Source of the DNA: Candidatus Microthrix parvicella Bio17-1
Lineage (GTDB): Bacteria > Actinomycetota > Acidimicrobiia > Acidimicrobiales > Microtrichaceae
DNA length: 64,000 nt
NCBI RefSeq assembly: GCF_000299415.1
Contig: NZ_AMPG01000001.1
Span: 1,364,001 to 1,428,000, forward strand
Reading direction: 5' to 3'
The position numbers and the translations under genes are program-made. Below the pieces are notes generated by a model. It made no database searches and was not told where the DNA came from. It was given only the letters and a program-made list of their open reading frames with translations. Position 1 is the stretch's first letter. Each line of letters begins with the position of its first letter. Positions 1 through 64,000 of this stretch are shown here, piece after piece.

Positions 1-922
1 GCGCCTCGATCGACCCGGCGGCGGCTTGGCCGAGCAGCTCCAGAAGACTCGAGGTCATGCGAGGCAGCACCACCTGGGTCTCCGGATCACCGAAGCGAAC
101 GTTGTACTCCAGCAGTTTCGGCCCGTCCGCAGTCAGCATCAACCCGGCGTAGAGCACGCCCCGAAAGTCGATCCCGCGACGCCGCAGCGTTGCCAGCGTG
201 GGGGCAATGAAGTCGTCGGCGACGGTGCGTGTCAACTCGTCGCTGCTCAGGTCGCCATCGGATCCATACGGGCTGTAGGCACCCATGCCGCCCGTGTTGG
301 GGCCGGTGTCGCCATCGCCGATTCGCTTGAAGTCCTGGGCCGGGCTCAGCAACACACCTCGGGTGCCGTCGCACACGGCGAACACCGACACCTCGGGACC
401 CACCAGGCCCTCCTCGATCACCAGCCGCCGCCCCGCGTCCCCAAACGCATCGCCGGACAGGTAGTCGTCCACCGAGTTGCGTGCCTCGGCCAGATCGTCG
501 GTGACCACTACGCCCTTACCCGCTGCCAGGCCGTCTGTTTTGATGACGAACGGAGGCGCCATCGTGTCGAGGAAGGCCCTTGCGGGTTGGGCCTCGGTGA
601 AGGATCCGTAGGCGGCGGTGGGCACGCCGGCCTCGGCCAGCAGGTCTTTCATGTACGCCTTGGAGCCCTCCAGTTGCGCGCCGTCGGCACCGGGGCCAAA
701 CACGAGACGTCCATCGGCGCGCAGCCGGTCGGCCAGGCCGTCCACCAGTGGCGCCTCAGGGCCGATCACATACAGATCGGCGTCGATATCCTCGGGCGGG
801 ATGTCGACCGACCCTTCAATCAGCGGGTTGCCCGGGGTGACGAGCACCTCGGTGGCATCCCGAGCCAACACGTCGGCCAACGCAGCTTCGCGTCCGCCCG
901 ATCCGACCACACAGACTCTCAC
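1..922 (-). CDS. purD: Phosphoribosylamine--glycine ligase, 3' end cut by window edge
   Basis: Cytosolic ATP-grasp enzyme of purine synthesis that joins 5-phosphoribosylamine to glycine to make GAR. Reading the minus strand from a GTG at 922 gives an N-terminus VRVCVVGSGGREAALADVL, the usual PurD opening. It is followed by VIGPEAPLVDGLADRL and then the ATP-grasp signatures VIKTDGLAAGKGVVV, GPEVSVFAVCDG, DFKRIGDGDTGPNTGGMGAY and EYNVRFGDPETQVVLPR. An ATG a few bases upstream is out of frame and stops at once, so the GTG is the start. About 307 codons are present; the C-terminal domain of roughly 110 residues lies outside the window. The gene is divergent from the M20 hydrolase at 1033. Confidence 0.95.
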   Translation of the reverse strand, partial: MRVCVVGSGGREAALADVLARDATEVLVTPGNPLIEGSVDIPPEDIDADLYVIGPEAPLVDGLADRLRADGRLVFGPGADGAQLEGSKAYMKDLLAEAGVPTAAYGSFTEAQPARAFLDTMAPPFVIKTDGLAAGKGVVVTDDLAEARNSVDDYLSGDAFGDAGRRLVIEEGLVGPEVSVFAVCDGTRGVLLSPAQDFKRIGDGDTGPNTGGMGAYSPYGSDGDLSSDELTRTVADDFIAPTLATLRRRGIDFRGVLYAGLMLTADGPKLLEYNVRFGDPETQVVLPRMTSSLLELLGQAAAGSIEA

Positions 923-1032
923 CGTCCCATCATGCCCCACGCGCTGAAACCCGCCCGTACCGGAGTGGCACCTCGGCCCGTGCCTCACTGCCTCACCACC
1001 AGGCTTGAGCAGCCGGGCTAGCGTCCGGCTCC

Positions 1033-2286
1033 ATGGGGGACCCCACGCAAACCGGCGCCACATCCGACATCAACAACGGCCCACTGGCCGAGTTGGCGGC
1101 CGAAGCCAACGGATTCGTCGACGATCTGGTGGCCTGGCGGCGCGACATTCACGCCAACCCGGAGTTGGGCCTCGACAACCCTCGCACGCGGGACCTCATC
1201 ATCGAGGCGCTGGCGCCACTCAGCCTGCCAATTCGCACCGGCGAGCAGGCCAGTTGGGTGGCGGCCGACATTGTGGGCGACCCCGATGGTCCGACGATCC
1301 TGCTGCGGGCCGACACTGACGCGTTACCGATGACAGAGAACAGCGACGAGTCGTTCAGCTCCGTGGTGAAGGGGAGGGCCCACACCTGCGGGCACGACGG
1401 CCACGTGGCCATGCTGCTCGGCGCGGCACGGCTGCTGAGTACCCGGCGCAACGACCTGCCCGGCACCGTGCGCCTGGTGTTTCAGCCTGGCGAGGAGGGC
1501 CACGCCGGGGCACAGGTGATGCTGACCGAAGGCGTACTCACCGACGGGCTGACCAACCCTGTGACGGGGTCGTTCGCCATGCACGTCACCCCCAACATCC
1601 CCACCGGTTTCATGGGCACGAAAGCGGGCGCCCTCATGGCATCGGCCGACGAGTTCAGCGTGACCATCCGTGGCAGGGGCACACACGCCTCGACGCCGCA
1701 CTTCGGTGTGGACCCGATGCCCGCCGCCGCCGAACTTGTCGGCGCGCTCAACTCGATGATCACCCGCCGCATCGAGGCGTTCGATCCAGCCATCCTCACC
1801 GTGGCCCACCTCACCGGCGGCACCACCCACAACGTCATCCCCGAACGGGTGTTGATGGAAGGCACGGTGCGATGCGTGTCCGACCACACACGCAGCCGGG
1901 TGGAACAGCTGTTTGCCGAAGTGGTCAACGGGGTGACCGCCGCCCACGGCTGTACTGCGGAAATCGAGTACCACCGGGGCTACCCGGTGACCGTCAACGA
2001 TGCTGCGATGACGGCACTGGTGGGCGACGTGTGCCACGCCGTCATCGGTTCCGACACGATGTTTCCGCTGCCCTCCCCGGTCATGGGCGCCGAGGACTAC
2101 AGCTACGTACTTCAGCAGGTGCCGGGGGCAATGGCGTTCCTCGGCGTGTGCCCAGCCGACATCGAGAACTTTTTCGAAGCACCCTCATGCCACTCGGACG
2201 TCATGCGCCTGAACGAGGACGCCCTGCCCCTCGGCGCGGCCATGCACGCCGGAGTCGCCATCGAGTGGCTCACTCGCAACACCTGA
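1033..2286 (+). CDS. M20 family metallo-amidohydrolase
   Basis: A 417-residue hydrolase of the M20D type (hippurate hydrolase, N-acyl-amino-acid or IAA-conjugate amidohydrolases), which removes an acyl group from amino-acid conjugates. Visible motifs: the RRDIHANPELG opening at about residues 35-45, the metal-binding HTCGHDGHVAML near residue 120, QPGEEGHAGAQVML with the catalytic/metal Glu pair near 155, a dimerisation-domain segment GRGTHASTPHFGVDPM near 215, and a C-terminal MGAEDYSYVLQQVPG with the last metal-ligand region. Length is normal. There is no signal peptide, so it is cytosolic. The true substrate cannot be read from sequence. It is divergent from purD. Confidence 0.9.
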   Translation: MGDPTQTGATSDINNGPLAELAAEANGFVDDLVAWRRDIHANPELGLDNPRTRDLIIEALAPLSLPIRTGEQASWVAADIVGDPDGPTILLRADTDALPMTENSDESFSSVVKGRAHTCGHDGHVAMLLGAARLLSTRRNDLPGTVRLVFQPGEEGHAGAQVMLTEGVLTDGLTNPVTGSFAMHVTPNIPTGFMGTKAGALMASADEFSVTIRGRGTHASTPHFGVDPMPAAAELVGALNSMITRRIEAFDPAILTVAHLTGGTTHNVIPERVLMEGTVRCVSDHTRSRVEQLFAEVVNGVTAAHGCTAEIEYHRGYPVTVNDAAMTALVGDVCHAVIGSDTMFPLPSPVMGAEDYSYVLQQVPGAMAFLGVCPADIENFFEAPSCHSDVMRLNEDALPLGAAMHAGVAIEWLTRNT

Positions 2287-2339
2287 GGCAGGGCCCGGTT
2301 CGTCAGCACCAGACACGCGCTCGTCGGCGATCTCCGGAT

Positions 2340-2840
2340 TCAGGGCTCGGGTTCAAACATCGACTCGGGAAATCCGCCACTGGCGATGGGACCCCACCGG
2401 GTGGCCTCGATGCCGATCAGGCACTTGCCCTGCTCGCTCATCGCCCTGCGGTACTCGTCCCAGTTCGGGTGCTCACCCGAGATCGACCGGTAGTACTCGA
2501 CGAAACCATCGAGGGCCTCCGGCAGATCCAACACCCTCGCGTCCCCGTCGAGTTGCACCCACGGCCCGTTCCAATCGTCGGAGAGGACCACAACCGACAC
2601 CTCAGGGCGGCGCCTGACGTTTGCCACCTTGGACCGCTCCGGATAAGTCGACAACACCAGGCGACCATCGGGCATCAACCCGCCGGAAACCGGTGAGATC
2701 TGCGGCCTCCCATCGGCCCGCAAGGTCGCCAGTAACCAGCGGTGACGACAGCCGACGAACTTGTCGAGCTCTGTGCGGCTGACGGTGTCGTTGCGAGCGA
2801 CGTGTGCCGCCCGTGGGTCGCTGCGCGGGATTCGGGTCAT
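2340..2840 (-). CDS. PPOX-class (pyridoxamine 5'-phosphate oxidase-like) flavin/F420 protein
   Basis: 166-residue split-barrel protein. The pattern WLLATLRADGRPQISPVSGG, then LVLSTYPERSKVANVRRRP and WVQLDGDARVLDL, is typical of PPOX/FDOR proteins that bind FMN or F420; the Lys of SKVANVRR is in the usual phosphate-contacting position. In actinobacteria, relatives with this length are often F420-dependent reductases. The reaction here is unknown. I chose the ATG at 2840 because homology-like sequence begins just after it. The same frame stays open upstream to 3083, but that stretch is only antisense low-complexity sequence overlapping the next gene. Confidence 0.8.
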   Translation of the reverse strand: MTRIPRSDPRAAHVARNDTVSRTELDKFVGCRHRWLLATLRADGRPQISPVSGGLMPDGRLVLSTYPERSKVANVRRRPEVSVVVLSDDWNGPWVQLDGDARVLDLPEALDGFVEYYRSISGEHPNWDEYRRAMSEQGKCLIGIEATRWGPIASGGFPESMFEPEP

Positions 2841-2892
2841 AGTCAACTCTCTCACCCGCCGCACTCCAACGAGGCACGTAGGAACCGGCTCC

Positions 2893-4062
2893 TCAGGCGG
2901 TGAACCGGGGGGCGAGGGGCTTGGCCACCGGACCACCGACCAGCGCGGACGGGCGGCCGGACTGGGACGGCCCGGAGGAACCACTCGGTGCCGACTCGGA
3001 CGACGACGGCCCGGCAGACCCGCTGGGTGGCGGCTCGGACGACGATGAAGGTGGAGTCGCCGGCGAACAATCGGCCTCGGCAATCGCCGCCACCAGTTCG
3101 ATGCCGTCGATGTAGAGGCCCACTTCCGGCACCTCTGCGTCGGCGGGCAAGATCAGGTTGAGCCCTCCCGGGAAGTCGACGATGACAGCGTCGCCGTTTA
3201 CCTGAAAGTACACCGGAATGAGCCCAGGGTCCCGCCCGAGATCCTCCTCGAGCGAGTCGAGGGATGCCTGACCCAGAGGTGTGAGGCCGAGGACGAGGCG
3301 CGGCGGCGTCGGCGGGCTTGAATCCGGGCATCCGGGGATGAAGGTGGCGGAGAAGTTGTCTGCAAACTCCTCCTCAATCGGCCCACCAAAGTCGTCGCAC
3401 GGCCCGACCCTCACCAGCCCGGCGATCCCGTCGATCAACACGTCGCCGGGCTTAAGGTCGGCGGAAACCTCGTAATCTTCGAAGTCATCGGCGCCCACCG
3501 TGAATGTGGTTTCACCGGCGAGCACTTCAACGGCCCTGGAAGAATTGTTGAACACCATGAGCGCCGGCGGCCACAGCTCCTCGCCGATGTTGCACTCGGG
3601 GTAGAGCAGACCGCCGATGTTGGCGCCGGGACATGACTGCTCGTAGAACGCAATGATCGGCTCCAGTACGAGTTCGGACCGACTGATCAGCTCCAGGCGT
3701 TGGGTAACGGCGAGGCCTGCGACGCCGTCGACAGCAGCGAGCTCCGAGTTCGCAGCAACCGAAAAGGCCTCCAGTGCGTCCAGGTCGTCGAGTAACTCGG
3801 CCGGGGCGACGGCACGAAGCTCGACCAGGAGCCGGGTACCGTCCGAGAGCTGCTGGGCGAACTCCTCGTCATTCGTCGGCAGTTGGTTGGCGCTGTCGAC
3901 CAGGTCTCGGAGTGCAGGGCAGTAGCCCGGGGACTCGACCGTCGGTTCGACCTGTGCCCCCGCGACCGATGGGACGACCAGCCCACCCATCACCAGCAGC
4001 GCTCCCATCAGGGCACCCCACCACGCGCTCCGTCGAGGACGACGTCTTCCGGATCCAATCAT
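2893..4062 (-). CDS. Secreted protein of unknown function with Ser/Pro-rich tail
   Basis: 389 residues starting at an ATG preceded by a G-rich Shine-Dalgarno-like stretch. The N-terminus is a classical signal peptide: basic GRRRPRRSAWWG, hydrophobic ALLVMGGLVVPSVAGA, cleavage near residue 36. Two acidic regions follow (residues about 40-270, with a few Cys; about 270-330, including YIDGIELVAAIAEADCSP), then a 50-residue tail of Pro, Ser and Gly with no LPXTG-like motif that I can see. I recognise no family. A longer in-frame start at 4305 would run through the 3' end of purA and place the signal peptide internally, so it is rejected. Situated immediately downstream of purA on the same strand. 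Confidence 0.7.
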   Translation of the reverse strand: MIGSGRRRPRRSAWWGALMGALLVMGGLVVPSVAGAQVEPTVESPGYCPALRDLVDSANQLPTNDEEFAQQLSDGTRLLVELRAVAPAELLDDLDALEAFSVAANSELAAVDGVAGLAVTQRLELISRSELVLEPIIAFYEQSCPGANIGGLLYPECNIGEELWPPALMVFNNSSRAVEVLAGETTFTVGADDFEDYEVSADLKPGDVLIDGIAGLVRVGPCDDFGGPIEEEFADNFSATFIPGCPDSSPPTPPRLVLGLTPLGQASLDSLEEDLGRDPGLIPVYFQVNGDAVIVDFPGGLNLILPADAEVPEVGLYIDGIELVAAIAEADCSPATPPSSSSEPPPSGSAGPSSSESAPSGSSGPSQSGRPSALVGGPVAKPLAPRFTA

Positions 4063-4183
4063 GGCAACCCCCCGTGGGCGCTGGGTCCAACGAGCGTGAA
4101 CCTGCAATCGCAACCTAGTCCCAATCCGAACCAAGTGTGTCGGTTCCCAACCGTAGGGACGGGACGCGAACTCCCACCAAGCC

Positions 4184-5467
4184 TCAGCCGTGGTTGCGAT
4201 GCACGAACTGTTCGCGCCCTGGGCCAACACCGACCAGGCTGATCGGGCAGCCCACCTGCGCCTCGAGGAAGGCCAGGTAGTTGCGCGCCTCCACCGGAAG
4301 TTCACCCGACTCGGTCATGGCGGTGAGGTCGGTCTTCCAGCCGGGCAGCGTCTCGTAGATCGGCTTGGCGTGGTGCAGGTCGCTCTGGTGGTACGGCAGG
4401 GTCTCGTGGCGCTCGCCGTCAACGTCGTAGGCGACACACACCGACACCTCATCGAGTTGGTCGAGGACGTCCAGTTTGGTCAGAGCGATCTCCGACAGGG
4501 AGTTGACCCGCACGGCCTGGCGCATCATCACCGCATCAAACCACCCGGGTCGTCGACGACGACCGGTGTTGGTGCCGTACTCATGTCCGACGTCCACCAG
4601 GTGGTCGCCGATCTCGTCGAACAGTTCGGTGGGGAACGGTCCGGCCCCCACACGGGTGATGTAGGCCTTGGCGATACCGACCACACGATCGATGTGGCGG
4701 GGCCCCACGCCTGCTCCCGTGCAGGCACCGCCGGCGGTGGGCGACGACGACGTGACAAACGGGTAGGTGCCGTGATCGAGGTCGAGGAACGTGGCCTGGG
4801 CCCCCTCGAACAGGACGTGTTGGCCGGCTTCGAGCGCCTCGTGCACCATGCCGACCGTGTCGGCCACGTAGGGCATCATCCGGTCTCGCACCTCGCCCAG
4901 ATACTTCTCGGCCAACTCGTCGGCCTCGAAGGGCAGTCGGTTGTACACCCTGGTCAGCACCTGGTTCCTGTCGTCGAGTACTGCCTCCAGCTTCTTCTGA
5001 AAGATCTTGGGATCAAGCAGGTCCTGCACACGGATACCCACCCGGGTGGACTTGTCCGCATAGGCCGGACCGATGCCACGCTTGGTGGTGCCCAGCTTGT
5101 TTTTGCCCAGGTAGCGCTCGGTGAGCGCGTCGATCTCCTGGTGGTAGGGCAGGATCAGGTGTGCATTGCCGGAGACGGCCAGACGGGAGCAGTCGACCCC
5201 CTTGGCGGTCAGCATGTCGATCTCGGCAAGCAGCACGATCGGATCGACCACGACACCGTTGCCGATGACCGGGATGATGTGGTCGTAGAGCACACCCGAG
5301 GGCACCAGTTGTAGCGCGAACGACTCACCGTTGACCACCAACGTGTGGCCCGCGTTGTGGCCGCCCTGGTAGCGCACCACCATCGACATCTCCTTGGCGA
5401 AGAGGTCGGTGAACTTTCCTTTTCCTTCGTCACCCCATTGGGTTCCGACCACGATCGTGGCTGGCAT
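4184..5467 (-). CDS. purA: Adenylosuccinate synthetase
   Basis: 427-residue cytosolic enzyme that makes adenylosuccinate from IMP, aspartate and GTP, the first committed step to AMP. The P-loop-like [13 protein letters not shown] is at residues 6-18, followed by [26 protein letters not shown] (IMP contact), [20 protein letters not shown] and a C-terminal [10 protein letters not shown] that binds the guanine base. Full family length. It is on the same strand as purD but separated by three genes, so the two are not an obvious operon. Confidence 0.97.
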
Positions 5468-5508
5468 GGCTGGTTCCTTCCGGGCGCATCGAAAGAGGAG
5501 CGCCTGAA

Positions 5509-6771
5509 CTATGCAGCCGGGGATCCTACCGCCGAAGCGGGATCGGGCGAGGACTCGGCCAGGTCGTAGACCCCGTTTCGAGCCAACACACGGATCCGCA
5601 GCAGGTCTCGCAGTAGGCGGGCGGTGTCACGTACCACCCGCACCGTGGTCCGCTGGCTGTTGGCCACCTGCACCGGCACCTCGGACAACGACATGCGTTG
5701 TCGCTCCACCAGGTACAGCACCTCGATATCGAAGGCGAACCGATCGATTCGAGTCAGCGAAAAGATCTTCTCGGCGGCCTCGGCCCGGAACGCCTTCAGG
5801 CCGCACTGGGTGTCGCGGTAACGACCGAGCAGCACCAAGGAGGTCAGCACGTTGATGGCCCGGCTGCCCAGCTGCCTCAGTCGGCCCGCCCGCACCAGGG
5901 TGGTGGTGGCGGTGTGCTTGCGGCTGCCCACCACCACATCCCACCCGGCCTCGGTGCGCTTGAGTAGTTCCAGCACCTGATCGGGTGAGTAGGCCAGATC
6001 GGCGTCGAGGAACACCCGCGTCGACCCGGTGGCCGCCAACATGCCGGAGCGGACGGCGGCGCCCTTACCCCGGTTGACGGGCAGCGAAACCACCCGGTCG
6101 GCCCCGGCTTCGGTGGCCACACGGCTGGTGGCATCCTGTGAGCCGTCATCAACCACGACCACCTCGACCCCACCCCGATCGGCGACGCCCGCCAACCGGG
6201 TGCGCACCTCGCTGATCGTTCCGGCGATGCGGTCGGCCTCCTCGTAGGCGGGGATGACCACGCTGAGGCGAGGCACGTCGCCGCGAAGCGGTGGGGGTTC
6301 GCCAGGAGCGAACTGGTCGGACCGAACCACCGCACCCAGCACCGAGCGATAGGCGGTGGCCCGCAACAACACCGCTGCCGACAGCGACACGGCCTTCGCG
6401 ATCAGCAACCCGTACACCGAACGCACGTCGAGCACCCGGGTGAAGGCGGTAAACATCACCACATCGAGCGCCAGCGAGCCCACCAGCCCGGCCAGGTATG
6501 AACCGGAGTGATCCTCGAACCACCGCCTGGTGGGACTGTTGGACAGCGTCACCACACGGTGAAGCGGCAGTGACACCAGGGTGGCCAGGCTGACCGACAG
6601 TAGGTCTGCGGAAAACGCGTCGTACCCCTGGCGGCGGATCAGCGGCACCAAGACCGCAACGTCCACCAGCGTGACCAAAACCCCGACCACCGCAAACCTC
6701 TGCACGCGGTTCGGGGCGGCACCATGAGCGACGGGACGGCGCTCTGTGGGCGGCGGGGTGGGCGTTGGCAT
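5509..6771 (-). CDS. GtrA-like membrane domain fused to GT2 (DPM synthase-like) glycosyltransferase
   Basis: 420 residues. Residues about 22-150 form four hydrophobic segments in the GtrA pattern ([20 protein letters not shown] at the start), the family that moves polyprenyl-phosphate sugars across membranes. Residues about 168-400 are a GT2 domain of the dolichyl-phosphate mannose/glucose synthase type: [29 protein letters not shown] with the nucleotide-binding Asp residues, [26 protein letters not shown] with the DxD metal motif, and [11 protein letters not shown] combined polymer precursor synthase and flippase is likely: one domain makes the lipid-linked sugar and the other flips it. Usually these are separate genes. 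It lies 41 bp downstream of purA's start, reading away in the same direction as purA. Confidence 0.88.
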
Positions 6772-6930
6772 GACAAAAGGCTACCGACCAACCGCACCCA
6801 ACCTCACCGTGACTCGTCCCGGTAACGGAATCAAACATCTCCGGCCTGGTGCCACCCCAAGAACAGCCCGCCGGACGACCCGCTGAAGTAGCGTTCCCGG
6901 CCGCGCTTGAAAGGGGCCGGATTGTTCACG

Positions 6931-8523
6931 ATGACCACCCCAAGGCGCACGGTGTTGGGAGCCGGCGTGGTGGGCGTGGCGGCAGCGGCGTTGGCCGGGT
7001 GTAGCGGTGACGATGCGGCGGGCAGCAGGGCCAAGGGCCCCAGCGGCGTGTCCAAACCCCCACCGCCCCTTCCCGACGGCCTACCCGACGATCTGTTCAC
7101 CATCGGCGTGGCATCAGGTGACCCACTTCCCGATTCGGTGATGCTGTGGACCCGCCTGGTGGCCGATCCGTTGGCCCCCTCCGGCGGCCTGCCCGCCAAG
7201 CCGGTGCCGGTTACCTGGGAGGTGGCCACCGACGAGGGCTTCGACGCCGTGGTCGCCGCCGGCTCCGAGGTGGCGGAACCCCGCTGGGGGCACTCGGTGC
7301 ATGCCGACGCCACGGGCCTCGAGCCGAACACCTGGTATTGGTATCGCTTCTCGGTGGGAGCGACCCAGAGCGTGCCTGCACGGACCCGCACCATGCCGGC
7401 GTTCGACGCCACCCTCGACACGTTGAGAATGGCCGTCGCGTCGTGCCAGGAGTTCAACTCGGGCACCTACGCCGCCTATGGCGCCATGGCCGAGGACGAC
7501 CTCGACCTGGTGGTCTTTCTCGGCGACTACATCTACGAGCACGGCGGGGGGCTCATGGAGCCCAAGGTTCCACCCCGGGTCACCGAGACGCTGGACGACT
7601 ACCGGGTGCAGTACGCCGCCTACAAGCGCAATCCGCTGTTGCAACGGGTGCATCGTCAGGTGCCATGGGTGGTCACCTGGGACGACCACGAGGTGGGCAA
7701 CAACTACGCCGGGAAGGTGCCTCAGGAACCGGAGTCAACCACGGGGTACGCCAACCGTCGCTCCGCCGCTTATCAGGCGTATTGGGAACACATGCCAATT
7801 CGAACCGGCCCGCCCGAGGCAGATGGGTCCTTGCAGATCTACCGATCGGTGAGAGTGGGCACGCTGGCTGAGTTCTTCGTGCTGGATGGGCGCCAGTATC
7901 GAAGCGACCAGGTGTGCGGCGATCGCTTGGCCGTACCGGCATCAGCGTGTCCCGAGCGGCTGGAAGCGAGCCAAACCATGCTGGGCGCCGAACAGGAGCA
8001 GTGGCTCGCCGATGGCCTGGCCGCCAACGACACCACGTGGACGGTCATTGCGCAGCAAACGGTGGTGTTCCCGCTGGTGCTCAATGACCTGGTGCTCAAC
8101 CTTGATCAGTGGGACGGCTACGTCGCCGCCCGTGAGCGCATGTTTGACGCCATCATCGACGCCGACCGGGAGAACGTGGTGGTGTTGTCGGGAGACATCC
8201 ATTCCGGAGGGGCCAGCGACCTGTTCGCCGAGCGCAACGGCACTCGGGTGCCTGTTGCCCATGAGTTCGTCAGCACATCGATCTCCTCGCTGTCGATCAT
8301 CGCCGAGCTGGGACCCGACGTCGTCCAATTGGTGGAGCAGGTCGCCGAGGACGCCGTGTACGTCAACGCCGAGGACCACGGCTACTGCCGCGTCACGATC
8401 ACCCCGGAGGGATGGACGACCGAGTTCATGACCGTGGCAAACGTCAGCGACGACGACGCGCCCGCGACGGTGGATGCAACCGTCGAGCTCACTGCCGGAG
8501 CCAGGAAGCTCGTGCGGCGATAG
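6931..8523 (+). CDS. phoD: PhoD-family alkaline phosphatase, Tat-exported lipoprotein
   Basis: Phosphodiesterase/phosphomonoesterase that releases phosphate outside the cell using Fe and Ca. The ATG at 6931 gives a twin-arginine leader TTPRRTVLGAGVVG, followed by a lipobox LAGC at residues about 22-25. A TTG at 6907 in frame would add eight residues but would push the twin Arg inward. Metal-site motifs visible: RMAVASCQEFNSGTY, VFLGDYIYEHGG, VTWDDHEVGNNYAG, and LSGDIHSGGASDL. About 530 residues, as is usual for the family. PhoD enzymes can also hydrolyse teichoic-acid-type polymers, which may matter given the TagF-like genes at 19-34 kb. Confidence 0.92.
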   Translation: MTTPRRTVLGAGVVGVAAAALAGCSGDDAAGSRAKGPSGVSKPPPPLPDGLPDDLFTIGVASGDPLPDSVMLWTRLVADPLAPSGGLPAKPVPVTWEVATDEGFDAVVAAGSEVAEPRWGHSVHADATGLEPNTWYWYRFSVGATQSVPARTRTMPAFDATLDTLRMAVASCQEFNSGTYAAYGAMAEDDLDLVVFLGDYIYEHGGGLMEPKVPPRVTETLDDYRVQYAAYKRNPLLQRVHRQVPWVVTWDDHEVGNNYAGKVPQEPESTTGYANRRSAAYQAYWEHMPIRTGPPEADGSLQIYRSVRVGTLAEFFVLDGRQYRSDQVCGDRLAVPASACPERLEASQTMLGAEQEQWLADGLAANDTTWTVIAQQTVVFPLVLNDLVLNLDQWDGYVAARERMFDAIIDADRENVVVLSGDIHSGGASDLFAERNGTRVPVAHEFVSTSISSLSIIAELGPDVVQLVEQVAEDAVYVNAEDHGYCRVTITPEGWTTEFMTVANVSDDDAPATVDATVELTAGARKLVRR

Positions 8524-8584
8524 GCCGGGGAGCACAGAGCGCGCTCCGGTGCCGCCCTGCACCCCCCGGTTGCCTGCGTGTCGA

Positions 8585-11125
8585 TCAGGCGGGGTTGACC
8601 ACCGAGCTCAGCTGGTAGTCGCCGTCGGCGATGTCGATGGTGACTTCGGAATTCTCGGTCACCGTGCCCTCCAGGATGGCCATGGCCAGACGATCGCCCA
8701 GCTGGCGCTGGATCACCCGCTTCAGCGGACGGGCGCCATAGTCGGGGTCGAAGCCCTCGTCGGCCAGCCTGGTGCGCGCCTCCTCGGTGAGGGCGAGCCC
8801 GATGCGGCGATCGGTCAGGCGGCGGCGCAGACGGTCGAGCTGGATGTCGACGATCTGATCGATGTCGGCACGGGTGAGTTCCCGGAACCGGACGATGTCG
8901 TCCAACCGGTTGATGAACTCGGGCCGGAAGAAGTCGCGGGGCTCGCCGGGCAGGTTGGAGGTCATGATCAGCACGACGTTGGTGAAGTCGACCGTGCGGC
9001 CCTGTCCGTCGGTCAGGCGCCCGTCGTCGAGCAACTGCAACAGCACGTTGAACACGTCGGCGTGGGCTTTCTCAACCTCGTCGAGCAGCACCACCGAGTA
9101 CGGCCGGCGACGAACGATCTCGGTCAGCTGACCGCCCTGGTCGTACCCGACGTACCCGGGAGGCGCACCGATGAGGCGGCTGACCGAGTGCTTCTCCATG
9201 TACTCGGACATGTCGATGCGCACCATGGCCCGTTCGTCGTCGAACAGGTAGTCGGCCAACGATCGGGCCAGCTCGGTCTTGCCCACGCCGGTGGGGCCGA
9301 GAAACAGGAACGTCCCGATTGGACGGTCAGGGTCGGAGATTCCGGCGCGGCTGCGACGGATGGCGTTGGCCACGGCCGTGACGGCATCGTCTTGGCCCAC
9401 GACCCGTCGCTCGAGCACCTCCTCGAGGCGCACCAGCTTGGCCATCTCGCCTTCCATCAGGCGGCTGACCGGGATGCCGGTGACCCGGTTGACCACCACG
9501 GCCACGTCCTCTTCATCCACCTCTTCCTTCAGCATCTGCTTCTCGGCCTGCAGCTCGGCAAGTTCGGCGGTGGCCGCATCGATCCGGCGTTCCAGCACCG
9601 GAAGGTCGCCGTAGCGCACCTCGGATGCCCGGCTGAGCGAGCCTTCACGCTCCGACCGGTCGGCCTCGGCGCGCAGGTCCTCGGCCCGTTCCTTCATCTC
9701 CCGGATCTCGTGGATCTTGGTCTTCTCGGCGGTCCAGTGGGCCTTCAGGCCGTCCAATTCCTCGTTGAGGTTGGCCAGCTCCTCGTCCAGTGCCTCCAGC
9801 CGTTCGGCCGAAACGGCATCGGACTCCTTGGCCAAGGCGACCCGCTCGATCTCCAAACCGCGGATGCGGCGGTCGATGACATCGATCTCGGTGGGCATCG
9901 AGTCGATCTCGATTCGCAGCGTGGAGGCGGCCTCGTCGACCAGGTCGATGGCCTTGTCGGGCAGGAACCGGCCGGTGACGTAGCGGTCGGACATGACCGC
10001 CGCTGCGACGAGGGCCGAGTCCTGGATGCGTACGCCGTGGTGCACCTCGTAGCGTTCCTTCAGGCCTCGCAGGATGGCCACGGTGTTTTCGACCGAGGGC
10101 TCCTCCACCAGCACCTGCTGGAAGCGGCGTTCCAGGGCAGCGTCCTTCTCGATGTGCTTGCGGAACTCGTCCAGCGTGGTGGCACCCACCATGCGCAGTT
10201 CGCCCCGGGCCAGCATTGGCTTGAGCATGTTGCCCGCGTCCATCGAACCTTCGCCGCTGGCCCCTGCGCCCACCACGGTGTGCATCTCGTCGATGAACGT
10301 GATGATCTCGCCGTCCGATTCGGTGATCTCGCGCAGCACGGCCTGCAGGCGTTCCTCGAACTCACCCCGGTACTTGGCGCCGGCCACCATCGCCGCCAGG
10401 TCGAGCGCGATCACCCGCTTGTTCTTCAACGACTCGGGAACGTCCTCCTCCACGATGCGCTGGGCCAGGCCCTCGACGACGGCGGTCTTGCCGACGCCGG
10501 GCTCACCGATCAGCACCGGGTTGTTCTTGGTCCGGCGGCTGAGCACCTGGATCACGCGACGGATCTCCTCGTCGCGGCCGATCACCGGATCGAGCTTGCC
10601 GGTGCGGGCCGACTCGGTGAGGTCGCGCCCGTACTTCTCCAGGCTCTGATAGGTGTCCTCGGGGTTTTCGTTGGTCACCCGCTGGCTGCCCCGAACCTCC
10701 TGCAGCGCCGACAGCACCTGGTCGCGGTCGACCTGCCCCAGGCGGCGGCCGCCGCCAGGCCGCTTCTGGTCGGCGTCCACCAGGGCCAGCAGCAGGTGCT
10801 CGGTGGAGAGGTATTCGTCGGTCATGTCCTTGCGCAGAACAACGGCAGCGTCGATCAACGCCGTGAACTCTCGCCCAAACCGGGTCTCGCCGCCGTGGGA
10901 CTGGGGCAAGGCCGCCACGGCCTCGTCGGCGGCATTACGGACCGCCACCGGGTCCAGCCCCAGACGCCGGATCAGGGGCAACACGATGCCCTTGTCCTGA
11001 CGGAGCAACGCTCCAAGCAGGTGATCAGGGGTGATCTCGGGGTTTGCGCGCTCCCGGGCCGCGGCCTGGGCGGCCTCGACGGCATTGCGGGTCAGTTGGG
11101 TCCAGGTATTGGGATCGAGGGGCAT
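8585..11125 (-). CDS. clpB: ATP-dependent disaggregase ClpB
   Basis: 846-residue AAA+ chaperone that, with DnaK, extracts proteins from aggregates. Order: N domain with two Clp repeats ([20 protein letters not shown]), NBD1 with Walker [14 protein letters not shown] and Walker [16 protein letters not shown], a coiled-coil middle domain around residues 400-520, and NBD2 with Walker [12 protein letters not shown], the pore motif [12 protein letters not shown] and Walker [16 protein letters not shown]2 appears shortened: between MTSNL and [14 protein letters not shown] only six residues remain (PGEPRD), where E. coli-type ClpB has about 25. A good ribosome site (GAGAGG) precedes the ATG. No HAIR or CIRCE operator is evident in 11126-11240. 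Confidence 0.95.
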
Positions 11126-11323
11126 GTTGTCGACCTCTCTGTCGATGCGGGGTGGGCGGTGGCAGGCAGCAGCATCCCGAAACGCCCAACCAAACTTGAT
11201 GGTAGGACGCTTAGGTTTTCTGTGCCCTTATTGTAACCCGCCCAACCATCGTTCGCATTCCCCGAGGCCCCAACAACCGCCACCAAACCAAGGGCGCGCA
11301 CCCTCCGCTACCGTGACGATCTC

Positions 11324-12004
11324 ATGGCAGACGACGAAGATCGCTTTGACACGGTTTCCGCTCCGCCACAGCGCCTCCCGGCCCGCACCGCCCTCCGGCT
11401 CGTGGTGGCCGGCTGCGTCACCATGGCGGTCGGGGCGGCGCTCCTCATGGTGACGGTGGGGCTGTTCGACAACTCGTTGGACCGTGCGAACGAGCGCAGC
11501 TCTCGGGACGGAGAACTCGAGGCCGAGGTGTCCGCCGGCGAAACCTCCTTCGTCGACCTGGACGGCCCACGGGTGTGGGAACTGTTTGGGCTGGTTGATC
11601 CAGCCGGCAACGACCCGATCGTGCCCGAAGACGTCGCCATGCCGGCCGTTCGGATCACCGACTCCAACGGCACGGTGGTGCCGCTCCTCAGCGGCGGGAC
11701 GACCACACGGCGTTTCGAAGGCGATGTAGTGGGGGTCAGCCTCGGGCGGTTTCGCACGACGGCCACGGGGACGTCCGAGGTGCAGGTCGCTCCGAGCACG
11801 GGCGACGTGGCTTCGGTGGGCATCGCCACAGGTGCCATGCCGGACCTCGGCGATGTTGGTGGGGCGGCGGGCACCTTCTTGGCGACCGCCGCGGCCGGCT
11901 TACTCATCGGCCTCGGCAGCCTGCTGGCCTTGGTCGGGCTCGGCGCTTGGGCCTGGTTTCGCAGTCGGGACCGCGGCCGCACGAGCCTCGCTGACCCCCC
12001 ATGA
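11324..12004 (+). CDS. Two-pass membrane protein of unknown function
   Basis: 226 residues. A short acidic cytoplasmic N-terminus leads to a first membrane segment at residues about 24-46 (LRLVVAGCVTMAVGAALLMV). A 135-residue extracytoplasmic part rich in Val, Thr and Gly follows, then a second membrane segment at about 182-206 (FLATAAAGLLIGLGSLLALV) and a short basic end. The architecture of helix, beta-rich outer domain and helix is common in actinobacterial envelope proteins. No catalytic motif or named family is visible. It precedes the exonuclease at 12036 by 31 bp on the same strand and may be co-transcribed. Confidence 0.65.
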   Translation: MADDEDRFDTVSAPPQRLPARTALRLVVAGCVTMAVGAALLMVTVGLFDNSLDRANERSSRDGELEAEVSAGETSFVDLDGPRVWELFGLVDPAGNDPIVPEDVAMPAVRITDSNGTVVPLLSGGTTTRRFEGDVVGVSLGRFRTTATGTSEVQVAPSTGDVASVGIATGAMPDLGDVGGAAGTFLATAAAGLLIGLGSLLALVGLGAWAWFRSRDRGRTSLADPP

Positions 12005-12035
12005 GCCATGCTGGCGATATGACCCAGGCCATGCC

Positions 12036-12929
12036 ATGACGCAGACCGGCGCAGTACACGTCCACCTCGTCGACGGCACCTACGAGCTGTTCCGCCAGTT
12101 TTATGGTCGCAACAGTGGCCAGAGGAATGCCCAGGGGGTCGAGGTGGGGGCGGTGCGGGGGGCCCTCCGCTCCACGTTCGCCCTCCTCAATGACGGGGCC
12201 ACCCATGTGGGTGTGGCGACCGACCACGTGATCGAATCGTTCCGCAACGACCTGTACGATGGCTATAAGACCGGCGAGGGGATCGACGCTGACCTGTTCG
12301 GCCAGTTCGGGCTGTTCGAGGACGCCTTACGGGCGGCCGGCTTCACCGTCTGGCCCATGGTGGAGCAGGAGGCCGATGACGCCCTGGCCGCCGCAGCCAG
12401 ACTGGCCTCGGATGACACCTCGGTGGAGCGCGTGGTGATCCTCACGCCGGACAAGGACCTGGGCCAGTGCTGTGCCTGGCCCAAGGTGGTGCAGTACGAC
12501 CGGCGCAACCAGGTGTTCCGGGACTCCGACGGCGTGCGCGAGAAGTTCGGCGTCGACCCCGAGTCGATCCCGGACTGGCTGGGCCTGGTGGGCGACACCG
12601 CCGACGGGTTCCCCGGGCTGCCAGGATGGGGCGCCAAATCGGCCGCCACCGTCTTGGCCCACTACAAACACCTGGAACACATCCCCGACGCCCCTGGCAA
12701 GTGGGAGGTCAGCGTGCGCAGCGCCGCCAAACTGGCGGCCACCCTCGCTGAGCAACGTGCCGACGCCCAGCTGTTTCGCACGATCGCCACCCTGCGCACC
12801 GACGCCGATGTCGGCACGGTGGACAGCTGGCGCTGGAGCGGCCCCACCCCCGAACTGGAGCGGTATGCGGCGATGCTCGACGCACCCGACCTCATCCGAA
12901 CCGCAGAACGGCTTGCCTTGACGAGGTAG
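12036..12929 (+). CDS. 5'-3' exonuclease, FEN/Pol I N-domain type
   Basis: About 297 residues. This matches the stand-alone 5'-nuclease family related to the N-terminal domain of DNA polymerase I. Expected acidic metal ligands are seen: HLVDGTYELFRQFY at the start, EQEADDALAAAA near residue 112, VVILTPDKDLGQC near 135, GLVGDTADGFPGLPGWG near 193 (helix-hairpin-helix region). It should cleave 5' flaps or degrade RNA primers. The first ATG that leads directly into VHVHLVDGTYEL is at 12036; the frame continues upstream but overlaps the previous gene. A second, full Pol I is not in the window. Confidence 0.85.
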   Translation: MTQTGAVHVHLVDGTYELFRQFYGRNSGQRNAQGVEVGAVRGALRSTFALLNDGATHVGVATDHVIESFRNDLYDGYKTGEGIDADLFGQFGLFEDALRAAGFTVWPMVEQEADDALAAAARLASDDTSVERVVILTPDKDLGQCCAWPKVVQYDRRNQVFRDSDGVREKFGVDPESIPDWLGLVGDTADGFPGLPGWGAKSAATVLAHYKHLEHIPDAPGKWEVSVRSAAKLAATLAEQRADAQLFRTIATLRTDADVGTVDSWRWSGPTPELERYAAMLDAPDLIRTAERLALTR

Positions 12930-12947
12930 GCCGCAAGCGAGGCGGTG

Positions 12948-13892
12948 TTATTCGGCTCTTAGCAACCGGCCGGCGCCCGGAAGCACCTCGTCGGCGGTGC
13001 CGTGTTCGTCGACTCCGCAGAGGTTCTGCCATGCCTGGGGGATGGCGCCACGTTGCAGAATGCCCGCATTGATTACGGCGTCCAGAACCGGACGGGTCGA
13101 TACCCGCCGAAGTTGCACACGGTTGTCGCATCGATTGACCCGCTTCCACGTGGACCACGCGTCCAGCCCCACCTCCGCATACACCCCGGGTTGCACCATG
13201 AAGCGGAACAGGTCGTGGATCACCAGCGGAGCGATGCGACGCACCACGGTCCGTTCCACGCGCGAGGCAGCCGCCCAGACCTCGGGCAGCATCATGCGCG
13301 CGAAGCTGAGGTGCCTGGCCTCCTCCTGACGGTGATAGCGGTTGACCTCGGCCAGAAAAGGGTCGGTGTCCGGATGCTCCGACGCCAGTTTCTGCATGCG
13401 ATCGGGGATCTCCTCTCCGGCCAACACGAGCACGTACAACATGGCGGGGTGCCGGGTGATCCAGCCGGAACCGAAGCGGTCGAGGCGGTCGACCCAAACC
13501 TTGCCGTCCAAGGGGTTCGATGCTTGGGGGTCGATCTGGGAGACGAGCCGGGCAAAGACCCGCTGGTGACGGGTCTCCTCCCCCATCTCGTGCAGCAGGT
13601 AGGTGACACGGGGGTCGGTCAGGTCCGGGGCGTAGGCCACCTGGCGGGCGAAGCCCATCTCGAGGATCGCTTCGAATCGGATCCCCGCGGAAAACATCGA
13701 TGCCACTTCTTCGCGGCTCAGCGTTCGGCGCTGGTCGACAGTCAGGTCAAGATCCAACCCGGCTGTGCTCAGCAGTTCGTCGGGCATCAACTGCCCGTCG
13801 CCCAGCGCTCCGGGCAGGTCGACGTCGGGTTCGATCACCCGCTTGAGGGAGGCTCGATTCAGTCGCTCAACACGTTCGGCTGTCGCAGTCAT
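12948..13892 (-). CDS. AurF-like diiron oxygenase (ferritin-like)
   Basis: 314 residues with the helical Glu/His ligands of the ferritin-like diiron oxygenases related to p-aminobenzoate N-oxygenase AurF: LLHEMGEETRHQRVF near residue 100, LVLAGEEIPD near 155, and YHRQEEARHLSFARMMLP near 188, followed by VIHDLFRF. AurF relatives oxidise aromatic amines or act as desaturase-like oxygenases; the substrate here is unknown. No biosynthetic cluster is adjacent. The gene is convergent with the exonuclease, separated by 18 bp. Confidence 0.82.
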   Translation of the reverse strand: MTATAERVERLNRASLKRVIEPDVDLPGALGDGQLMPDELLSTAGLDLDLTVDQRRTLSREEVASMFSAGIRFEAILEMGFARQVAYAPDLTDPRVTYLLHEMGEETRHQRVFARLVSQIDPQASNPLDGKVWVDRLDRFGSGWITRHPAMLYVLVLAGEEIPDRMQKLASEHPDTDPFLAEVNRYHRQEEARHLSFARMMLPEVWAAASRVERTVVRRIAPLVIHDLFRFMVQPGVYAEVGLDAWSTWKRVNRCDNRVQLRRVSTRPVLDAVINAGILQRGAIPQAWQNLCGVDEHGTADEVLPGAGRLLRAE

Positions 13893-13968
13893 GGTTTGAG
13901 TCTACGACCGTTCACCCAACTCGGCGCTCACAACAAAGCGGGGAGCCCGGCGCTCGGTGACCACCTGC

Positions 13969-15948
13969 TCAACCCCCCACTTCGGATTTGAGAACCGCCC
14001 GGGGTTCGGCTCGGTTGAAGGAGCGTCCGATGGCGGCCGACTTCCAGCGGTGGCGCACCACACCGGTGATCCCTTCCGGGGCAAGTATCGCCACCACGAT
14101 GAGTGCCATGCCGTTGATGGCGAACTGCGTAGTCGACGACGAGGTGGAACCGCTGAGGGCGGTCACCAGGCCTTCCGGTGCGAGTGCGCCTGCCAGGAGC
14201 GCACCGGAGATCGAGGTGATCCCTGCCAGATAGGTCAGCGCCACCACCGACAACGAGACGAACACCTGATAGCTCTGTACCGACAGGCTTTGGCGTTGAT
14301 AGGCCAAGAGCACGCCACCCACCCCGGCCAACGCCGCCGAGACCGCAAAAGCCATCAGCTTCACCTGGGACACGTTGACACCGGCCGCGGCGGCGGCCCG
14401 CTCGTTGCCCCGAACCGCCAAGAAGGCCACCCCCACCCGGGACCGCAGCAAGCCCGCCACCACCAGAGCAGCAGCGCCGCACACCACCACACAGACCACC
14501 CCGAAGATGGGACGGGGAAATTCGGCACCCGGCGCCGAGATCGACAGGTCGGCACCAAAAAGCGAGAGCTTGGGCGCCCGAACACCCTCCACGCCTCCGG
14601 TGAACCAGCTCCACTTAAACAGCAGTTCCTCAATTGCAACCGCTGCGGCCAGGGTGGCGATCGCCAGGCTCATACCTCGCACCCGCGCTGCCGGCAGTCC
14701 GACCAGCACACCCACTGCGGTAGCAACCACCACCGCCAGCACCGGGGCCAGGAGCCCCAGGTTGGCTGCGGAGAGTCGAACCAGAGCGAACCCGGCCACT
14801 CCGGCGAACGCCAACGGGGCCAGGGAAATCTGCCCGACCCAGCCGGTGAGCACCACCACCGACAAGCTGATCACCGCGGCGATGGCAGAGGCGATCAGCC
14901 CGCTGCGAAGGTCAGGGCCCACCGCGAACATCGCCGCGGCAGCCAGCGGCACGCCCACTGCCGCAACGACAACGGCGTGGCGGGGCTGTGGTGCCCCGGG
15001 AAACCTGACCGCGGCGAGGGCACCCCGGTCGGGCAATGGACGACCGCGCAGCAGCATTACCCCGAGGATCACCAACAGCGGCAGTCCCTGCTGCCACCCG
15101 ACCTGCGGCACCCAGGTGTGATCGGCCTGCAGGTTGGTCAATTCGGAGGCGCCCATGCCCAGCACCAACCCACCGATCACCACCGCGCCGTAGCTTCGGA
15201 AGCCGCCGAGCAAGGCGGCAGCCAAGGCCGGGACCACCGCCAGGCTGGTGGTCAGCGGGTCGAGGCGGGTGATCTGCGCTGCGAGGATGGTGAAGGTGCC
15301 CGCCAGGCAAACCGCCAACGACCAGTTTCCCAAGGCCAACAGGTCGGGACGCAGGCCCGCCAACACCGCTCCCCGCTCGTTCTCCGCCGCGGCCGTGGTG
15401 GCCAACCCGAACCTGGTGCGGTTGCCGACCAGCCACAACGCTCCCGACACGGCCGCCACCATTGCGGCAACGTAGAACTGATCGGACGTGACCAGCCGGC
15501 CAAAGACGTTGAGGCCGGAGTCGTCCACGATCGTTCGAATCATCACCTCACCGGGAAAGCGCAGTTCGGCAACCGCCCACAGGTAGAGAAACAGGCCGAC
15601 CGACGCCACCACCTGGGCCAGCGGTGGTGAACGACGAAGCGGCCGAAACACCAGCAGGTAGACGACGGCCCCCAGCACCAGCCCGTAGGGGATGAACACG
15701 GCCAGCGCAGTGGCCAACGTTGGCCGTTGCAACACATGAAACGACGCAGGCAGCCCTACGAGCGGCAGGGTGACGTCACCGGTCTCGCGAAAGTTGAAGA
15801 AGGCCAGGGCGACAAACATGCCCAGCGCCCCCTGGGCCAGGTTGATCACACCCGATGCCCGGTAAACCATCACCAGACCGAGCCCCAGCGCAGCGATGGC
15901 GGACCCCGCTCCCAGACCAAGCAGCAGGTAACCGAGGTGCGAACTCAC
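13969..15948 (-). CDS. Branched-chain amino-acid type ABC permease, LivH-LivM fusion
   Basis: 659 residues with about 16-18 membrane helices. The first half resembles LivH (LGLGLVMVYRASGVINLAQGALGM), the second LivM (VVLTGWVGQISLAPLAFAGVAGF, and the LSLAIATLAAAVAIEELLF region). The two permeases, normally separate, are joined in one reading frame. The start is a GTG whose bases overlap the TGA of the binding-protein gene (GTGA, 15945-15948), so the two are translationally coupled. The C-terminus ends in a basic cytoplasmic tail. The ATPase partners LivG and LivF are not adjacent, so they must be elsewhere or were lost. The substrate could be amino acids, amides or urea. Confidence 0.88.
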   Translation of the reverse strand: MSSHLGYLLLGLGAGSAIAALGLGLVMVYRASGVINLAQGALGMFVALAFFNFRETGDVTLPLVGLPASFHVLQRPTLATALAVFIPYGLVLGAVVYLLVFRPLRRSPPLAQVVASVGLFLYLWAVAELRFPGEVMIRTIVDDSGLNVFGRLVTSDQFYVAAMVAAVSGALWLVGNRTRFGLATTAAAENERGAVLAGLRPDLLALGNWSLAVCLAGTFTILAAQITRLDPLTTSLAVVPALAAALLGGFRSYGAVVIGGLVLGMGASELTNLQADHTWVPQVGWQQGLPLLVILGVMLLRGRPLPDRGALAAVRFPGAPQPRHAVVVAAVGVPLAAAAMFAVGPDLRSGLIASAIAAVISLSVVVLTGWVGQISLAPLAFAGVAGFALVRLSAANLGLLAPVLAVVVATAVGVLVGLPAARVRGMSLAIATLAAAVAIEELLFKWSWFTGGVEGVRAPKLSLFGADLSISAPGAEFPRPIFGVVCVVVCGAAALVVAGLLRSRVGVAFLAVRGNERAAAAAGVNVSQVKLMAFAVSAALAGVGGVLLAYQRQSLSVQSYQVFVSLSVVALTYLAGITSISGALLAGALAPEGLVTALSGSTSSSTTQFAINGMALIVVAILAPEGITGVVRHRWKSAAIGRSFNRAEPRAVLKSEVGG

Positions 15949-17336
15949 AATTGGTTCAGCAGGGCGGGTACGTCGATCCAACCATCGGAGACCTCGGCGA
16001 ACTCGTTGGGGCCGACCAACTCGGCCAGTACCTGCTGGGGGGAACACAGCGAGGGCATGTCGGGCACCTGCTTGCCGTCGCAGGTGTACGGATGGCCGTC
16101 AAAGCTGGGCTCGTCCACCGCAGTACGAAACTTCTCAATGATCTGCTTGGGGGTGGCCTCCGCGCCCAGGTCGTCAAGCACGGCCCACAGGTTCATGGTC
16201 GACCGGAAGCTGACCGTGGCAGCGCCGGCAGGGTTGAGGCCCTTGGGGCCGTACTCGCCGACCGCTGCGTTGTAGATCTCGGTGTCGGCCGAGTCAACCA
16301 CCCGCTGGTTGAGCCGGCCCTCAATGTTGAAGATGGTGCCGACCGTCTTCTCGACACCCACCTGGTCGAGCCACTTCTTATCGGCACAGGCGCCCATCAT
16401 GTACACCGGACCATCCAACTTGAGGTCGGCGATGGCTTCGAGCGCAGGCGCGCAGGATGTATCTGCAGCGCCGACGATCAGCGCGTCGGGTTTGGCTTCG
16501 AGGGCCTTCTGGATCGGCGCCACGACGTCGGTGGACGTGAGTGGAAACGTCACCTCCACCACCTCGTCCACGCCGAGGGACTTCATCAGCTGAGCGCCGT
16601 ATCGGTGTGCTCCGTCGGCGATGGCCCCGTAGTCGACGTACACCATCCCCACCTTGTCGGCCTTGATCCGTGTCGCCGCGTCGGCGGCGAATGCCGCAAA
16701 CGCCCCCGAGGTACCACCAGAGAATTGGAAGCTGATCGGGCTCGTCATCTCGTCCACCCCGACCGGTACACCGCCCACATAGGGCACGCCGGCCTCCTCC
16801 AAAAGCGCGATGCCGGGCCCGCCCATCACGTTGATTCCACCGAGCACCGCCACCACCCCGGCATCCAACACCTCCCGGGCGCAGCGCTGCGAACTCTCGG
16901 GCGATAGCGACACCGAGCACGGCACCAACTCGATTGGATGTCCGTCCACACCGCCCAACTCGGCGTTCACAAACTTCACAGCGGTCTCAGTGGCCTGAAG
17001 CAGTTCCGGCAGCGCGGCGATCGGGCCGTCGTTGATGCCGATAAAACCCACCTTCACCGGCGTTGCGTCGGGGTCTGCCTTCTTGGCTTCGGCCGGAAGC
17101 TCGCCATGAAACCAGTTCGCACCGGGAAACCGCTCGATCACAGGCCCGTCGTTGCGAACCGCCTCGTAGCCACCCGCTGCCATCACGTCGCCCGCACCAG
17201 GGTCTGCTTGGGCCTGCTCGCCCCCAACCGGACCGGTTTCGGAGCATCCGGCCGCCAGCGCCACGGCCGACAACACCACAGTGGCGACAACCGGGCGCAA
17301 CGCCGAGTTCCGTCCGCTTACTCCTCGAGCTCTCAT
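15945..17336 (-). CDS. ABC transporter substrate-binding lipoprotein, Leu/Ile/Val-binding type
   Basis: 463 residues. Signal sequence VVATVVLSAVALAAGC with a lipobox Cys at about residue 31 for lipid anchoring. The mature part is a type-1 periplasmic binding fold: VKVGFIGINDGPIAALPELL, CAREVLDAGVVAVLGGINV, DKVGMVYVDYGAIADGA and PDALIVGAADTSCAPALEAI are the usual beta-alpha segments. It should deliver a small substrate to the fused permease downstream, with which it overlaps by four bases. It is divergent from the LigD-like gene, and the 100-bp gap should hold both promoters. Confidence 0.88.
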   Translation of the reverse strand: MRARGVSGRNSALRPVVATVVLSAVALAAGCSETGPVGGEQAQADPGAGDVMAAGGYEAVRNDGPVIERFPGANWFHGELPAEAKKADPDATPVKVGFIGINDGPIAALPELLQATETAVKFVNAELGGVDGHPIELVPCSVSLSPESSQRCAREVLDAGVVAVLGGINVMGGPGIALLEEAGVPYVGGVPVGVDEMTSPISFQFSGGTSGAFAAFAADAATRIKADKVGMVYVDYGAIADGAHRYGAQLMKSLGVDEVVEVTFPLTSTDVVAPIQKALEAKPDALIVGAADTSCAPALEAIADLKLDGPVYMMGACADKKWLDQVGVEKTVGTIFNIEGRLNQRVVDSADTEIYNAAVGEYGPKGLNPAGAATVSFRSTMNLWAVLDDLGAEATPKQIIEKFRTAVDEPSFDGHPYTCDGKQVPDMPSLCSPQQVLAELVGPNEFAEVSDGWIDVPALLNQL

Positions 17337-17436
17337 GGGTCCCCCTCCAGATGCGATCGTAGACGTTGACGCCCGTCACACCTCGGCGGCGAGAATGCCT
17401 GATCGATCACAGCGGGGTCCGTGGCAGACTTCGCCC

Positions 17437-18444
17437 ATGGCCACTACGGCGATCGAGGTGCAGGCGGGTGACCGGTTAGTACGCGTGTCCAGCCCCGACC
17501 GCGTACTTTGGCCCCAAGTCGGCATCACCAAGGGCGACCTTGCCCGATACTGGGCTTCGCTTGGCGAGGTTGGCCTGAGGGGGTACCGCAACCGGCCGGT
17601 ACACCTGCACCGGTTCCCCAAGGGCATCGAAGAGCAGGGGTTCTTCCAGAAACGCATCCCCAATCAGCGGCCCGACTGGATCCACCGAACCCACATCGTA
17701 GGACCCAACGGCACGGCATCCGACGCCCTCTGTCCGACCGATGTGGCGCACCTGGTGTGGGGTACCCAAATGGGCACCATCGAGTTTCACCCCTGGCCCA
17801 CCCGAAGCCGGCGGCCGGATCACCCCGACGAACTCCGTGTGGATTTGGATCCGTCGCCCGGCACTGGGTTTGCCGAGGCCCGCCGGGTGGCCGCACTCAC
17901 CCGGGAGGTGTTGGAGGAGGTGGGCCTCACCGGATGGCCGAAGACGTCGGGCAAGCGCGGCATCCACGTCCTGGTGCGCATCACCCCGAGCTGGGACTTT
18001 GTGCAGGTGCGGGATGCGGCCGTCGCGCTGGCTCGGGAGCTGGAGCGGCGGGCGCCGAACCTGGCAACCGCCGCCTGGTGGAAAGAGGAACGCGGCGCGC
18101 GGACGTTCGTCGACTTCAACCAGAACTGCCGAGACCGCACCGTGTGCGGCGCATGGTCCCCGCGACCCACACCCACGGCCACCGTGTCAGCGCCCTTCCG
18201 CTGGGCCGATCTCGATGACATCGAGCCCGGCGATATCACAGTGGCCAACGGTGTCGCGCACGTAGCCGCCCAAGGCGACCCACATGCAGACATCGACAAA
18301 TCGCCTGGCTCCCTTGGCGGGCTCTTGGCGTGGGCCGATCGGGACACGGCCAACGGGCTACCCGATGCGCCATGGCCGCCCACGTTCCCCAAAATGCCCG
18401 GAGAAGACCGCCGCGTGGCACCCAGCCGACGAGCGAGCTCGTGA
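17437..18444 (+). CDS. Stand-alone LigD-type archaeo-eukaryotic primase/polymerase
   Basis: 335 residues matching the polymerase domain of the bacterial NHEJ ligase LigD. Catalytic signatures are in place: LRVDLDPSPGTGF (metal Asp pair) near residue 130, KTSGKRGIHVLVRI (SGxxGxH nucleotide-binding) near 168, and RTFVDFNQN with the third Asp near 223. No ligase, nuclease or Ku gene is adjacent, so this is the separate-polymerase form seen in many actinobacteria. It would add ribonucleotides or fill gaps at DNA breaks. Start ATG at 17437 follows the divergent promoter region; the frame is open upstream into the binding-protein gene, which is not credible. Confidence 0.88.
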   Translation: MATTAIEVQAGDRLVRVSSPDRVLWPQVGITKGDLARYWASLGEVGLRGYRNRPVHLHRFPKGIEEQGFFQKRIPNQRPDWIHRTHIVGPNGTASDALCPTDVAHLVWGTQMGTIEFHPWPTRSRRPDHPDELRVDLDPSPGTGFAEARRVAALTREVLEEVGLTGWPKTSGKRGIHVLVRITPSWDFVQVRDAAVALARELERRAPNLATAAWWKEERGARTFVDFNQNCRDRTVCGAWSPRPTPTATVSAPFRWADLDDIEPGDITVANGVAHVAAQGDPHADIDKSPGSLGGLLAWADRDTANGLPDAPWPPTFPKMPGEDRRVAPSRRASS

Positions 18445-18521
18445 CTTCACTCGCCCAGCATTTCCAAACCCGCCCAGCAACGACGCCGAACACGCAAGCG
18501 GGTTGGGTCGCGCCGGTTGGG

Positions 18522-19403
18522 TCACTTCTTGATACGAGCCCTCACTTTTCGAGCCAGGCGTTCGATCCGGCCGCCACCCGACGTCTTCGCCAGCGCCTCG
18601 GTGGCCTTTGCGAGGGCTTCCTCCGCAATCTTCCTCAGTTCAACTGAATTCTCCGACGCCGGAGCCGCTGCCGGACGAGGCTTCTTGGCAGGCACCACCC
18701 GGAGCACCGGCAGGTCTCGTTGAACGAAAACCGGATCGAGTTTGTAGTCGGTTCGCTGGGAGACCTGCGCACGGATCTCATTCTGGGCCGGCACCGGGTC
18801 GCCCCAGGTGGCGTAGAGCTTCATCGCCGTGCACGCAATCGGGTTCAGCCCATCGTTCGCTATCGCCTCCCACACCGCAGCTGCCGTGCCCACCGTGTGT
18901 TCCGTCCGGTAATCATCAAAAACCACAATGCCGTCCTGGCGCAACATCTCCTTCGCCGCAAACGTGTCGCCGCGAACATGCTCGTACATGTGCGAAGCGT
19001 CGATGTGTACCAACCGACAAGACCCCGCCGACACATGATCGGTGATCAGCGAGGACAGCCCACGGATGATCTCCGGCAGTTCATCATGAAAGGCCAGGTA
19101 GTTCGACTCAAACTCATCTTGTGAAAGCGAAGCGTACGCCCGCCTCACATCGTCCCGAATCGTCTCCTCACTCCCGGCGACGTCAAAAAGGTCACAAACT
19201 GTCAGGCGCTCGCCGTCGCGCAGGAAGCGCCCCAGATGAATCGCGCTCTTGCCCTTATATACACCCACCTCAACCAGATCCGAGGGCTCCTGGGTCCGAC
19301 TCTGCCATTCAAGCAGCCACTGGAAAACCAGTTGATCGCCATACGACAGCCATCCGGGCACATCGTCCAACTTCTTGGGAAGGTCCTTGCCAACATCAAT
19401 CAT
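18522..19403 (-). CDS. Class I SAM-dependent methyltransferase, surface-island copy 1
   Basis: 293 residues. LVEVGVYKGKSAIHLGRFL is motif I for SAM binding (about residues 42-60), with VCDLFDV, the segment LVHIDASHMYEHVRGD (about 132-147) and IVVFDDYRTEHTVGT after it. This fits the Methyltransf_24-type family used in polysaccharide or cell-wall O-methylation. The C-terminal 60 residues are an Ala/Pro-rich linker and a basic amphipathic helix ending RIERLARKVRARIKK, which could touch membrane or a partner. It is clearly paralogous to the gene at 37283: both begin PKKLDDVPGW and share SCR-[LY]-[VI]-HIDASHMY and the ATWGDP element. It is 55 bp downstream of the TagF-like gene on the same strand. 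Confidence 0.85.
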   Translation of the reverse strand: MIDVGKDLPKKLDDVPGWLSYGDQLVFQWLLEWQSRTQEPSDLVEVGVYKGKSAIHLGRFLRDGERLTVCDLFDVAGSEETIRDDVRRAYASLSQDEFESNYLAFHDELPEIIRGLSSLITDHVSAGSCRLVHIDASHMYEHVRGDTFAAKEMLRQDGIVVFDDYRTEHTVGTAAAVWEAIANDGLNPIACTAMKLYATWGDPVPAQNEIRAQVSQRTDYKLDPVFVQRDLPVLRVVPAKKPRPAAAPASENSVELRKIAEEALAKATEALAKTSGGGRIERLARKVRARIKK

Positions 19404-19458
19404 ACCAATTCATCTTCTTTCACAGTGGGAGTTGGGAGTCGACCTCCGTAGGCTACTC

Positions 19459-21672
19459 TCAACCCGGTCGCGTCAGATTCCACGTAGAGAGCGCGCGCGG
19501 CTCATCGAACCGGGATACAGGCGGCTCCGGAGACTCGCCCAAGAACACGCGCTTGATCACTCGTTCGGTGGCATCCCCATCATCAAACTCACAGAATCGA
19601 CCGCGAAAGACGCGCAGCAGCTCCTGAGATTCGTCCGAGTCGAACTCACGGTCACTCAGCACTCCAACCAGCTGCTCCATCGACTGAGCAGTAGCGCCAG
19701 GGGGCTCCGCAAGAATGTCAAAGTACGTACCCCGAGTTGTCCGATATCGCTTCCAGTCGGGCGCGTAGATGACGATTGGCCGACCCAAGATGGCAAAGTC
19801 GAACATCGTCGATGAGTAGTCACAGATCAGCAGATCCGAAGCCAAGTAGAGCGGCGCCACTTCCGGCCAGTCCGTCACATCAATGACACGGCCTTCTTCA
19901 GTGAGCCGCTCGGCACTCGACGTGTCCCGGTACGAGTGGTGTCCTCGGATCAACAATGTTGCATTTTCACCCAGAGCCTCCAACACAGCCTCCGGGTCCA
20001 GATCCAGATCAAACTCTGTGTAGCCATCGCGATAGGTTGGTGTATACAAGACGCAGAAGGATTCATCGGAGACTCCCAGACGATTCCGGACGTCCGAAGC
20101 CATACCTCTCGGAGGATTCACCAACACATCATTCCTCGGATAGCCAAACTCGAGAATTTCATGGTTGCCTGGAAAGGCCCGGGCGAGAATCTCCGTTGAG
20201 TACCGATTCGAAGAAAGGTCAAAGTCCCAAAACTTTATCCGACCAAGTAGGTTCCAAAAATTCATGTGGTTGGCCGCAACCGGATATGCCTGCATATCCA
20301 TCCCCATGAACTTCAGAGGCGTGCCATGCTGAGTCTGCAGGTGAACCTGCCCCTCTCGCTTCAGAAGCGAGTTGGGGAAGTTGACATCATTGACGAAGAA
20401 CTTCGCAGTCTTCATCAACTGCTTGTGGTCGTCACTACCCATGGTCACGAACTCGTAGTCTGGGATGCCGTCCAACTCGTCGACCTCAAGTTGCTTGAGC
20501 AGCCACACCGCACGGACCTTCGGGGCCCACTCTTTCAACCCCTCAGCTATTGCCAGCGGATTGCCTCGTGGCTCCCTACCCCACATGGTTGTAAAGACTG
20601 CCAGGTTCTCATCGATTGCCGGCAGCACGAGCGGGCTGGATCTCGCCTGCTTCAAAGCTCGCTGGATTTTGGGCTTATACTTGTTGCGGATCTTGACTCG
20701 GTACGAATTTGCCAGCTTTAGCGTTTGGAAAGAGCGATAATCTCCCTGAACAAGGAAGCGATACTTCAATCCTTGCGAGTTGAGTTGAAATTGGTGCTGC
20801 GTTGGCAGGTGCCGAGCGAGTACGGCTGAAGCCCTGTCGAAGAACTCCTTTCTCAGCTCAGCGGGGAGACGCTCGGGGCCCTTCGCCAAGACCGCCACAC
20901 AGTGATTCGCCGACCTATCCCAAATTTCGTCACGCCAGGGCTCAAGGCGCTCATCATGATCGAAGCGTTCCAACAGAAGATCGACCTGATCAATAATCTG
21001 CATGTGTCTCGCATCGGCTGTCCGAAGGATACTTCCCTTGACTCGCTGCCGGTACATCACACAAACACGATCCAGGAGGGCTATTGAGTCAGCCAGGCAG
21101 AGAACGGGATAGGTGAAAGGAACGTCCTCGTAATATCCAGCTGGAAACGTCAGATGATTCTCGTTGAGAAACGAACGCTTGTAGGCCTTGTTGTGTGCGA
21201 TGTTGAGAATTTTGAGAAGGTCTGGGCAGTCTTGCAACCGGATCGGGTCGTGATGCAACCCGAGCAGGTAACCCATCTTGTTTCGAACCTTCCTATTATT
21301 CCAATAGAGGCGAGCATAATCGTAGAAGATCACGTCGGCCTCGGTGCTCCTACACCTATCGAGAATACTGCGAATTGCTCCCGGCGCGAAATAGTCATCG
21401 CTATCGAGAAACGCTACATACGTGCCGGTTGAGTGCGCCACACCAAGATTTCTTGCTTCTCCAAGCCCGAAGTTTCGCTCGGGGCGCACCACCTTTACGT
21501 TGTCGTGCTTGCCCACCAGTTCTTGAACAATTTCGTAGGACCGGTCCGTCGAGTGGTCTTCAACGATGACCACTTCCACCGCATTGTCGGCCTGGCTGAC
21601 GACTGATGTGATGCACTGTCGAACATACTCGGCCACGTTGTACACTGGAATGACGATTGTGAGATATGCCAT
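19459..21672 (-). CDS. Two-domain GT2 / CDP-glycerol glycerophosphotransferase (TagF-like), copy 1
   Basis: 737 residues. N-terminal GT2 domain (1-~220): LTIVIPVYNVAEYVRQCI, VVIVEDHSTDRSYEIV, and AFLDSDDYFAPGAI with its DxD. C-terminal CDP-glycerol:poly(glycerophosphate) glycerophosphotransferase domain (~345-720): HLQTQHGTPLKFMG, DFDLSSNRYSTEIL, EFGYPRNDVLVNPPRG, VLYTPTYRDGYTEF, LLIRGHHSYRD and LLICDYSSTMFDFAILGRPI. It probably builds a glycosylated poly(polyol-phosphate) chain at the inner membrane face. Its base composition is visibly more AT-rich than that of its paralogue at 32106, which has the same domain order and many identical motifs, suggesting a different history. The downstream neighbour is the methyltransferase at 18522. 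Confidence 0.9.
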   Translation of the reverse strand: MAYLTIVIPVYNVAEYVRQCITSVVSQADNAVEVVIVEDHSTDRSYEIVQELVGKHDNVKVVRPERNFGLGEARNLGVAHSTGTYVAFLDSDDYFAPGAIRSILDRCRSTEADVIFYDYARLYWNNRKVRNKMGYLLGLHHDPIRLQDCPDLLKILNIAHNKAYKRSFLNENHLTFPAGYYEDVPFTYPVLCLADSIALLDRVCVMYRQRVKGSILRTADARHMQIIDQVDLLLERFDHDERLEPWRDEIWDRSANHCVAVLAKGPERLPAELRKEFFDRASAVLARHLPTQHQFQLNSQGLKYRFLVQGDYRSFQTLKLANSYRVKIRNKYKPKIQRALKQARSSPLVLPAIDENLAVFTTMWGREPRGNPLAIAEGLKEWAPKVRAVWLLKQLEVDELDGIPDYEFVTMGSDDHKQLMKTAKFFVNDVNFPNSLLKREGQVHLQTQHGTPLKFMGMDMQAYPVAANHMNFWNLLGRIKFWDFDLSSNRYSTEILARAFPGNHEILEFGYPRNDVLVNPPRGMASDVRNRLGVSDESFCVLYTPTYRDGYTEFDLDLDPEAVLEALGENATLLIRGHHSYRDTSSAERLTEEGRVIDVTDWPEVAPLYLASDLLICDYSSTMFDFAILGRPIVIYAPDWKRYRTTRGTYFDILAEPPGATAQSMEQLVGVLSDREFDSDESQELLRVFRGRFCEFDDGDATERVIKRVFLGESPEPPVSRFDEPRALSTWNLTRPG

Positions 21673-21891
21673 CGGTGCATCCTAGCAGGTGGACTTAGCG
21701 GTTGCTATTAAATGGGGGCGCCTTGGAAGCAGCGGCGAGCAGTTGATTGGGACGGATGGTCCAGCTTGCCGATGATGGAGCCAAGCTGGCAGCCCTGAGC
21801 GCTCAGGCGATCCCTCAGGGCACCCACGGGCGAGAGCAGTCCGGTGGATTCCTTCCCGTGTCCCTACTGTTGGCGCTCAACGAAGCGGAGA
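21673..21891. other. Intergenic stretch with nested inverted repeat
   Basis: No gene seen in these 219 bp. It holds a nested dyad: GCCCTGAG at 21792-21799 pairs with CTCAGGGC at 21814-21821, and inside lies the perfect 12-bp palindrome CTGAGCGCTCAG at 21795-21806. The dyad has no T-tract and lies between the 3' end of the TylF-like gene and the start of the TagF-like gene, both on the minus strand. It could be a transcript structure or a protein-binding site. Confidence 0.35.
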
Positions 21892-22613
21892 TCACAATAA
21901 ATGCACGAGCGTATAGGTCAGGCCGTATGCTATGTAATCGAATTCGAATCCTGTCTCATCCACGAATTCCATAAATGCCTTATACTCATGGTCTTCCCAC
22001 GTTCGGTAGCCAATCAACTCGTCGAACAGGATCCAAGTTCCCGAGCGAATCAAGGGCCGAAGCACCGTGAGAACTTTGCGAGTTGAGGAGTACAGGTCGC
22101 AATCCACACGCAGGAGTGATATCGGCTGTTCATTGTGCTGAGCAAGCCAACCTGGCAGCGTGTCGTCGAACCAGCCTTTGTGCAGCTCTACGTTGTCGGG
22201 CACATTGGGGAGCGCACCTTGGACCTCGCCGAATGATCCTTTCCCGTGGTGACCCCAATCCTCCGGAAGACCTTCGAATGAATCAAATCCGTGAATGGTC
22301 TTATGTGGATAGATTCCAGCCAACGTCCTGGTGCTGGCCCCTTGGTACACGCCGAGATCGAGGATCTGGCCATCGAGGTGGATGATTTCTTCGCAATCCA
22401 CCGATGATTCCAAACCATCAGGTGATGAAGATGAGCACGCGATTTGGAGGATGCCAGTTGTGCGACGGCGTCCGGGACGTCGATCTTCAATCGAGGCCCT
22501 GACGAAGCCACGCCAGCCGGATTGCGCGCCGCTCGGCGTTCGAGTTCGTCAGCTACCTCGTTGGTGAGGAACCTGGCAGCTCGTGCCGCCCAGCCCTTGA
22601 CTGCCGACTTCAC
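21892..22613 (-). pseudogene. TylF/macrocin-type O-methyltransferase, apparent frameshift near 22413
   Basis: The body of the protein, 21892-22413, reads ILDLGVYQGASTRTLAGI, HGFDSFEGLPEDW, LLRVDCDLYSSTRKVL and WILFDELIGYRTWEDHEYKA, which is the TylF/MycF family that methylates sugar hydroxyls. The natural-looking N-terminus is in a different frame: from a GTG at 22613 it reads VKSAVKGWAARAARFL and continues with high GC3 codons to about 22415. One base appears to be missing beside a run of three T on the minus strand (22412-22414). This may be a true mutation, in which case the gene is broken, or a sequencing/assembly error, in which case it is one intact protein of about 240 residues. A TTG at 22413 could in principle restart the body. 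Confidence 0.65.
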
Positions 22614-22812
22614 ATGAACTCCGTCTGGGGTTCTTTGGGTTGTGGCTGGTGGTGCGTACCACCGGGAGCTTCCGGGTCGATCGCGCGATGTGTGACACCA
22701 CCCGGGTCTTCCCTCTTGGGACGTTATCGGGTCGCAATTCGACTGTCGGCTATTGGACCCTTGGGTTACAAGCCGGCTGCCTCGATCGGCCGACCGCTCC
22801 CGGAAAGGCCGC

Positions 22813-23814
22813 CTACGCCGAAGTCGGGTGCCCGGACGTCGCGAACTTCACCGGTTCAACCATCGGCTCTGTGAGCCGACGAACAGGTCGACTCATCGCC
22901 AGCAAGGTGAACGGCACCATCGCCAGCAGGAGCGCCAGCCTCGCTGCCGGTCGATCTTCGATACGGGGTGACAACCAGAAATTGAGGACGAGAGTCACGG
23001 GAAGATGAATCAGGTAGGCGTACAAGGTGTACCGGCCAAGCTCTGACAACCGGCCAGCCCGGCGCTCCGGCACGAGTGACATCACCGCACAGGACACCAC
23101 CACGCCGATCACCAGAACCAAAATCCGTATCCCAGCGGAACGGGTCGCAGAACCGCCGAGCTCGGCGTAGGTCAGACGGTGTTGAAACCACACGTTCTGA
23201 ATTCTCGCCGCATTGGCCCAGACGACGGAACCGGCAACGGCGACCACCGCGCCTGACGAGACGCGCACCCAGGGCCGGCGCAGCCAGGTCTCAATCTGAG
23301 GAAGTATCTGCATCCCAAAGAGAAACACCGGAAAGAAGGCCAGCGTTCGCATAATCGAGTAGTGATTCGGGATCAAACCGCTGACCGCGACGCCAAGCAG
23401 CGCAAGGGGCCACAGCAACCAGTCCACCACCCGCCGGCGGCCAACAACCGTTGCCAGCAGCCTCCAAAAGAACAACGACACCAGAAACCAGAGCCCGAAG
23501 GGAACGTAGCCCAAGGTTACCCGAGGGCGGTCGGCCACCAGCGCCACCACGCTGAGGTTGAAGGCCGCAAACATGACGAGCGGCAGGATCAGGCTTCCCC
23601 AGCTCTTCCGGAAGGTCAGCATCGGAGCGGCGGCCGGCTTCACGAAGCGACCCGACAACATGACGAACAGCGGCATGTGGAACAAGAAGATCATATCGCC
23701 GGAAGGGTCCGAGACCCCTGGGTAGAAGCCTCGTGCCAAACCCCAGTGGCCGGCGACCACCAGGCAGATTCCCACCACCCGTACGTTGTCGTGCCAAGCC
23801 GAGCGCTCAGTCAC
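22813..23814 (-). CDS. Acyltransferase 3 family membrane protein
   Basis: About 333 residues with 9-10 hydrophobic helices. The N-terminal SAWHDNVRVVGICLVVAGHWG contains the conserved His of helix 1, and FLFHMPLFVMLSGRF is the second signature of the acyltransferase-3/OafA-like family, which acetylates surface sugars using cytosolic acyl-CoA. It ends in a basic tail. I start it at GTG 23814 because GGAG sits about eight bases upstream; a TTG at 23895 would add 27 residues that look non-homologous. Position within the polymer island suggests it O-acylates the same polymer handled by its neighbours. Confidence 0.85.
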   Translation of the reverse strand: MTERSAWHDNVRVVGICLVVAGHWGLARGFYPGVSDPSGDMIFLFHMPLFVMLSGRFVKPAAAPMLTFRKSWGSLILPLVMFAAFNLSVVALVADRPRVTLGYVPFGLWFLVSLFFWRLLATVVGRRRVVDWLLWPLALLGVAVSGLIPNHYSIMRTLAFFPVFLFGMQILPQIETWLRRPWVRVSSGAVVAVAGSVVWANAARIQNVWFQHRLTYAELGGSATRSAGIRILVLVIGVVVSCAVMSLVPERRAGRLSELGRYTLYAYLIHLPVTLVLNFWLSPRIEDRPAARLALLLAMVPFTLLAMSRPVRRLTEPMVEPVKFATSGHPTSA

Positions 23815-24119
23815 CAACGGAGCTCCGGTCCACCAACGGCAAACCGTCGCAGGTTGCGCTGCGCCGGGGGCACAACCGTTTACCTGATCCGGCAAGCTCG
23901 GGTTGCATGTCCATTTCGGCCATCCCCCACGGTAACGCTGCTGGCACCCGGCCCGAAATTTTCGGAGCTGAGCGAACGCGGCTTGCCTCCACCGTGCTCG
24001 GTAAGATCGCAGACCACTCCCAGACCGTCACCGAACACTAGGTGAATGCGCCTGTCACGTTGATCGTCACTGGACACCACTTGCGTCAGGTTTTTTCGAG
24101 AAACATCACGAAGGGCACC

Positions 24120-25532
24120 ATGGCATTGGTGGGGCTTGGCTGCGTTGGCGCGTGGGCGGTGCTTGGAAGCCCTGGGTTACCGGCCGCACAGCAGGTGACC
24201 GGGGCCGTCGTCGTGCTTGGAAGCGCCGCCCTCCTGGCGATCAAGCTGCGGTTCCTTCGCTTGACTGGTCAAAGCAATCAGAGCCTGGCCCAGCAACAGC
24301 AGCAGATGCTCAAGACCCAAGGCGCTGAACTACGACGCCTTGGTGAGGATCTCACGCGTGCCAAAACCGCGTTGGAAGCAGCCGCTCAGCATGCCGCAGA
24401 ATCCCGCAGCCAGGTTGCGACCGCCACCAGGACCGCCAACGATGCAATGGAGTTGGCCGTCCACACCGGCACAACCCTCCGCCATGAGATCGAAGGCCGA
24501 CTGACCGATGTCGGTGCCGTCGCACCGGTGGCGGTGAGAGATGCGCCTCACCCGCTGCTCAGCGTTGCCGTGCCGGGATTCAACCGTCCGTCCCTCCTTG
24601 AGGAATGCCTGGCATCGATCGTGGCCGAGTTGGAGTTCGTGGAACCAGGCACTGTCGAGATCGTCGTCACCGACGACCAGTCACCCGACCGTCGGGCCGC
24701 AGCCGTGGCGGCTGAGTTTGCTCGGATGCACCCATTCGTCGGTCTCCGCATCAACTCGGAGAACCTCGGTCTGGAGGCCAACCTGCTGGAGGCTGCAAGG
24801 GGATGTCGCGGTGAATACCTTTGGATCTTCGGCAACGACGACCGCTGGGTGCCCAGCGGCTTTGCTCAGGTACTGGAGGACATTCGGGCTGCTCCGGCCG
24901 ACGTTCTGTTGTTCGAAAAATCTCGAATCGGTTTGGATGGCCGCCCGCTGCCCGACCGCGAAGGCAACGCTCCAATCAAGTTGGACCCAGGCCAGGCGCA
25001 TCGCTTTGACCGCTTGGTGGATGTGGGCACCTACAACGGGGTCAATTCATCACTGGGGTGGATCAGCCAGGTGGTCATGCGCCGCAAACCGTTCATGGCG
25101 GTCGACCCGGAGCCATACCTGGGACTCACGATGTATCCCCAGCTGGCGATGATGCTGCAGGCGTTCGGCGACCGCCCGCTGTTCTACCGAAATCATCGTG
25201 CGGCGCTGCATCGTAGCCCCACCGCCCCGCAACGCCTCGCCGAACTTCTCGGTCGGCGTGAAGCCACCTTCTGGCAGGTTGGCCGTGTGCAGCGTGCACG
25301 CTGGTTCGGCGCCAGCTACGCGGCCCTTTTGCAGCGCGTCGTCGATCGTAGCGGCCTTGAGACCACGGACTTCGCAAACCACGTGGAGCGGCTCTGGACC
25401 AAACAGCCCCTGGTGGATTGGGTGGAGTCGAACTGGCGAGAGGGACTGGCCGATGGTTTGGAGCTGCCTGGAGAGTGGCTGAGCGACGCCCGCCGATTCT
25501 TCGCCATCCTTGGTCGCACACCTCCCGAGTGA
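24120..25532 (+). CDS. Membrane-anchored GT2 glycosyltransferase with coiled-coil stalk
   Basis: 470 residues from ATG 24120, preceded by GAAGG; a GTG at 24042 in frame is a possible earlier start. Two hydrophobic segments lie in the first 50 residues (MALVGLGCVGAWAVLG; VTGAVVVLGSAALLAIKL), then a Gln/Ala-rich coiled coil of about 90 residues. The GT2 domain comes next: LLSVAVPGFNRPSLLEECL, VEIVVTDDQSPDRRAAA, NLGLEANLLEAARGCRGEYL and WIFGNDDRWVPS, where NDD occupies the DxD position. It resembles glycosyltransferases of polysaccharide clusters and is divergent from the acyltransferase. Membrane anchoring with a long stalk is unusual for the family. Confidence 0.8.
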   Translation: MALVGLGCVGAWAVLGSPGLPAAQQVTGAVVVLGSAALLAIKLRFLRLTGQSNQSLAQQQQQMLKTQGAELRRLGEDLTRAKTALEAAAQHAAESRSQVATATRTANDAMELAVHTGTTLRHEIEGRLTDVGAVAPVAVRDAPHPLLSVAVPGFNRPSLLEECLASIVAELEFVEPGTVEIVVTDDQSPDRRAAAVAAEFARMHPFVGLRINSENLGLEANLLEAARGCRGEYLWIFGNDDRWVPSGFAQVLEDIRAAPADVLLFEKSRIGLDGRPLPDREGNAPIKLDPGQAHRFDRLVDVGTYNGVNSSLGWISQVVMRRKPFMAVDPEPYLGLTMYPQLAMMLQAFGDRPLFYRNHRAALHRSPTAPQRLAELLGRREATFWQVGRVQRARWFGASYAALLQRVVDRSGLETTDFANHVERLWTKQPLVDWVESNWREGLADGLELPGEWLSDARRFFAILGRTPPE

Positions 25533-25623
25533 GCCTGACGACCACGAACTTTCGCTCGACTTTTGGTCAAACCCTCCTTAGCGTGCTGGTCGACAGCCAT
25601 GTATTTCATGAGGGGACCTTCGC

Positions 25624-26631
25624 ATGACCCGAAACGGTGACAGCCATCCGTATCGCACGAGCAGATCCAAGTTGTTCACTGTGTTCGCTGTGCTGTTGAT
25701 GATCGGAGGTTCGCTCGTCGCAACCTCCGCTCCCGCCGGCGCGGAACCCGGCAATCTTGCCGACATCGATGTGGCGGATATCGATGGCAGATACGTCGTC
25801 GCCGCACTCACCACCGGCGGCACCATCCAGGTCGAGGTGGTGACATGTTTGTCGACCTGCACGAAGCACGGCTGGTCCTCACTTGGTGGAGGATTCAAAT
25901 CGGTGAATGTTGAGTACCTCGCCGAAGGCCGCCCTGTCGTGATCGCCCGGCGAAATAACGGCGCCACCTGGTATAAGCGTGGGAGCTGCTCGGCGACCAG
26001 CTGCTCCTGGATCAGCTGGAAGGATCTGGGAGGCTCCGTCATCGACATCGCGACCTCAGCCTCTGGAGGCAATTGCGTTTTGCTGGCAGGTAAAAGTGCC
26101 ACCAAACGGGTCTATCAGGCCAAAGTCTGCGCCAATACCGTGCAGGGATGGGGTTACACCGGCGGTCAGCTCGACAACATCGCCGTCAGCGGTGACCGCA
26201 TCTTTGGGACCACCTCGTCCCAACAAATGTGGTGGTACAAAAATGGGCTCTGGAAGGGGGCGGGCGGCAACACCATAGAACCCGCAGCCAAATTCGGGGA
26301 TGGAGAATTGTGCGGGCTTTCTCAGAGCAGCCGGAAACTGTGGTGTGTTAACACATCCACCAACAAGTGGACCAATCACGGTGGTTACTGGCGCAAGCTC
26401 GACGATGACCGCACAATCGGCATCGGAGGAGGTTGGGATGCGTGGGTTCTCGATGGTGAAGCGAACGCCGGCAACAACTACGAGGATAACGTCGCCACCA
26501 GTTTCGGCGGCAAGGTCAACGAAGTGGCATGGACCGACACCAAGGATTTCATGGTCGGAATCGGGTCGGACTATCGCCCCTGGTATCAGGACACTCTCGG
26601 GACGAGCCACGGGACCTGGGCGACGCTCTGA
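25624..26631 (+). CDS. Secreted propeller-like protein, paralogue 1 of 4
   Basis: 335 residues. Signal peptide KLFTVFAVLLMIGGSLVATS, cleaved near AGA-EPG. The mature chain is made of repeated 40-45-residue units, each ending in a W-x(2-4)-G-G or LGG turn: HGWSSLGGGFKSVNVE, SWISWKDLGGSVIDIA, QGWGYTGGQLDNIAV, GLWKGAGGNTIEP and NKWTNHGGYWRKLDDD. Most units carry Cys pairs (CLSTC, CSATSC) likely to form disulphides outside the cell. This pattern of Trp and Gly-Gly blades resembles PLL- or tectonin-like lectin propellers, but that is an inference. The start ATG follows AGGGGACC. First of a tandem set of four in the surface island. Confidence 0.75.
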   Translation: MTRNGDSHPYRTSRSKLFTVFAVLLMIGGSLVATSAPAGAEPGNLADIDVADIDGRYVVAALTTGGTIQVEVVTCLSTCTKHGWSSLGGGFKSVNVEYLAEGRPVVIARRNNGATWYKRGSCSATSCSWISWKDLGGSVIDIATSASGGNCVLLAGKSATKRVYQAKVCANTVQGWGYTGGQLDNIAVSGDRIFGTTSSQQMWWYKNGLWKGAGGNTIEPAAKFGDGELCGLSQSSRKLWCVNTSTNKWTNHGGYWRKLDDDRTIGIGGGWDAWVLDGEANAGNNYEDNVATSFGGKVNEVAWTDTKDFMVGIGSDYRPWYQDTLGTSHGTWATL

Positions 26632-26752
26632 GCCACTCCTTCCCCCCAACATCTGGGGTGGCGTCGGAACCCCGACCTTGTGACCGACAGCATCTTCATG
26701 AACCCGGCGGCGTGACCCAGCGGCTCCACTCCCTCCAACGAAGGGCCGGCAC

Positions 26753-27736
26753 ATGCGCAGGTTCGCTCTCCATCAACAGACAAACCATCGAAGAAGCCTG
26801 CCGATAGCCCTGCTCGGTGTGCTGCTGATGACAGGAGTGTCGCTCGCCGCGACCTCCACCCCCGCAGGGGCATCACCCGGCAGCCTTTCCGACATCGACG
26901 TCACGGCCGTCACGATGGGTACAAACGTGATCGCAGCGCTCACCGTCGGGGGAACCATCCAGGTCGAGGTGGTCACCTGCACCGGGCCAGCATGTGACAA
27001 GCATGGTTGGACTTCGCTTGGCAGCGGATTCAAATCGGTGACGGTCCAATACCTCACCGGACCACGCGTGGTGGTGATTGCCCGACGTGACGACGGTGCC
27101 ACCTGGTATAAGCGTGGAAACTGCTCCGGTACCGCTTGTTCCTGGGAGAGTTGGAGAAACCTGGGAGGCGCCGTCATCAATGTTTTGGCATCCAATGCGA
27201 CCGGATGCGCTCTACTCGCGGGTCAGACTTCCACCAAACGCGTGTATCAGGCCCAGGTATGTGGTGACTCGGTGCAGGGGTGGACCTACACAGGCGGCCA
27301 ACTCAGCGAGATCGCCAACGACGGCTACCGCATTTTTGGGACCTCGGCTTCCGGGCAGATGTGGTGGTATGAATACGGAGAATGGAGGTGGGCCGGCGGA
27401 AACGTCACCCAACCCGTGTGGGGCCTCGGATATGGAGAGATGTGCGGACTTTCCGATGGCGCCCGACATCTGTGGTGCGTCGACAGGTACACCAACCAGT
27501 GGACCTACCACGGCGGCTCGTGGCGCAAACTGGACGACCAGAAAACTATTGGCATTGGACAGGCCTGGGATGTGTGGACCAACGGCCAGGATTACGATCG
27601 TTCGAGCTGGGGCGGCAAAGTGAACGAAGTCGCTTGGTCAGAGGACTTCGAACTCATGGTCGGCGTCGGATCCGACTATCACCCCTGGTATCAGACCACC
27701 GCCGGGGGCTTTGCAGGCGGTTGGCGGGGACTCTAA
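26753..27736 (+). CDS. Secreted propeller-like protein, paralogue 2 of 4
   Basis: 327 residues, the same architecture as its neighbour: signal peptide LPIALLGVLLMTGVSLAATS, then SDIDVTAVTMGTNVIAALT and the repeated blades HGWTSLGSGFKSVTVQY, SWESWRNLGGAVINVL, QGWTYTGGQLSEIAND, GEWRWAGGNVTQPVW and NQWTYHGGSWRKLDDQ, ending in a conserved WYQT. The Cys pairs differ in spacing from copy 1 (CTGPAC). It carries an aromatic-rich LWCVDRYTNQWTYHGGSW and MWWYEYGEWRWAGG. Divergence from copy 1 is substantial, so the duplication is not recent. GAAGGGCCGGCAC precedes the ATG. Confidence 0.75.
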   Translation: MRRFALHQQTNHRRSLPIALLGVLLMTGVSLAATSTPAGASPGSLSDIDVTAVTMGTNVIAALTVGGTIQVEVVTCTGPACDKHGWTSLGSGFKSVTVQYLTGPRVVVIARRDDGATWYKRGNCSGTACSWESWRNLGGAVINVLASNATGCALLAGQTSTKRVYQAQVCGDSVQGWTYTGGQLSEIANDGYRIFGTSASGQMWWYEYGEWRWAGGNVTQPVWGLGYGEMCGLSDGARHLWCVDRYTNQWTYHGGSWRKLDDQKTIGIGQAWDVWTNGQDYDRSSWGGKVNEVAWSEDFELMVGVGSDYHPWYQTTAGGFAGGWRGL

Positions 27737-27878
27737 GCACGTCCCGAGCGTGGAATCGATGACCAGGGCCATCTAGGGATCGGCGCCACTCGCGGGATTC
27801 CTTCGACCTCGACGGGCAAACAGATTCATGAGTAGCGTGACCGTTTACGACCGACCGAAGTCCAACAAGGGAGTTCCC

Positions 27879-28856
27879 ATGCACGAGATAGATCATCACC
27901 AAGCCACCAACCGGTGGCGACATCTACCATTCAAGTTGCTCGCTGCACTCCTGATGATCGGGGGATCGCTGGTTGCCACTTCTGCCACTGCCGGAGCGGC
28001 ACCCGGCAATCTCGCCGATATCGACGTGAAGGGTATCGGCAACGACGTCTACGTCGTTGGGGCACTCACCAGTGGGGGAACCATCCAGGCCGAAGTGGTG
28101 GCCTGCTATTACGAGAACTGTCAGAAACACGGTTGGACATCTTTTGGCAGCGGCTTCAAGTCGGTCATTGTTGAATACATAGGTTATGGACGTCCAGTCC
28201 TCATTGGCAGGCGGACGAACGGCGCAACGTGGTTCAAGAGAGGGAACTGCTCGGGTGTGACCTGCTCATGGAACAGCTGGTACAGCATGGGCGGATCCGT
28301 CACCACCATCGCGGCCGACACCAGCTACTCGTGCGCTCAACTCGCAGGCCGAAGCAGCACCGGATCTGTTTTCAAGGCCGAGATCTGCTCTGACAGCTTC
28401 AAGAGATGGAGCTACACGGGCGGCAAGCTCAGCCAAATCGCCACCTCCAGCAGCTCCATCTTCGGAACTTCGCCGTCGGGAAGCCTTTGGTGGTTCGACG
28501 GCGACAGTTGGTCGGGTGCAGGTGGCCGGGTCACCCAACCCGCGCTTCACGTAGGTGACTCAGACGAGCTGTGCGGTCTGGCTGGCCAAGGTCGCAACCT
28601 TTGGTGCTTCGACCAGTACACCTACCAGTGGAGTAACTATGGTGGGTATTGGCGAAAGCTTGATGATGGCAAGACCGTTGGCGTTAGCAAATATTGGGGG
28701 GCATGGGCCCACGATTACCGAGACGCAGTCAGCTTCGGTGGGCAAGTCAATGAGGTGGCGTGGAATGACTACCTCATGGTTGGTGTCGGTGCGGATTACA
28801 AGCCCTGGTACCAGAACACCTACAACGAAGGTGGCAACGGTTGGCGAGCCCTCTGA
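27879..28856 (+). CDS. Secreted propeller-like protein, paralogue 3 of 4
   Basis: 325 residues from ATG 27879, which follows AAGGGAGTTCCC; the frame is open further upstream to 27828, but this start gives the signal peptide LLAALLMIGGSLVATSATAG. Blades HGWTSFGSGFKSVIVEY, SWNSWYSMGGSVTTIAAD, KRWSYTGGKLSQIATS, DSWSGAGGRVTQPA and YQWSNYGGYWRKLDDG repeat as in the paralogues. It ends EGGNGWRAL and is followed at 28899-28929 by a strong hairpin terminator. Closest in blade sequence to copy 4, judged by eye. Confidence 0.75.
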   Translation: MHEIDHHQATNRWRHLPFKLLAALLMIGGSLVATSATAGAAPGNLADIDVKGIGNDVYVVGALTSGGTIQAEVVACYYENCQKHGWTSFGSGFKSVIVEYIGYGRPVLIGRRTNGATWFKRGNCSGVTCSWNSWYSMGGSVTTIAADTSYSCAQLAGRSSTGSVFKAEICSDSFKRWSYTGGKLSQIATSSSSIFGTSPSGSLWWFDGDSWSGAGGRVTQPALHVGDSDELCGLAGQGRNLWCFDQYTYQWSNYGGYWRKLDDGKTVGVSKYWGAWAHDYRDAVSFGGQVNEVAWNDYLMVGVGADYKPWYQNTYNEGGNGWRAL

Positions 28857-28898
28857 CTCTCGCTCCGGTGTAAGCCGGTAGGCGACGCTCTTTCCTCA

Positions 28899-28929
28899 AC
28901 GGGCCGACCACGCGACGTGGTCGGCCCGT
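28899..28929 (+). terminator. Hairpin terminator after propeller paralogue 3
   Basis: A perfect 14-bp stem (ACGGGCCGACCACG, 28899-28912) with a CGA loop and its complement at 28916-28929. It lies 43 bp past the stop of the third propeller gene. A near-identical stem core follows paralogue 4, so it is inherited with the duplicated unit. There is no long T-tract, as is common in high-GC actinobacteria. Confidence 0.75.
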
Positions 28930-28984
28930 CGCACGTTCGCCGCCACGGCCACCGCCACACGCTTTGACTGAGAGTGGCGGTTCG

Positions 28985-29004
28985 ACTAGCCGCGATCCGG
29001 CACG
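28985..29004 (+). repeat. Left terminal inverted repeat of the IS
   Basis: 20 bases beginning ACTAGCCGCGATCCGG, matching the inverted right end with two mismatches across the aligned stretch. The adjacent outer bases do not pair with the right flank. Confidence 0.75.
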
Positions 29005-29207
29005 TTTCTCCGGTGTTGGCGGCCTGAAAGCCGTTTTGGTGTGAGGGGGGTTGGTATCGGATGTGGTGGGGTGCTCGTGGCGGGTTCAGAGGGCTGCTAC
29101 CCGGCTGTCCAGTGTGTTGAGGTGTGTTCGGGTTGGTGTGTGGGGTCGGTGAAGTAGCCCGGCCGAAGGTTCGGGCTGGTGGACTGGCTGTCTGGAGTAG
29201 GTGACGG

Positions 29208-30701
29208 TCAGATCTGGAGTGGTGCGGGCGGGTTCATGGTCCGGAGGCGGCGTCCTGCGTTGCGGAGGTGGGGGTTCCATGGCCATTGTTTGGGCCATAG
29301 CGTCCAGGTTTGCCGGTTGCGGACGCGGAGGATCGCGGGTGTGTTGAAGAGGCAACGTCTCAGCTTTTTGGGGTGGGCGTGTTCGAACTCGGTGCCGGCG
29401 AGGAGGTCGAGTTGGAACCAGCGACAGAGGGTGTGGGCCCAGCCGACCATTGAGGTCCAGACCTTGTTGCGGGCGGTGTCGGGGAACGGGAACCGGTCGA
29501 GGCCACAGGTTTTGAGTCGTTTGATGTTCTCTTCGACGTGGGCGTGTTCGCGTTGGAGCCGGTCGATCTCCAAAGCTGATTCGCCTGGGAGGTCGGAGAT
29601 GATGATGGTGTGGCGCCAGCCGTTCGTGTCGAACATCCGCTGCTGGGCGCCGGGGTGTAACGGTTCGCGTCGGACGACGACTCGGGTGCCGGGCGGGTAG
29701 TGAACATCGAGGTCGTCTTTGGGTCGTTTCTTCAGCCCAACCCATCTGGCGATGGCTGGGTCGTCGGTGACCTCAACGACTTGGGCTTTGCGGGCGTCGA
29801 CGTCGGAATGCTCGTCGTCGAGGTCGACGTTGTGGGGTTCCAACGCCTGTTCCCAGTTGGTGTTGTCGTCGAAGCTGAGGATCACCGAGCTCAAGACGGT
29901 GTTCGACCTTCCGGTGACACAGAACCGGACGTTGCGGTCCCACATGTCCCACATGAACCCGAGGGTGTGCCCGGCCGAATCGGATCTGACGAGGATTTCG
30001 TTGGCCGCGTCAGCAGCGACAGCGCCGGGGCGATGGGACCGGGCGACGCTTTCGGGGAGCGCGTCCAGTCCTGCGTCGACGATCCCAACGAGATCGGCGA
30101 TGGTGTTCGCGCCGGCGTTGCCGGGCCGGTGCTCAACAGCGAGAGCCTCACCGGAGCAGTCAGCGAAACACGCGACCGGGTGGAACCCGTACCCGCGTTT
30201 GTAGTTGCCTTTGGCGTCTTCTTTCTCCGAGTGCACACGGGTGAGGGTGGCGTCGATGTCCAAGGTCACCCGACGGCCGGGGTCCGACCAGCCGTGTTCG
30301 GCCCACACCCGGGTGCGGACCTCGGCCATCACGCCGTCGATAGCACCAGTCGATCCGGGTGTTTTGGCGAAGTCGGCGATCATCCGCCGGAACGTCGTGT
30401 CCGAACCGACGTCACCCAGCACACCTTCGGCGGCTTGGACCATCGCCAGGTCGGTGCAGCAATCTCCTCCGGCGTTCAACATCAACAAGCCATGGACCAA
30501 CAACCCGCCCCGGTCAACAACCGGTATTCCCGGGCCCAAATAGGGCACAGCACCGGCGAACCCGCCGGTCACTCCCAGCCGGTCGGTGTACTCAGCGAGC
30601 GGCCCCAAGCCAGCCAACGCGACGATCTTGTCGGTCTCATCATCGCCGTCATAGCGGACCGGTTCCGACGCGCTACATTGCACCTGACGGGTGCGTTCCA
30701 T
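29208..30701 (-). CDS. IS1380-family DDE transposase
   Basis: 497 residues from ATG 30701, which has a strong AAGGAGG ribosome site; the frame extends ten codons upstream without one. The catalytic triad is readable: RVTLDIDATLTRVHSEKEDA (first Asp), LVRSDSAGHTLGFMWD (second Asp), and REHAHVEENIKRLKTCGLDR (Glu). The KGNYKRGYGFHPVACF segment is typical of IS1380. The gene is full length with no stop, so the element may still be active. Confidence 0.93.
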   Translation of the reverse strand: MERTRQVQCSASEPVRYDGDDETDKIVALAGLGPLAEYTDRLGVTGGFAGAVPYLGPGIPVVDRGGLLVHGLLMLNAGGDCCTDLAMVQAAEGVLGDVGSDTTFRRMIADFAKTPGSTGAIDGVMAEVRTRVWAEHGWSDPGRRVTLDIDATLTRVHSEKEDAKGNYKRGYGFHPVACFADCSGEALAVEHRPGNAGANTIADLVGIVDAGLDALPESVARSHRPGAVAADAANEILVRSDSAGHTLGFMWDMWDRNVRFCVTGRSNTVLSSVILSFDDNTNWEQALEPHNVDLDDEHSDVDARKAQVVEVTDDPAIARWVGLKKRPKDDLDVHYPPGTRVVVRREPLHPGAQQRMFDTNGWRHTIIISDLPGESALEIDRLQREHAHVEENIKRLKTCGLDRFPFPDTARNKVWTSMVGWAHTLCRWFQLDLLAGTEFEHAHPKKLRRCLFNTPAILRVRNRQTWTLWPKQWPWNPHLRNAGRRLRTMNPPAPLQI

Positions 30702-30789
30702 CCCAGCCTCCTTGTGTGTCTCGACAACCACAAGTTTGCCGGAACGGAGCGCATTTGTCGCGTCCGAACCTAGTTCTTCACGGTTCTAC

Positions 30790-30809
30790 CATGCCGGATC
30801 GAGGCTAGT
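30790..30809 (-). repeat. Right terminal inverted repeat of the IS
   Basis: Bases reading GCTAGT at the outer edge, the complement of the left repeat. It ends 69 bp ahead of the start of propeller paralogue 4, so the IS replaces or displaces that gene's upstream region. Confidence 0.7.
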
Positions 30810-30878
30810 AGTGAGGCAAGGGGCTCTGTTCGAAGTGTGCCCCGACAGACCACCCAAACCTGACCACGAGGAGTTCAC

Positions 30879-31865
30879 ATGAGCCGAACGTCCATGGCCA
30901 AGCCACAACGTCGCAGGCTAAGCCTGCCGTTGAAGTCGTTCGCAATACTACTGATGCTTGGGGGCTCACTGGTTGCCACGTCGGGTACGGCAAGCGCGGC
31001 GCCCCGGCCAAGCAGCCTCGCCGACATCGACGTCACCTCCGCCGGCAAGGGTGTCTACGTCGTTGGAGCGCTTACCTCCAGTGGTGTCATCTCTGCCGAA
31101 GTCGTGGTGTGCCCGACCCGCACAACCAACTGCCAAAAGCATGGTTGGAAATCGTTGGGCGGAGGCTTCAAGTCCGTCGCTATGCAGCCGCAAAGCGGCG
31201 ATGGCGTCGTGGCGATCGCCCGGCGTTCGAACGGTGACACCTGGTACCGCCGTGGAACGTGTGCTGGAACCAGTTGCTCATGGGCAAGTTGGTACAGCCT
31301 CGGAGGCAAGGTCACCAAGGTTGCGACTTCGAATCGCAACAGCTGTGCCTACCTGGTTGGAACGAGTCCGTCCAGCTATGTGTACGAAGCCAAGATCTGC
31401 CGAGACAGCGTGACCGGCTGGAGTTCCACAGGCGGAAAGCTCAGCCAGATCGGCAGCTACTCGAACAAGATCTTCGGAACGTCTAGTTCCGGCGCACTGT
31501 GGTGGAACCATGGCTACGGCTGGACGAGCGCCGGTGGGCGTATCACCCAACCTGCAGTGAACATTGGAAAGACCACCCACTATTGCGGCCTGGCGGGCGC
31601 AGGACGCAACCTGTGGTGCGCCAACACCAGCAACTTCGAGTGGACCAACTACGGCGGATACTGGCGCAAGCTGGACGATGGCAAGACCATTGGTATCAGC
31701 AAGTACTGGCGAGCCTGGTCCCATGATGGCAGAGCAGCCACGAGCTACGGCGGCAATGTGAACCAATTGGCTACAAGCGGGGATTTGATGGTCGGGGTTG
31801 GTGCAGGTTACGGCCCTTGGTATCAAAACACCTACCGCCAGGCGAACGGTTGGCTGGCTCTCTAG
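30879..31865 (+). CDS. Secreted propeller-like protein, paralogue 4 of 4
   Basis: 328 residues. GAGGAGTTCAC precedes the ATG. Signal peptide LPLKSFAILLMLGGSLVATS. Blades HGWKSLGGGFKSVAMQ, SWASWYSLGGKVTKVATS, TGWSSTGGKLSQIGSY, YGWTSAGGRITQPAV and FEWTNYGGYWRKLDDG align one-to-one with those of copies 1-3. The C-terminus is WYQNTYRQANGWLAL. The IS end lies 69 bp upstream, so its promoter may be lost or supplied by the IS. A terminator hairpin at 31919-31951 closes the unit. Confidence 0.75.
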   Translation: MSRTSMAKPQRRRLSLPLKSFAILLMLGGSLVATSGTASAAPRPSSLADIDVTSAGKGVYVVGALTSSGVISAEVVVCPTRTTNCQKHGWKSLGGGFKSVAMQPQSGDGVVAIARRSNGDTWYRRGTCAGTSCSWASWYSLGGKVTKVATSNRNSCAYLVGTSPSSYVYEAKICRDSVTGWSSTGGKLSQIGSYSNKIFGTSSSGALWWNHGYGWTSAGGRITQPAVNIGKTTHYCGLAGAGRNLWCANTSNFEWTNYGGYWRKLDDGKTIGISKYWRAWSHDGRAATSYGGNVNQLATSGDLMVGVGAGYGPWYQNTYRQANGWLAL

Positions 31866-31881
31866 CCTCTGAGGGCTGAGC

Positions 31882-31951
31882 ACCCAGCGATTGCTGGGTC
31901 CACGTCATCTTCCCATTGAACGGGCCGATCGTCTTGTGCGGTCGGCCCGTT
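31882..31951 (+). terminator. Double hairpin after propeller paralogue 4
   Basis: Two hairpins. The first is ACCCAGC with a GATT loop and GCTGGGT (31882-31899). The second has arms AACGGGCCGATCG and CGGTCGGCCCGTT (31919-31951), whose outer ten pairs are perfect, followed by TCCGTTTCG. The second shares its AACGGGCCGA core with the hairpin behind paralogue 3, so the pair of terminators is homologous. The remaining 154 bp to the next start hold nothing recognisable. Confidence 0.7.
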
Positions 31952-32105
31952 CCGTTTCGTCCTCGCTCGACGGGTCGGCGGGGGTGTGGCGACCATCGCA
32001 GCATCCGAGGTCGGCTGCTGAGTGGTCCGTGATGGGGTCGCTGCTCCGACATCAAGGCGCCCCCAAATTCGGAGCGGTCATTCCCACGAGTAACTTGGTA
32101 GGCCC

Positions 32106-34304
32106 ATGGTGAACTTCAGCGTGATCATTCCCGTCCACAACGTGGAGGGCTACCTACGTCAGTGTCTGATGTCAGCGGTCGACCAGGTCGTCGACGGCGA
32201 CGAGATCATCGTGGTGGAGGACCACTCCACCGACCGCTCCCACGACATTGCCGTGGAACTCGCCGAGGCGAACCCGCAAATCAGGATCCTTCGACCCGAA
32301 GCAAACATCGGGCTGGGCCCCGCACGCAACCTTGGCATGGCGGAAGCATCCGGCGACTACGTGCTGTTTCTGGACAGCGACGACTACTACTATCCCGGCG
32401 CGCTCGACGCCATCCGCGAAACCTGCGACACCACCGACGCCGATCTGGTGATCTTCGACTACGAACGGCTGTATTGGAACGATCGTCGCTCCAGAAACAT
32501 CCTTGCGCGGCTGTTCGCAGACCGGCCTGATGTCCTCACATTGGCGGACGATCCCGAGCTACTCAAACTGCTGAACGTTGCCTGGAACAAGGCCTACAAG
32601 CGGGAATTCTTGGAAACAACCGCCCTGACGTTTCCCCACGGATATTACGAAGACATTCCCTTCACCTACCCGGTTATGGGCCTCGCCTCGTCGATTGCCA
32701 TGTTGGATCGGGTGTGCATGGCGTATCGGCAACGGCGTGGCGGCAGCATCTTGAGGTCGTCGGGGGAGCGCCACTTCGAGTTGATCGATCAACTGGAGCG
32801 CATGTTCGAGATCGTGGCGGAGCATCCCGAACTTCAGCCATTTGCGACTGATTTCTGGATGCGCGGCGGCTCACACGTGCTGGCCGTGCTCGCCGCCGGT
32901 GAGAGCCGCCTGCCCGCCAGCCGGCGAGCCGATTTCTTCCACAAGTCGGCCGCCGTTCTGGGACCCACAGCCCCTCCCATGTTCGAGCTCCCCATGACCG
33001 ACCTCGGGTTGAAGTATCGACTCGTGGCGATGAACAACTATCCGGCATTCCAAGCGCTCAAAGTGGTCAATGGCCAGCGAATCCGCGCCCGGAAGCTGAA
33101 GAAGAAGTTTGGTCCCAAACTGCGCGCGGCAGCCAACGCTGCAAAGCGCACCAGGCTGAACGAATCCTCTGCTGTCTTTACGTCGCTCTGGAACCGCCCC
33201 CCATCTGGCAACCCCCTGGCCATCTACCGGGCGCTGTCGGAGCACGCACCCCACATCAAGGGCACGTGGATCATCAGCGAGCGGTTTACAGACGACGTCG
33301 GCTCCCTGCCTCACGTCGTTGCAGGGAGCCGCGAAGCCCGGGCGCTCTGCCACTCCGCCAAGTTCTTTGTGAACGACGTCAACTTCCCGAACGAGTTGGT
33401 GAAACGGCCCGGTCAACTCGAGCTTCAAACCCAACACGGCACCCCACTGAAGTTCATGGGGCTCGACCTTCAGGCCTACCCGGTGGCTGCCAACAAGATG
33501 TCGTTCGGATGGCTCCTCAAACGCGTCGACCGCTGGGACTTCAACCTGTCGTCCAACCGTTACTCGACCGAGGTTTGGCGAAGGGCATTTCCCGCCGTCC
33601 ACGACATCCTTGAATACGGCTATCCCCGCAACGATGCGCTGATCAACCCAAACAACAAAGTTCGCGAAGAAACCAGAACACGGCTGGGAGTGCCAGAAGG
33701 GAACCTGGCAGTGCTCTACACGCCCACGCACCGCGACGGCGTGGGGCAATTTGATCTTGGCCTCGATGCAGCCGAGTTCATCGAAAGCGTCGGCGACAAC
33801 ATCACGCTGCTGATCAGAGGTCACTACTTCTACGACCCGAGCGACCGGGTTGAGGGCCTGGTGGACACCGGGCGGATCATCGACGTGAGCGACGACGTGG
33901 AGATTGAGCCGCTGTACCTGGCAGCCGACGTCATGATCTGCGACTACTCCTCCGCAATGTTCGACTTCGCCAACCTCGGCCGCCCCATCGTGATCTACGG
34001 ATATGACTGGGACGAATACCGGTCCCAGCGGGGCACCTACTTCGACATCATGGCCGAACCCCCTGGGGCTGCCGTGCGCACCATGGACGAACTTGTTGAC
34101 GTATTTACCTCGAAGGCCTATGACAGCGACGATGCCCGAGAGCGGCTTGCACGATTCCAGGCGATCTTCTGTGAGTTCGACGATGGGCGAGCGGCCGAGC
34201 GCGTGATCAAGAAGTTCTTCCTCGATGACGAGCCTGAGCCACCGAAATCGCTCCACGGACCCCGTCCGGCCCTCAGGACCTGGGAGTTGAACCGCCCCGG
34301 CTAA
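32106..34304 (+). CDS. Two-domain GT2 / CDP-glycerol glycerophosphotransferase (TagF-like), copy 2
   Basis: 732 residues with the same domain order as the gene at 19459. GT2: VIIPVHNVEGYLRQCLMSA, IIVVEDHSTDRSHDIAV, NIGLGPARNLGMAEASGDY, and LFLDSDDYYYPGAL. TagF-like: LQTQHGTPLKFMGLDLQAYP, NLSSNRYSTEVWRRAFPA, EYGYPRNDALINPN, VLYTPTHRDGVGQFDL, LLIRGHYFYDPS and MICDYSSAMFDFANLGRPIV. Both copies end in a short segment R-[AP]-L-[SR]-TW-[NE]-L-[TN]-RPG. It should polymerise a phosphodiester-linked polyol chain, perhaps alternating with sugars added by its own GT2 domain. Its composition is high-GC like the chromosome, in contrast to copy 1. Confidence 0.9.
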   Translation: MVNFSVIIPVHNVEGYLRQCLMSAVDQVVDGDEIIVVEDHSTDRSHDIAVELAEANPQIRILRPEANIGLGPARNLGMAEASGDYVLFLDSDDYYYPGALDAIRETCDTTDADLVIFDYERLYWNDRRSRNILARLFADRPDVLTLADDPELLKLLNVAWNKAYKREFLETTALTFPHGYYEDIPFTYPVMGLASSIAMLDRVCMAYRQRRGGSILRSSGERHFELIDQLERMFEIVAEHPELQPFATDFWMRGGSHVLAVLAAGESRLPASRRADFFHKSAAVLGPTAPPMFELPMTDLGLKYRLVAMNNYPAFQALKVVNGQRIRARKLKKKFGPKLRAAANAAKRTRLNESSAVFTSLWNRPPSGNPLAIYRALSEHAPHIKGTWIISERFTDDVGSLPHVVAGSREARALCHSAKFFVNDVNFPNELVKRPGQLELQTQHGTPLKFMGLDLQAYPVAANKMSFGWLLKRVDRWDFNLSSNRYSTEVWRRAFPAVHDILEYGYPRNDALINPNNKVREETRTRLGVPEGNLAVLYTPTHRDGVGQFDLGLDAAEFIESVGDNITLLIRGHYFYDPSDRVEGLVDTGRIIDVSDDVEIEPLYLAADVMICDYSSAMFDFANLGRPIVIYGYDWDEYRSQRGTYFDIMAEPPGAAVRTMDELVDVFTSKAYDSDDARERLARFQAIFCEFDDGRAAERVIKKFFLDDEPEPPKSLHGPRPALRTWELNRPG

Positions 34305-34376
34305 ACCGAGCGGTGTCAGGGTGAACACCCGGCCCGATGAGTGGCGTCAAGATTGAACGTCGTCTAGCATGAGGCT

Positions 34377-37139
34377 GTGCCCTCTTCACGAAACTCTCGA
34401 ATCCGGCAGGCATCCGCCCTTGCCAAGGCGGCGGTCGTCATCGCCGGCCTTGCGTTCGCCGTTCCGACGCTGTCGCTCGCGCTCCAGGTGGCTGCCCCCA
34501 CTCCAGCGGGAGCTGCCCTGCAGTCATGGAACGGCAAGGTCACCAGGGTGCTCGATGGCGACACCTTGGAGATCGATGGCGGTGGCAGTCCTCAGAAGGT
34601 CATCCGACTGGCGGGCATCAACACCAATGAGAACCACGAGACACCAAAGTGTTACGCAGACGAGGCGACGGCGCGCCTGTCCAGCCTGGTGAACGGCAAA
34701 CAGGTCACGCTTCGGGCTCAGCGTGCCAATTCATACACCAAGGACAACCGAGCGATCAGGCACGTGTTCGTCAACGGCACCAACGTCTCCCAGTTGATGT
34801 TGAAGGAGGGCTACGGCATGCCCATCATCTTCACCGAGAACAACGAGTACGACTACGCCGCCGACTACGTGACGGCGTTCTGGGAGGCCAACCGGGCGGG
34901 CGTCGGGATACACAACCCCAACCTGTGTGGGGCAGGTCCACGAGCTGACTTCCCCATCACCATGAGCACCAACGGCGATGCTGACGGCGCAGAAGAGAGC
35001 AACCTGAACGGCGAGTACGTGCGGTTGCGCAACCACGGAACCACCCCCTTCGACCTCACCGGCTGGCAGTGGAAGGACAGCGCTCTGGAGTTCTACAACT
35101 TCCCGTCAGGTACCCAGATTTCACCCGGAGGTGCACTCACCATTCACACCGGGCAGGGCACCAATACCGCAACCGACCAGTACTTCGGGAAGACCTCGTC
35201 GATCTTCTCCGGGATCGACGGAGCGTTCCTTCTCGATCCTCAGCGTGACATGCGGGCATTCAACTTCTGGCCATGTGTCGGGCCCTGCAACGACACGGCG
35301 GCGCCCAACGTGGAGATCACCAGGTTGGATACCGCACCATGGGGCACCAATGACTACTTCGACCTGACCAACCGCGGAACAACCACCGTGAACCTTCAGG
35401 ACTGGCGCCTTGAGTCCTATCCCCACATCAAGACCATCGACGCACCCATCACCCTGGCACCCTCCGCCACCATTCGGGTCACGATCGGCCCAGGCACCGA
35501 CTCGCAAACCGGACTGTTCATGAACCGTTCGGCACCGATCTTCGACCCTGAACCGGTGGGCGACTCGGCATTGGCCATCGATTCACTTGGCAATGTGGTC
35601 GCTTGCAAGGCATACGGCAAGACCACCTGCGCGCCCCATCCAGGTAAGGCCCGGTCCGAGCGCATCGGCGCCGACTTCAACGGTGATGGCTGGGCAGACG
35701 CGGCCCTCAGCGCTCCCGGGGAGGACATCGGCTCGGTCAAGAACGCCGGCGCCGTCAACGTGCGCTACGGGGAGGACCCGGGCATCACCCCGGATCGTCC
35801 GGTCTTCGGCATAGCCCGGCTGCGCCCGCAGTTTCTCAGCCAATCCGGGCCCATCACCGGCGCAACAGAAACCAACGACTACTTCGGAGACGTGACCACA
35901 TCTGGTGACTTCAACGGAGATGGGTATGACGAACTGGTCATCGGCGTTCCTCGCGAAGACGTGGGTTCGCAACGTGATGCCGGCGCAATCCACGTGCTCA
36001 ACGGTGGACCGGCAGGCCTGGACGCTCGACGCGAACGCTCCTTCGACCAGAACGGCCCCATCCCCGGGTACGCAGAGTCGGGAGACCGATTTGGCGCTGC
36101 GCTGGCGGCCGGCGACTTCAACCATGACGGCTTCGATGACCTGGTGGTGGGGGTTCCCGGCGAGAACGCGTCCCAGGGCTACCTGGCCTTGATCTACGGC
36201 ACCGCCAACGGACTGAACGACTCGGGCAGCGTGTCCATTGGCCAGTACGGACCAGTGGTGGGAGTCGCCGAAACCGGCGACGAGTTCGCTGCATCCCTGG
36301 CTGCGGACGACTTGAACGCCGACGGCTTTGACGACCTTGCCATCGGGGCACCCGGCGAGGCATTCGGAACCAGGACGAACGTGGGCATGTCGCACCTTCT
36401 GATGGGTTCTGCCAACGGGCTCACGACCGCTGGGAACTACGCCGTAGCTCAAGGGGACGGCGCGCCCGGGGCGTGGGCCGGCGGCGAGCGTTTCGCCGCC
36501 TCGTTGGCGACGGGTGACGTCACCGGCGACGGCGCCGCAGACCTGGTTGTCGGCACACCGGGCGACTGGGTCCGATCCCAGCGATCGGCCGGGAGTGCCA
36601 CCGTGTTACACGGGTCGCCGTCGTCGAGGGTTGGCACCAACGCCAGCGTGTTGACACAGTCGGGAGCACTCCCGGGCGGCGCAGAAGCGAACGACGCAGT
36701 AGGCGCATCGGTGGCCGTTGGCGATCTCGACGAGGACGGCTACGGCGACGTGATCGTCGGTGCTCCGGACGAGAGCTTCGGGTCCAGCACCGGCGCCGGC
36801 ATGGTGGGGATCGCCTTTGGTGCAGAGGGTGGGGTGAGTGGATCAGGCTCGATCGCTCAGGGAACCGCCCCACTCACCGGCTACGGCGCCGAATGGGGCG
36901 ACCACTTTGGCGCCCACCTGGAGATCCTTGATCGAAACGGCGACGGCTTGGCGGACATCACCGTGGGAGTGCCCGGCGAGAACCTGGGCTCCATCGTCGA
37001 TTCGGGAACCATGCACTTCTTTGACGGCGCCCGCAACCGGGCCGGTACCTCACCCCAGCGCCCTGGGGGTTCATCCATCGCCTATTCCCAGAACGCCTTT
37101 GGCGGAGGTATCGAGCCGGGTGACGCATTCGGTTCATGA
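34377..37139 (+). CDS. Secreted multidomain protein: SNase-like, lamin-tail-like, seven FG-GAP repeats
   Basis: 920 residues from a GTG. Signal peptide ending PTPAGA near residue 46. Residues ~49-185 match a staphylococcal-nuclease fold: VTRVLDGDTLEI, VIRLAGINTNE, and DNRAIRHVFVNGTNVSQ. Residues ~190-400 hold two lamin-tail (LTD) type domains: YVRLRNHGTTPFDLTGWQW and YFDLTNRGTTTVNLQDWRL. Residues ~430-900 carry seven FG-GAP repeats with calcium loops (DFNGDGWADAALSAPGED, DFNHDGFDDLVVGVPGEN, DLDEDGYGDVIVGAP), an integrin-like propeller. In the nuclease the Asp usually found in the VDTPE segment is Asn here (INTNE), so activity is uncertain. It lies 72 bp after TagF-like copy 2. Confidence 0.85.
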   Translation: MPSSRNSRIRQASALAKAAVVIAGLAFAVPTLSLALQVAAPTPAGAALQSWNGKVTRVLDGDTLEIDGGGSPQKVIRLAGINTNENHETPKCYADEATARLSSLVNGKQVTLRAQRANSYTKDNRAIRHVFVNGTNVSQLMLKEGYGMPIIFTENNEYDYAADYVTAFWEANRAGVGIHNPNLCGAGPRADFPITMSTNGDADGAEESNLNGEYVRLRNHGTTPFDLTGWQWKDSALEFYNFPSGTQISPGGALTIHTGQGTNTATDQYFGKTSSIFSGIDGAFLLDPQRDMRAFNFWPCVGPCNDTAAPNVEITRLDTAPWGTNDYFDLTNRGTTTVNLQDWRLESYPHIKTIDAPITLAPSATIRVTIGPGTDSQTGLFMNRSAPIFDPEPVGDSALAIDSLGNVVACKAYGKTTCAPHPGKARSERIGADFNGDGWADAALSAPGEDIGSVKNAGAVNVRYGEDPGITPDRPVFGIARLRPQFLSQSGPITGATETNDYFGDVTTSGDFNGDGYDELVIGVPREDVGSQRDAGAIHVLNGGPAGLDARRERSFDQNGPIPGYAESGDRFGAALAAGDFNHDGFDDLVVGVPGENASQGYLALIYGTANGLNDSGSVSIGQYGPVVGVAETGDEFAASLAADDLNADGFDDLAIGAPGEAFGTRTNVGMSHLLMGSANGLTTAGNYAVAQGDGAPGAWAGGERFAASLATGDVTGDGAADLVVGTPGDWVRSQRSAGSATVLHGSPSSRVGTNASVLTQSGALPGGAEANDAVGASVAVGDLDEDGYGDVIVGAPDESFGSSTGAGMVGIAFGAEGGVSGSGSIAQGTAPLTGYGAEWGDHFGAHLEILDRNGDGLADITVGVPGENLGSIVDSGTMHFFDGARNRAGTSPQRPGGSSIAYSQNAFGGGIEPGDAFGS

Positions 37140-37282
37140 ACCGGCACGGGCTCAAGGTGTGCCCGCGGCAGGGGCCTGAGGAAACCTCGCGAGTGCTCGA
37201 ATGCAAGCCGCACCGTGATAATTTCGGCGATCCCACTCCGGTGGCGCCACCCAGTACACCCTTCACCCCCGAGGTAATTTCG

Positions 37283-38134
37283 ATGGCAACAACAACTCCA
37301 AAAAAGTTGGACGATGTACCCGGCTGGATGATCCGTGCCGACCAGTGGCTCTTCGAGCGCATCCTGAGCTTCCAGGTTGGCTCTCAGGCACCAGGCGATC
37401 TCGTGGAGTTGGGGGTGTACAAGGGGAAGAGCGCCATCGTCATCGGAAGGCACCAGCAGCCGGGCGAGACGTTCACCGTGTGCGACCTGTTCGAGGACGT
37501 CACCTCAGAATTGACACTGCATCAAGCTGACCGAAATGCCTACAGAACACTCTCGGAAGAAGAGTTCGCAAACAACTACCTGGCCTTTCATGACACGCTT
37601 CCAGAGGTCGTTCGGGGCCTGAGTTCGGCCATCGAAGATCACGTCACGGCCGGAAGCTGTCGCTACATCCACATCGACGCTTCCCACATGTACGTAAACG
37701 TCAGAGAGGACGCCGCTGCAGCCCGAAGGCTGCTGAGGAAAGACGGTGTGGTGGTCTTCGACGACTTCCGAACCGAGCACACCATCGGCACGGCCAATGC
37801 GGTCTGGGAAACCATCGTCAACGACGATCTGCATCCGATCTGTGCCAGTGAGCGCAAGATGTACGCCACCTGGGGTGATCCGGAGCCCTACCAACGCGAA
37901 CTGATGGAGCGTCTGGCCGAGTCGGGTGAATTCCGGGCCGATCTTCATACGATCGTCCGTGAGGAACGCGTGATCCGGGTGGTTACGAACAAGGCCAAGA
38001 AGGCGGCAGCAGCCCCTGCGGCCGCCCCTGCAAAGACGGGCGCAACACCCGTCCCAGCCAAAGCAGGAGCCTCGGTACCGATCAAGCAGTTCCTCAACAA
38101 GGTTGCCAACAAGGTTCAACGGCTGACTGCCTAG
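37283..38134 (+). CDS. Class I SAM-dependent methyltransferase, surface-island copy 2
   Basis: 283 residues from ATG 37283, with GAGGTAATTTCG upstream. It opens TTTPKKLDDVPGWMIRADQW and carries LVELGVYKGKSAIVIG (motif I), TVCDLFEDV, CRYIHIDASHMYVNVRED and VVVFDDFRTEHTIGTAN. It is a clear paralogue of the gene at 18522 in the same relative position at the opposite edge of the island. Like that one, the tail is an Ala/Pro/Lys linker ending in a basic helix FLNKVANKVQRLTA. An upstream in-frame opening to 37136 overlaps the nuclease gene's end and is not used. Confidence 0.85.
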   Translation: MATTTPKKLDDVPGWMIRADQWLFERILSFQVGSQAPGDLVELGVYKGKSAIVIGRHQQPGETFTVCDLFEDVTSELTLHQADRNAYRTLSEEEFANNYLAFHDTLPEVVRGLSSAIEDHVTAGSCRYIHIDASHMYVNVREDAAAARRLLRKDGVVVFDDFRTEHTIGTANAVWETIVNDDLHPICASERKMYATWGDPEPYQRELMERLAESGEFRADLHTIVREERVIRVVTNKAKKAAAAPAAAPAKTGATPVPAKAGASVPIKQFLNKVANKVQRLTA

Positions 38135-38152
38135 CTCGGACAGCGTCCTGCC

Positions 38153-39262
38153 ATGGCCTACGACGAACCCACGATGCCACCGGTCCCACCCAAGCCGCTC
38201 CCGCCGCCCGCGCCCTCGTTACCCGTTGCTCCCCCTCCGCAGCAGGCGAGCATTCGCACCTCTGCGTCGACGCCACCACCAACCGCTGCGCCACCACAGG
38301 CGTCCAGAACCCGCGTCAACACGCGCATCCTCCTGGCACTTGGAATTGGCTTCCTGGCTGTGGCCATCGGTGTAGCGGCCTTGGGGTGGTCGCTGTATGT
38401 GCGCAGGTCTGACGGGTTTGCCGGTGCCGACCTGAGCGGTCTGTCGGTCAGTGTGAGTACCAGGGACGTTCCGGAAAACAACCTGCTTGGTTACATGTTC
38501 GTTGTGGCGTACGAGTCGGCGGGAGCGAAGGTCGAGTCGCAGGTTGGTGCTGGGAGCGCTGCCTCGGTTCGTCGGAAGATGATGGCGGATCGAATCGACG
38601 CCTCGGTCGAGTACAACGGACTCGCCTGGTCCCGGTCGCTGAGCGACGAGGACCCTCCGACCGACCCGGCCGAGTTCACCAAACAGGCAGGCGCACTTGA
38701 TCGCGACCAAAACGGCATCGTGTGGCTTGGAAGATCTACGTTCAACAATGCCTACGGTTTTGCGGTCGGACCTCAACTCGCTGAGGAACAGGGCCCCTTC
38801 ACGCTGGACTCAATGGTCTCCTACCTGCGGGGCCATCCCGACGCGTCGGTCTGTCTCCAACCCAAGAACACGTTGAGCGCTGCTGGAATGGGTCGGTTTG
38901 AGGAGCTGACCGGCTTTTCCATTCCGTCCAACCAGCTTCAGCAGGCTGACAGCGCGACGATCGGGCCCGACACCGCCGATGGCACCTGCGCCTTCTCCGA
39001 GTTCGCCGCCACAAGCGGCGCCATCGTCAACTTCAACCTGACGCTCGTGGAATCCGACGACCAGCTCGAAATCAACAATGCCTCGGCCACCGTCAGAGAA
39101 GCGCTGTACGAACAACGGCCGCAAGCCTTCGACACCATCGCCACCGCCATCTTGGAGCCACTGGACGATCGCACCATGGCCACCCTGAACGCCCGGGTCG
39201 CCAACGGCGAGGACCCTGCTGCGGTCGCCAAGGACTACCTCTCGGGTCAGGGATTGATGTGA
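38153..39262 (+). CDS. Membrane-anchored OpuAC/osmoprotectant-binding-like protein
   Basis: 369 residues. The first 58 residues are a Pro/Ala-rich cytoplasmic stretch, followed by one membrane helix (RILLALGIGFLAVAIGVAALGW). The extracytoplasmic part has the look of the glycine betaine/choline-binding family (OpuAC, OsmX): LVAYESAGAKVESQVG-like sequence, VRRKMMADRIDASVEYNGLAW, and WLGRSTFNNAYGFAV. The family is normally a lipoprotein partner of an ABC permease, but here there is no lipobox and no ABC gene nearby, so it may be a sensor or a captured domain. Starts 18 bp after the methyltransferase stop. Confidence 0.75.
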   Translation: MAYDEPTMPPVPPKPLPPPAPSLPVAPPPQQASIRTSASTPPPTAAPPQASRTRVNTRILLALGIGFLAVAIGVAALGWSLYVRRSDGFAGADLSGLSVSVSTRDVPENNLLGYMFVVAYESAGAKVESQVGAGSAASVRRKMMADRIDASVEYNGLAWSRSLSDEDPPTDPAEFTKQAGALDRDQNGIVWLGRSTFNNAYGFAVGPQLAEEQGPFTLDSMVSYLRGHPDASVCLQPKNTLSAAGMGRFEELTGFSIPSNQLQQADSATIGPDTADGTCAFSEFAATSGAIVNFNLTLVESDDQLEINNASATVREALYEQRPQAFDTIATAILEPLDDRTMATLNARVANGEDPAAVAKDYLSGQGLM

Positions 39263-39284
39263 GCAGGCGCCCTCGGCGACGCGC

Positions 39285-41447
39285 ATGGAGACGTCCGGTG
39301 GGCAGGCTCCCGTCCTGAGCGATCATCAAGCGGCGCAATCGGGCACCCGGCCGACGAACCTCACCATGGCGATGTCGGGGGGCTTGCTTTGGGTCGCCGG
39401 CGCCTTGCTGTTGTGGCACCTACGCGGGTCCATCAACTTCGTCGACCGGGACGACGGCATCATCACGTTGGCTCACGCCAAAAGCCTGGTGCAATCAGGT
39501 TCCATCTCCGTCGGGGCATTCGGGGATCGCGTGGCCGGGTTCAGCGCACCCCTGCACTTCATGGTGGGTGTGGTCTATTTCCTCCTGGGCGGAAGCAGCT
39601 ATCAGCTTCTGGGTCGGGCCTTGGGCTTTTTGTGTCTGATCGGAATCGGTGCGACCACCGGTGCTCTCGTCGGAGAGGAACTTCAGACTGAACGGGCTCC
39701 GATTCGGTGGGCCGCCCTGGTGGCGGTGGCGGGCCTGCAGCTCGGGAGCTGGAGCTTCTTCGGTTGGCAGTTCTCCGGCATGGAGAATCCGATTGGGGCG
39801 CTACTGCTGATCGTGATCATGTGGCGATGGGACCGTGTCAATGCCTCGCTGCCATCTGCCGTGTGGCTCGGGGTGATGCTCGGTCTGCTGTCGATCGTTC
39901 GGTTGGACACGATCACCCTTGCTGCCCCATTGACCGCCGTGATCGTGATCGAAAGCCTCATGCGCCGCGAGGAGCGCAGCCTGCGACATGTAGGCGCCCT
40001 CGCCCTGCCGGCCTGCCTGATCCCACTTACGGCCGTCACCCTCTGGTACCTGTACTTCGGATCGGTCGGCTCAACCACCATCGCCAATCGCAGTCGCGAT
40101 GCCGCGGCGACCCTGGACCTGCTGGGCATCGCTGCGCTGGGTGTCGCCGGGTGGCTCGCAACCTTGTGGGCCGTCCACCGCATGTCTCGACAAACCCCGG
40201 GCCGCAACCGTGCCGCAACCGGGGGGGGCGTGCTGCTCGCCGGATGCGCGATGTTGATCGCAGCAGCCGCCTTGAGTGTGCGGGTGGGGGACGGCCGCGT
40301 CGGAGGCCTGGTGATGACCGCCATGTGGTCGGTTGGGGTGATCTGGACGGCAGGCGCGGTGGTCAGCGGGTGGAGCCTTCCCGCTGCCCGACCCAAGCGA
40401 TTGGCGGCCTACACCACCGTTGTGGTGTGGGTGCCCTGTTACGCGTTGATTCTTGGCCCCAGCCGAATTCACCCGGCTCGCGTCGTTTCCATGGCGGTGC
40501 CGGTGCTCTCGTTGGCCACGGTGGTTGTCGTGGCCAAACTGATCGGAAATCGGCTGGAACGTGCAGGCGAGACCCCCCGCTCAACCGCCGTTCGGGTCCG
40601 TGCCACGCTCACGGCGTCCGGTCTCGCCGTCCTGACGCTGCTCATCGTCGCGCGGGAGAGTTCACTGCCGGCAGATGAGTCGTTTTCCAAGACCTTCTAT
40701 CTGGGGTGGGTCATTGCGCCGCGCGACACGATCCTGCTGCAGACGGCACGACAGACGGTCGGACAGGTTGACCAGCGCTTGATACCCATCGTGGCCAACC
40801 CGGATCTCGGGCGGGTCGCGTTTCGCCACGAGGCTCAGGTGGTCGATCTCGGGAAGATTGGGGATCCGTTGTTGCTCCGCGTCCTGCTCGAGCCGAACAC
40901 CAAACTCAGGGCAGCGATCTCCAAGCGCTATTTCTTCGACATCATGCCCCCAGACACCTGGATGCTGACCGAACCCTGGTCGTGCACCTACCGATCCATC
41001 CGACGGGACCCCCGATTCGACGCCACGTATCGACGAATCGACACCGATACCACTGACAGCCCAGATGGTGACCTCAACCAAGCGGGGACCTGCAGCGACG
41101 GTCAGACCCTGCTCGACAACGGCGTCTACACGCTGCGCAACCCGGCGGCACGTGCCGACCTGCAACTGGCAAGTGACCTCGTGAGCGAGCGGATACTGCC
41201 GGACGACGACTTCTTCTCTGCATGCAGACGCAACGCTCCGGTCGAGTGTTTCACCCGAATGCGAGCGTACCGAAGGGCATTCCCCGGCGCCGGACCTGCC
41301 GACGAGATCACCGACCAACTCGCCGGGCTGGGCAGCAGCCCAGCAGGCCGTTTGGCCCGCGCCCTCATCACCAGCCCGAACAACCCGCAGTGGGCCGACG
41401 AGGCGTTCGATGCGCTGGTGGCTTTGGAACGCTCCGAACCCGGCTGA
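39285..41447 (+). CDS. Polytopic membrane protein, probable GT-C glycosyltransferase
   Basis: 720 residues: about 10-12 membrane helices in the first 470 residues, then a 230-residue extracytoplasmic domain. The first loop, NFVDRDDGIITLAHAKSLV, contains an acidic Asp-Asp pair after helix 1, as in the polyprenyl-phosphate-sugar-dependent GT-C enzymes such as actinobacterial arabinosyl- or mannosyltransferases, and GFSAPLHFMVGVVYFLLGG follows in the usual way. It should transfer a lipid-linked sugar outside the cell. It follows the binding-like protein by 22 bp. No closer family can be named from sequence alone. Confidence 0.72.
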   Translation: METSGGQAPVLSDHQAAQSGTRPTNLTMAMSGGLLWVAGALLLWHLRGSINFVDRDDGIITLAHAKSLVQSGSISVGAFGDRVAGFSAPLHFMVGVVYFLLGGSSYQLLGRALGFLCLIGIGATTGALVGEELQTERAPIRWAALVAVAGLQLGSWSFFGWQFSGMENPIGALLLIVIMWRWDRVNASLPSAVWLGVMLGLLSIVRLDTITLAAPLTAVIVIESLMRREERSLRHVGALALPACLIPLTAVTLWYLYFGSVGSTTIANRSRDAAATLDLLGIAALGVAGWLATLWAVHRMSRQTPGRNRAATGGGVLLAGCAMLIAAAALSVRVGDGRVGGLVMTAMWSVGVIWTAGAVVSGWSLPAARPKRLAAYTTVVVWVPCYALILGPSRIHPARVVSMAVPVLSLATVVVVAKLIGNRLERAGETPRSTAVRVRATLTASGLAVLTLLIVARESSLPADESFSKTFYLGWVIAPRDTILLQTARQTVGQVDQRLIPIVANPDLGRVAFRHEAQVVDLGKIGDPLLLRVLLEPNTKLRAAISKRYFFDIMPPDTWMLTEPWSCTYRSIRRDPRFDATYRRIDTDTTDSPDGDLNQAGTCSDGQTLLDNGVYTLRNPAARADLQLASDLVSERILPDDDFFSACRRNAPVECFTRMRAYRRAFPGAGPADEITDQLAGLGSSPAGRLARALITSPNNPQWADEAFDALVALERSEPG

Positions 41448-41472
41448 CGTCCTGGGCGGATCACGCTCACCG

Positions 41473-42405
41473 CTATCCCAGGCTGACCAGGGCCACCGCC
41501 ACCAAGGCGAGAACCATGCCCACCACCTGGACCCGCTGGGGCCGCTCGCCTTGGAAGGCCCCGGCCAAGCCCACGGTTGCCGCCGGATAGAGCGACTGCA
41601 CTGCCGCAACGACCGCCAGCAGGTCGGCCCGGACCGCCAGTAGGTAGAACACGTTGCCGCCCGCATCGAACACCCCGCCGGCGGCAGCCAGGCGTAGGCC
41701 TCGCCCGGGCTCATCGACGACTTCTTGTGCGCCATCGACGCCGCGATCATGTCGGCGGGGCCAACGCAACACCCCAAACGCCGCGGCCAACGTCAGCACC
41801 ACGACGATCGATGACCCTCGCCCGATCAGCACGGGCCACAGGTTGGAGGCCTCACCCGTCCGGCTGATCAACACCAGGTAGCTGCCGAACCCAACCCCGG
41901 CGGCCAGGGCCCGAACGAGGGTGCTGCTCGCCATCCGCCGAGGTTCTCCGGGCAGGCGCCGCTCGCGGGCCACCATGGCGATTGCAGGAAGGGCCAGAGC
42001 GATACCCAACAGCGCCATCGGTGCCGGACGCTCACCGAGCGCAAACCCCGACGTCACCGGCACGATGGCCGAGGTCACCGCCGACACCGGGGCCACCACT
42101 CCCATTGGGCCGATGGCCAACGCCGAATAGAACGTGGCAAGCCCCATCGAACCCACCACGCCGGCCGCCAGCGACCAGGCCACGTCGGCACTGGTCACCA
42201 CGCCGCCCTGCACCAGGCATGCCACCGCAATGATCGAGGCTCCAACGACCATCGAAATCAGCGTGACCACCAGCGCGTGCAACCGTCGGCTGGCCGTGCC
42301 GCCCAGAAAGTCGGCCACGCCGTAGGAAGCGGCAGAGAGCAGGGCGAGAAGGATGGGCACGGCGGCGCAGGCTACCGGCAAGGCAAACACATCCTCTCGG
42401 GCCAT
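41473..42405 (-). CDS. EamA/DMT-family transporter, first copy
   Basis: 310 residues from ATG 42405, preceded by GGGGAG. Ten hydrophobic helices in two five-helix halves, with LLALLSAASYGVADFLGGTAS at the start and VVAAVQSLYPAATVGLAGAF in the second half. This is the DMT/EamA exporter family, which moves amino acids, nucleosides or other metabolites out of the cell. The substrate is unknown. The frame is open upstream to 42510 but crosses the divergent argS start. Convergent with the GT-C gene. Confidence 0.85.
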   Translation of the reverse strand: MAREDVFALPVACAAVPILLALLSAASYGVADFLGGTASRRLHALVVTLISMVVGASIIAVACLVQGGVVTSADVAWSLAAGVVGSMGLATFYSALAIGPMGVVAPVSAVTSAIVPVTSGFALGERPAPMALLGIALALPAIAMVARERRLPGEPRRMASSTLVRALAAGVGFGSYLVLISRTGEASNLWPVLIGRGSSIVVVLTLAAAFGVLRWPRRHDRGVDGAQEVVDEPGRGLRLAAAGGVFDAGGNVFYLLAVRADLLAVVAAVQSLYPAATVGLAGAFQGERPQRVQVVGMVLALVAVALVSLG

Positions 42406-42480
42406 CCCGAACTCCCCACCCCGGCAGACCCCAACGATTGAGGTTGACCCAGGGGCGCGCCGCGACGGACCATCGCGACC

Positions 42481-44235
42481 ATGATCGACCCCGTCAAGGT
42501 GCTCACCCAACGCCTCGCCGATGCCATGACGGCTGCAGCACCGGATGCCGGGGGCATCGGCCCGGTCGTTCGGCCCTCAGACCGGGCCGACTTTCAAGCC
42601 AACGGCATCATGGGCTTGGCCAAGCGGATGGGCATCAACCCCCGAGAGTTGGCCCAGCAGGTGCTCGATGCCGCAGAACTCGACGGCGTTGCCACGGCCG
42701 AGATTGCGGGCCCAGGGTTCCTCAACCTCACCCTCGACGAGGCCTTTCTGGGTCATTCAGTCGCTGAAGCCATCGGTGATGAGGCCCAAGGCATCGTTGC
42801 CTCACAGGAGCCACAGCGGGTGGTCATCGACTATTCGGCCCCCAACGTGGCCAAGGAGATGCACGTCGGCCACCTGCGCTCCACCGTGATCGGCGATTCG
42901 CTGGTCCGCATTTTGGAGTCGCGGGGCGACACGGTGATCCGCCAGAACCACATCGGGGACTGGGGCACCCCGTTTGGCATGCTCATCGAACACCTCATCG
43001 ATTTGGGCGAGGAAGGTGCCATCGCCGAGTTGGCGCTGGGAGAACTCAACACGTTCTACCGCCAGGCCCGTGTGTCGTTCGACGGGTCGTCCGAGTTTGC
43101 CGACCGCTCCCGGGCCCGGGTGGTGGCACTCCAGGCAGGCGACCCCGAAACGCTGCGGTTGTGGCGCATCCTGGTTGATCTTTCGGCCGAGTACTTCCAG
43201 GCCGTGTATGACCGGCTCGGGGTTCGACTCACCATCGACGACCTCGTCGGCGAGTCCACCTACAACGAACTGCTCGCTACCGTGGTGGCCGACCTCGACG
43301 CAGCCGGGATGTTGCAGACCTCCAACGGCGCACGCTGCGTGTTCCCCGACGGGTTCAGCAACCGCGAGGGCGAACCCCTCCCGTTGATCGTGCAGAAGGG
43401 CGAGGGTGGGTATGGCTACGCCGCCACCGACCTGGCCGCCATCCGCGACCGTATCGATCGGCTACGCGCCGACCGACTGCTCTACGTCGTCGGGTCCCCG
43501 CAGGCCGAACACCTGGCCATGATTTTCGCCGTGGCCCGGGACGCGGGTTGGCTGACCGACGCCACCGAAGTGGACCATGTGGCCTTTGGCTCGGTGCTGG
43601 GCGAGGACAACAAGATGATGAAGAGTCGCGCCGGGGCGTCACTCAAGCTGGCTGACCTCCTCGACGAGGCCGTCGCCCGGGCGGCGGCGATCGTCGCCCA
43701 GAAGAACCCCGATCTGGATGAGGCCGAGCGGGCCGAGGTGGCCCGTGCAGTTGGCATCGGCGCCGTGAAATACGGCGATCTCAGTTCCGACCGCACCCGG
43801 GACTACGTGTTCAGCTTTGACCGCATGCTGGCCTTCGACGGCAACACCTCGCCCTACCTGCAGTACGTGGTTGCCCGCGTGCGATCGATCCTTCGCAAGT
43901 CCCGCGTCGAGGGAATCGCCGTGCCCGGCGAGCGAGACGAACCAGTCCCCGACCGCATTGGCATGGTCGAACCGGCGGAACGAGCGCTGGGGCTGGCGCT
44001 GCTCTCCTTCGGTCGAGTTGTCGAGGACTCCGCTGCTTCAGCTCAACCGCACCGCCTCTGCACGTACCTTTTCGAATTGGCGCAGACCTTCACCCGGTTT
44101 TACGAGGCGGCTCCCATCCTCAAGGCAGACACCGACGAGCAGCGACATCACCGTCTGGCGCTGGCGGTCGGCACCGAACGGGTAATGGTCCGGGGCCTCG
44201 ACCTGCTGGGCATCGAAGCTCCTCAGCGGATGTAG
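42481..44235 (+). CDS. argS: Arginyl-tRNA synthetase
   Basis: 584-residue class I aminoacyl-tRNA synthetase that attaches arginine to tRNA-Arg. Motifs: N-terminal Arg-tRNA domain (residues ~1-95), YSAPNVAKEMHVGHLRSTVI with the HIGH equivalent HVGH, WGTPFGMLIEHLIDLG, GYGYAATDLAAIRDR, FGSVLGEDNKMMKSRAG with the KMSKS equivalent, and a C-terminal anticodon domain ending YEAAPILKADTDEQRHHRLAL. Complete. The downstream EamA gene starts two bases after it stops, so they are likely co-transcribed. Confidence 0.97.
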   Translation: MIDPVKVLTQRLADAMTAAAPDAGGIGPVVRPSDRADFQANGIMGLAKRMGINPRELAQQVLDAAELDGVATAEIAGPGFLNLTLDEAFLGHSVAEAIGDEAQGIVASQEPQRVVIDYSAPNVAKEMHVGHLRSTVIGDSLVRILESRGDTVIRQNHIGDWGTPFGMLIEHLIDLGEEGAIAELALGELNTFYRQARVSFDGSSEFADRSRARVVALQAGDPETLRLWRILVDLSAEYFQAVYDRLGVRLTIDDLVGESTYNELLATVVADLDAAGMLQTSNGARCVFPDGFSNREGEPLPLIVQKGEGGYGYAATDLAAIRDRIDRLRADRLLYVVGSPQAEHLAMIFAVARDAGWLTDATEVDHVAFGSVLGEDNKMMKSRAGASLKLADLLDEAVARAAAIVAQKNPDLDEAERAEVARAVGIGAVKYGDLSSDRTRDYVFSFDRMLAFDGNTSPYLQYVVARVRSILRKSRVEGIAVPGERDEPVPDRIGMVEPAERALGLALLSFGRVVEDSAASAQPHRLCTYLFELAQTFTRFYEAAPILKADTDEQRHHRLALAVGTERVMVRGLDLLGIEAPQRM

Positions 44236-44237
44236 CG

Positions 44238-45209
44238 ATGTCCGCCGAGTCGGACGGCCCCACGAACGGGGGACTGCGACGCACCGAGACGGGCCGCGAG
44301 GCTCAGCCGTCCTCCACCGGCCTGGCGGCAGCGGGGCTGGCGGTCTCGCTGTGGGGTGGTGGCAACGTGCTGGTGGCCGCCGCGCCCATCGGTGGGCTGA
44401 GCCTGGCATTTCTGCGGCTGTGGCTGGCGTTCGCTTGCTACGGACTGGTCATGCTGGCCCGCGGGGTCCGGTTGCACGGGTCCCAGTTTCGGGCCGTGGC
44501 GATGGGCGGGTTCTTCTTTGGGGCCGACCTGATTGCGTTCTATCTGGCACTGCAATACACCAGCGTGGCCATCGCGGTCACCATCTCGGCACTGCAACCC
44601 ATCGGGGTGTTGGCGGCTGCCGCGTTCTTCTTCGGCGAGCGGGTCACCCGAACCCACCTGGTGTGGGGAACCGTCGCCATCGTGGGCGTCGTGATGGTGG
44701 TGCTCGGCGCAGGCACCGACGGCGCAGCCTCCCTGACCGGCAACCTGTGGGCGATCGGCGCGCTCGTGTGCTGGGCCGGCTACTTCATCGGCTCCAAGTC
44801 GGCCCGACGCCACGTGAACAACAACGAGTACCTGGTGTGGATCAACCTGATCGGGGCGCTGATGCTGACCCCGGTGATCCTGATCGCCGGGCTGGACACC
44901 AACCAGGCATTCTCGTGGTCGGGGCTGGGGTGGGTGGCGCTCATCGTCGCCGTGCCGGGCAGCGGCCACGTCATCATGAACTGGGCGCACGGCCACACCA
45001 CGCTCACCTCCACCAGCCTGCTCACCTTGGCGATGCCCGTGCTCTCCACCGGCCTGGCGGCCTTGTTCCTCGACCAGTCGGTCGTTCCGGTGCAGGTTCT
45101 CGGGATCGTGATCACCCTCGGCGCCCTGGCCAGCGTGACCGCCTACAACGCCCGACGTCCGGAGTTTCTCGAGGCGATCATCGACCAGGTGGACCCCGAG
45201 GTGCTCTGA
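44238..45209 (+). CDS. EamA/DMT-family transporter, second copy
   Basis: 323 residues, ten helices, in two EamA halves: LAVSLWGGGNVLVAAAPIGG and LWAIGALVCWAGYFIGSKSA. The short loops carry the usual family features and FFFGERVTRTHLVWG is a recognisable inner junction. It starts two bases after argS and is followed 20 bp later by a sulfatase gene. An amino-acid or metabolite exporter is likely, substrate unknown. It is not closely similar to the copy at 41473. Confidence 0.88.
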   Translation: MSAESDGPTNGGLRRTETGREAQPSSTGLAAAGLAVSLWGGGNVLVAAAPIGGLSLAFLRLWLAFACYGLVMLARGVRLHGSQFRAVAMGGFFFGADLIAFYLALQYTSVAIAVTISALQPIGVLAAAAFFFGERVTRTHLVWGTVAIVGVVMVVLGAGTDGAASLTGNLWAIGALVCWAGYFIGSKSARRHVNNNEYLVWINLIGALMLTPVILIAGLDTNQAFSWSGLGWVALIVAVPGSGHVIMNWAHGHTTLTSTSLLTLAMPVLSTGLAALFLDQSVVPVQVLGIVITLGALASVTAYNARRPEFLEAIIDQVDPEVL

Positions 45210-45229
45210 GCCGACCGTCGTAGGGTGGG

Positions 45230-46861
45230 ATGGTGACACAGCAGCACAACAGCGATCCATCCTCACCGAATCTGCGGCGGCCGAACGTGTTGCTGGTGAC
45301 GTTCGATCAGTGGCGGGCCGATCACCTGGGATTCCTCGGATGTCCGCTCCCAATCACCCCCAACGTCGACGCGCTGGCCGCCGATGGGGTGACGTTTGCC
45401 AAGCATCACACGGCAACCGCGCCGTGCGGGCCCAGCCGCACCTCCATGCTCACCGGCCGCTACCTGATGGGGCACCGGGCGGTGAACAACGGCACCCCAC
45501 TTTCCGCAGAGCTGCCCACACTGCCGCGTCTGATGCAGGCGGCCGGTTACGACCCGGTCCTGTTCGGCTACACCGATACCACGCTCGACCCTCGACTCTT
45601 GGCGCCGAACGACCCCCGCAGATCCAGCTGGGAACAGCCCATGCCCGGCTTCAGGTCCGGCGCCGCCACCGGTGACGATGTCGGGGTCAACGTCAACACC
45701 GCAGCCGACACCTGGCTGGAATGGCTGGCCGAGCACGGTCACCGATTCTCCGACGTGTGGTCCGCCTACGGTGTGGCCGACCAATCGGACCCCTCATCGG
45801 CGCTCGCCGGGCGCCCGGGGCCCTATCCCGCCGAACTCTCGCCCGCAGCTCACCTCACCGACTCCACCATCGAGTACGTACGAGGTCGACGCGAACCATG
45901 GTGTGCGCACGTCACCTACCTGCAGCCGCACCCACCATTTGTGCTGCCCGAGGAATGGTTCGGTTTCATCGATGCCGCAGACGTCGCATCACCCAATCGG
46001 TCGGCCGATCGAGCCGCCGAGGCCGCCATCCACCCGCTGCTGGCGACCTTTCTGCTGATTCCGCAGCTGACCGAACCATCTGAATGGGGCAACGCCGGCT
46101 GGCGGGCCACGTATGCGTCGATGATCGCCGAGGTGGACCATCAGTTCGGACGGCTGCTCGACGCGCTGGACGCCGATGGCCAGGCCGACGACACGCTGGT
46201 GATCCTCACCTCCGACCACGGCGAACAGCTTGGTGACCATTGGCTTCGCCACAAGCTGGGCTGGTTTCCCGAGAGCTATCACGTGCCGCTGGTGATGCGC
46301 TGGCCCGCCGGGCTGCGGACGTCAGCCGGGGGGAACGAGTCAACCTCGGGCAAGGTCGTCGATACGTTCACCGAGCACGTCGATGTGCTGCCCACCATCC
46401 TCGATGCCGTGGCCCTGGCGGATGGTTCGCCGACCGCGACGGGGTTGATGTCCAGCGAGTTGGACGGTCAGCTCGATGGGCATTCGCTGTTGGGCCACCT
46501 CACCGGCGAGCCGACGGCACCGTCGCGCAGCGCCGCGCATTGGGAGTGGGACTTTCGCGACCCCGTCAACCGCCTGCCCGAGGCGGCGCTCGGGCTACAA
46601 CTTGACCAGTGCTCGTTGGTGGCCCGCCGCAGTGACGAGTGGCTGACGGTCACCTTCTCCGGGGCGCCGACGATGCCGCCGCTGGCCTTCGATCTGGCCT
46701 CCGATCCCACCTGCCACCTCGACCGCAGCAACGATCCCGACGCCGCGCCCGCGCTGCTGGAGGCCGCCCGGGACACGCTCGCATGGCGACTCCGGAACAC
46801 CCGCGGGCCACTCGTCAACCACCTGGCCACCACCGCCCAACCCGCATCACCGACGGAGTGA
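45230..46861 (+). CDS. Sulfatase / alkaline-phosphatase-fold hydrolase
   Basis: 543 residues of the sulfatase family: VLLVTFDQWRADHLGFLG (metal Asp), then TAPCGPSRTSMLTGRYLMG, where CGPSR is the CxPSR site whose Cys becomes formylglycine, then VILTSDHGEQLGDHWLRHKL with metal Asp/His. No signal peptide, so a cytosolic aryl or alkyl sulfatase, or a related phosphonate or phosphodiesterase relative. The ATG at 45230 overlaps a GTG three bases later; either start is possible. No anaerobic sulfatase-maturing enzyme or FGE gene is seen nearby. Confidence 0.88.
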   Translation: MVTQQHNSDPSSPNLRRPNVLLVTFDQWRADHLGFLGCPLPITPNVDALAADGVTFAKHHTATAPCGPSRTSMLTGRYLMGHRAVNNGTPLSAELPTLPRLMQAAGYDPVLFGYTDTTLDPRLLAPNDPRRSSWEQPMPGFRSGAATGDDVGVNVNTAADTWLEWLAEHGHRFSDVWSAYGVADQSDPSSALAGRPGPYPAELSPAAHLTDSTIEYVRGRREPWCAHVTYLQPHPPFVLPEEWFGFIDAADVASPNRSADRAAEAAIHPLLATFLLIPQLTEPSEWGNAGWRATYASMIAEVDHQFGRLLDALDADGQADDTLVILTSDHGEQLGDHWLRHKLGWFPESYHVPLVMRWPAGLRTSAGGNESTSGKVVDTFTEHVDVLPTILDAVALADGSPTATGLMSSELDGQLDGHSLLGHLTGEPTAPSRSAAHWEWDFRDPVNRLPEAALGLQLDQCSLVARRSDEWLTVTFSGAPTMPPLAFDLASDPTCHLDRSNDPDAAPALLEAARDTLAWRLRNTRGPLVNHLATTAQPASPTE

Positions 46862-46893
46862 CGCTGCGCCAGACCCCATGTACTATCGCCTCT

Positions 46894-48222
46894 GTGCCCG
46901 ACGACGTCGAAAGCCTGCTCAGGCAGCTCTACCAAAACCTGGAACAGGTGGAGTTGGAGCCAACCGACGTCAGGTACGTCCCGTTCGAAGATCACCTGGA
47001 GTCCTTTGGACCCGACGTCATTGCGGAACTCGGCCGCGACATCGCTTGGTCAACGCCGGGTTCGACGTACTTTCTCTCTGGGTTGCGCGGGTCGGGAAAG
47101 AGCACCCAGTTGCTCCGGCTTCAGGCAAATCTGCAATCACAGGGGTTTGCGGTGGTTCGTCTCAATGCCGAGGACTACCTCAACATCAGGTTGCCCATCA
47201 ACGTCACCGAGTTTCTCTTCTTCCTGGTTGGCGGTATCGCCGATCAGGTCGAAACGAGCGGCTGGCTCCCCGATGCGGGTTCACGTATCTGGTCCCGGCT
47301 TCGCGACTGGGTGCAGGCGCTGCCGCGCCGGATCGAAATGCAACCGGAGGCCAAGCTTTCTACGGGTGCAGACTTGGGGTTCTTGCAAGGTGAGGTTGCG
47401 CTCAAAGCAAGCCTGCGCGCGGACGAGTCGTTTGTTGCGCAACTTCGCCGGTTTCTCGAGGGTCGACTCAGCGCCTTGGTCGCCGAAGCCAACGAGGTGG
47501 TCGACGAGCTGGTCGACGAGCTTCGCTCAGCTTGGCCAGACAAAGCCGGGAGCAACTGGAAAGGTCTCGTCGTACTCGTCGATTCGCTCGATCACATCCG
47601 CGGCGACGACTTCGACAAGGTACGAAGGGCGTTGGTCGACGTCGTGGATCACCAAGCGTCATCCATCCAGCTGCATTCGACACGCACGGCATACATCGTC
47701 CCGCCGTGGCTTCGCGTCGAAGGTGCCCCGAATCGCTCGTTGAGCAACATCAAGGTTCGAGATCGGGACAAACGGCGGTTCCAACCGGGATATGAGACGA
47801 TGCGCACGATTCTTCAGCTGCGCTGTCCACCGGACACGACAACCACCGACTTCCTCACTGAGGATGTGTTGGATGGCTTGATTCACGACTCCGGCGGCCA
47901 CCTTCGCGATTTCTTTCGCTTGATTCGAAGCGCAACAGTCGCCGCAACCGCCGACACGCTACCGCTTCCAGATGCGGCCATCGCCCGTGGTCGCCAAGAG
48001 TTACGCGAGGGTTTCATCCCACTCGCCGACGACGAAATCTCCTATCTCGGTCGGGTCGCCACCACCCACCAGGTTCACCTGGCGGAACAGCACGAGTGGG
48101 AGACGCTGGCGAACCTGTTGGACCGCCACCTCGTCTTGGGATTTCAGAACGGCGAGCTGTGGTACGACGTCCATCCGATCATCGCTGATCTCGTCACCGA
48201 ATCGCAGCCCTCCTCAACATGA
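46894..48222 (+). CDS. P-loop ATPase of a two-gene ATPase-TPR module
   Basis: 442 residues from a GTG. Residues ~62-71 are the Walker A loop GLRGSGKSTQLLRL; VVLVDSLDHIRGDDFDKV near 230 is Walker B with the following acidic residues. The later part (FLTEDVLDGLIHDSGGHLRDFFRLI, then ISYLGRVATTHQVHL) is helical and could be a winged-helix-like end, as in STAND or AAA-type signalling ATPases. No nuclease, protease or TIR-like effector is fused. It overlaps the next gene by four bases (ATGA), so the two are coupled. GTG chosen because the upstream frame overlaps the sulfatase; no clear Shine-Dalgarno is seen. Role unknown. Confidence 0.75.
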   Translation: MPDDVESLLRQLYQNLEQVELEPTDVRYVPFEDHLESFGPDVIAELGRDIAWSTPGSTYFLSGLRGSGKSTQLLRLQANLQSQGFAVVRLNAEDYLNIRLPINVTEFLFFLVGGIADQVETSGWLPDAGSRIWSRLRDWVQALPRRIEMQPEAKLSTGADLGFLQGEVALKASLRADESFVAQLRRFLEGRLSALVAEANEVVDELVDELRSAWPDKAGSNWKGLVVLVDSLDHIRGDDFDKVRRALVDVVDHQASSIQLHSTRTAYIVPPWLRVEGAPNRSLSNIKVRDRDKRRFQPGYETMRTILQLRCPPDTTTTDFLTEDVLDGLIHDSGGHLRDFFRLIRSATVAATADTLPLPDAAIARGRQELREGFIPLADDEISYLGRVATTHQVHLAEQHEWETLANLLDRHLVLGFQNGELWYDVHPIIADLVTESQPSST

Positions 48223-49787
48223 CGCAGGTGTCGTCAGCCGACGGCGTTGAGGAGGCATGGCGGCAACTTCACACACACCTCGACCGGGCCCGATCGTTCT
48301 GGCTGGGGTTCATATTCGTCTCGGATCCGGCGGACGCCCGCCTGTTGGCCGAACGGGCTTCTTGGAACCGACGGTTCCGTGCCGAACCGTTTCTCGAGTT
48401 GCAACCATCGTCGCCTGAGGGCCTTGCCGCTTCGGTCTCAAAGATCGAAGCAGATGGTTACCCGCCTCGCGGCTGCACGTGGGTTGAGGCGGTGCACACC
48501 GGTGATGGCCCCGGCCAGTCACTCGGCTGGGATGCCGCATGGATCGACCTGCTCCAGAGCTTGAACCACCGGCGTGACACGCTGCGCAGCTCGCTTGGTG
48601 GGCTGATCATCGTCGCTCCGCCCTCCATCAAGGTGCATGCCATGCGCGTGAGCACCGATTTGTGGTCGGTGCGCGACTTTCTGGTCGAGGTGGCGCCGAC
48701 CGTGGGTTTCACTGCGAACGTTGCTTCATCCGAGCCCACGGCTGGGCCGACAACGCTGTCCAGTGTTCCGCTGACGCTCCCTCCGACGACAACACCCGAC
48801 TACGACGAAATTCAGACCGTGCTCGCCATGAGCGACAGCGCCCTTGGAGGTCGAGCATCAGAGCAGCTCAACCATCTGATCGAGCAGGCCAAGCAGGCAG
48901 GCGAGGGTGAACTGCTGACAGCGCTCTACGAACGGCGAGGACGAGTCCGCCTGGGAAACGATCCAGCCGGGGCCCGACATGACCTGCGCAAAGTCGCGGG
49001 TTCGATGCCAGATCAGCGCGGCCGGCTCATCGTGCTTGAGGGGCTCCGCGCCCTGGCCGCGTCCGCTGGGGACGCAGATGATGCACTGGCTCTGAGCACT
49101 GAGGCAGAGGATCTCGCCGAGCGGCTCGCCGAACAGCTCGGAACCCCCGAAGCACTCCGCGACCACTCGATCAGCCTGAGCAACCTCGGTGACGTGTACC
49201 GGGCACAAGGCGACTGGACCCAGGCCGAAGCCGCCTACCAAAGCTCCCTCAACATTGGTGAGCGGCTCGCCGAACAGCTCGGAACCCCCGAAGCACTCCG
49301 CGACCACTCGGTCAGCCTGAACAAGATCGGTGACGTGTACCGGGCACAAGGCGACTGGACCCAGGCCGAAGCCTCCTACCAAAGCTCCCTCAACATTCGT
49401 CAGCGGCTCGCCGAACAGCTCGGAACCCCCGAAGCACTCCGCGACCACTCGATCAGCCTGAGCAACCTCGGTGACGTGTACCGGGCACAAGGCGACTGGA
49501 CCCAGGCCGAAGCCGCCTACCAAAGCTCCCTCAACATCGACGAGCGGCTCGCCGAACAGCTCGGAACCCCCGAAGCACTCCGCGACCACTCGATCAGCCT
49601 GAACAAGATCGGTGACGTGTACCGGGCACAAGGCGACTGGACCCAGGCCGAAGCCGCCTACCAAAGCTCCCTCAACATCGCCGAGCGGCTCGCCGAACAG
49701 CTCGGAACCCCCGAAGCACTCCGCGACCACTCGATCAGCCTCAACAAGCTCAGCGAACTCCAGGATCTGGTCGAGCCGGGTAGCTGA
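48219..49787 (+). CDS. TPR protein with near-identical 47-residue repeats, partner of the ATPase
   Basis: 522 residues. Residues 1-~165 form an alpha/beta domain (FWLGFIFVSDPADARLLAER, GLIIVAPPSIKVHAMRVSTD) I cannot name. After a Thr/Pro linker, a helical region ~190-300 leads to 4.6 copies of a 47-residue unit with LGDVYRAQGDWTQAEAAYQS at its core, a tetratricopeptide pattern with a somewhat long repeat. The copies are nearly identical in DNA (141-bp spacing at 49119, 49260, 49401, 49542, 49683), so expansion is recent. TPR arrays bind peptides or ligands; with the coupled ATPase this suggests a sensor-effector or signalling pair. Confidence 0.78.
   Translation: MTQVSSADGVEEAWRQLHTHLDRARSFWLGFIFVSDPADARLLAERASWNRRFRAEPFLELQPSSPEGLAASVSKIEADGYPPRGCTWVEAVHTGDGPGQSLGWDAAWIDLLQSLNHRRDTLRSSLGGLIIVAPPSIKVHAMRVSTDLWSVRDFLVEVAPTVGFTANVASSEPTAGPTTLSSVPLTLPPTTTPDYDEIQTVLAMSDSALGGRASEQLNHLIEQAKQAGEGELLTALYERRGRVRLGNDPAGARHDLRKVAGSMPDQRGRLIVLEGLRALAASAGDADDALALSTEAEDLAERLAEQLGTPEALRDHSISLSNLGDVYRAQGDWTQAEAAYQSSLNIGERLAEQLGTPEALRDHSVSLNKIGDVYRAQGDWTQAEASYQSSLNIRQRLAEQLGTPEALRDHSISLSNLGDVYRAQGDWTQAEAAYQSSLNIDERLAEQLGTPEALRDHSISLNKIGDVYRAQGDWTQAEAAYQSSLNIAERLAEQLGTPEALRDHSISLNKLSELQDLVEPGS
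49119..49770 (+). repeat. Tandem 141-bp repeats encoding TPR units
   Basis: Four full copies and part of a fifth, each 141 bp, starting at 49119, 49260, 49401, 49542 and 49683. Copies differ at only a few bases, mainly the codons SNL/NKI and the residue before ERLAEQ. In-frame, so copy number can change without frameshift. Confidence 0.9.
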
Positions 49788-49858
49788 CATGCTCAGGCCG
49801 ATAAATTGGTGACGGTTGGTAACCGGGCCAGCCCGCCAGGGCTCCTAAGATCATCACC

Positions 49859-50605
49859 ATGAAGGTACTGGCCTTGGCGTCGATGAAGGGTGGGGTGGGC
49901 AAGACCTCAACCGCCGTGAACCTGGCCGCTTTGGCGGCCGGAACCGGGCTGCGAACCCTGCTGTGGGACCTTGACCCGCAGGCCGCAGCCACCTGGTCGG
50001 TTGGCCTCGAGCCAGAGCCGGGAAACGCAACCCGGACCGTGGTGCGGGGTCGGCGAGAAGTCAGCCGCCTCGCCAGGAACACCAAGGTGCCTGGCCTGTC
50101 CGTCATCCCCGCCGACGAAACGCTGCGCAGCCTGGACATCGCCATGTCCGAGCGGCGGCACCCGGCCCGGGTGCTGTCCAAGGCGGTGGACCGGCTCTCC
50201 GACGCCTACGACCTGGTCGTGGTGGACACACCACCTGGGCCCACGCTGGTGTTGGAGAACCTGATCGCTTTGGCGGACCTGGCACTGGTTCCAGTGGAGC
50301 CCACCCCGTTGTCCATCCGCACGCTCGCCCAAATGCAGGACTTCATCGGTGAACGGACAACCAACCTGCCACTAGCGGCGTTCTTCTCGCTCCTGGACGA
50401 GACCAAGGTGGCCCAGCGCCACCTGTACGCCGAATACCGGGCCACCGACCCGGTGTTTCTCACGACGTCGATCCCCCACTCCACCGCCGTGGAACGCCTT
50501 GGTTTTGAACGGCGGCCCACGGTGATGACCTCGCCCGCGTCCCTGGCCTCACGCCGCTATCGGTCGCTCTGGGCCGAGGTCGCGGAGCGAATCGGGCTGG
50601 ACTAG
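49859..50605 (+). CDS. ParA/MinD-family ATPase
   Basis: 248 residues. Deviant Walker A ASMKGGVGKTSTAVNLA at about residues 7-22, WDLDPQAAATW (switch), LVVVDTPPGPTLVLENLIALAD (Walker B), and LVPVEPTPLSIRTLAQMQ. Typical length of a short ParA-like protein without an N-terminal helix-turn-helix. No parB-like gene or parS site is adjacent, so it may position protein clusters or act on another partner. It is 71 bp after the TPR gene on the same strand, and might share its transcript. Confidence 0.85.
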   Translation: MKVLALASMKGGVGKTSTAVNLAALAAGTGLRTLLWDLDPQAAATWSVGLEPEPGNATRTVVRGRREVSRLARNTKVPGLSVIPADETLRSLDIAMSERRHPARVLSKAVDRLSDAYDLVVVDTPPGPTLVLENLIALADLALVPVEPTPLSIRTLAQMQDFIGERTTNLPLAAFFSLLDETKVAQRHLYAEYRATDPVFLTTSIPHSTAVERLGFERRPTVMTSPASLASRRYRSLWAEVAERIGLD

Positions 50606-50721
50606 ATCGGCTGGATTCAGGCGCCGCGCAACGCCTGTTGATTCGCACCGCACCACGTAGACTGCTGTGTCGGCCCATTCGTGTTGAGCCGAAATCGCAA
50701 AGGACCCCCGATGGCGGACCC

Positions 50722-51987
50722 ATGTCCTCCCACCGAGAGCTGCGTCGACGCCTGCTGGCAGTCGGCCGTCGCCTGGTCGACCTGGTTGGGCCGACCAGCG
50801 ATGCGGCGCGTCAAAGCCTGACCGCGCTGGGGTTCAATTCAACCTCCAGCTTCGTTGCGGGGCTGATACTCGCCTCGGCACTCAGCACCTTCCAGCGTTA
50901 CCCCACGCTGCTCACCCTCGTCCCCGCCGCAATCGGGCTCCGGGGCAACGTCATGGGCGGCCTCGGTAACCGCCTGTCGACCGCCATCCACACGGGCACG
51001 TTCTCGGTGTCGATTCGAAACGGCACCCTGATGCGCCAGAACGTCAGTGCGTCGTTGGCGCTCTCATCGGTGCTCTCATTCGTCCTGGCGATCATCGCTT
51101 CGGTGGTGGCCAGTGCGTTCGGCATCGAGTCGAACCTCAACCTGGGCCAATTGGCCATGGTGTCGATCGTGGGTGGACTCTCGGCCAGCATTCTGGTGCT
51201 GATCGCCACGGTGGCGCTGACCGTGGTGGGGGTCCGCCGCAATTGGGACCTCGACAACCTGGTTGCACCATCGGTGTCCACGCTCGGCGATGTGATCACC
51301 GTGCCAACCCTGTTCCTCGCAAGCCTGGCGCTGGGCCTGCCTGCTGGTGCCATCACCACGGTGGGATGGGTGTTGGCCGCTGCGTCGGTGGCCTGGTTCG
51401 TCGTTGCACTGCGTTCTCGCCTGCCGGTTCTCTCCCAGGTTTGTAAAGAGTCAGCCCCGATCCTGGTGGTCGCAGCGGCCCTGTCCACCATGGCGGGCGT
51501 TGTGGTCACCAAGCAGCTCAGCGCCTTTGCCCTGCTGCCGGCCCTCTTCATTCTGCAGCCCGCCTTCGTCTCCAGCGCCGGCGCATTGGGGGGCATCCTC
51601 AGTTCCAGGCTGTCGACCAAACTGCATCTGGGCCTGATTGATCCCGACGTGGTGCCGGGCGCCGACGTGCGCCGCGACATTTTCACCATCAGCGCCATCG
51701 GCATCCCGGTGTTCCTGTACAACGCCGTTGGCGCCCAGGTGCTGGGGCGCCTCACCGGCCAGGCCAGTCCCGGACTCCTCCCGATGGTGGCCGGCACGCT
51801 GACCGCCGGGGTTGCAGCATTGGCAGTGGTTGCCGTGCTGGCTTACTACGGCACCATCGCAGCGTGGCGCCTCAAGGTTGACCCCGACACCTATGGAACC
51901 CCAACGGTGACCGCCTCAATGGACTTCGTTGGGGTGGTGGCACTGGTGGTGGCCTTCAGCACGTTCGGCTGGATCGCCAAGGTGTAG
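50722..51987 (+). CDS. MgtE/SLC41-like divalent cation transporter, membrane domain only
   Basis: 421 residues from ATG 50722. Two repeated halves of about five helices, each with the motif found in MgtE membrane domains: LLTLVPAAIGLRGNVMGGLGNR in the first half, LPALFILQPAFVSSAGALGG in the second, plus the C-terminal VDPDTYGTPTVTASMDFVGV, which includes an acidic residue of the ion pathway. The cytoplasmic N and CBS domains of classical MgtE are absent, as in SLC41. Mg(II) or another divalent metal is the likely substrate. Confidence 0.8.
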   Translation: MSSHRELRRRLLAVGRRLVDLVGPTSDAARQSLTALGFNSTSSFVAGLILASALSTFQRYPTLLTLVPAAIGLRGNVMGGLGNRLSTAIHTGTFSVSIRNGTLMRQNVSASLALSSVLSFVLAIIASVVASAFGIESNLNLGQLAMVSIVGGLSASILVLIATVALTVVGVRRNWDLDNLVAPSVSTLGDVITVPTLFLASLALGLPAGAITTVGWVLAAASVAWFVVALRSRLPVLSQVCKESAPILVVAAALSTMAGVVVTKQLSAFALLPALFILQPAFVSSAGALGGILSSRLSTKLHLGLIDPDVVPGADVRRDIFTISAIGIPVFLYNAVGAQVLGRLTGQASPGLLPMVAGTLTAGVAALAVVAVLAYYGTIAAWRLKVDPDTYGTPTVTASMDFVGVVALVVAFSTFGWIAKV

Positions 51988-52057
51988 CCGACCCACCGGA
52001 ATACCCCTATCGCCTTCCAACGATCATCGTTACTCTGATGAGGAAGGGGGGAGCCAT

Positions 52058-53614
52058 ATGACTCACCGGGATGGTCGCATGATCGTCGGACGCTTAGGCA
52101 CGCAGCCTGCACGGCGGGCCCTGGCATCGCTGGCCCTCTTGGTTGGCACCTTGTCGGGCGTCATCACCTCGACGGTGACCCCGGCTGGGGCAGTGGCCGA
52201 CGGGGTCAACCTCATCTGTTCCGGCACCTCGAACGACTCCGCCGCGCTCTTCCCTGATACCTCCACGGGTGGATTCGATTCGCAGTTCCTCGTCGGCTTC
52301 CTGATCGGACAGATCGGCCTGCCAGGACCAGACGAACCACAGATTTACCCCGGACCACAGCTGGGATTTGCAGCAACCGCAGAGTTGGACCACAACCTTC
52401 CGAATGCGATGTTGACCAGCGACGCTCCAGTTGCCGTAAGGGTCAACGGTTCAGTCCAGCTTTCGGACGGGTTCCTCACCTCAATGAGGCACCTCGGGAT
52501 CACCATTCCTTTCGGCCTCAAAGCCAGCAACCACGTCGGTGTCTCCGGCCCGGGCGTCACCGGCGATTCCACCGAACAGTCCGTCGGTCCAGTGACCCAG
52601 GACCCCAACGCCTCGCCCACGCCCATCTCGGTCGACATCACCGTCACCGCGACACCTTCGCCACAGGGCGGGCCGGCGCAGTTGGACTACGACGTCGACC
52701 TGGAAATGGCCCTCAACCAACGGAGTTCGAACCCCGGCCAGTTGGACCTCGCCACCCTGTCCATGTCCTGCGAAACCGCAGGCGAACCTCAAACGACCTC
52801 GTTTCCAAGTGGACCGGACCCCGAGTGGGACGGCGCCGAAGTTCCCATCGCCGCCCCGCAGCCTCTGGCAGACGGCTTCGTCGCCAAGCCAGGAGGTATC
52901 AGAGCCAGGACCGACCGGCTGCTCTCCACCACCCCGACTGCACGCTTGGATGTCCTGGCCAACGACGAAGCGCTCGGTTCGGGCCGCTCCATCGACCCGA
53001 ACTCCTTGTCGGTCTCCTCCACCGACGAACTGGTGGACATCGAGACCAATGGCGACCAACTGACGTTTACGGCAGGGCCGATCTCAAATGCGGGAGCCCC
53101 CTACCCCGACGGCTCCCAAAGCCCGGACCAGATGGAGCGCGAGAGATTCCCAATGCTCGCCGGGCTGCAGTTTGCGCCATTCGTGCGTGCACAGGCCACC
53201 TACCGGGTCTGCGACGATGGCGACCCGGCTGCATGTGCCGATGGTTTGGCCGAGGTGATCATGCCGCTCGCGCTCGGCGATCCCTGCGACGATCCGAATT
53301 TGCAGATCGACTGCGGCCCGTCCGTGCCAGAGCCCGGCGACACCTGCATCGATGACATGGGGGCCTGTGGCACACCGGAATGTGACGAGGCAAAAGAGTT
53401 GGGAAGCGACGCGTGTTCCTTCGCGGATCGCCTGTCAGCCCAGGCGAGCAGCGCCCAAGATCCATCCCCCGACAGCAACGGCGAACCGGCCGACGGCAAC
53501 ACCAACGCACCCAACCGCAACGCACCCGCAGGAAACGCACCCGCAGGAAACGCGCCCCGGAATGCTGCACAACCGTCCCCCGGTGTGCCGCTACGCCCCA
53601 CATTCACGGGGTGA
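52058..53614 (+). CDS. Secreted protein of unknown function with Asn/Pro/Ala-rich tail
   Basis: 518 residues from ATG 52058, which follows AAGGGGGGAGCCAT. Signal peptide ASLALLVGTLSGVITSTVTPAGA. The mature part has an Asp/Asn/Ser/Thr-rich beta-sandwich-like run up to ~residue 420 (NLICSGTSNDSAALFPDT; a cadherin-like segment LLSTTPTARLDVLANDEALG), then a Cys-rich stretch (CDDPNLQIDCGP, CIDDMGACGTPECDEAKELGSDAC), then a repeated NAPAGN tail. The LDVLANDE segment resembles repeat domains of adhesins. No clear LPXTG or membrane anchor is seen; function unknown. Confidence 0.7.
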   Translation: MTHRDGRMIVGRLGTQPARRALASLALLVGTLSGVITSTVTPAGAVADGVNLICSGTSNDSAALFPDTSTGGFDSQFLVGFLIGQIGLPGPDEPQIYPGPQLGFAATAELDHNLPNAMLTSDAPVAVRVNGSVQLSDGFLTSMRHLGITIPFGLKASNHVGVSGPGVTGDSTEQSVGPVTQDPNASPTPISVDITVTATPSPQGGPAQLDYDVDLEMALNQRSSNPGQLDLATLSMSCETAGEPQTTSFPSGPDPEWDGAEVPIAAPQPLADGFVAKPGGIRARTDRLLSTTPTARLDVLANDEALGSGRSIDPNSLSVSSTDELVDIETNGDQLTFTAGPISNAGAPYPDGSQSPDQMERERFPMLAGLQFAPFVRAQATYRVCDDGDPAACADGLAEVIMPLALGDPCDDPNLQIDCGPSVPEPGDTCIDDMGACGTPECDEAKELGSDACSFADRLSAQASSAQDPSPDSNGEPADGNTNAPNRNAPAGNAPAGNAPRNAAQPSPGVPLRPTFTG

Positions 53615-53742
53615 CGAGGCATTACGAGACGGCTCCCCCCAACACCCAACGGCCCTCCCTACCCGATCGACGCTCGACTGCCCGGCCACAGTTCTTCCCA
53701 TCAAAGCGCTGAGCGTCACCCGCGGTCCGTAGGGTCCGAAAC

Positions 53743-54534
53743 GTGAGACCAAGACTGAGCAAGGGTCGCCAACCGATCTACCCAATCCGCCACCACCACC
53801 GCCTTGGTGCAGGCCGCAGCATGTTCCTGGTGATGGGCGCAGCGTCGCTCCCGGCAGCTGTCGTCGTTGCCCGCGAACGCCGCAAGCGTCGGGTTGCGAA
53901 ACGCACCACCCTGGTCGCCACAGTCACCGCCGGCTTGGTCGCAGGCGCCACCATCGTTTGGTTGCGACGGCCGGCGGGGGGCAAACGTCTGCCCCTGCCA
54001 TTCGCCGTCGTCGACACCGAAACCACCGGGCTGGACGCCACTGTCGACCGGGTGATCGAGATTGCCGTGGTGCACGCCGACGGTCTGGGCTCGTTGACCA
54101 ACACCTTCACCTGGCGAATACGTCCCGACGATGGACGCCACGGCGCCGAGCACGTGCATCACATCAGTGAGGCCGACCTCGTCGATGCACCCACGTTTGG
54201 GGAGATCCTTGATGAGGTGACGGGGGCACTCCGTGGACGCACCCTGGTTGCGCACAACGCGCCATTCGACATTCGTTTTCTGACACGTGAGTACGAGCGG
54301 GCCGGGCGGCCCGCACCGGCAACGCTCGCTGGTCCGCTGTGCACGCTGGACCTCGCCCGGCGGCTGGGTATGGCGCCGCTGAGACTTGCCGAAGTGGCTC
54401 GGGCGCTCAAGTCGCCACTGCCTGCAACCGCACACAGGGCCACCGACGACGCCGTCGCCACCGCCAAACTGTTGAGACCGTTGCTGGACCGCGCCGGTGT
54501 CGCCTCGGCGCGCGATCTTCCGCTGATCGACTGA
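53743..54534 (+). CDS. Membrane-anchored DEDDh 3'-5' exonuclease
   Basis: 263 residues from a GTG. Two hydrophobic segments fall in the first 80 residues (FLVMGAASLPAAVVVA; TTLVATVTAGLVAGATIVWL). The exonuclease domain follows: FAVVDTETTGLDATVDRVIEIAVV (ExoI), LVAHNAPFDIRFLTREYE (ExoII) and HRATDDAVATAKLL (ExoIII with His), the DnaQ/RNase T family that trims DNA or RNA 3' ends. Attachment to the membrane is unusual for this family. It could be a separate RNase-like enzyme rather than a polymerase proofreader. Confidence 0.82.
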   Translation: MRPRLSKGRQPIYPIRHHHRLGAGRSMFLVMGAASLPAAVVVARERRKRRVAKRTTLVATVTAGLVAGATIVWLRRPAGGKRLPLPFAVVDTETTGLDATVDRVIEIAVVHADGLGSLTNTFTWRIRPDDGRHGAEHVHHISEADLVDAPTFGEILDEVTGALRGRTLVAHNAPFDIRFLTREYERAGRPAPATLAGPLCTLDLARRLGMAPLRLAEVARALKSPLPATAHRATDDAVATAKLLRPLLDRAGVASARDLPLID

Positions 54535-54613
54535 GCGATCGAGATCTGACGACGTGTCAGGTCTTGGTAGTCTTGGGGTTTGCGCCCGGGCACGGCGCGA
54601 CCTGGAGGCGATC

Positions 54614-55801
54614 ATGGATCTGGAGTTCACCAAGGAGGAACAGGAGTTCCGCGACCAGGCTCGCACCTGGCTTCGCGGCCACCTCCCAACCGAGCAACGG
54701 CCCGCCATGGGGCAGCCGATGCGCGAATTCGACCTGGCTTGGCAACGCACCCTGCACGAGGGGGGCTGGGCCGGCATCAACTGGCCAACCGAATTTGGCG
54801 GGCGTGGGCTGACCGACATCGAGCAGATGATCTGGTACTCCGAGTTCGCACGGGCCGATCCACCCTTCACCCTGAACAACAGCTGCACCTTCGTAGGCAA
54901 CAACCACGGCGGCCCGACGATCATGGCCTCGGGCTCCGATCAGCAAAAGGCCGATTACCTGCCCCCGATCCTGCGAGGCGAGGTGGTGTGGTGCCAGGGA
55001 TTTTCCGAGCCCAACTCCGGCTCTGACCTGGCCAGCCTTTCCACCAAGGGCGTCATCGATGGCGACGAACTGGTGGTGACCGGCCAGAAGATCTGGACCA
55101 GTTATGCCGACGTGGCCGACTACCAGGAACTGCTCGTCCGCACCGACCCGAGCGCCCCCAAGCACAAGGGCATCTCCTGGGTGATCTGCGACATGAAGAC
55201 TCCCGGCATCGAGGTGCGAACCATCGACACGATGGCGCACCACACCGACTTCGCCGAGGTGTTCTACGACGAGGTTCGCATCCCGCTGGCCAACGTCGTG
55301 GGCGAGATCAACGATGGCTGGCGTGTGGCGATGAGCACGCTCAGCTTCGAGCGAGGCACCGCTTTCATGGCCGACCAGATCGAGCTGGCGGCCACCGTCG
55401 AAGCGCTGATCGGCGAAGCCCGCAACCGCACCGACGCCCGAGGCCGTGCCCGCATTGACGACGACGAGATCGCTCGACGTCTGGCCACAGCCCGCGCCGA
55501 GGTGGCGGCGTTGCGCTCGATGACCGTCGCCGGCATCAGCCGCACCCGCCGCACCGGCATGCCCGGCCCGGAGGGTTCAATGGTTCGAGCGTTCCACGGC
55601 GAACTACACCAGCGGGTGTACCAGCTGGGCATGGACATTCTGGGGACGGACGCTCTAGCCCTCACACCTATCGACGGCGACGGCAACTGGACCGGGCCAT
55701 ACCTCCAGAGTTTCGCCTACACGATTGGCGGCGGCACCACCGATATCCAACGCAATATCGTCGGCGAGCGGGTCCTGGGCCTGCCCCGGCCACCCCGCTG
55801 A
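54614..55801 (+). CDS. Acyl-CoA dehydrogenase, first of an adjacent pair
   Basis: 395 residues, a FAD-dependent enzyme oxidising acyl-CoA to the trans-2-enoyl-CoA. Motifs: MDLEFTKEEQEFRDQARTWL at the start, WCQGFSEPNSGSDLASL near residue 135, TGQKIWTSYADVADYQELLV, and the C-terminal AYTIGGGTTDIQRNIVGERV. The start ATG follows CTGGAGG. Paired with a second acyl-CoA dehydrogenase 92 bp downstream: in actinobacteria such pairs often form alpha2beta2 enzymes of steroid or branched-chain acyl catabolism (inference). Confidence 0.9.
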   Translation: MDLEFTKEEQEFRDQARTWLRGHLPTEQRPAMGQPMREFDLAWQRTLHEGGWAGINWPTEFGGRGLTDIEQMIWYSEFARADPPFTLNNSCTFVGNNHGGPTIMASGSDQQKADYLPPILRGEVVWCQGFSEPNSGSDLASLSTKGVIDGDELVVTGQKIWTSYADVADYQELLVRTDPSAPKHKGISWVICDMKTPGIEVRTIDTMAHHTDFAEVFYDEVRIPLANVVGEINDGWRVAMSTLSFERGTAFMADQIELAATVEALIGEARNRTDARGRARIDDDEIARRLATARAEVAALRSMTVAGISRTRRTGMPGPEGSMVRAFHGELHQRVYQLGMDILGTDALALTPIDGDGNWTGPYLQSFAYTIGGGTTDIQRNIVGERVLGLPRPPR

Positions 55802-55892
55802 CGCCCATACCGCTGCTGACAACCCGCCGTCGGCCGACCTTTTCACTTTTCTTTCCGCCCCGCTTCCGATCTCTCCCAAAGGACCCGAACCC

Positions 55893-56975
55893 GTGGACCT
55901 GCTTCCCACCGACGAACAAGCCGAAATCGCGTCAACCGTGGCGAGCGCGTTGAAGGCGTCGTTCCCCATGAGCAACCGAGATCGCTACGACGTCATCGGT
56001 GCCCAGGCCACCACCCTGTCGTCGTCAGACGACCGCTCGCCCCTCATCGATGCGTCGACATGGACCGGCTTTGGTGACCTGGGATGGTTCAGCCTTGGGT
56101 TGGCCGAAGCGCACGGCGGCGTGGGCTATGGACTGGCCGAGGAGGTGCTGTTAGCCGAGGAGTTGGGGCGACAGGTGGCCCCGGGCCCGTTTGTCGCGCA
56201 GATCATCGCGGCCCGCCTGGCGGCGATGGCGGGGCTTGCGGACGCCGGATCACTGGCGAACGGAACCGTGCGTGCAGCCTGGGGGGAGCCCTCTGGTTTC
56301 TCCACCGACACCTCGGTCGCTGTTGGACACCCGACCACCGGCGAACTCCTGGTGCAGCACCCGGAAGGGGCCACCTGGGTCGTCACCATCTCGGGAACCG
56401 ACGCCGTCTTGCTGGCTACATCCGACCTGACGTCGTCAGGCGACCTCGCACCGCTCGACCCCCCGACCCCGCTTCGACGTATGCGGGCAACCTCGGTGGT
56501 GCCCGGTGCGTCCGATTCAACCGGCGCAACGTCTCGGTGGGCCACCACGCTGATCGCCGCTCAGCTGGCCGGTATCGCCGAGGCAACCTGTGCCATGTCG
56601 GTTGACTATGCCAAAGAGCGTCAGCAGTTTGGTCAGCCGATCGGCTCGTTTCAGGCCGTGAAGCACCGATGTGCCGACATGGCGGCCCGGGCCGAAGCGG
56701 CGATCACCCAAACCCGCTGGGCGGCACTCACGGTCGACGACTCGGCCCAAAGCACCGGGTCGGCAGCGTTCGAGGTGGAGTCGGCGCGGGTCATGGCCAC
56801 CCGTGCAGCCGTCGCCAATGCCGAGGTGAACATCCAAAACCACGGTGGCATCGGCTTCACCTGGGAGCATCCGGCGCACCGATTCGTGACCCGGGCCCGC
56901 CTGCTGGAGCTCAGTGGCGGCTCACTGGCCGACCATCAGGCTGCGCTGCTGGCCGCTCCGGTTTCCACCAGCTGA
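55893..56975 (+). CDS. Acyl-CoA dehydrogenase, second of the pair
   Basis: 360 residues from GTG 55893. VDLLPTDEQAEIASTVASAL, EAHGGVGYGLAEEVLLAEEL, LAGIAEATCAMSVDYAKERQ, QFGQPIGSFQAVKHRCADM, and the C-terminal NHGGIGFTWEHPAHRFVTRARLL identify the family. Shorter than its partner and with a weaker active-site region, as the second subunit of two-subunit acyl-CoA dehydrogenases typically is. Substrate not readable. Upstream frame to 55725 overlaps the partner gene and is not used. Confidence 0.88.
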   Translation: MDLLPTDEQAEIASTVASALKASFPMSNRDRYDVIGAQATTLSSSDDRSPLIDASTWTGFGDLGWFSLGLAEAHGGVGYGLAEEVLLAEELGRQVAPGPFVAQIIAARLAAMAGLADAGSLANGTVRAAWGEPSGFSTDTSVAVGHPTTGELLVQHPEGATWVVTISGTDAVLLATSDLTSSGDLAPLDPPTPLRRMRATSVVPGASDSTGATSRWATTLIAAQLAGIAEATCAMSVDYAKERQQFGQPIGSFQAVKHRCADMAARAEAAITQTRWAALTVDDSAQSTGSAAFEVESARVMATRAAVANAEVNIQNHGGIGFTWEHPAHRFVTRARLLELSGGSLADHQAALLAAPVSTS

Positions 56976-57021
56976 TTTTGAGCCCCGGTTCCTCAGCCTG
57001 TCTGCCGGCTGAGGGAAGGCT

Positions 57022-58302
57022 TCAGCTGCGGGGAAGGTCCTTGAACGGAGCAGCCTTGTCGGGGCGAGCCTCCGGCGGTAGGCCCAACACCCGCTCGCCA
57101 ATGATGTTGCGCTGCACCTGATCGGTGCCGCCGCCAATACGGGGCGCCCATTGCGCAAGGAAGATCCCCGTATAGACGCCCCCGTTCGGGTCGGCATCGC
57201 CCCAGAGCATGCCGTCGGCCCCCTGGAGGCTCATCAGAACATTGCCCACGTCTTCGTAGAAGCCCGAGACCGCGAGCTTCATGACCGAACTCTCGGGGCC
57301 AAGCGGTTCACCCCTGGTGATGGCGGTGCGCACCCGGTAACCAAGGAACCGAAGTATCTCAAGACGGCTCCAGAGGCGGGCCAGGTCTTGGCGGGCAGTC
57401 ACAACGCCGGCATCGGCGCCGGATTTCGGGGCCCCGGTTCGATCCCTTCCAACCGCTGACACCACCACACCGTGGTCCCGCGCCAGGTTGACGATTTGGG
57501 GCCACTCGATCATGCCGCCTCCACCGATGGCCGAACGCTCGAAGTTCAACATGGTGAGCGCCACACCCCATCCGGCATTCAGGCCGCCCACCAACGCGCC
57601 GGCCCCAACCCGCACCTCGTCGAAGAACACCTCGCTGAAGTGCACGGCGCCATCGATTTGCCGGAGCGGCCGGACATCGATCCCCTGCGTTGACATATCA
57701 ACCAGGAACGCAGAGATGCCCCGATGTTTGGGCACGTCCGGGTCGGTCCGCGCCAGCAGGATGCCGAACTCCGCAAGATGAGCAGCGGTGGTCCACACCT
57801 TCTGACCAGAGATCACGTACTCATCACCGTCGCGGACCGCACGAGTGGCCAGCCCTGCCAGGTCCGAGCCCGCTCCGGGCTCGGAGAACAGTTGGCACCA
57901 CATCTCATCGCCACGCAACAGCGGCTGAAGGAAACGCTCCAGCTGTGGTGCCGAGCCGTGGGCCAACAGAGTGGGACCCACCATCTCGAGCCCAACCTGG
58001 AAGTAGCGGGCCCGGACGTCGTAGTCGCGCTCCTCCTCTGCGAAGATGGCAGCCAGGTGTGGGCCGAGCCCTCTGCCACCCTGCTCGACGGGCCAGGCAG
58101 GAGCACCCCAACCACCCGCCAGCTTGGTCTGCTGCCAGTCCGCTGCCTCGATCCGGTGTCGCCGGTCGGCCTCAATGGTGTTGGGACGGTGGGCAGCCAG
58201 GTGAGAGCTGTCATCCACGGGACGTCGAGCAGCGTGCGCGTCGAGAAACCTTCGGGCATCGAGACGGATCGCTGCCTCTTCCGGTGTGTCATCAAAATCC
58301 AT
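57022..58302 (-). CDS. Acyl-CoA dehydrogenase, third
   Basis: 426 residues on the opposite strand, convergent with the pair and separated from it by 46 bp. MDFDDTPEEAAIRLDARRFL at the start, WCQLFSEPGAGSDLAGLA near residue 136, ISGQKVWTTAAHLAEFGILLA, and RIGGGTDQVQRNIIGERVLG. It is of the larger acyl-CoA dehydrogenase type seen beside steroid or fatty-acid genes. The start ATG follows GAAGG. No enoyl-CoA hydratase or thiolase lies in the window. Confidence 0.9.
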   Translation of the reverse strand: MDFDDTPEEAAIRLDARRFLDAHAARRPVDDSSHLAAHRPNTIEADRRHRIEAADWQQTKLAGGWGAPAWPVEQGGRGLGPHLAAIFAEEERDYDVRARYFQVGLEMVGPTLLAHGSAPQLERFLQPLLRGDEMWCQLFSEPGAGSDLAGLATRAVRDGDEYVISGQKVWTTAAHLAEFGILLARTDPDVPKHRGISAFLVDMSTQGIDVRPLRQIDGAVHFSEVFFDEVRVGAGALVGGLNAGWGVALTMLNFERSAIGGGGMIEWPQIVNLARDHGVVVSAVGRDRTGAPKSGADAGVVTARQDLARLWSRLEILRFLGYRVRTAITRGEPLGPESSVMKLAVSGFYEDVGNVLMSLQGADGMLWGDADPNGGVYTGIFLAQWAPRIGGGTDQVQRNIIGERVLGLPPEARPDKAAPFKDLPRS

Positions 58303-58418
58303 CGGACCTTCTTTCAGCTGCTTCTTCTAGCGCAAGTCACGTTGACACGACAGGTTCCGCCGCCCAAGGGCACAATGACCACCAAACCCGGTGTTCTGGC
58401 TGAGTAGTGTGAGGTCTT

Positions 58419-61649
<3,231 letters not shown>

Positions 61650-61748
61650 GCCCACATGCCGGGCGTCGCCAACTCAGCGCTGCAAGGGCTCCGGCTAGTC
61701 TCAACCGACGGTCCCGAAGTTCGGGATGCGTCATGCCAAGGAGTTCCC

Positions 61749-62246
61749 ATGCGACGAACTAAGACCATGCTCATCGGCGGTATCGCCGCATTGACCCTCG
61801 CCGTGGCAGGTTGCAGCGGATCGGTTTCCAAATCCGATTTCACTGCCGAGTTCACCAAGGCTGCAACCAGTGAGGACTCGCCGTTCACGAAGGAGCAGGC
61901 CACCTGCATGGGAGACAAGATCTACGACGAGGTCGGCGAGGACAAGATCACCGAGCTCAATGACGAACTCGCAGGCAGCGACGAGTTCCCCAAGGAACTG
62001 ATTGCGCCCGTGGCCAAGGCCGGCCCGGAGTGCGTTCCTGCCGGAGACCTCCTGAAGGATGAGCTGACCGCGTCGGGCATCACCCCGGAGCAGGCCGACT
62101 GCATCGCTTCTGGAATCAACGACGACAAAGCCTTGAACCAGCAGGTGTGGGACGCCATCGCCGCCTCAGCCGCGGGCGATCAGTCGAAAGCAGACGATTT
62201 GCAAGGTGCCATTACGGACATGGCCACCAAATGCGTCGGCGGTTAA
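61749..62246 (+). CDS. Small lipoprotein of unknown function
   Basis: 165 residues from ATG 61749, which follows AAGGAGTTCCC. Signal RRTKTMLIGGIAALTLAVAGC with a lipobox Cys at about residue 22. The mature part is acidic and helical, with two similar sub-repeats: FTKEQATCMGDKIYDEVGED and ITPEQADCIASGINDDKALN, each containing a Cys, and a third Cys near the end. The EQAxC pattern resembles small actinobacterial lipoproteins of unknown role. A decayed copy lies just downstream, and a strong hairpin at 62299-62348 follows. Confidence 0.8.
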   Translation: MRRTKTMLIGGIAALTLAVAGCSGSVSKSDFTAEFTKAATSEDSPFTKEQATCMGDKIYDEVGEDKITELNDELAGSDEFPKELIAPVAKAGPECVPAGDLLKDELTASGITPEQADCIASGINDDKALNQQVWDAIAASAAGDQSKADDLQGAITDMATKCVGG

Positions 62247-62298
62247 ATGGGCTTGATTCGTCCTCACATCAGGTTTGAGGGCGAATCACCTCAGGCTT

Positions 62299-62348
62299 TG
62301 TGAGCCCCGCTGTGGCCATGTAGTCCTGGCCACAGCGGGCGGCTCACA
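62299..62348. terminator. Strong inverted repeat between the lipoprotein and its decayed copy
   Basis: Arms CCCGCTGTGGCCA (62306-62318) and TGGCCACAGCGGG (62327-62339) are a perfect 13-bp stem with loop TGTAGTCC. The pairing continues outward as TGTGAGCC/GGCTCACA with a one-base bulge, giving about 21 pairs. There is no T-tract. It may terminate the lipoprotein transcript. Confidence 0.7.
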
Positions 62349-62441
62349 CTGCTCGTGAAAGAACGAGCGCGTTCCACAAGATCCAGCGAGTAGGCCATGA
62401 TCGGTCGGCGGCCGACTCCAGTTCAGCCATCCTCAGGTAAA

Positions 62442-62811
62442 ATTGGCGGCTGACCAGGTCATCACTACTCCTTCGGTCCGCCGCCGCCGCCATCGCGGTT
62501 GTCACCGCCACGGCACTTCTTGTTGGGTGCGGCGACGATCTCAGCGGAGCAGAGGCAACAGGGGGTTTGACGACCACCGGCAACTCAACCACCTCAACAG
62601 CGTCGCCGCAGGAGCAATCGGTCTCGCGAAGTAAATTCAAAGAAGAGTTCGCTGCTGCCGCCACCGGCGAAGGGTCGCCGTTCACAGAGGAGCAGGCGTC
62701 GTGCAGGGGCGACAAGATCTATGACGAGGTCGGCGCCGACAGGATTACCGAGCTCCACGACAAGCTCGTGGATAGTGGCAACATCCCCAGCCGACGTTGG
62801 CTTCGTGTGCG
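62442..62811 (+). pseudogene. Truncated copy of the small lipoprotein
   Basis: In one frame after the stop at 62439 the plus strand reads a signal-peptide-like LRSAAAAIAVVTATALLVGC (lipobox LLVGC). It then reads RSKFKEEFAAAATGEGSPF and EEQASCRGDKIYDEVGADRITE, closely matching the intact gene at 61749. There is no standard start codon in this frame before TTG 62567, and the match to the intact gene breaks off near 62780, at the 3' end of rsmG. So the copy has lost both its start and its second half. It is probably a tandem duplication cut by a deletion next to rsmG. Confidence 0.7.
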
Positions 62812-63471
62812 TCAAAGGCCGAACAGCGGGCGCTTCTTTTGCGCCGCCCAAGTGCGTGGGAACCGGGATTCCAGCGGCTCGTCCCGTGCGATCAGCACGG
62901 CATAGTGGCCTCCCGGCAGATCGACCAGAAGAGCCGGACCAAAGCCAAGTGGCGCCGCTGCCAGCGCATTCCACCTGTCCGTGACCTCGGGCGGCTCCGA
63001 AACCACCACCACACCCCCGCGTTGTACCAGACCAGCCGCACACTCAGCGGTTGGGGCGGGCCCAGCGAAGCTGCGTGCCACCACCACGTCGCAGGTGCCC
63101 CGCCACTCCGGATCCTGGCCTACCTCCTCGGCCGGACGATTCAGCACGGTCACCCGAGACTGAACCCCGAGTCGCCAGGCGGCCTCCGCCAGCCAGTCGG
63201 TGCGTTTGGATTTGCCGTCGATCAGCAGCAGATGAGCCTCGGTGACAACCGCCAACACCAACCCTGGAACTCCGCCCCCCGAACCCAGGTCGGCGATACG
63301 GGCGGGTGCCAACACCGGCCGGGCGTCACTCCACGCCTCCGCAAAACCCAGCGCATGATCGATGTGTCGCTCCACCGGCCCCTGACCCAGAAATCCGAGG
63401 CTTTGCGCGTCGCCGAGAACCTCGAGCATCGATTGGATCTGGTCGCCGTCCAACTCGAATCGATCGGTCAT
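62812..63471 (-). CDS. rsmG: 16S rRNA (guanine-527-N7) methyltransferase
   Basis: 219 residues. SAM-binding motif ARIADLGSGGGVPGLVLAVV at residues ~57-76, LLLIDGKSKRTDWLAEAAWR, and VVVARSFAGPAP (catalytic loop region) identify RsmG/GidB, which methylates G527 of 16S rRNA. It overlaps the upstream gene by four bases (ATGA), so the two are coupled. Usually it sits near parA/parB and gidA at the chromosome origin; those are not at this end of the window, though they may lie beyond it. Confidence 0.93.
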   Translation of the reverse strand: MTDRFELDGDQIQSMLEVLGDAQSLGFLGQGPVERHIDHALGFAEAWSDARPVLAPARIADLGSGGGVPGLVLAVVTEAHLLLIDGKSKRTDWLAEAAWRLGVQSRVTVLNRPAEEVGQDPEWRGTCDVVVARSFAGPAPTAECAAGLVQRGGVVVVSEPPEVTDRWNALAAAPLGFGPALLVDLPGGHYAVLIARDEPLESRFPRTWAAQKKRPLFGL

Positions 63472-64000
63472 GTTGCCTCAACGCCATCGTTCAGCATCCG
63501 TCGATCCTCGACTTGGGGTTGACGCCCGGTACGAAGTGGCGACAATTCGGCATCGACCAGCAACGAACTGCGGCGCCCGCTGATCAGGCGCTCATGACGA
63601 CCCCCCCAGCCTCGCAGCTCAGCATCTCCGGCCCGAGAGGATTCGAAATCGGCCCAAGTCTCCCAGGTGTCGAATCCCCAGAGCATCAGACACTCGCTGT
63701 CGTCGCCCATCGCTGTCGAGAGGGCAAGCGCCAACGAGAGCCCCTGGCGCCCGTAGTGCTCCACCAACTCGCGGAGCGCCTCGATCATTTCTGCGCTACG
63801 ACCAACCGGACATCGCCACCACTCGTGAAGGTACCCGCCGGCCGACCACCCGTTCCGCAAATGGGCCTCAATCCCGGGCGACCATTCGGGTGCGACGGCG
63901 ATGCGGTCGAATCCCCCGTGGCGAAACTTGGCAGCAGCCTCCCACCACCGGACCAGATTTGGGTCCTGATGACTCGGCCCCACCAGTTCGTGGCCGAAGT
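63468..64000 (-). CDS. Hypothetical protein, coupled to rsmG; probably starts beyond the window
   Basis: 171 residues are read from the first internal GTG at 63983, but the frame remains open to the window end (FGHEL precedes the GTG), so the true start may lie outside. Sequence such as LVGPSHQDPNLVRWWEAAA, then FRHGGFDRIAVAPEWSPG and LMLWGFDTWETWADFESS, is Trp-rich and shows no family I can name. It overlaps rsmG by four bases and is therefore probably co-translated with it. Nothing in it suggests a rRNA role. Confidence 0.55.
   Translation of the reverse strand, partial: FGHELVGPSHQDPNLVRWWEAAAKFRHGGFDRIAVAPEWSPGIEAHLRNGWSAGGYLHEWWRCPVGRSAEMIEALRELVEHYGRQGLSLALALSTAMGDDSECLMLWGFDTWETWADFESSRAGDAELRGWGGRHERLISGRRSSLLVDAELSPLRTGRQPQVEDRRMLNDGVEAT

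Follow-up and report, generated by a model that had tools for sequence, protein, structure and literature searches.

A candidate envelope-glycopolymer locus with paired TagF-like and methyltransferase genes and PLL-type propellers in Candidatus Microthrix parvicella

Candidatus Microthrix causes sludge bulking, and one region in the genome of strain Bio17-1 raises the question of whether genes for building a surface polymer, and a family of secreted proteins encoded among them, belong to one system. The window, i.e., the whole stretch of 64,000 nucleotides that was analysed, comes from an assembly of 4.2 Mb in 13 contigs that is 95% complete. With confidence that falls a little short of even, we read the island within it as a locus for an envelope glycopolymer, in which a TagF-like gene and an O-methyltransferase gene were long ago duplicated together in inverted orientation, with lectins of the PLL type encoded between the two copies.

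Layout of the island and its duplicated edges

The island is bounded by a gene for a LigD-type primase-polymerase on one side and by one for an EamA transporter on the other, and its GC content is mostly 0.53−0.65, compared with about 0.66−0.68 around it. Four genes run leftward, on the minus strand: a membrane acyltransferase 3 (22813−23895; Pfam Acyl_transf_3, E 7.7e-20), which could O-acylate a glycan; a methyltransferase of the TylF/Methyltransf_24 type (21892−22413; Pfam TylF, E 2.8e-15); a fusion of a GT2 domain with one of the CDP-glycerol:glycerophosphotransferase type, here TagF_L (19459−21672; Pfam Glyphos_transf, E 3.3e-101, and Glycos_transf_2, E 3.8e-36); and a SAM-dependent methyltransferase, MT_L (18522−19403; Pfam Methyltransf_24, E 2.2e-18). 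The TylF-like reading frame, of 173 residues, is probably frameshifted or truncated; a different frame holds a plausible N-terminus (region 21892−22650), and the gene looks frameshifted, either by real decay or by an assembly error.

The remaining genes run rightward on the plus strand, from a GT2 glycosyltransferase through to a large membrane protein, with one insertion element as the only exception. The GT2 enzyme (24042−25532) carries a long N-terminal extension ahead of its Glycos_transf_2 domain (residues 174−305, E 6.1e-18), and is followed by the secreted propeller proteins P1 (25624−26631), P2 (26753−27736), P3 (27828−28856), and P4 (30879−31865). Then come a second GT2/TagF-type fusion, TagF_R (32106−34304; Glyphos_transf, E 1.9e-102, with a match to a solved TagF at E 6.1e-56); a secreted protein with SNase, two LTD, and FG-GAP domains (34377−37139; Pfam E 4.8e-9, 2.1e-22, and 4.1e-55, respectively); and MT_R (37283−38134), the sister of MT_L. 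Two further genes are of uncertain membership, namely one for an OpuAC-type substrate-binding protein (38153−39262, 18 bp downstream of MT_R; Pfam OpuAC, E 5.2e-21) and one for the large membrane protein (39285−41447), which has no Pfam match and, by reading, is possibly of the GT-C type. The OpuAC-type protein has its glycine-betaine-type binding domain after a Pro-rich N-terminus and a probable transmembrane helix, and no adjoining permease gene was seen.

A sequence-only reading of this DNA had named a set of genes between 18522 and 38134, and all were found where it had put them; it missed a DDE transposase between P3 and P4. This belongs to an insertion element, which we take to be of the IS1380 type, on the minus strand at 28985−30809 (transposase 29208−30731; Pfam DDE_Tnp_1_4, E 5.9e-36) with imperfect terminal inverted repeats matching at 18 of 20 positions. 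Because the element ends near 28985 and 30809, P3 and P4 were neighbours before the insertion. The hairpin GGGCCGA...TCGGCCC occurs just twice in the 64 kb, compared with 0.03 expected, on the plus strand after P3 (28901−28927) and between P4 and TagF_R (31922−31948). Both copies lack a T tract and lie outside the 11 terminator-like sites of the window, and both are candidate terminators or attenuators: as terminators they would uncouple the lectins from TagF_R, and as attenuators they would favour an excess of lectin. The scans for signals were uninformative, since their counts did not exceed those in shuffled sequence (no promoters versus 4.6 expected, and 11 terminator-like sites versus 16.3). 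Elsewhere in the window, proteins encoded at 48219−49787 and 59907−60638 contain near-identical repeats, namely blocks resembling TPRs, each about 40 residues in length, and long runs of Glu-Pro.

At each edge of the island, a GT2/TagF-like gene is followed by a methyltransferase gene, once on each strand, so that the two halves point away from each other. Over their full length, TagF_L and TagF_R are 52% identical, and MT_L and MT_R are 57% identical over 229 residues, or 53% across the whole alignment. Within the genome, a TagF search drops from 868 bits for the second copy to 42 bits for the next match, and the methyltransferases match at only two places, so that the pairing is not due to chance.

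The sequence-only reading had proposed an inverted duplication, a claim that the trees bear out, in that both pairs come out as sisters rather than in distant clades. When the genomes of 84,980 species were scanned for TagF, 271 relatives were obtained, and 80 of these were kept. A quick tree was built from 31 of 136 TagF-like proteins (72% redundancy filter, rows cut at 900 residues), and a careful one from 22 of those 31 rows, after dropping five long, partial, or redundant rows and four by list order. In the latter, TagF_L and TagF_R are sisters among 20 sampled relatives with support of 100/99, and the 31-row tree has the same topology. Going outward, the pair is joined by the protein of an Acidimicrobiia MAG (L031; 100/100), and then by those of Streptomyces, Kribbella, and Frankiaceae. 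A nuclease-type neighbour common to TagF_R and the L031 protein had suggested that these two were orthologues, but a clade uniting them was rejected (p-AU 0.0025). For the methyltransferases, a 17-row tree of the two window proteins and 15 of 19 related reading frames, the other four being second readings of the same genes, likewise made MT_L and MT_R sisters (100/98). The two pairs are of similar depth, with paths of 1.18 changes per site for TagF and 1.07 for the methyltransferases.

With both pairs sister, in the same gene order and on opposite strands, the simplest reading of these sequences is an old joint inverted duplication that followed the split from the L031 lineage. That the symmetry is only apparent, TagF and methyltransferase having been duplicated or acquired separately, seems to us distinctly unlikely. 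Separate histories would sit well with the nuclease gene, which is present in the right half only and lies before TagF in L031 and after it in the window, and with the GC content, which is 0.54 in TagF_L and 0.61 in TagF_R, so that the halves may not share all of their history. They fit less well with two sister pairs of like depth in an identical TagF-to-methyltransferase order, or with a genome in which searches with the window proteins found no further copy of either gene. Across 19001−23000, which holds TagF_L and the TylF-like gene, GC is 0.53−0.56, well under that of the right-hand copy.

Of the segments that the sequence-only reading had considered specific to the paralogues, SNRYSTE held up within the sample, where it is found only in the two window proteins among 136 TagF-like proteins, and NRYSTE also occurs in a solved TagF, presumably of the S. 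epidermidis type. The DVPGW motif proved to be common to the relatives of the methyltransferase in the phylum, and the TW..RPG tail is partly shared with L031.

The secreted propellers

P1−P4 are proteins of 327−342 residues, including N-termini that by eye resemble signal peptides. They are 49−58% identical to each other and form two closer pairs, P1/P2 and P3/P4: P2 is 58% identical to P1, its tandem neighbour, P3 is 54% identical to P1 and 58% to P4, and P4 is closest to P3. The genome encodes two more, dispersed paralogues (C1:1517894 and C2:647891; positions 9837−10853 of locus L111 and 9843−10886 of L112), which are 36−41% identical to P1−P4 and have neighbours unrelated to polymer synthesis, such as iron-sulfur, dcd, helicase, and other genes, as judged from Pfam or by reading. 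The identity among all six is 36−59%, and eight Cys residues are invariant in 6/6.

No Pfam domain was found in P1−P4 at E 0.1. The Tectonin model touched two of the six paralogues (best E 5.8e-8), and this best match must come from a dispersed copy because P1−P4 are without a Pfam match. The AlphaFold model of P1, with a mean pLDDT of 72, is a seven-bladed β-propeller, in which the sixth blade is uncertain because residues 266−295 fall below 50. When this model was compared with the PDB by Foldseek, ranks 1−22 were all PLL or PHL lectins of Photorhabdus. VIA gave Z 23.2 for both PLL4 and PLL (PLL4 with 280 residues aligned at 3.0 Å), with PLL/PHL proteins at ranks 1−16, lectins throughout ranks 1−20, and the next propeller at Z 18.6. 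Regarding sequence, P1 alone had no match among solved proteins, and kinship emerged through a profile of the six paralogues (A4), which at E up to 10 gave five matches, all in the PLL family (E 1.7e-9 to 0.014). By model and profile, the propellers are a divergent branch of the known PLL lectin fold, and their identity to PLLs, only 16−20%, is too low to carry over specificity.

PLL lectins are described as binding L-fucose and O-methylated sugars in pockets such as the hydrophobic site 4H of PLL3, which is lined by the two tryptophans W251 and W265 (PMC6943638, PMC12203525). At the equivalent places, Trp pairs are found in blades 2, 5, and 7 of all six paralogues and in blade 4 of five of them, and blade 3 has an aromatic residue with a Trp in 6/6; blades 1 and 6 lack a pair. 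Blades were assigned manually from the model and the profile alignment, and the sites were considered without ligand. The Trp residues may be structural instead of sugar-binding.

The resemblance to Photorhabdus PLL, PLL2−5, and PHL, and to their relatives CV39L and BP39L, thus comprises seven blades by model, repeats of the W-x-SLGG type, and Trp pairs in several blades. The window proteins differ in their low identity, their signal peptides, their eight conserved Cys, their actinobacterial origin, and the adjoining polymer genes, and their lectin role is predicted. If this role holds, the range of PLL-type lectins, which are known in proteobacteria that infect insects and in relatives of these, would extend to an actinobacterium.

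A further parallel is with UmbA of the Streptomyces umbrella toxins, whose secreted propeller lectins read wall polymers, as is proposed for the window; binding of wall-linked teichuronic acid by propeller lectins is described (PMC13274773). Unlike UmbA, the window propellers have no trypsin-like domain that could be found. An umbrella-type toxin reading was dropped on this ground, separate neighbouring genes being possible in principle. A related idea is that the propellers act on others, as secreted adhesins or targeting lectins whose targets are fucosylated or O-methylated glycans on foreign bacteria, on fungi, or on grazers, and not the coat of their own cell. That would agree with the foreign glycans to which known PLLs bind and with the binding of competitors' wall polymers by the propellers of umbrella toxins (PMC6943638, PMC12203525, PMC13274773), and six copies diverged to 36−59% identity resemble a repertoire. 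Pfam, though, found no toxin or trypsin-like partner on the propeller proteins, and we hold the idea to be unlikely.

The TagF-like proteins and the methyltransferases

Both TagF proteins combine a GT2 with a Glyphos_transf domain by Pfam, and the His residues of the HGTP and RGH motifs, which we take to be catalytic, are retained in TagF_L, TagF_R, and the L031 protein; a Glyphos_transf domain with His residues of this type places them with the TagF-type polymerases. They fall below the cut-off of the NCBIfam TarF/TarL equivalog, reaching 192 and 190 bits versus 550 for TarF, and are therefore called TagF-like and not TarF. They share the GT2 and Glyphos_transf domains and the HGTP and RGH motifs with the teichoic acid polymerase TagF and the GT2/TagF fusions of Streptomyces and Kribbella, and differ from these in their own Acidimicrobiia branch with L031, their C-terminal TW-tail, the absence of a visible TagD, and their arrangement as a divergent sister pair. 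The 95%-complete genome gave three PF01467 hits, which by reading are CoaD, NadD, and a further protein; none of them was recognised as a TagD-like cytidylyltransferase, which leaves a supply of CDP-glycerol hypothetical. Elsewhere in the genome, on contig C10 (11880−14161 of locus L113), there is a third, divergent TagF-like protein of 459 residues; it adjoins a separate GT2 gene and has a repetitive tail of RFGRA units that touches Pentapeptide_3.

MT_L and MT_R are above the cut-off for Methyltransf_24 and, at 17.3 and 20.5 bits, below that for Pfam TylF (23 bits). MT_R was modelled with a 14-row alignment (A5; L145, L149, and one L115 fusion left out), giving a pLDDT of 84. By Z score, the structural neighbours of the model are MycF (18.5), SpnH (18.5), and NovP (18.2), all three sugar O-methyltransferases by structure title, followed by MeT1 (17.4), PFOMT (17.0), and COMT (15.6); the top of the Foldseek list holds MeT1, NovP, a mycobacterial O-methyltransferase, and CalS11. 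The model is thus nearest to the sugar O-methyltransferases, with a lead over non-sugar enzymes that is small (Z 18.5 versus 17.0 for PFOMT and 15.6 for COMT). Asp132, Asp160, and Asp161, presumably the metal-binding residues, are invariant in 14/14 rows, in keeping with the TylF/MycF/NovP-type fold. MT_R is accordingly a candidate sugar O-methyltransferase of the metal type. The fold and the invariant Asp residues are common to MycF, SpnH, NovP, and the window proteins, which differ in their identity of only about 16−21%, in falling under the Pfam TylF cut-off, and in having relatives in Streptomyces and Acidimicrobiales. Such relatives (E 1e-20) occur in 5/198 genomes of the order and 7/396 of the phylum, the source genome being counted in both, and in none of the four TagF-bearing genomes whose relatives were read does the methyltransferase gene adjoin TagF, although one of these contigs is just 4.4 kb long. 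A literature search on TylF in Acidimicrobi* found nothing.

A possible polymer and its reader

Given two sugar-type O-methyltransferases and an acyltransferase, the genes probably make a wall glycopolymer that is methylated and may be acylated too. A precedent for the methyl group is 3-O-methylated glucose on the wall teichoic acid of Streptomyces antibioticus (PMC13274773). The sequence-only reading had called the duplicated genes a polymer-decorating unit; the similarity to TagF and to sugar O-methyltransferases supports that description as to the enzymes, not as to the nature of the product.

In the mechanism that we propose, a lipid-linked polymer would be extended on the cytoplasmic side of the membrane by the GT2/TagF fusions, which would add a sugar and a polyol-phosphate from a CDP-activated donor, or some similar phosphodiester unit. 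MT_L and MT_R would place methyl groups on hydroxyls of the polymer's sugars, and acylation by the acyltransferase is possible. The four propellers, exported by means of their signal peptides, would bind the finished coat, or similar coats on adjacent cells, at sites between the propeller blades, where pockets lined by Trp pairs would fit methyl groups or 6-deoxy sugars. The island may therefore hold the genes for an O-methylated polymer and also for the lectins that recognise it, a link drawn because fucose and O-methylated sugars are ligands of PLL lectins and the methyltransferases resemble those acting on sugars. The two likenesses from which it is drawn, that of the propeller model to PLLs and that of the methyltransferase model to sugar O-methyltransferases, are what the modelling would newly contribute here. 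If the link is true, one short locus would serve both to write an O-methylated bacterial glycan, by sugar O-methyltransferases and a wall-polymer polymerase, and to read it, by PLL-type lectins; the cohesion of flocs and filaments could then be tested for dependence on a secreted lectin that binds the coat. A stronger version, namely a methyl-coded self-recognition in which the TagF/methyltransferase units write the polymer and the propellers read it, cross-linking the cells of one filament or floc, strikes us as improbable.

Several points stand against the glycopolymer-and-lectin model: in no other genome sampled does a propeller gene accompany TagF or the methyltransferase, dispersed propeller copies exist, no TagD was recognised, and the lead of the methyltransferase fold is small. 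The low identity to PLLs, the blades that lack a Trp pair, the TylF scores under the cut-off, the methyltransferase relatives lying apart from TagF, the GC difference between the TagF copies, and the hairpins, if they terminate, count against it as well. The sequence-only reading had proposed a search for conserved synteny with the propellers, and none was found. Of 80 neighbourhoods of TagF examined in other genomes, with flanks of up to 10 kb, none holds a propeller or this methyltransferase, and none of 10 genomes searched, L031 included, has a propeller, in a set without a positive control. The family is present in one of 198 genomes of the order, i.e., the source genome, which is also the only one in the genus sample. 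A two-pattern scan, which sees close relatives only and may omit the source genome, gave 51 stretches in genome contigs, and the pattern scan of viral contigs gave 23, likewise limited to close relatives; none of either was confirmed as a propeller. P3 had no match in 50,697 phage and 72,556 plasmid records, and the literature on Microthrix and lectins yielded no title on such proteins. Since synteny is not conserved, propeller and polymer are unlikely to depend strictly on each other.

A rival possibility is that the genes are accidental neighbours, with TagF and the methyltransferase forming an ordinary variable locus of the teichoic-acid-like kind, in which an unrelated, species-specific secreted family was expanded in tandem together with an IS element. 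We regard this as a real contender that nevertheless has the probabilities against it. Besides the restriction of the family to one genome in 198, it would account for the copies elsewhere with unrelated neighbours, the hairpins after P3 and P4, the IS element inside the cluster, and a GC content below that of the flanks. It leaves to coincidence that sugar O-methyltransferases adjoin an O-methyl-binding lectin fold, which fit each other, and that the genes from GT2 to the membrane protein all lie on the plus strand, the IS element apart. The suggestion that the duplication enclosed a new secreted family is weakened by the known lectin fold, the two copies with unrelated neighbours, and the absent synteny.

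One conserved neighbourhood was found, in two genomes, and it joins TagF to the SNase/LTD/FG-GAP protein. In L031, the gene immediately ahead of TagF, in the same orientation, encodes a homologue of 897 residues with 43% identity across 898 columns; in the window the protein directly follows TagF_R. The L031 contig starts 120 bases before this homologue, and searches of the assembled MAG gave no match to the methyltransferase (E 1e-5) or to a propeller. One half occurring without propellers, which the sequence-only reading had named as evidence against itself, is thus seen in part: TagF with the nuclease homologue, and no propeller detected in either contig or genome. The SNase-LTD part (E 1e-15) is present in 14/198 genomes of the order, including the source genome, and in the 13 others it lies in frames of at most 452 residues, compared with 923. 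By Pfam, SNase is found in the window protein, and the L031 homologue has LTD and FG-GAP but no SNase at E 0.01, which makes nuclease activity of the latter doubtful. Adjoining TagF in L031, at 5134−7554, are a LicD/methyltransferase fusion and a MobA-like nucleotidyltransferase, and the polymer of that organism may therefore carry another phospho-substituent.
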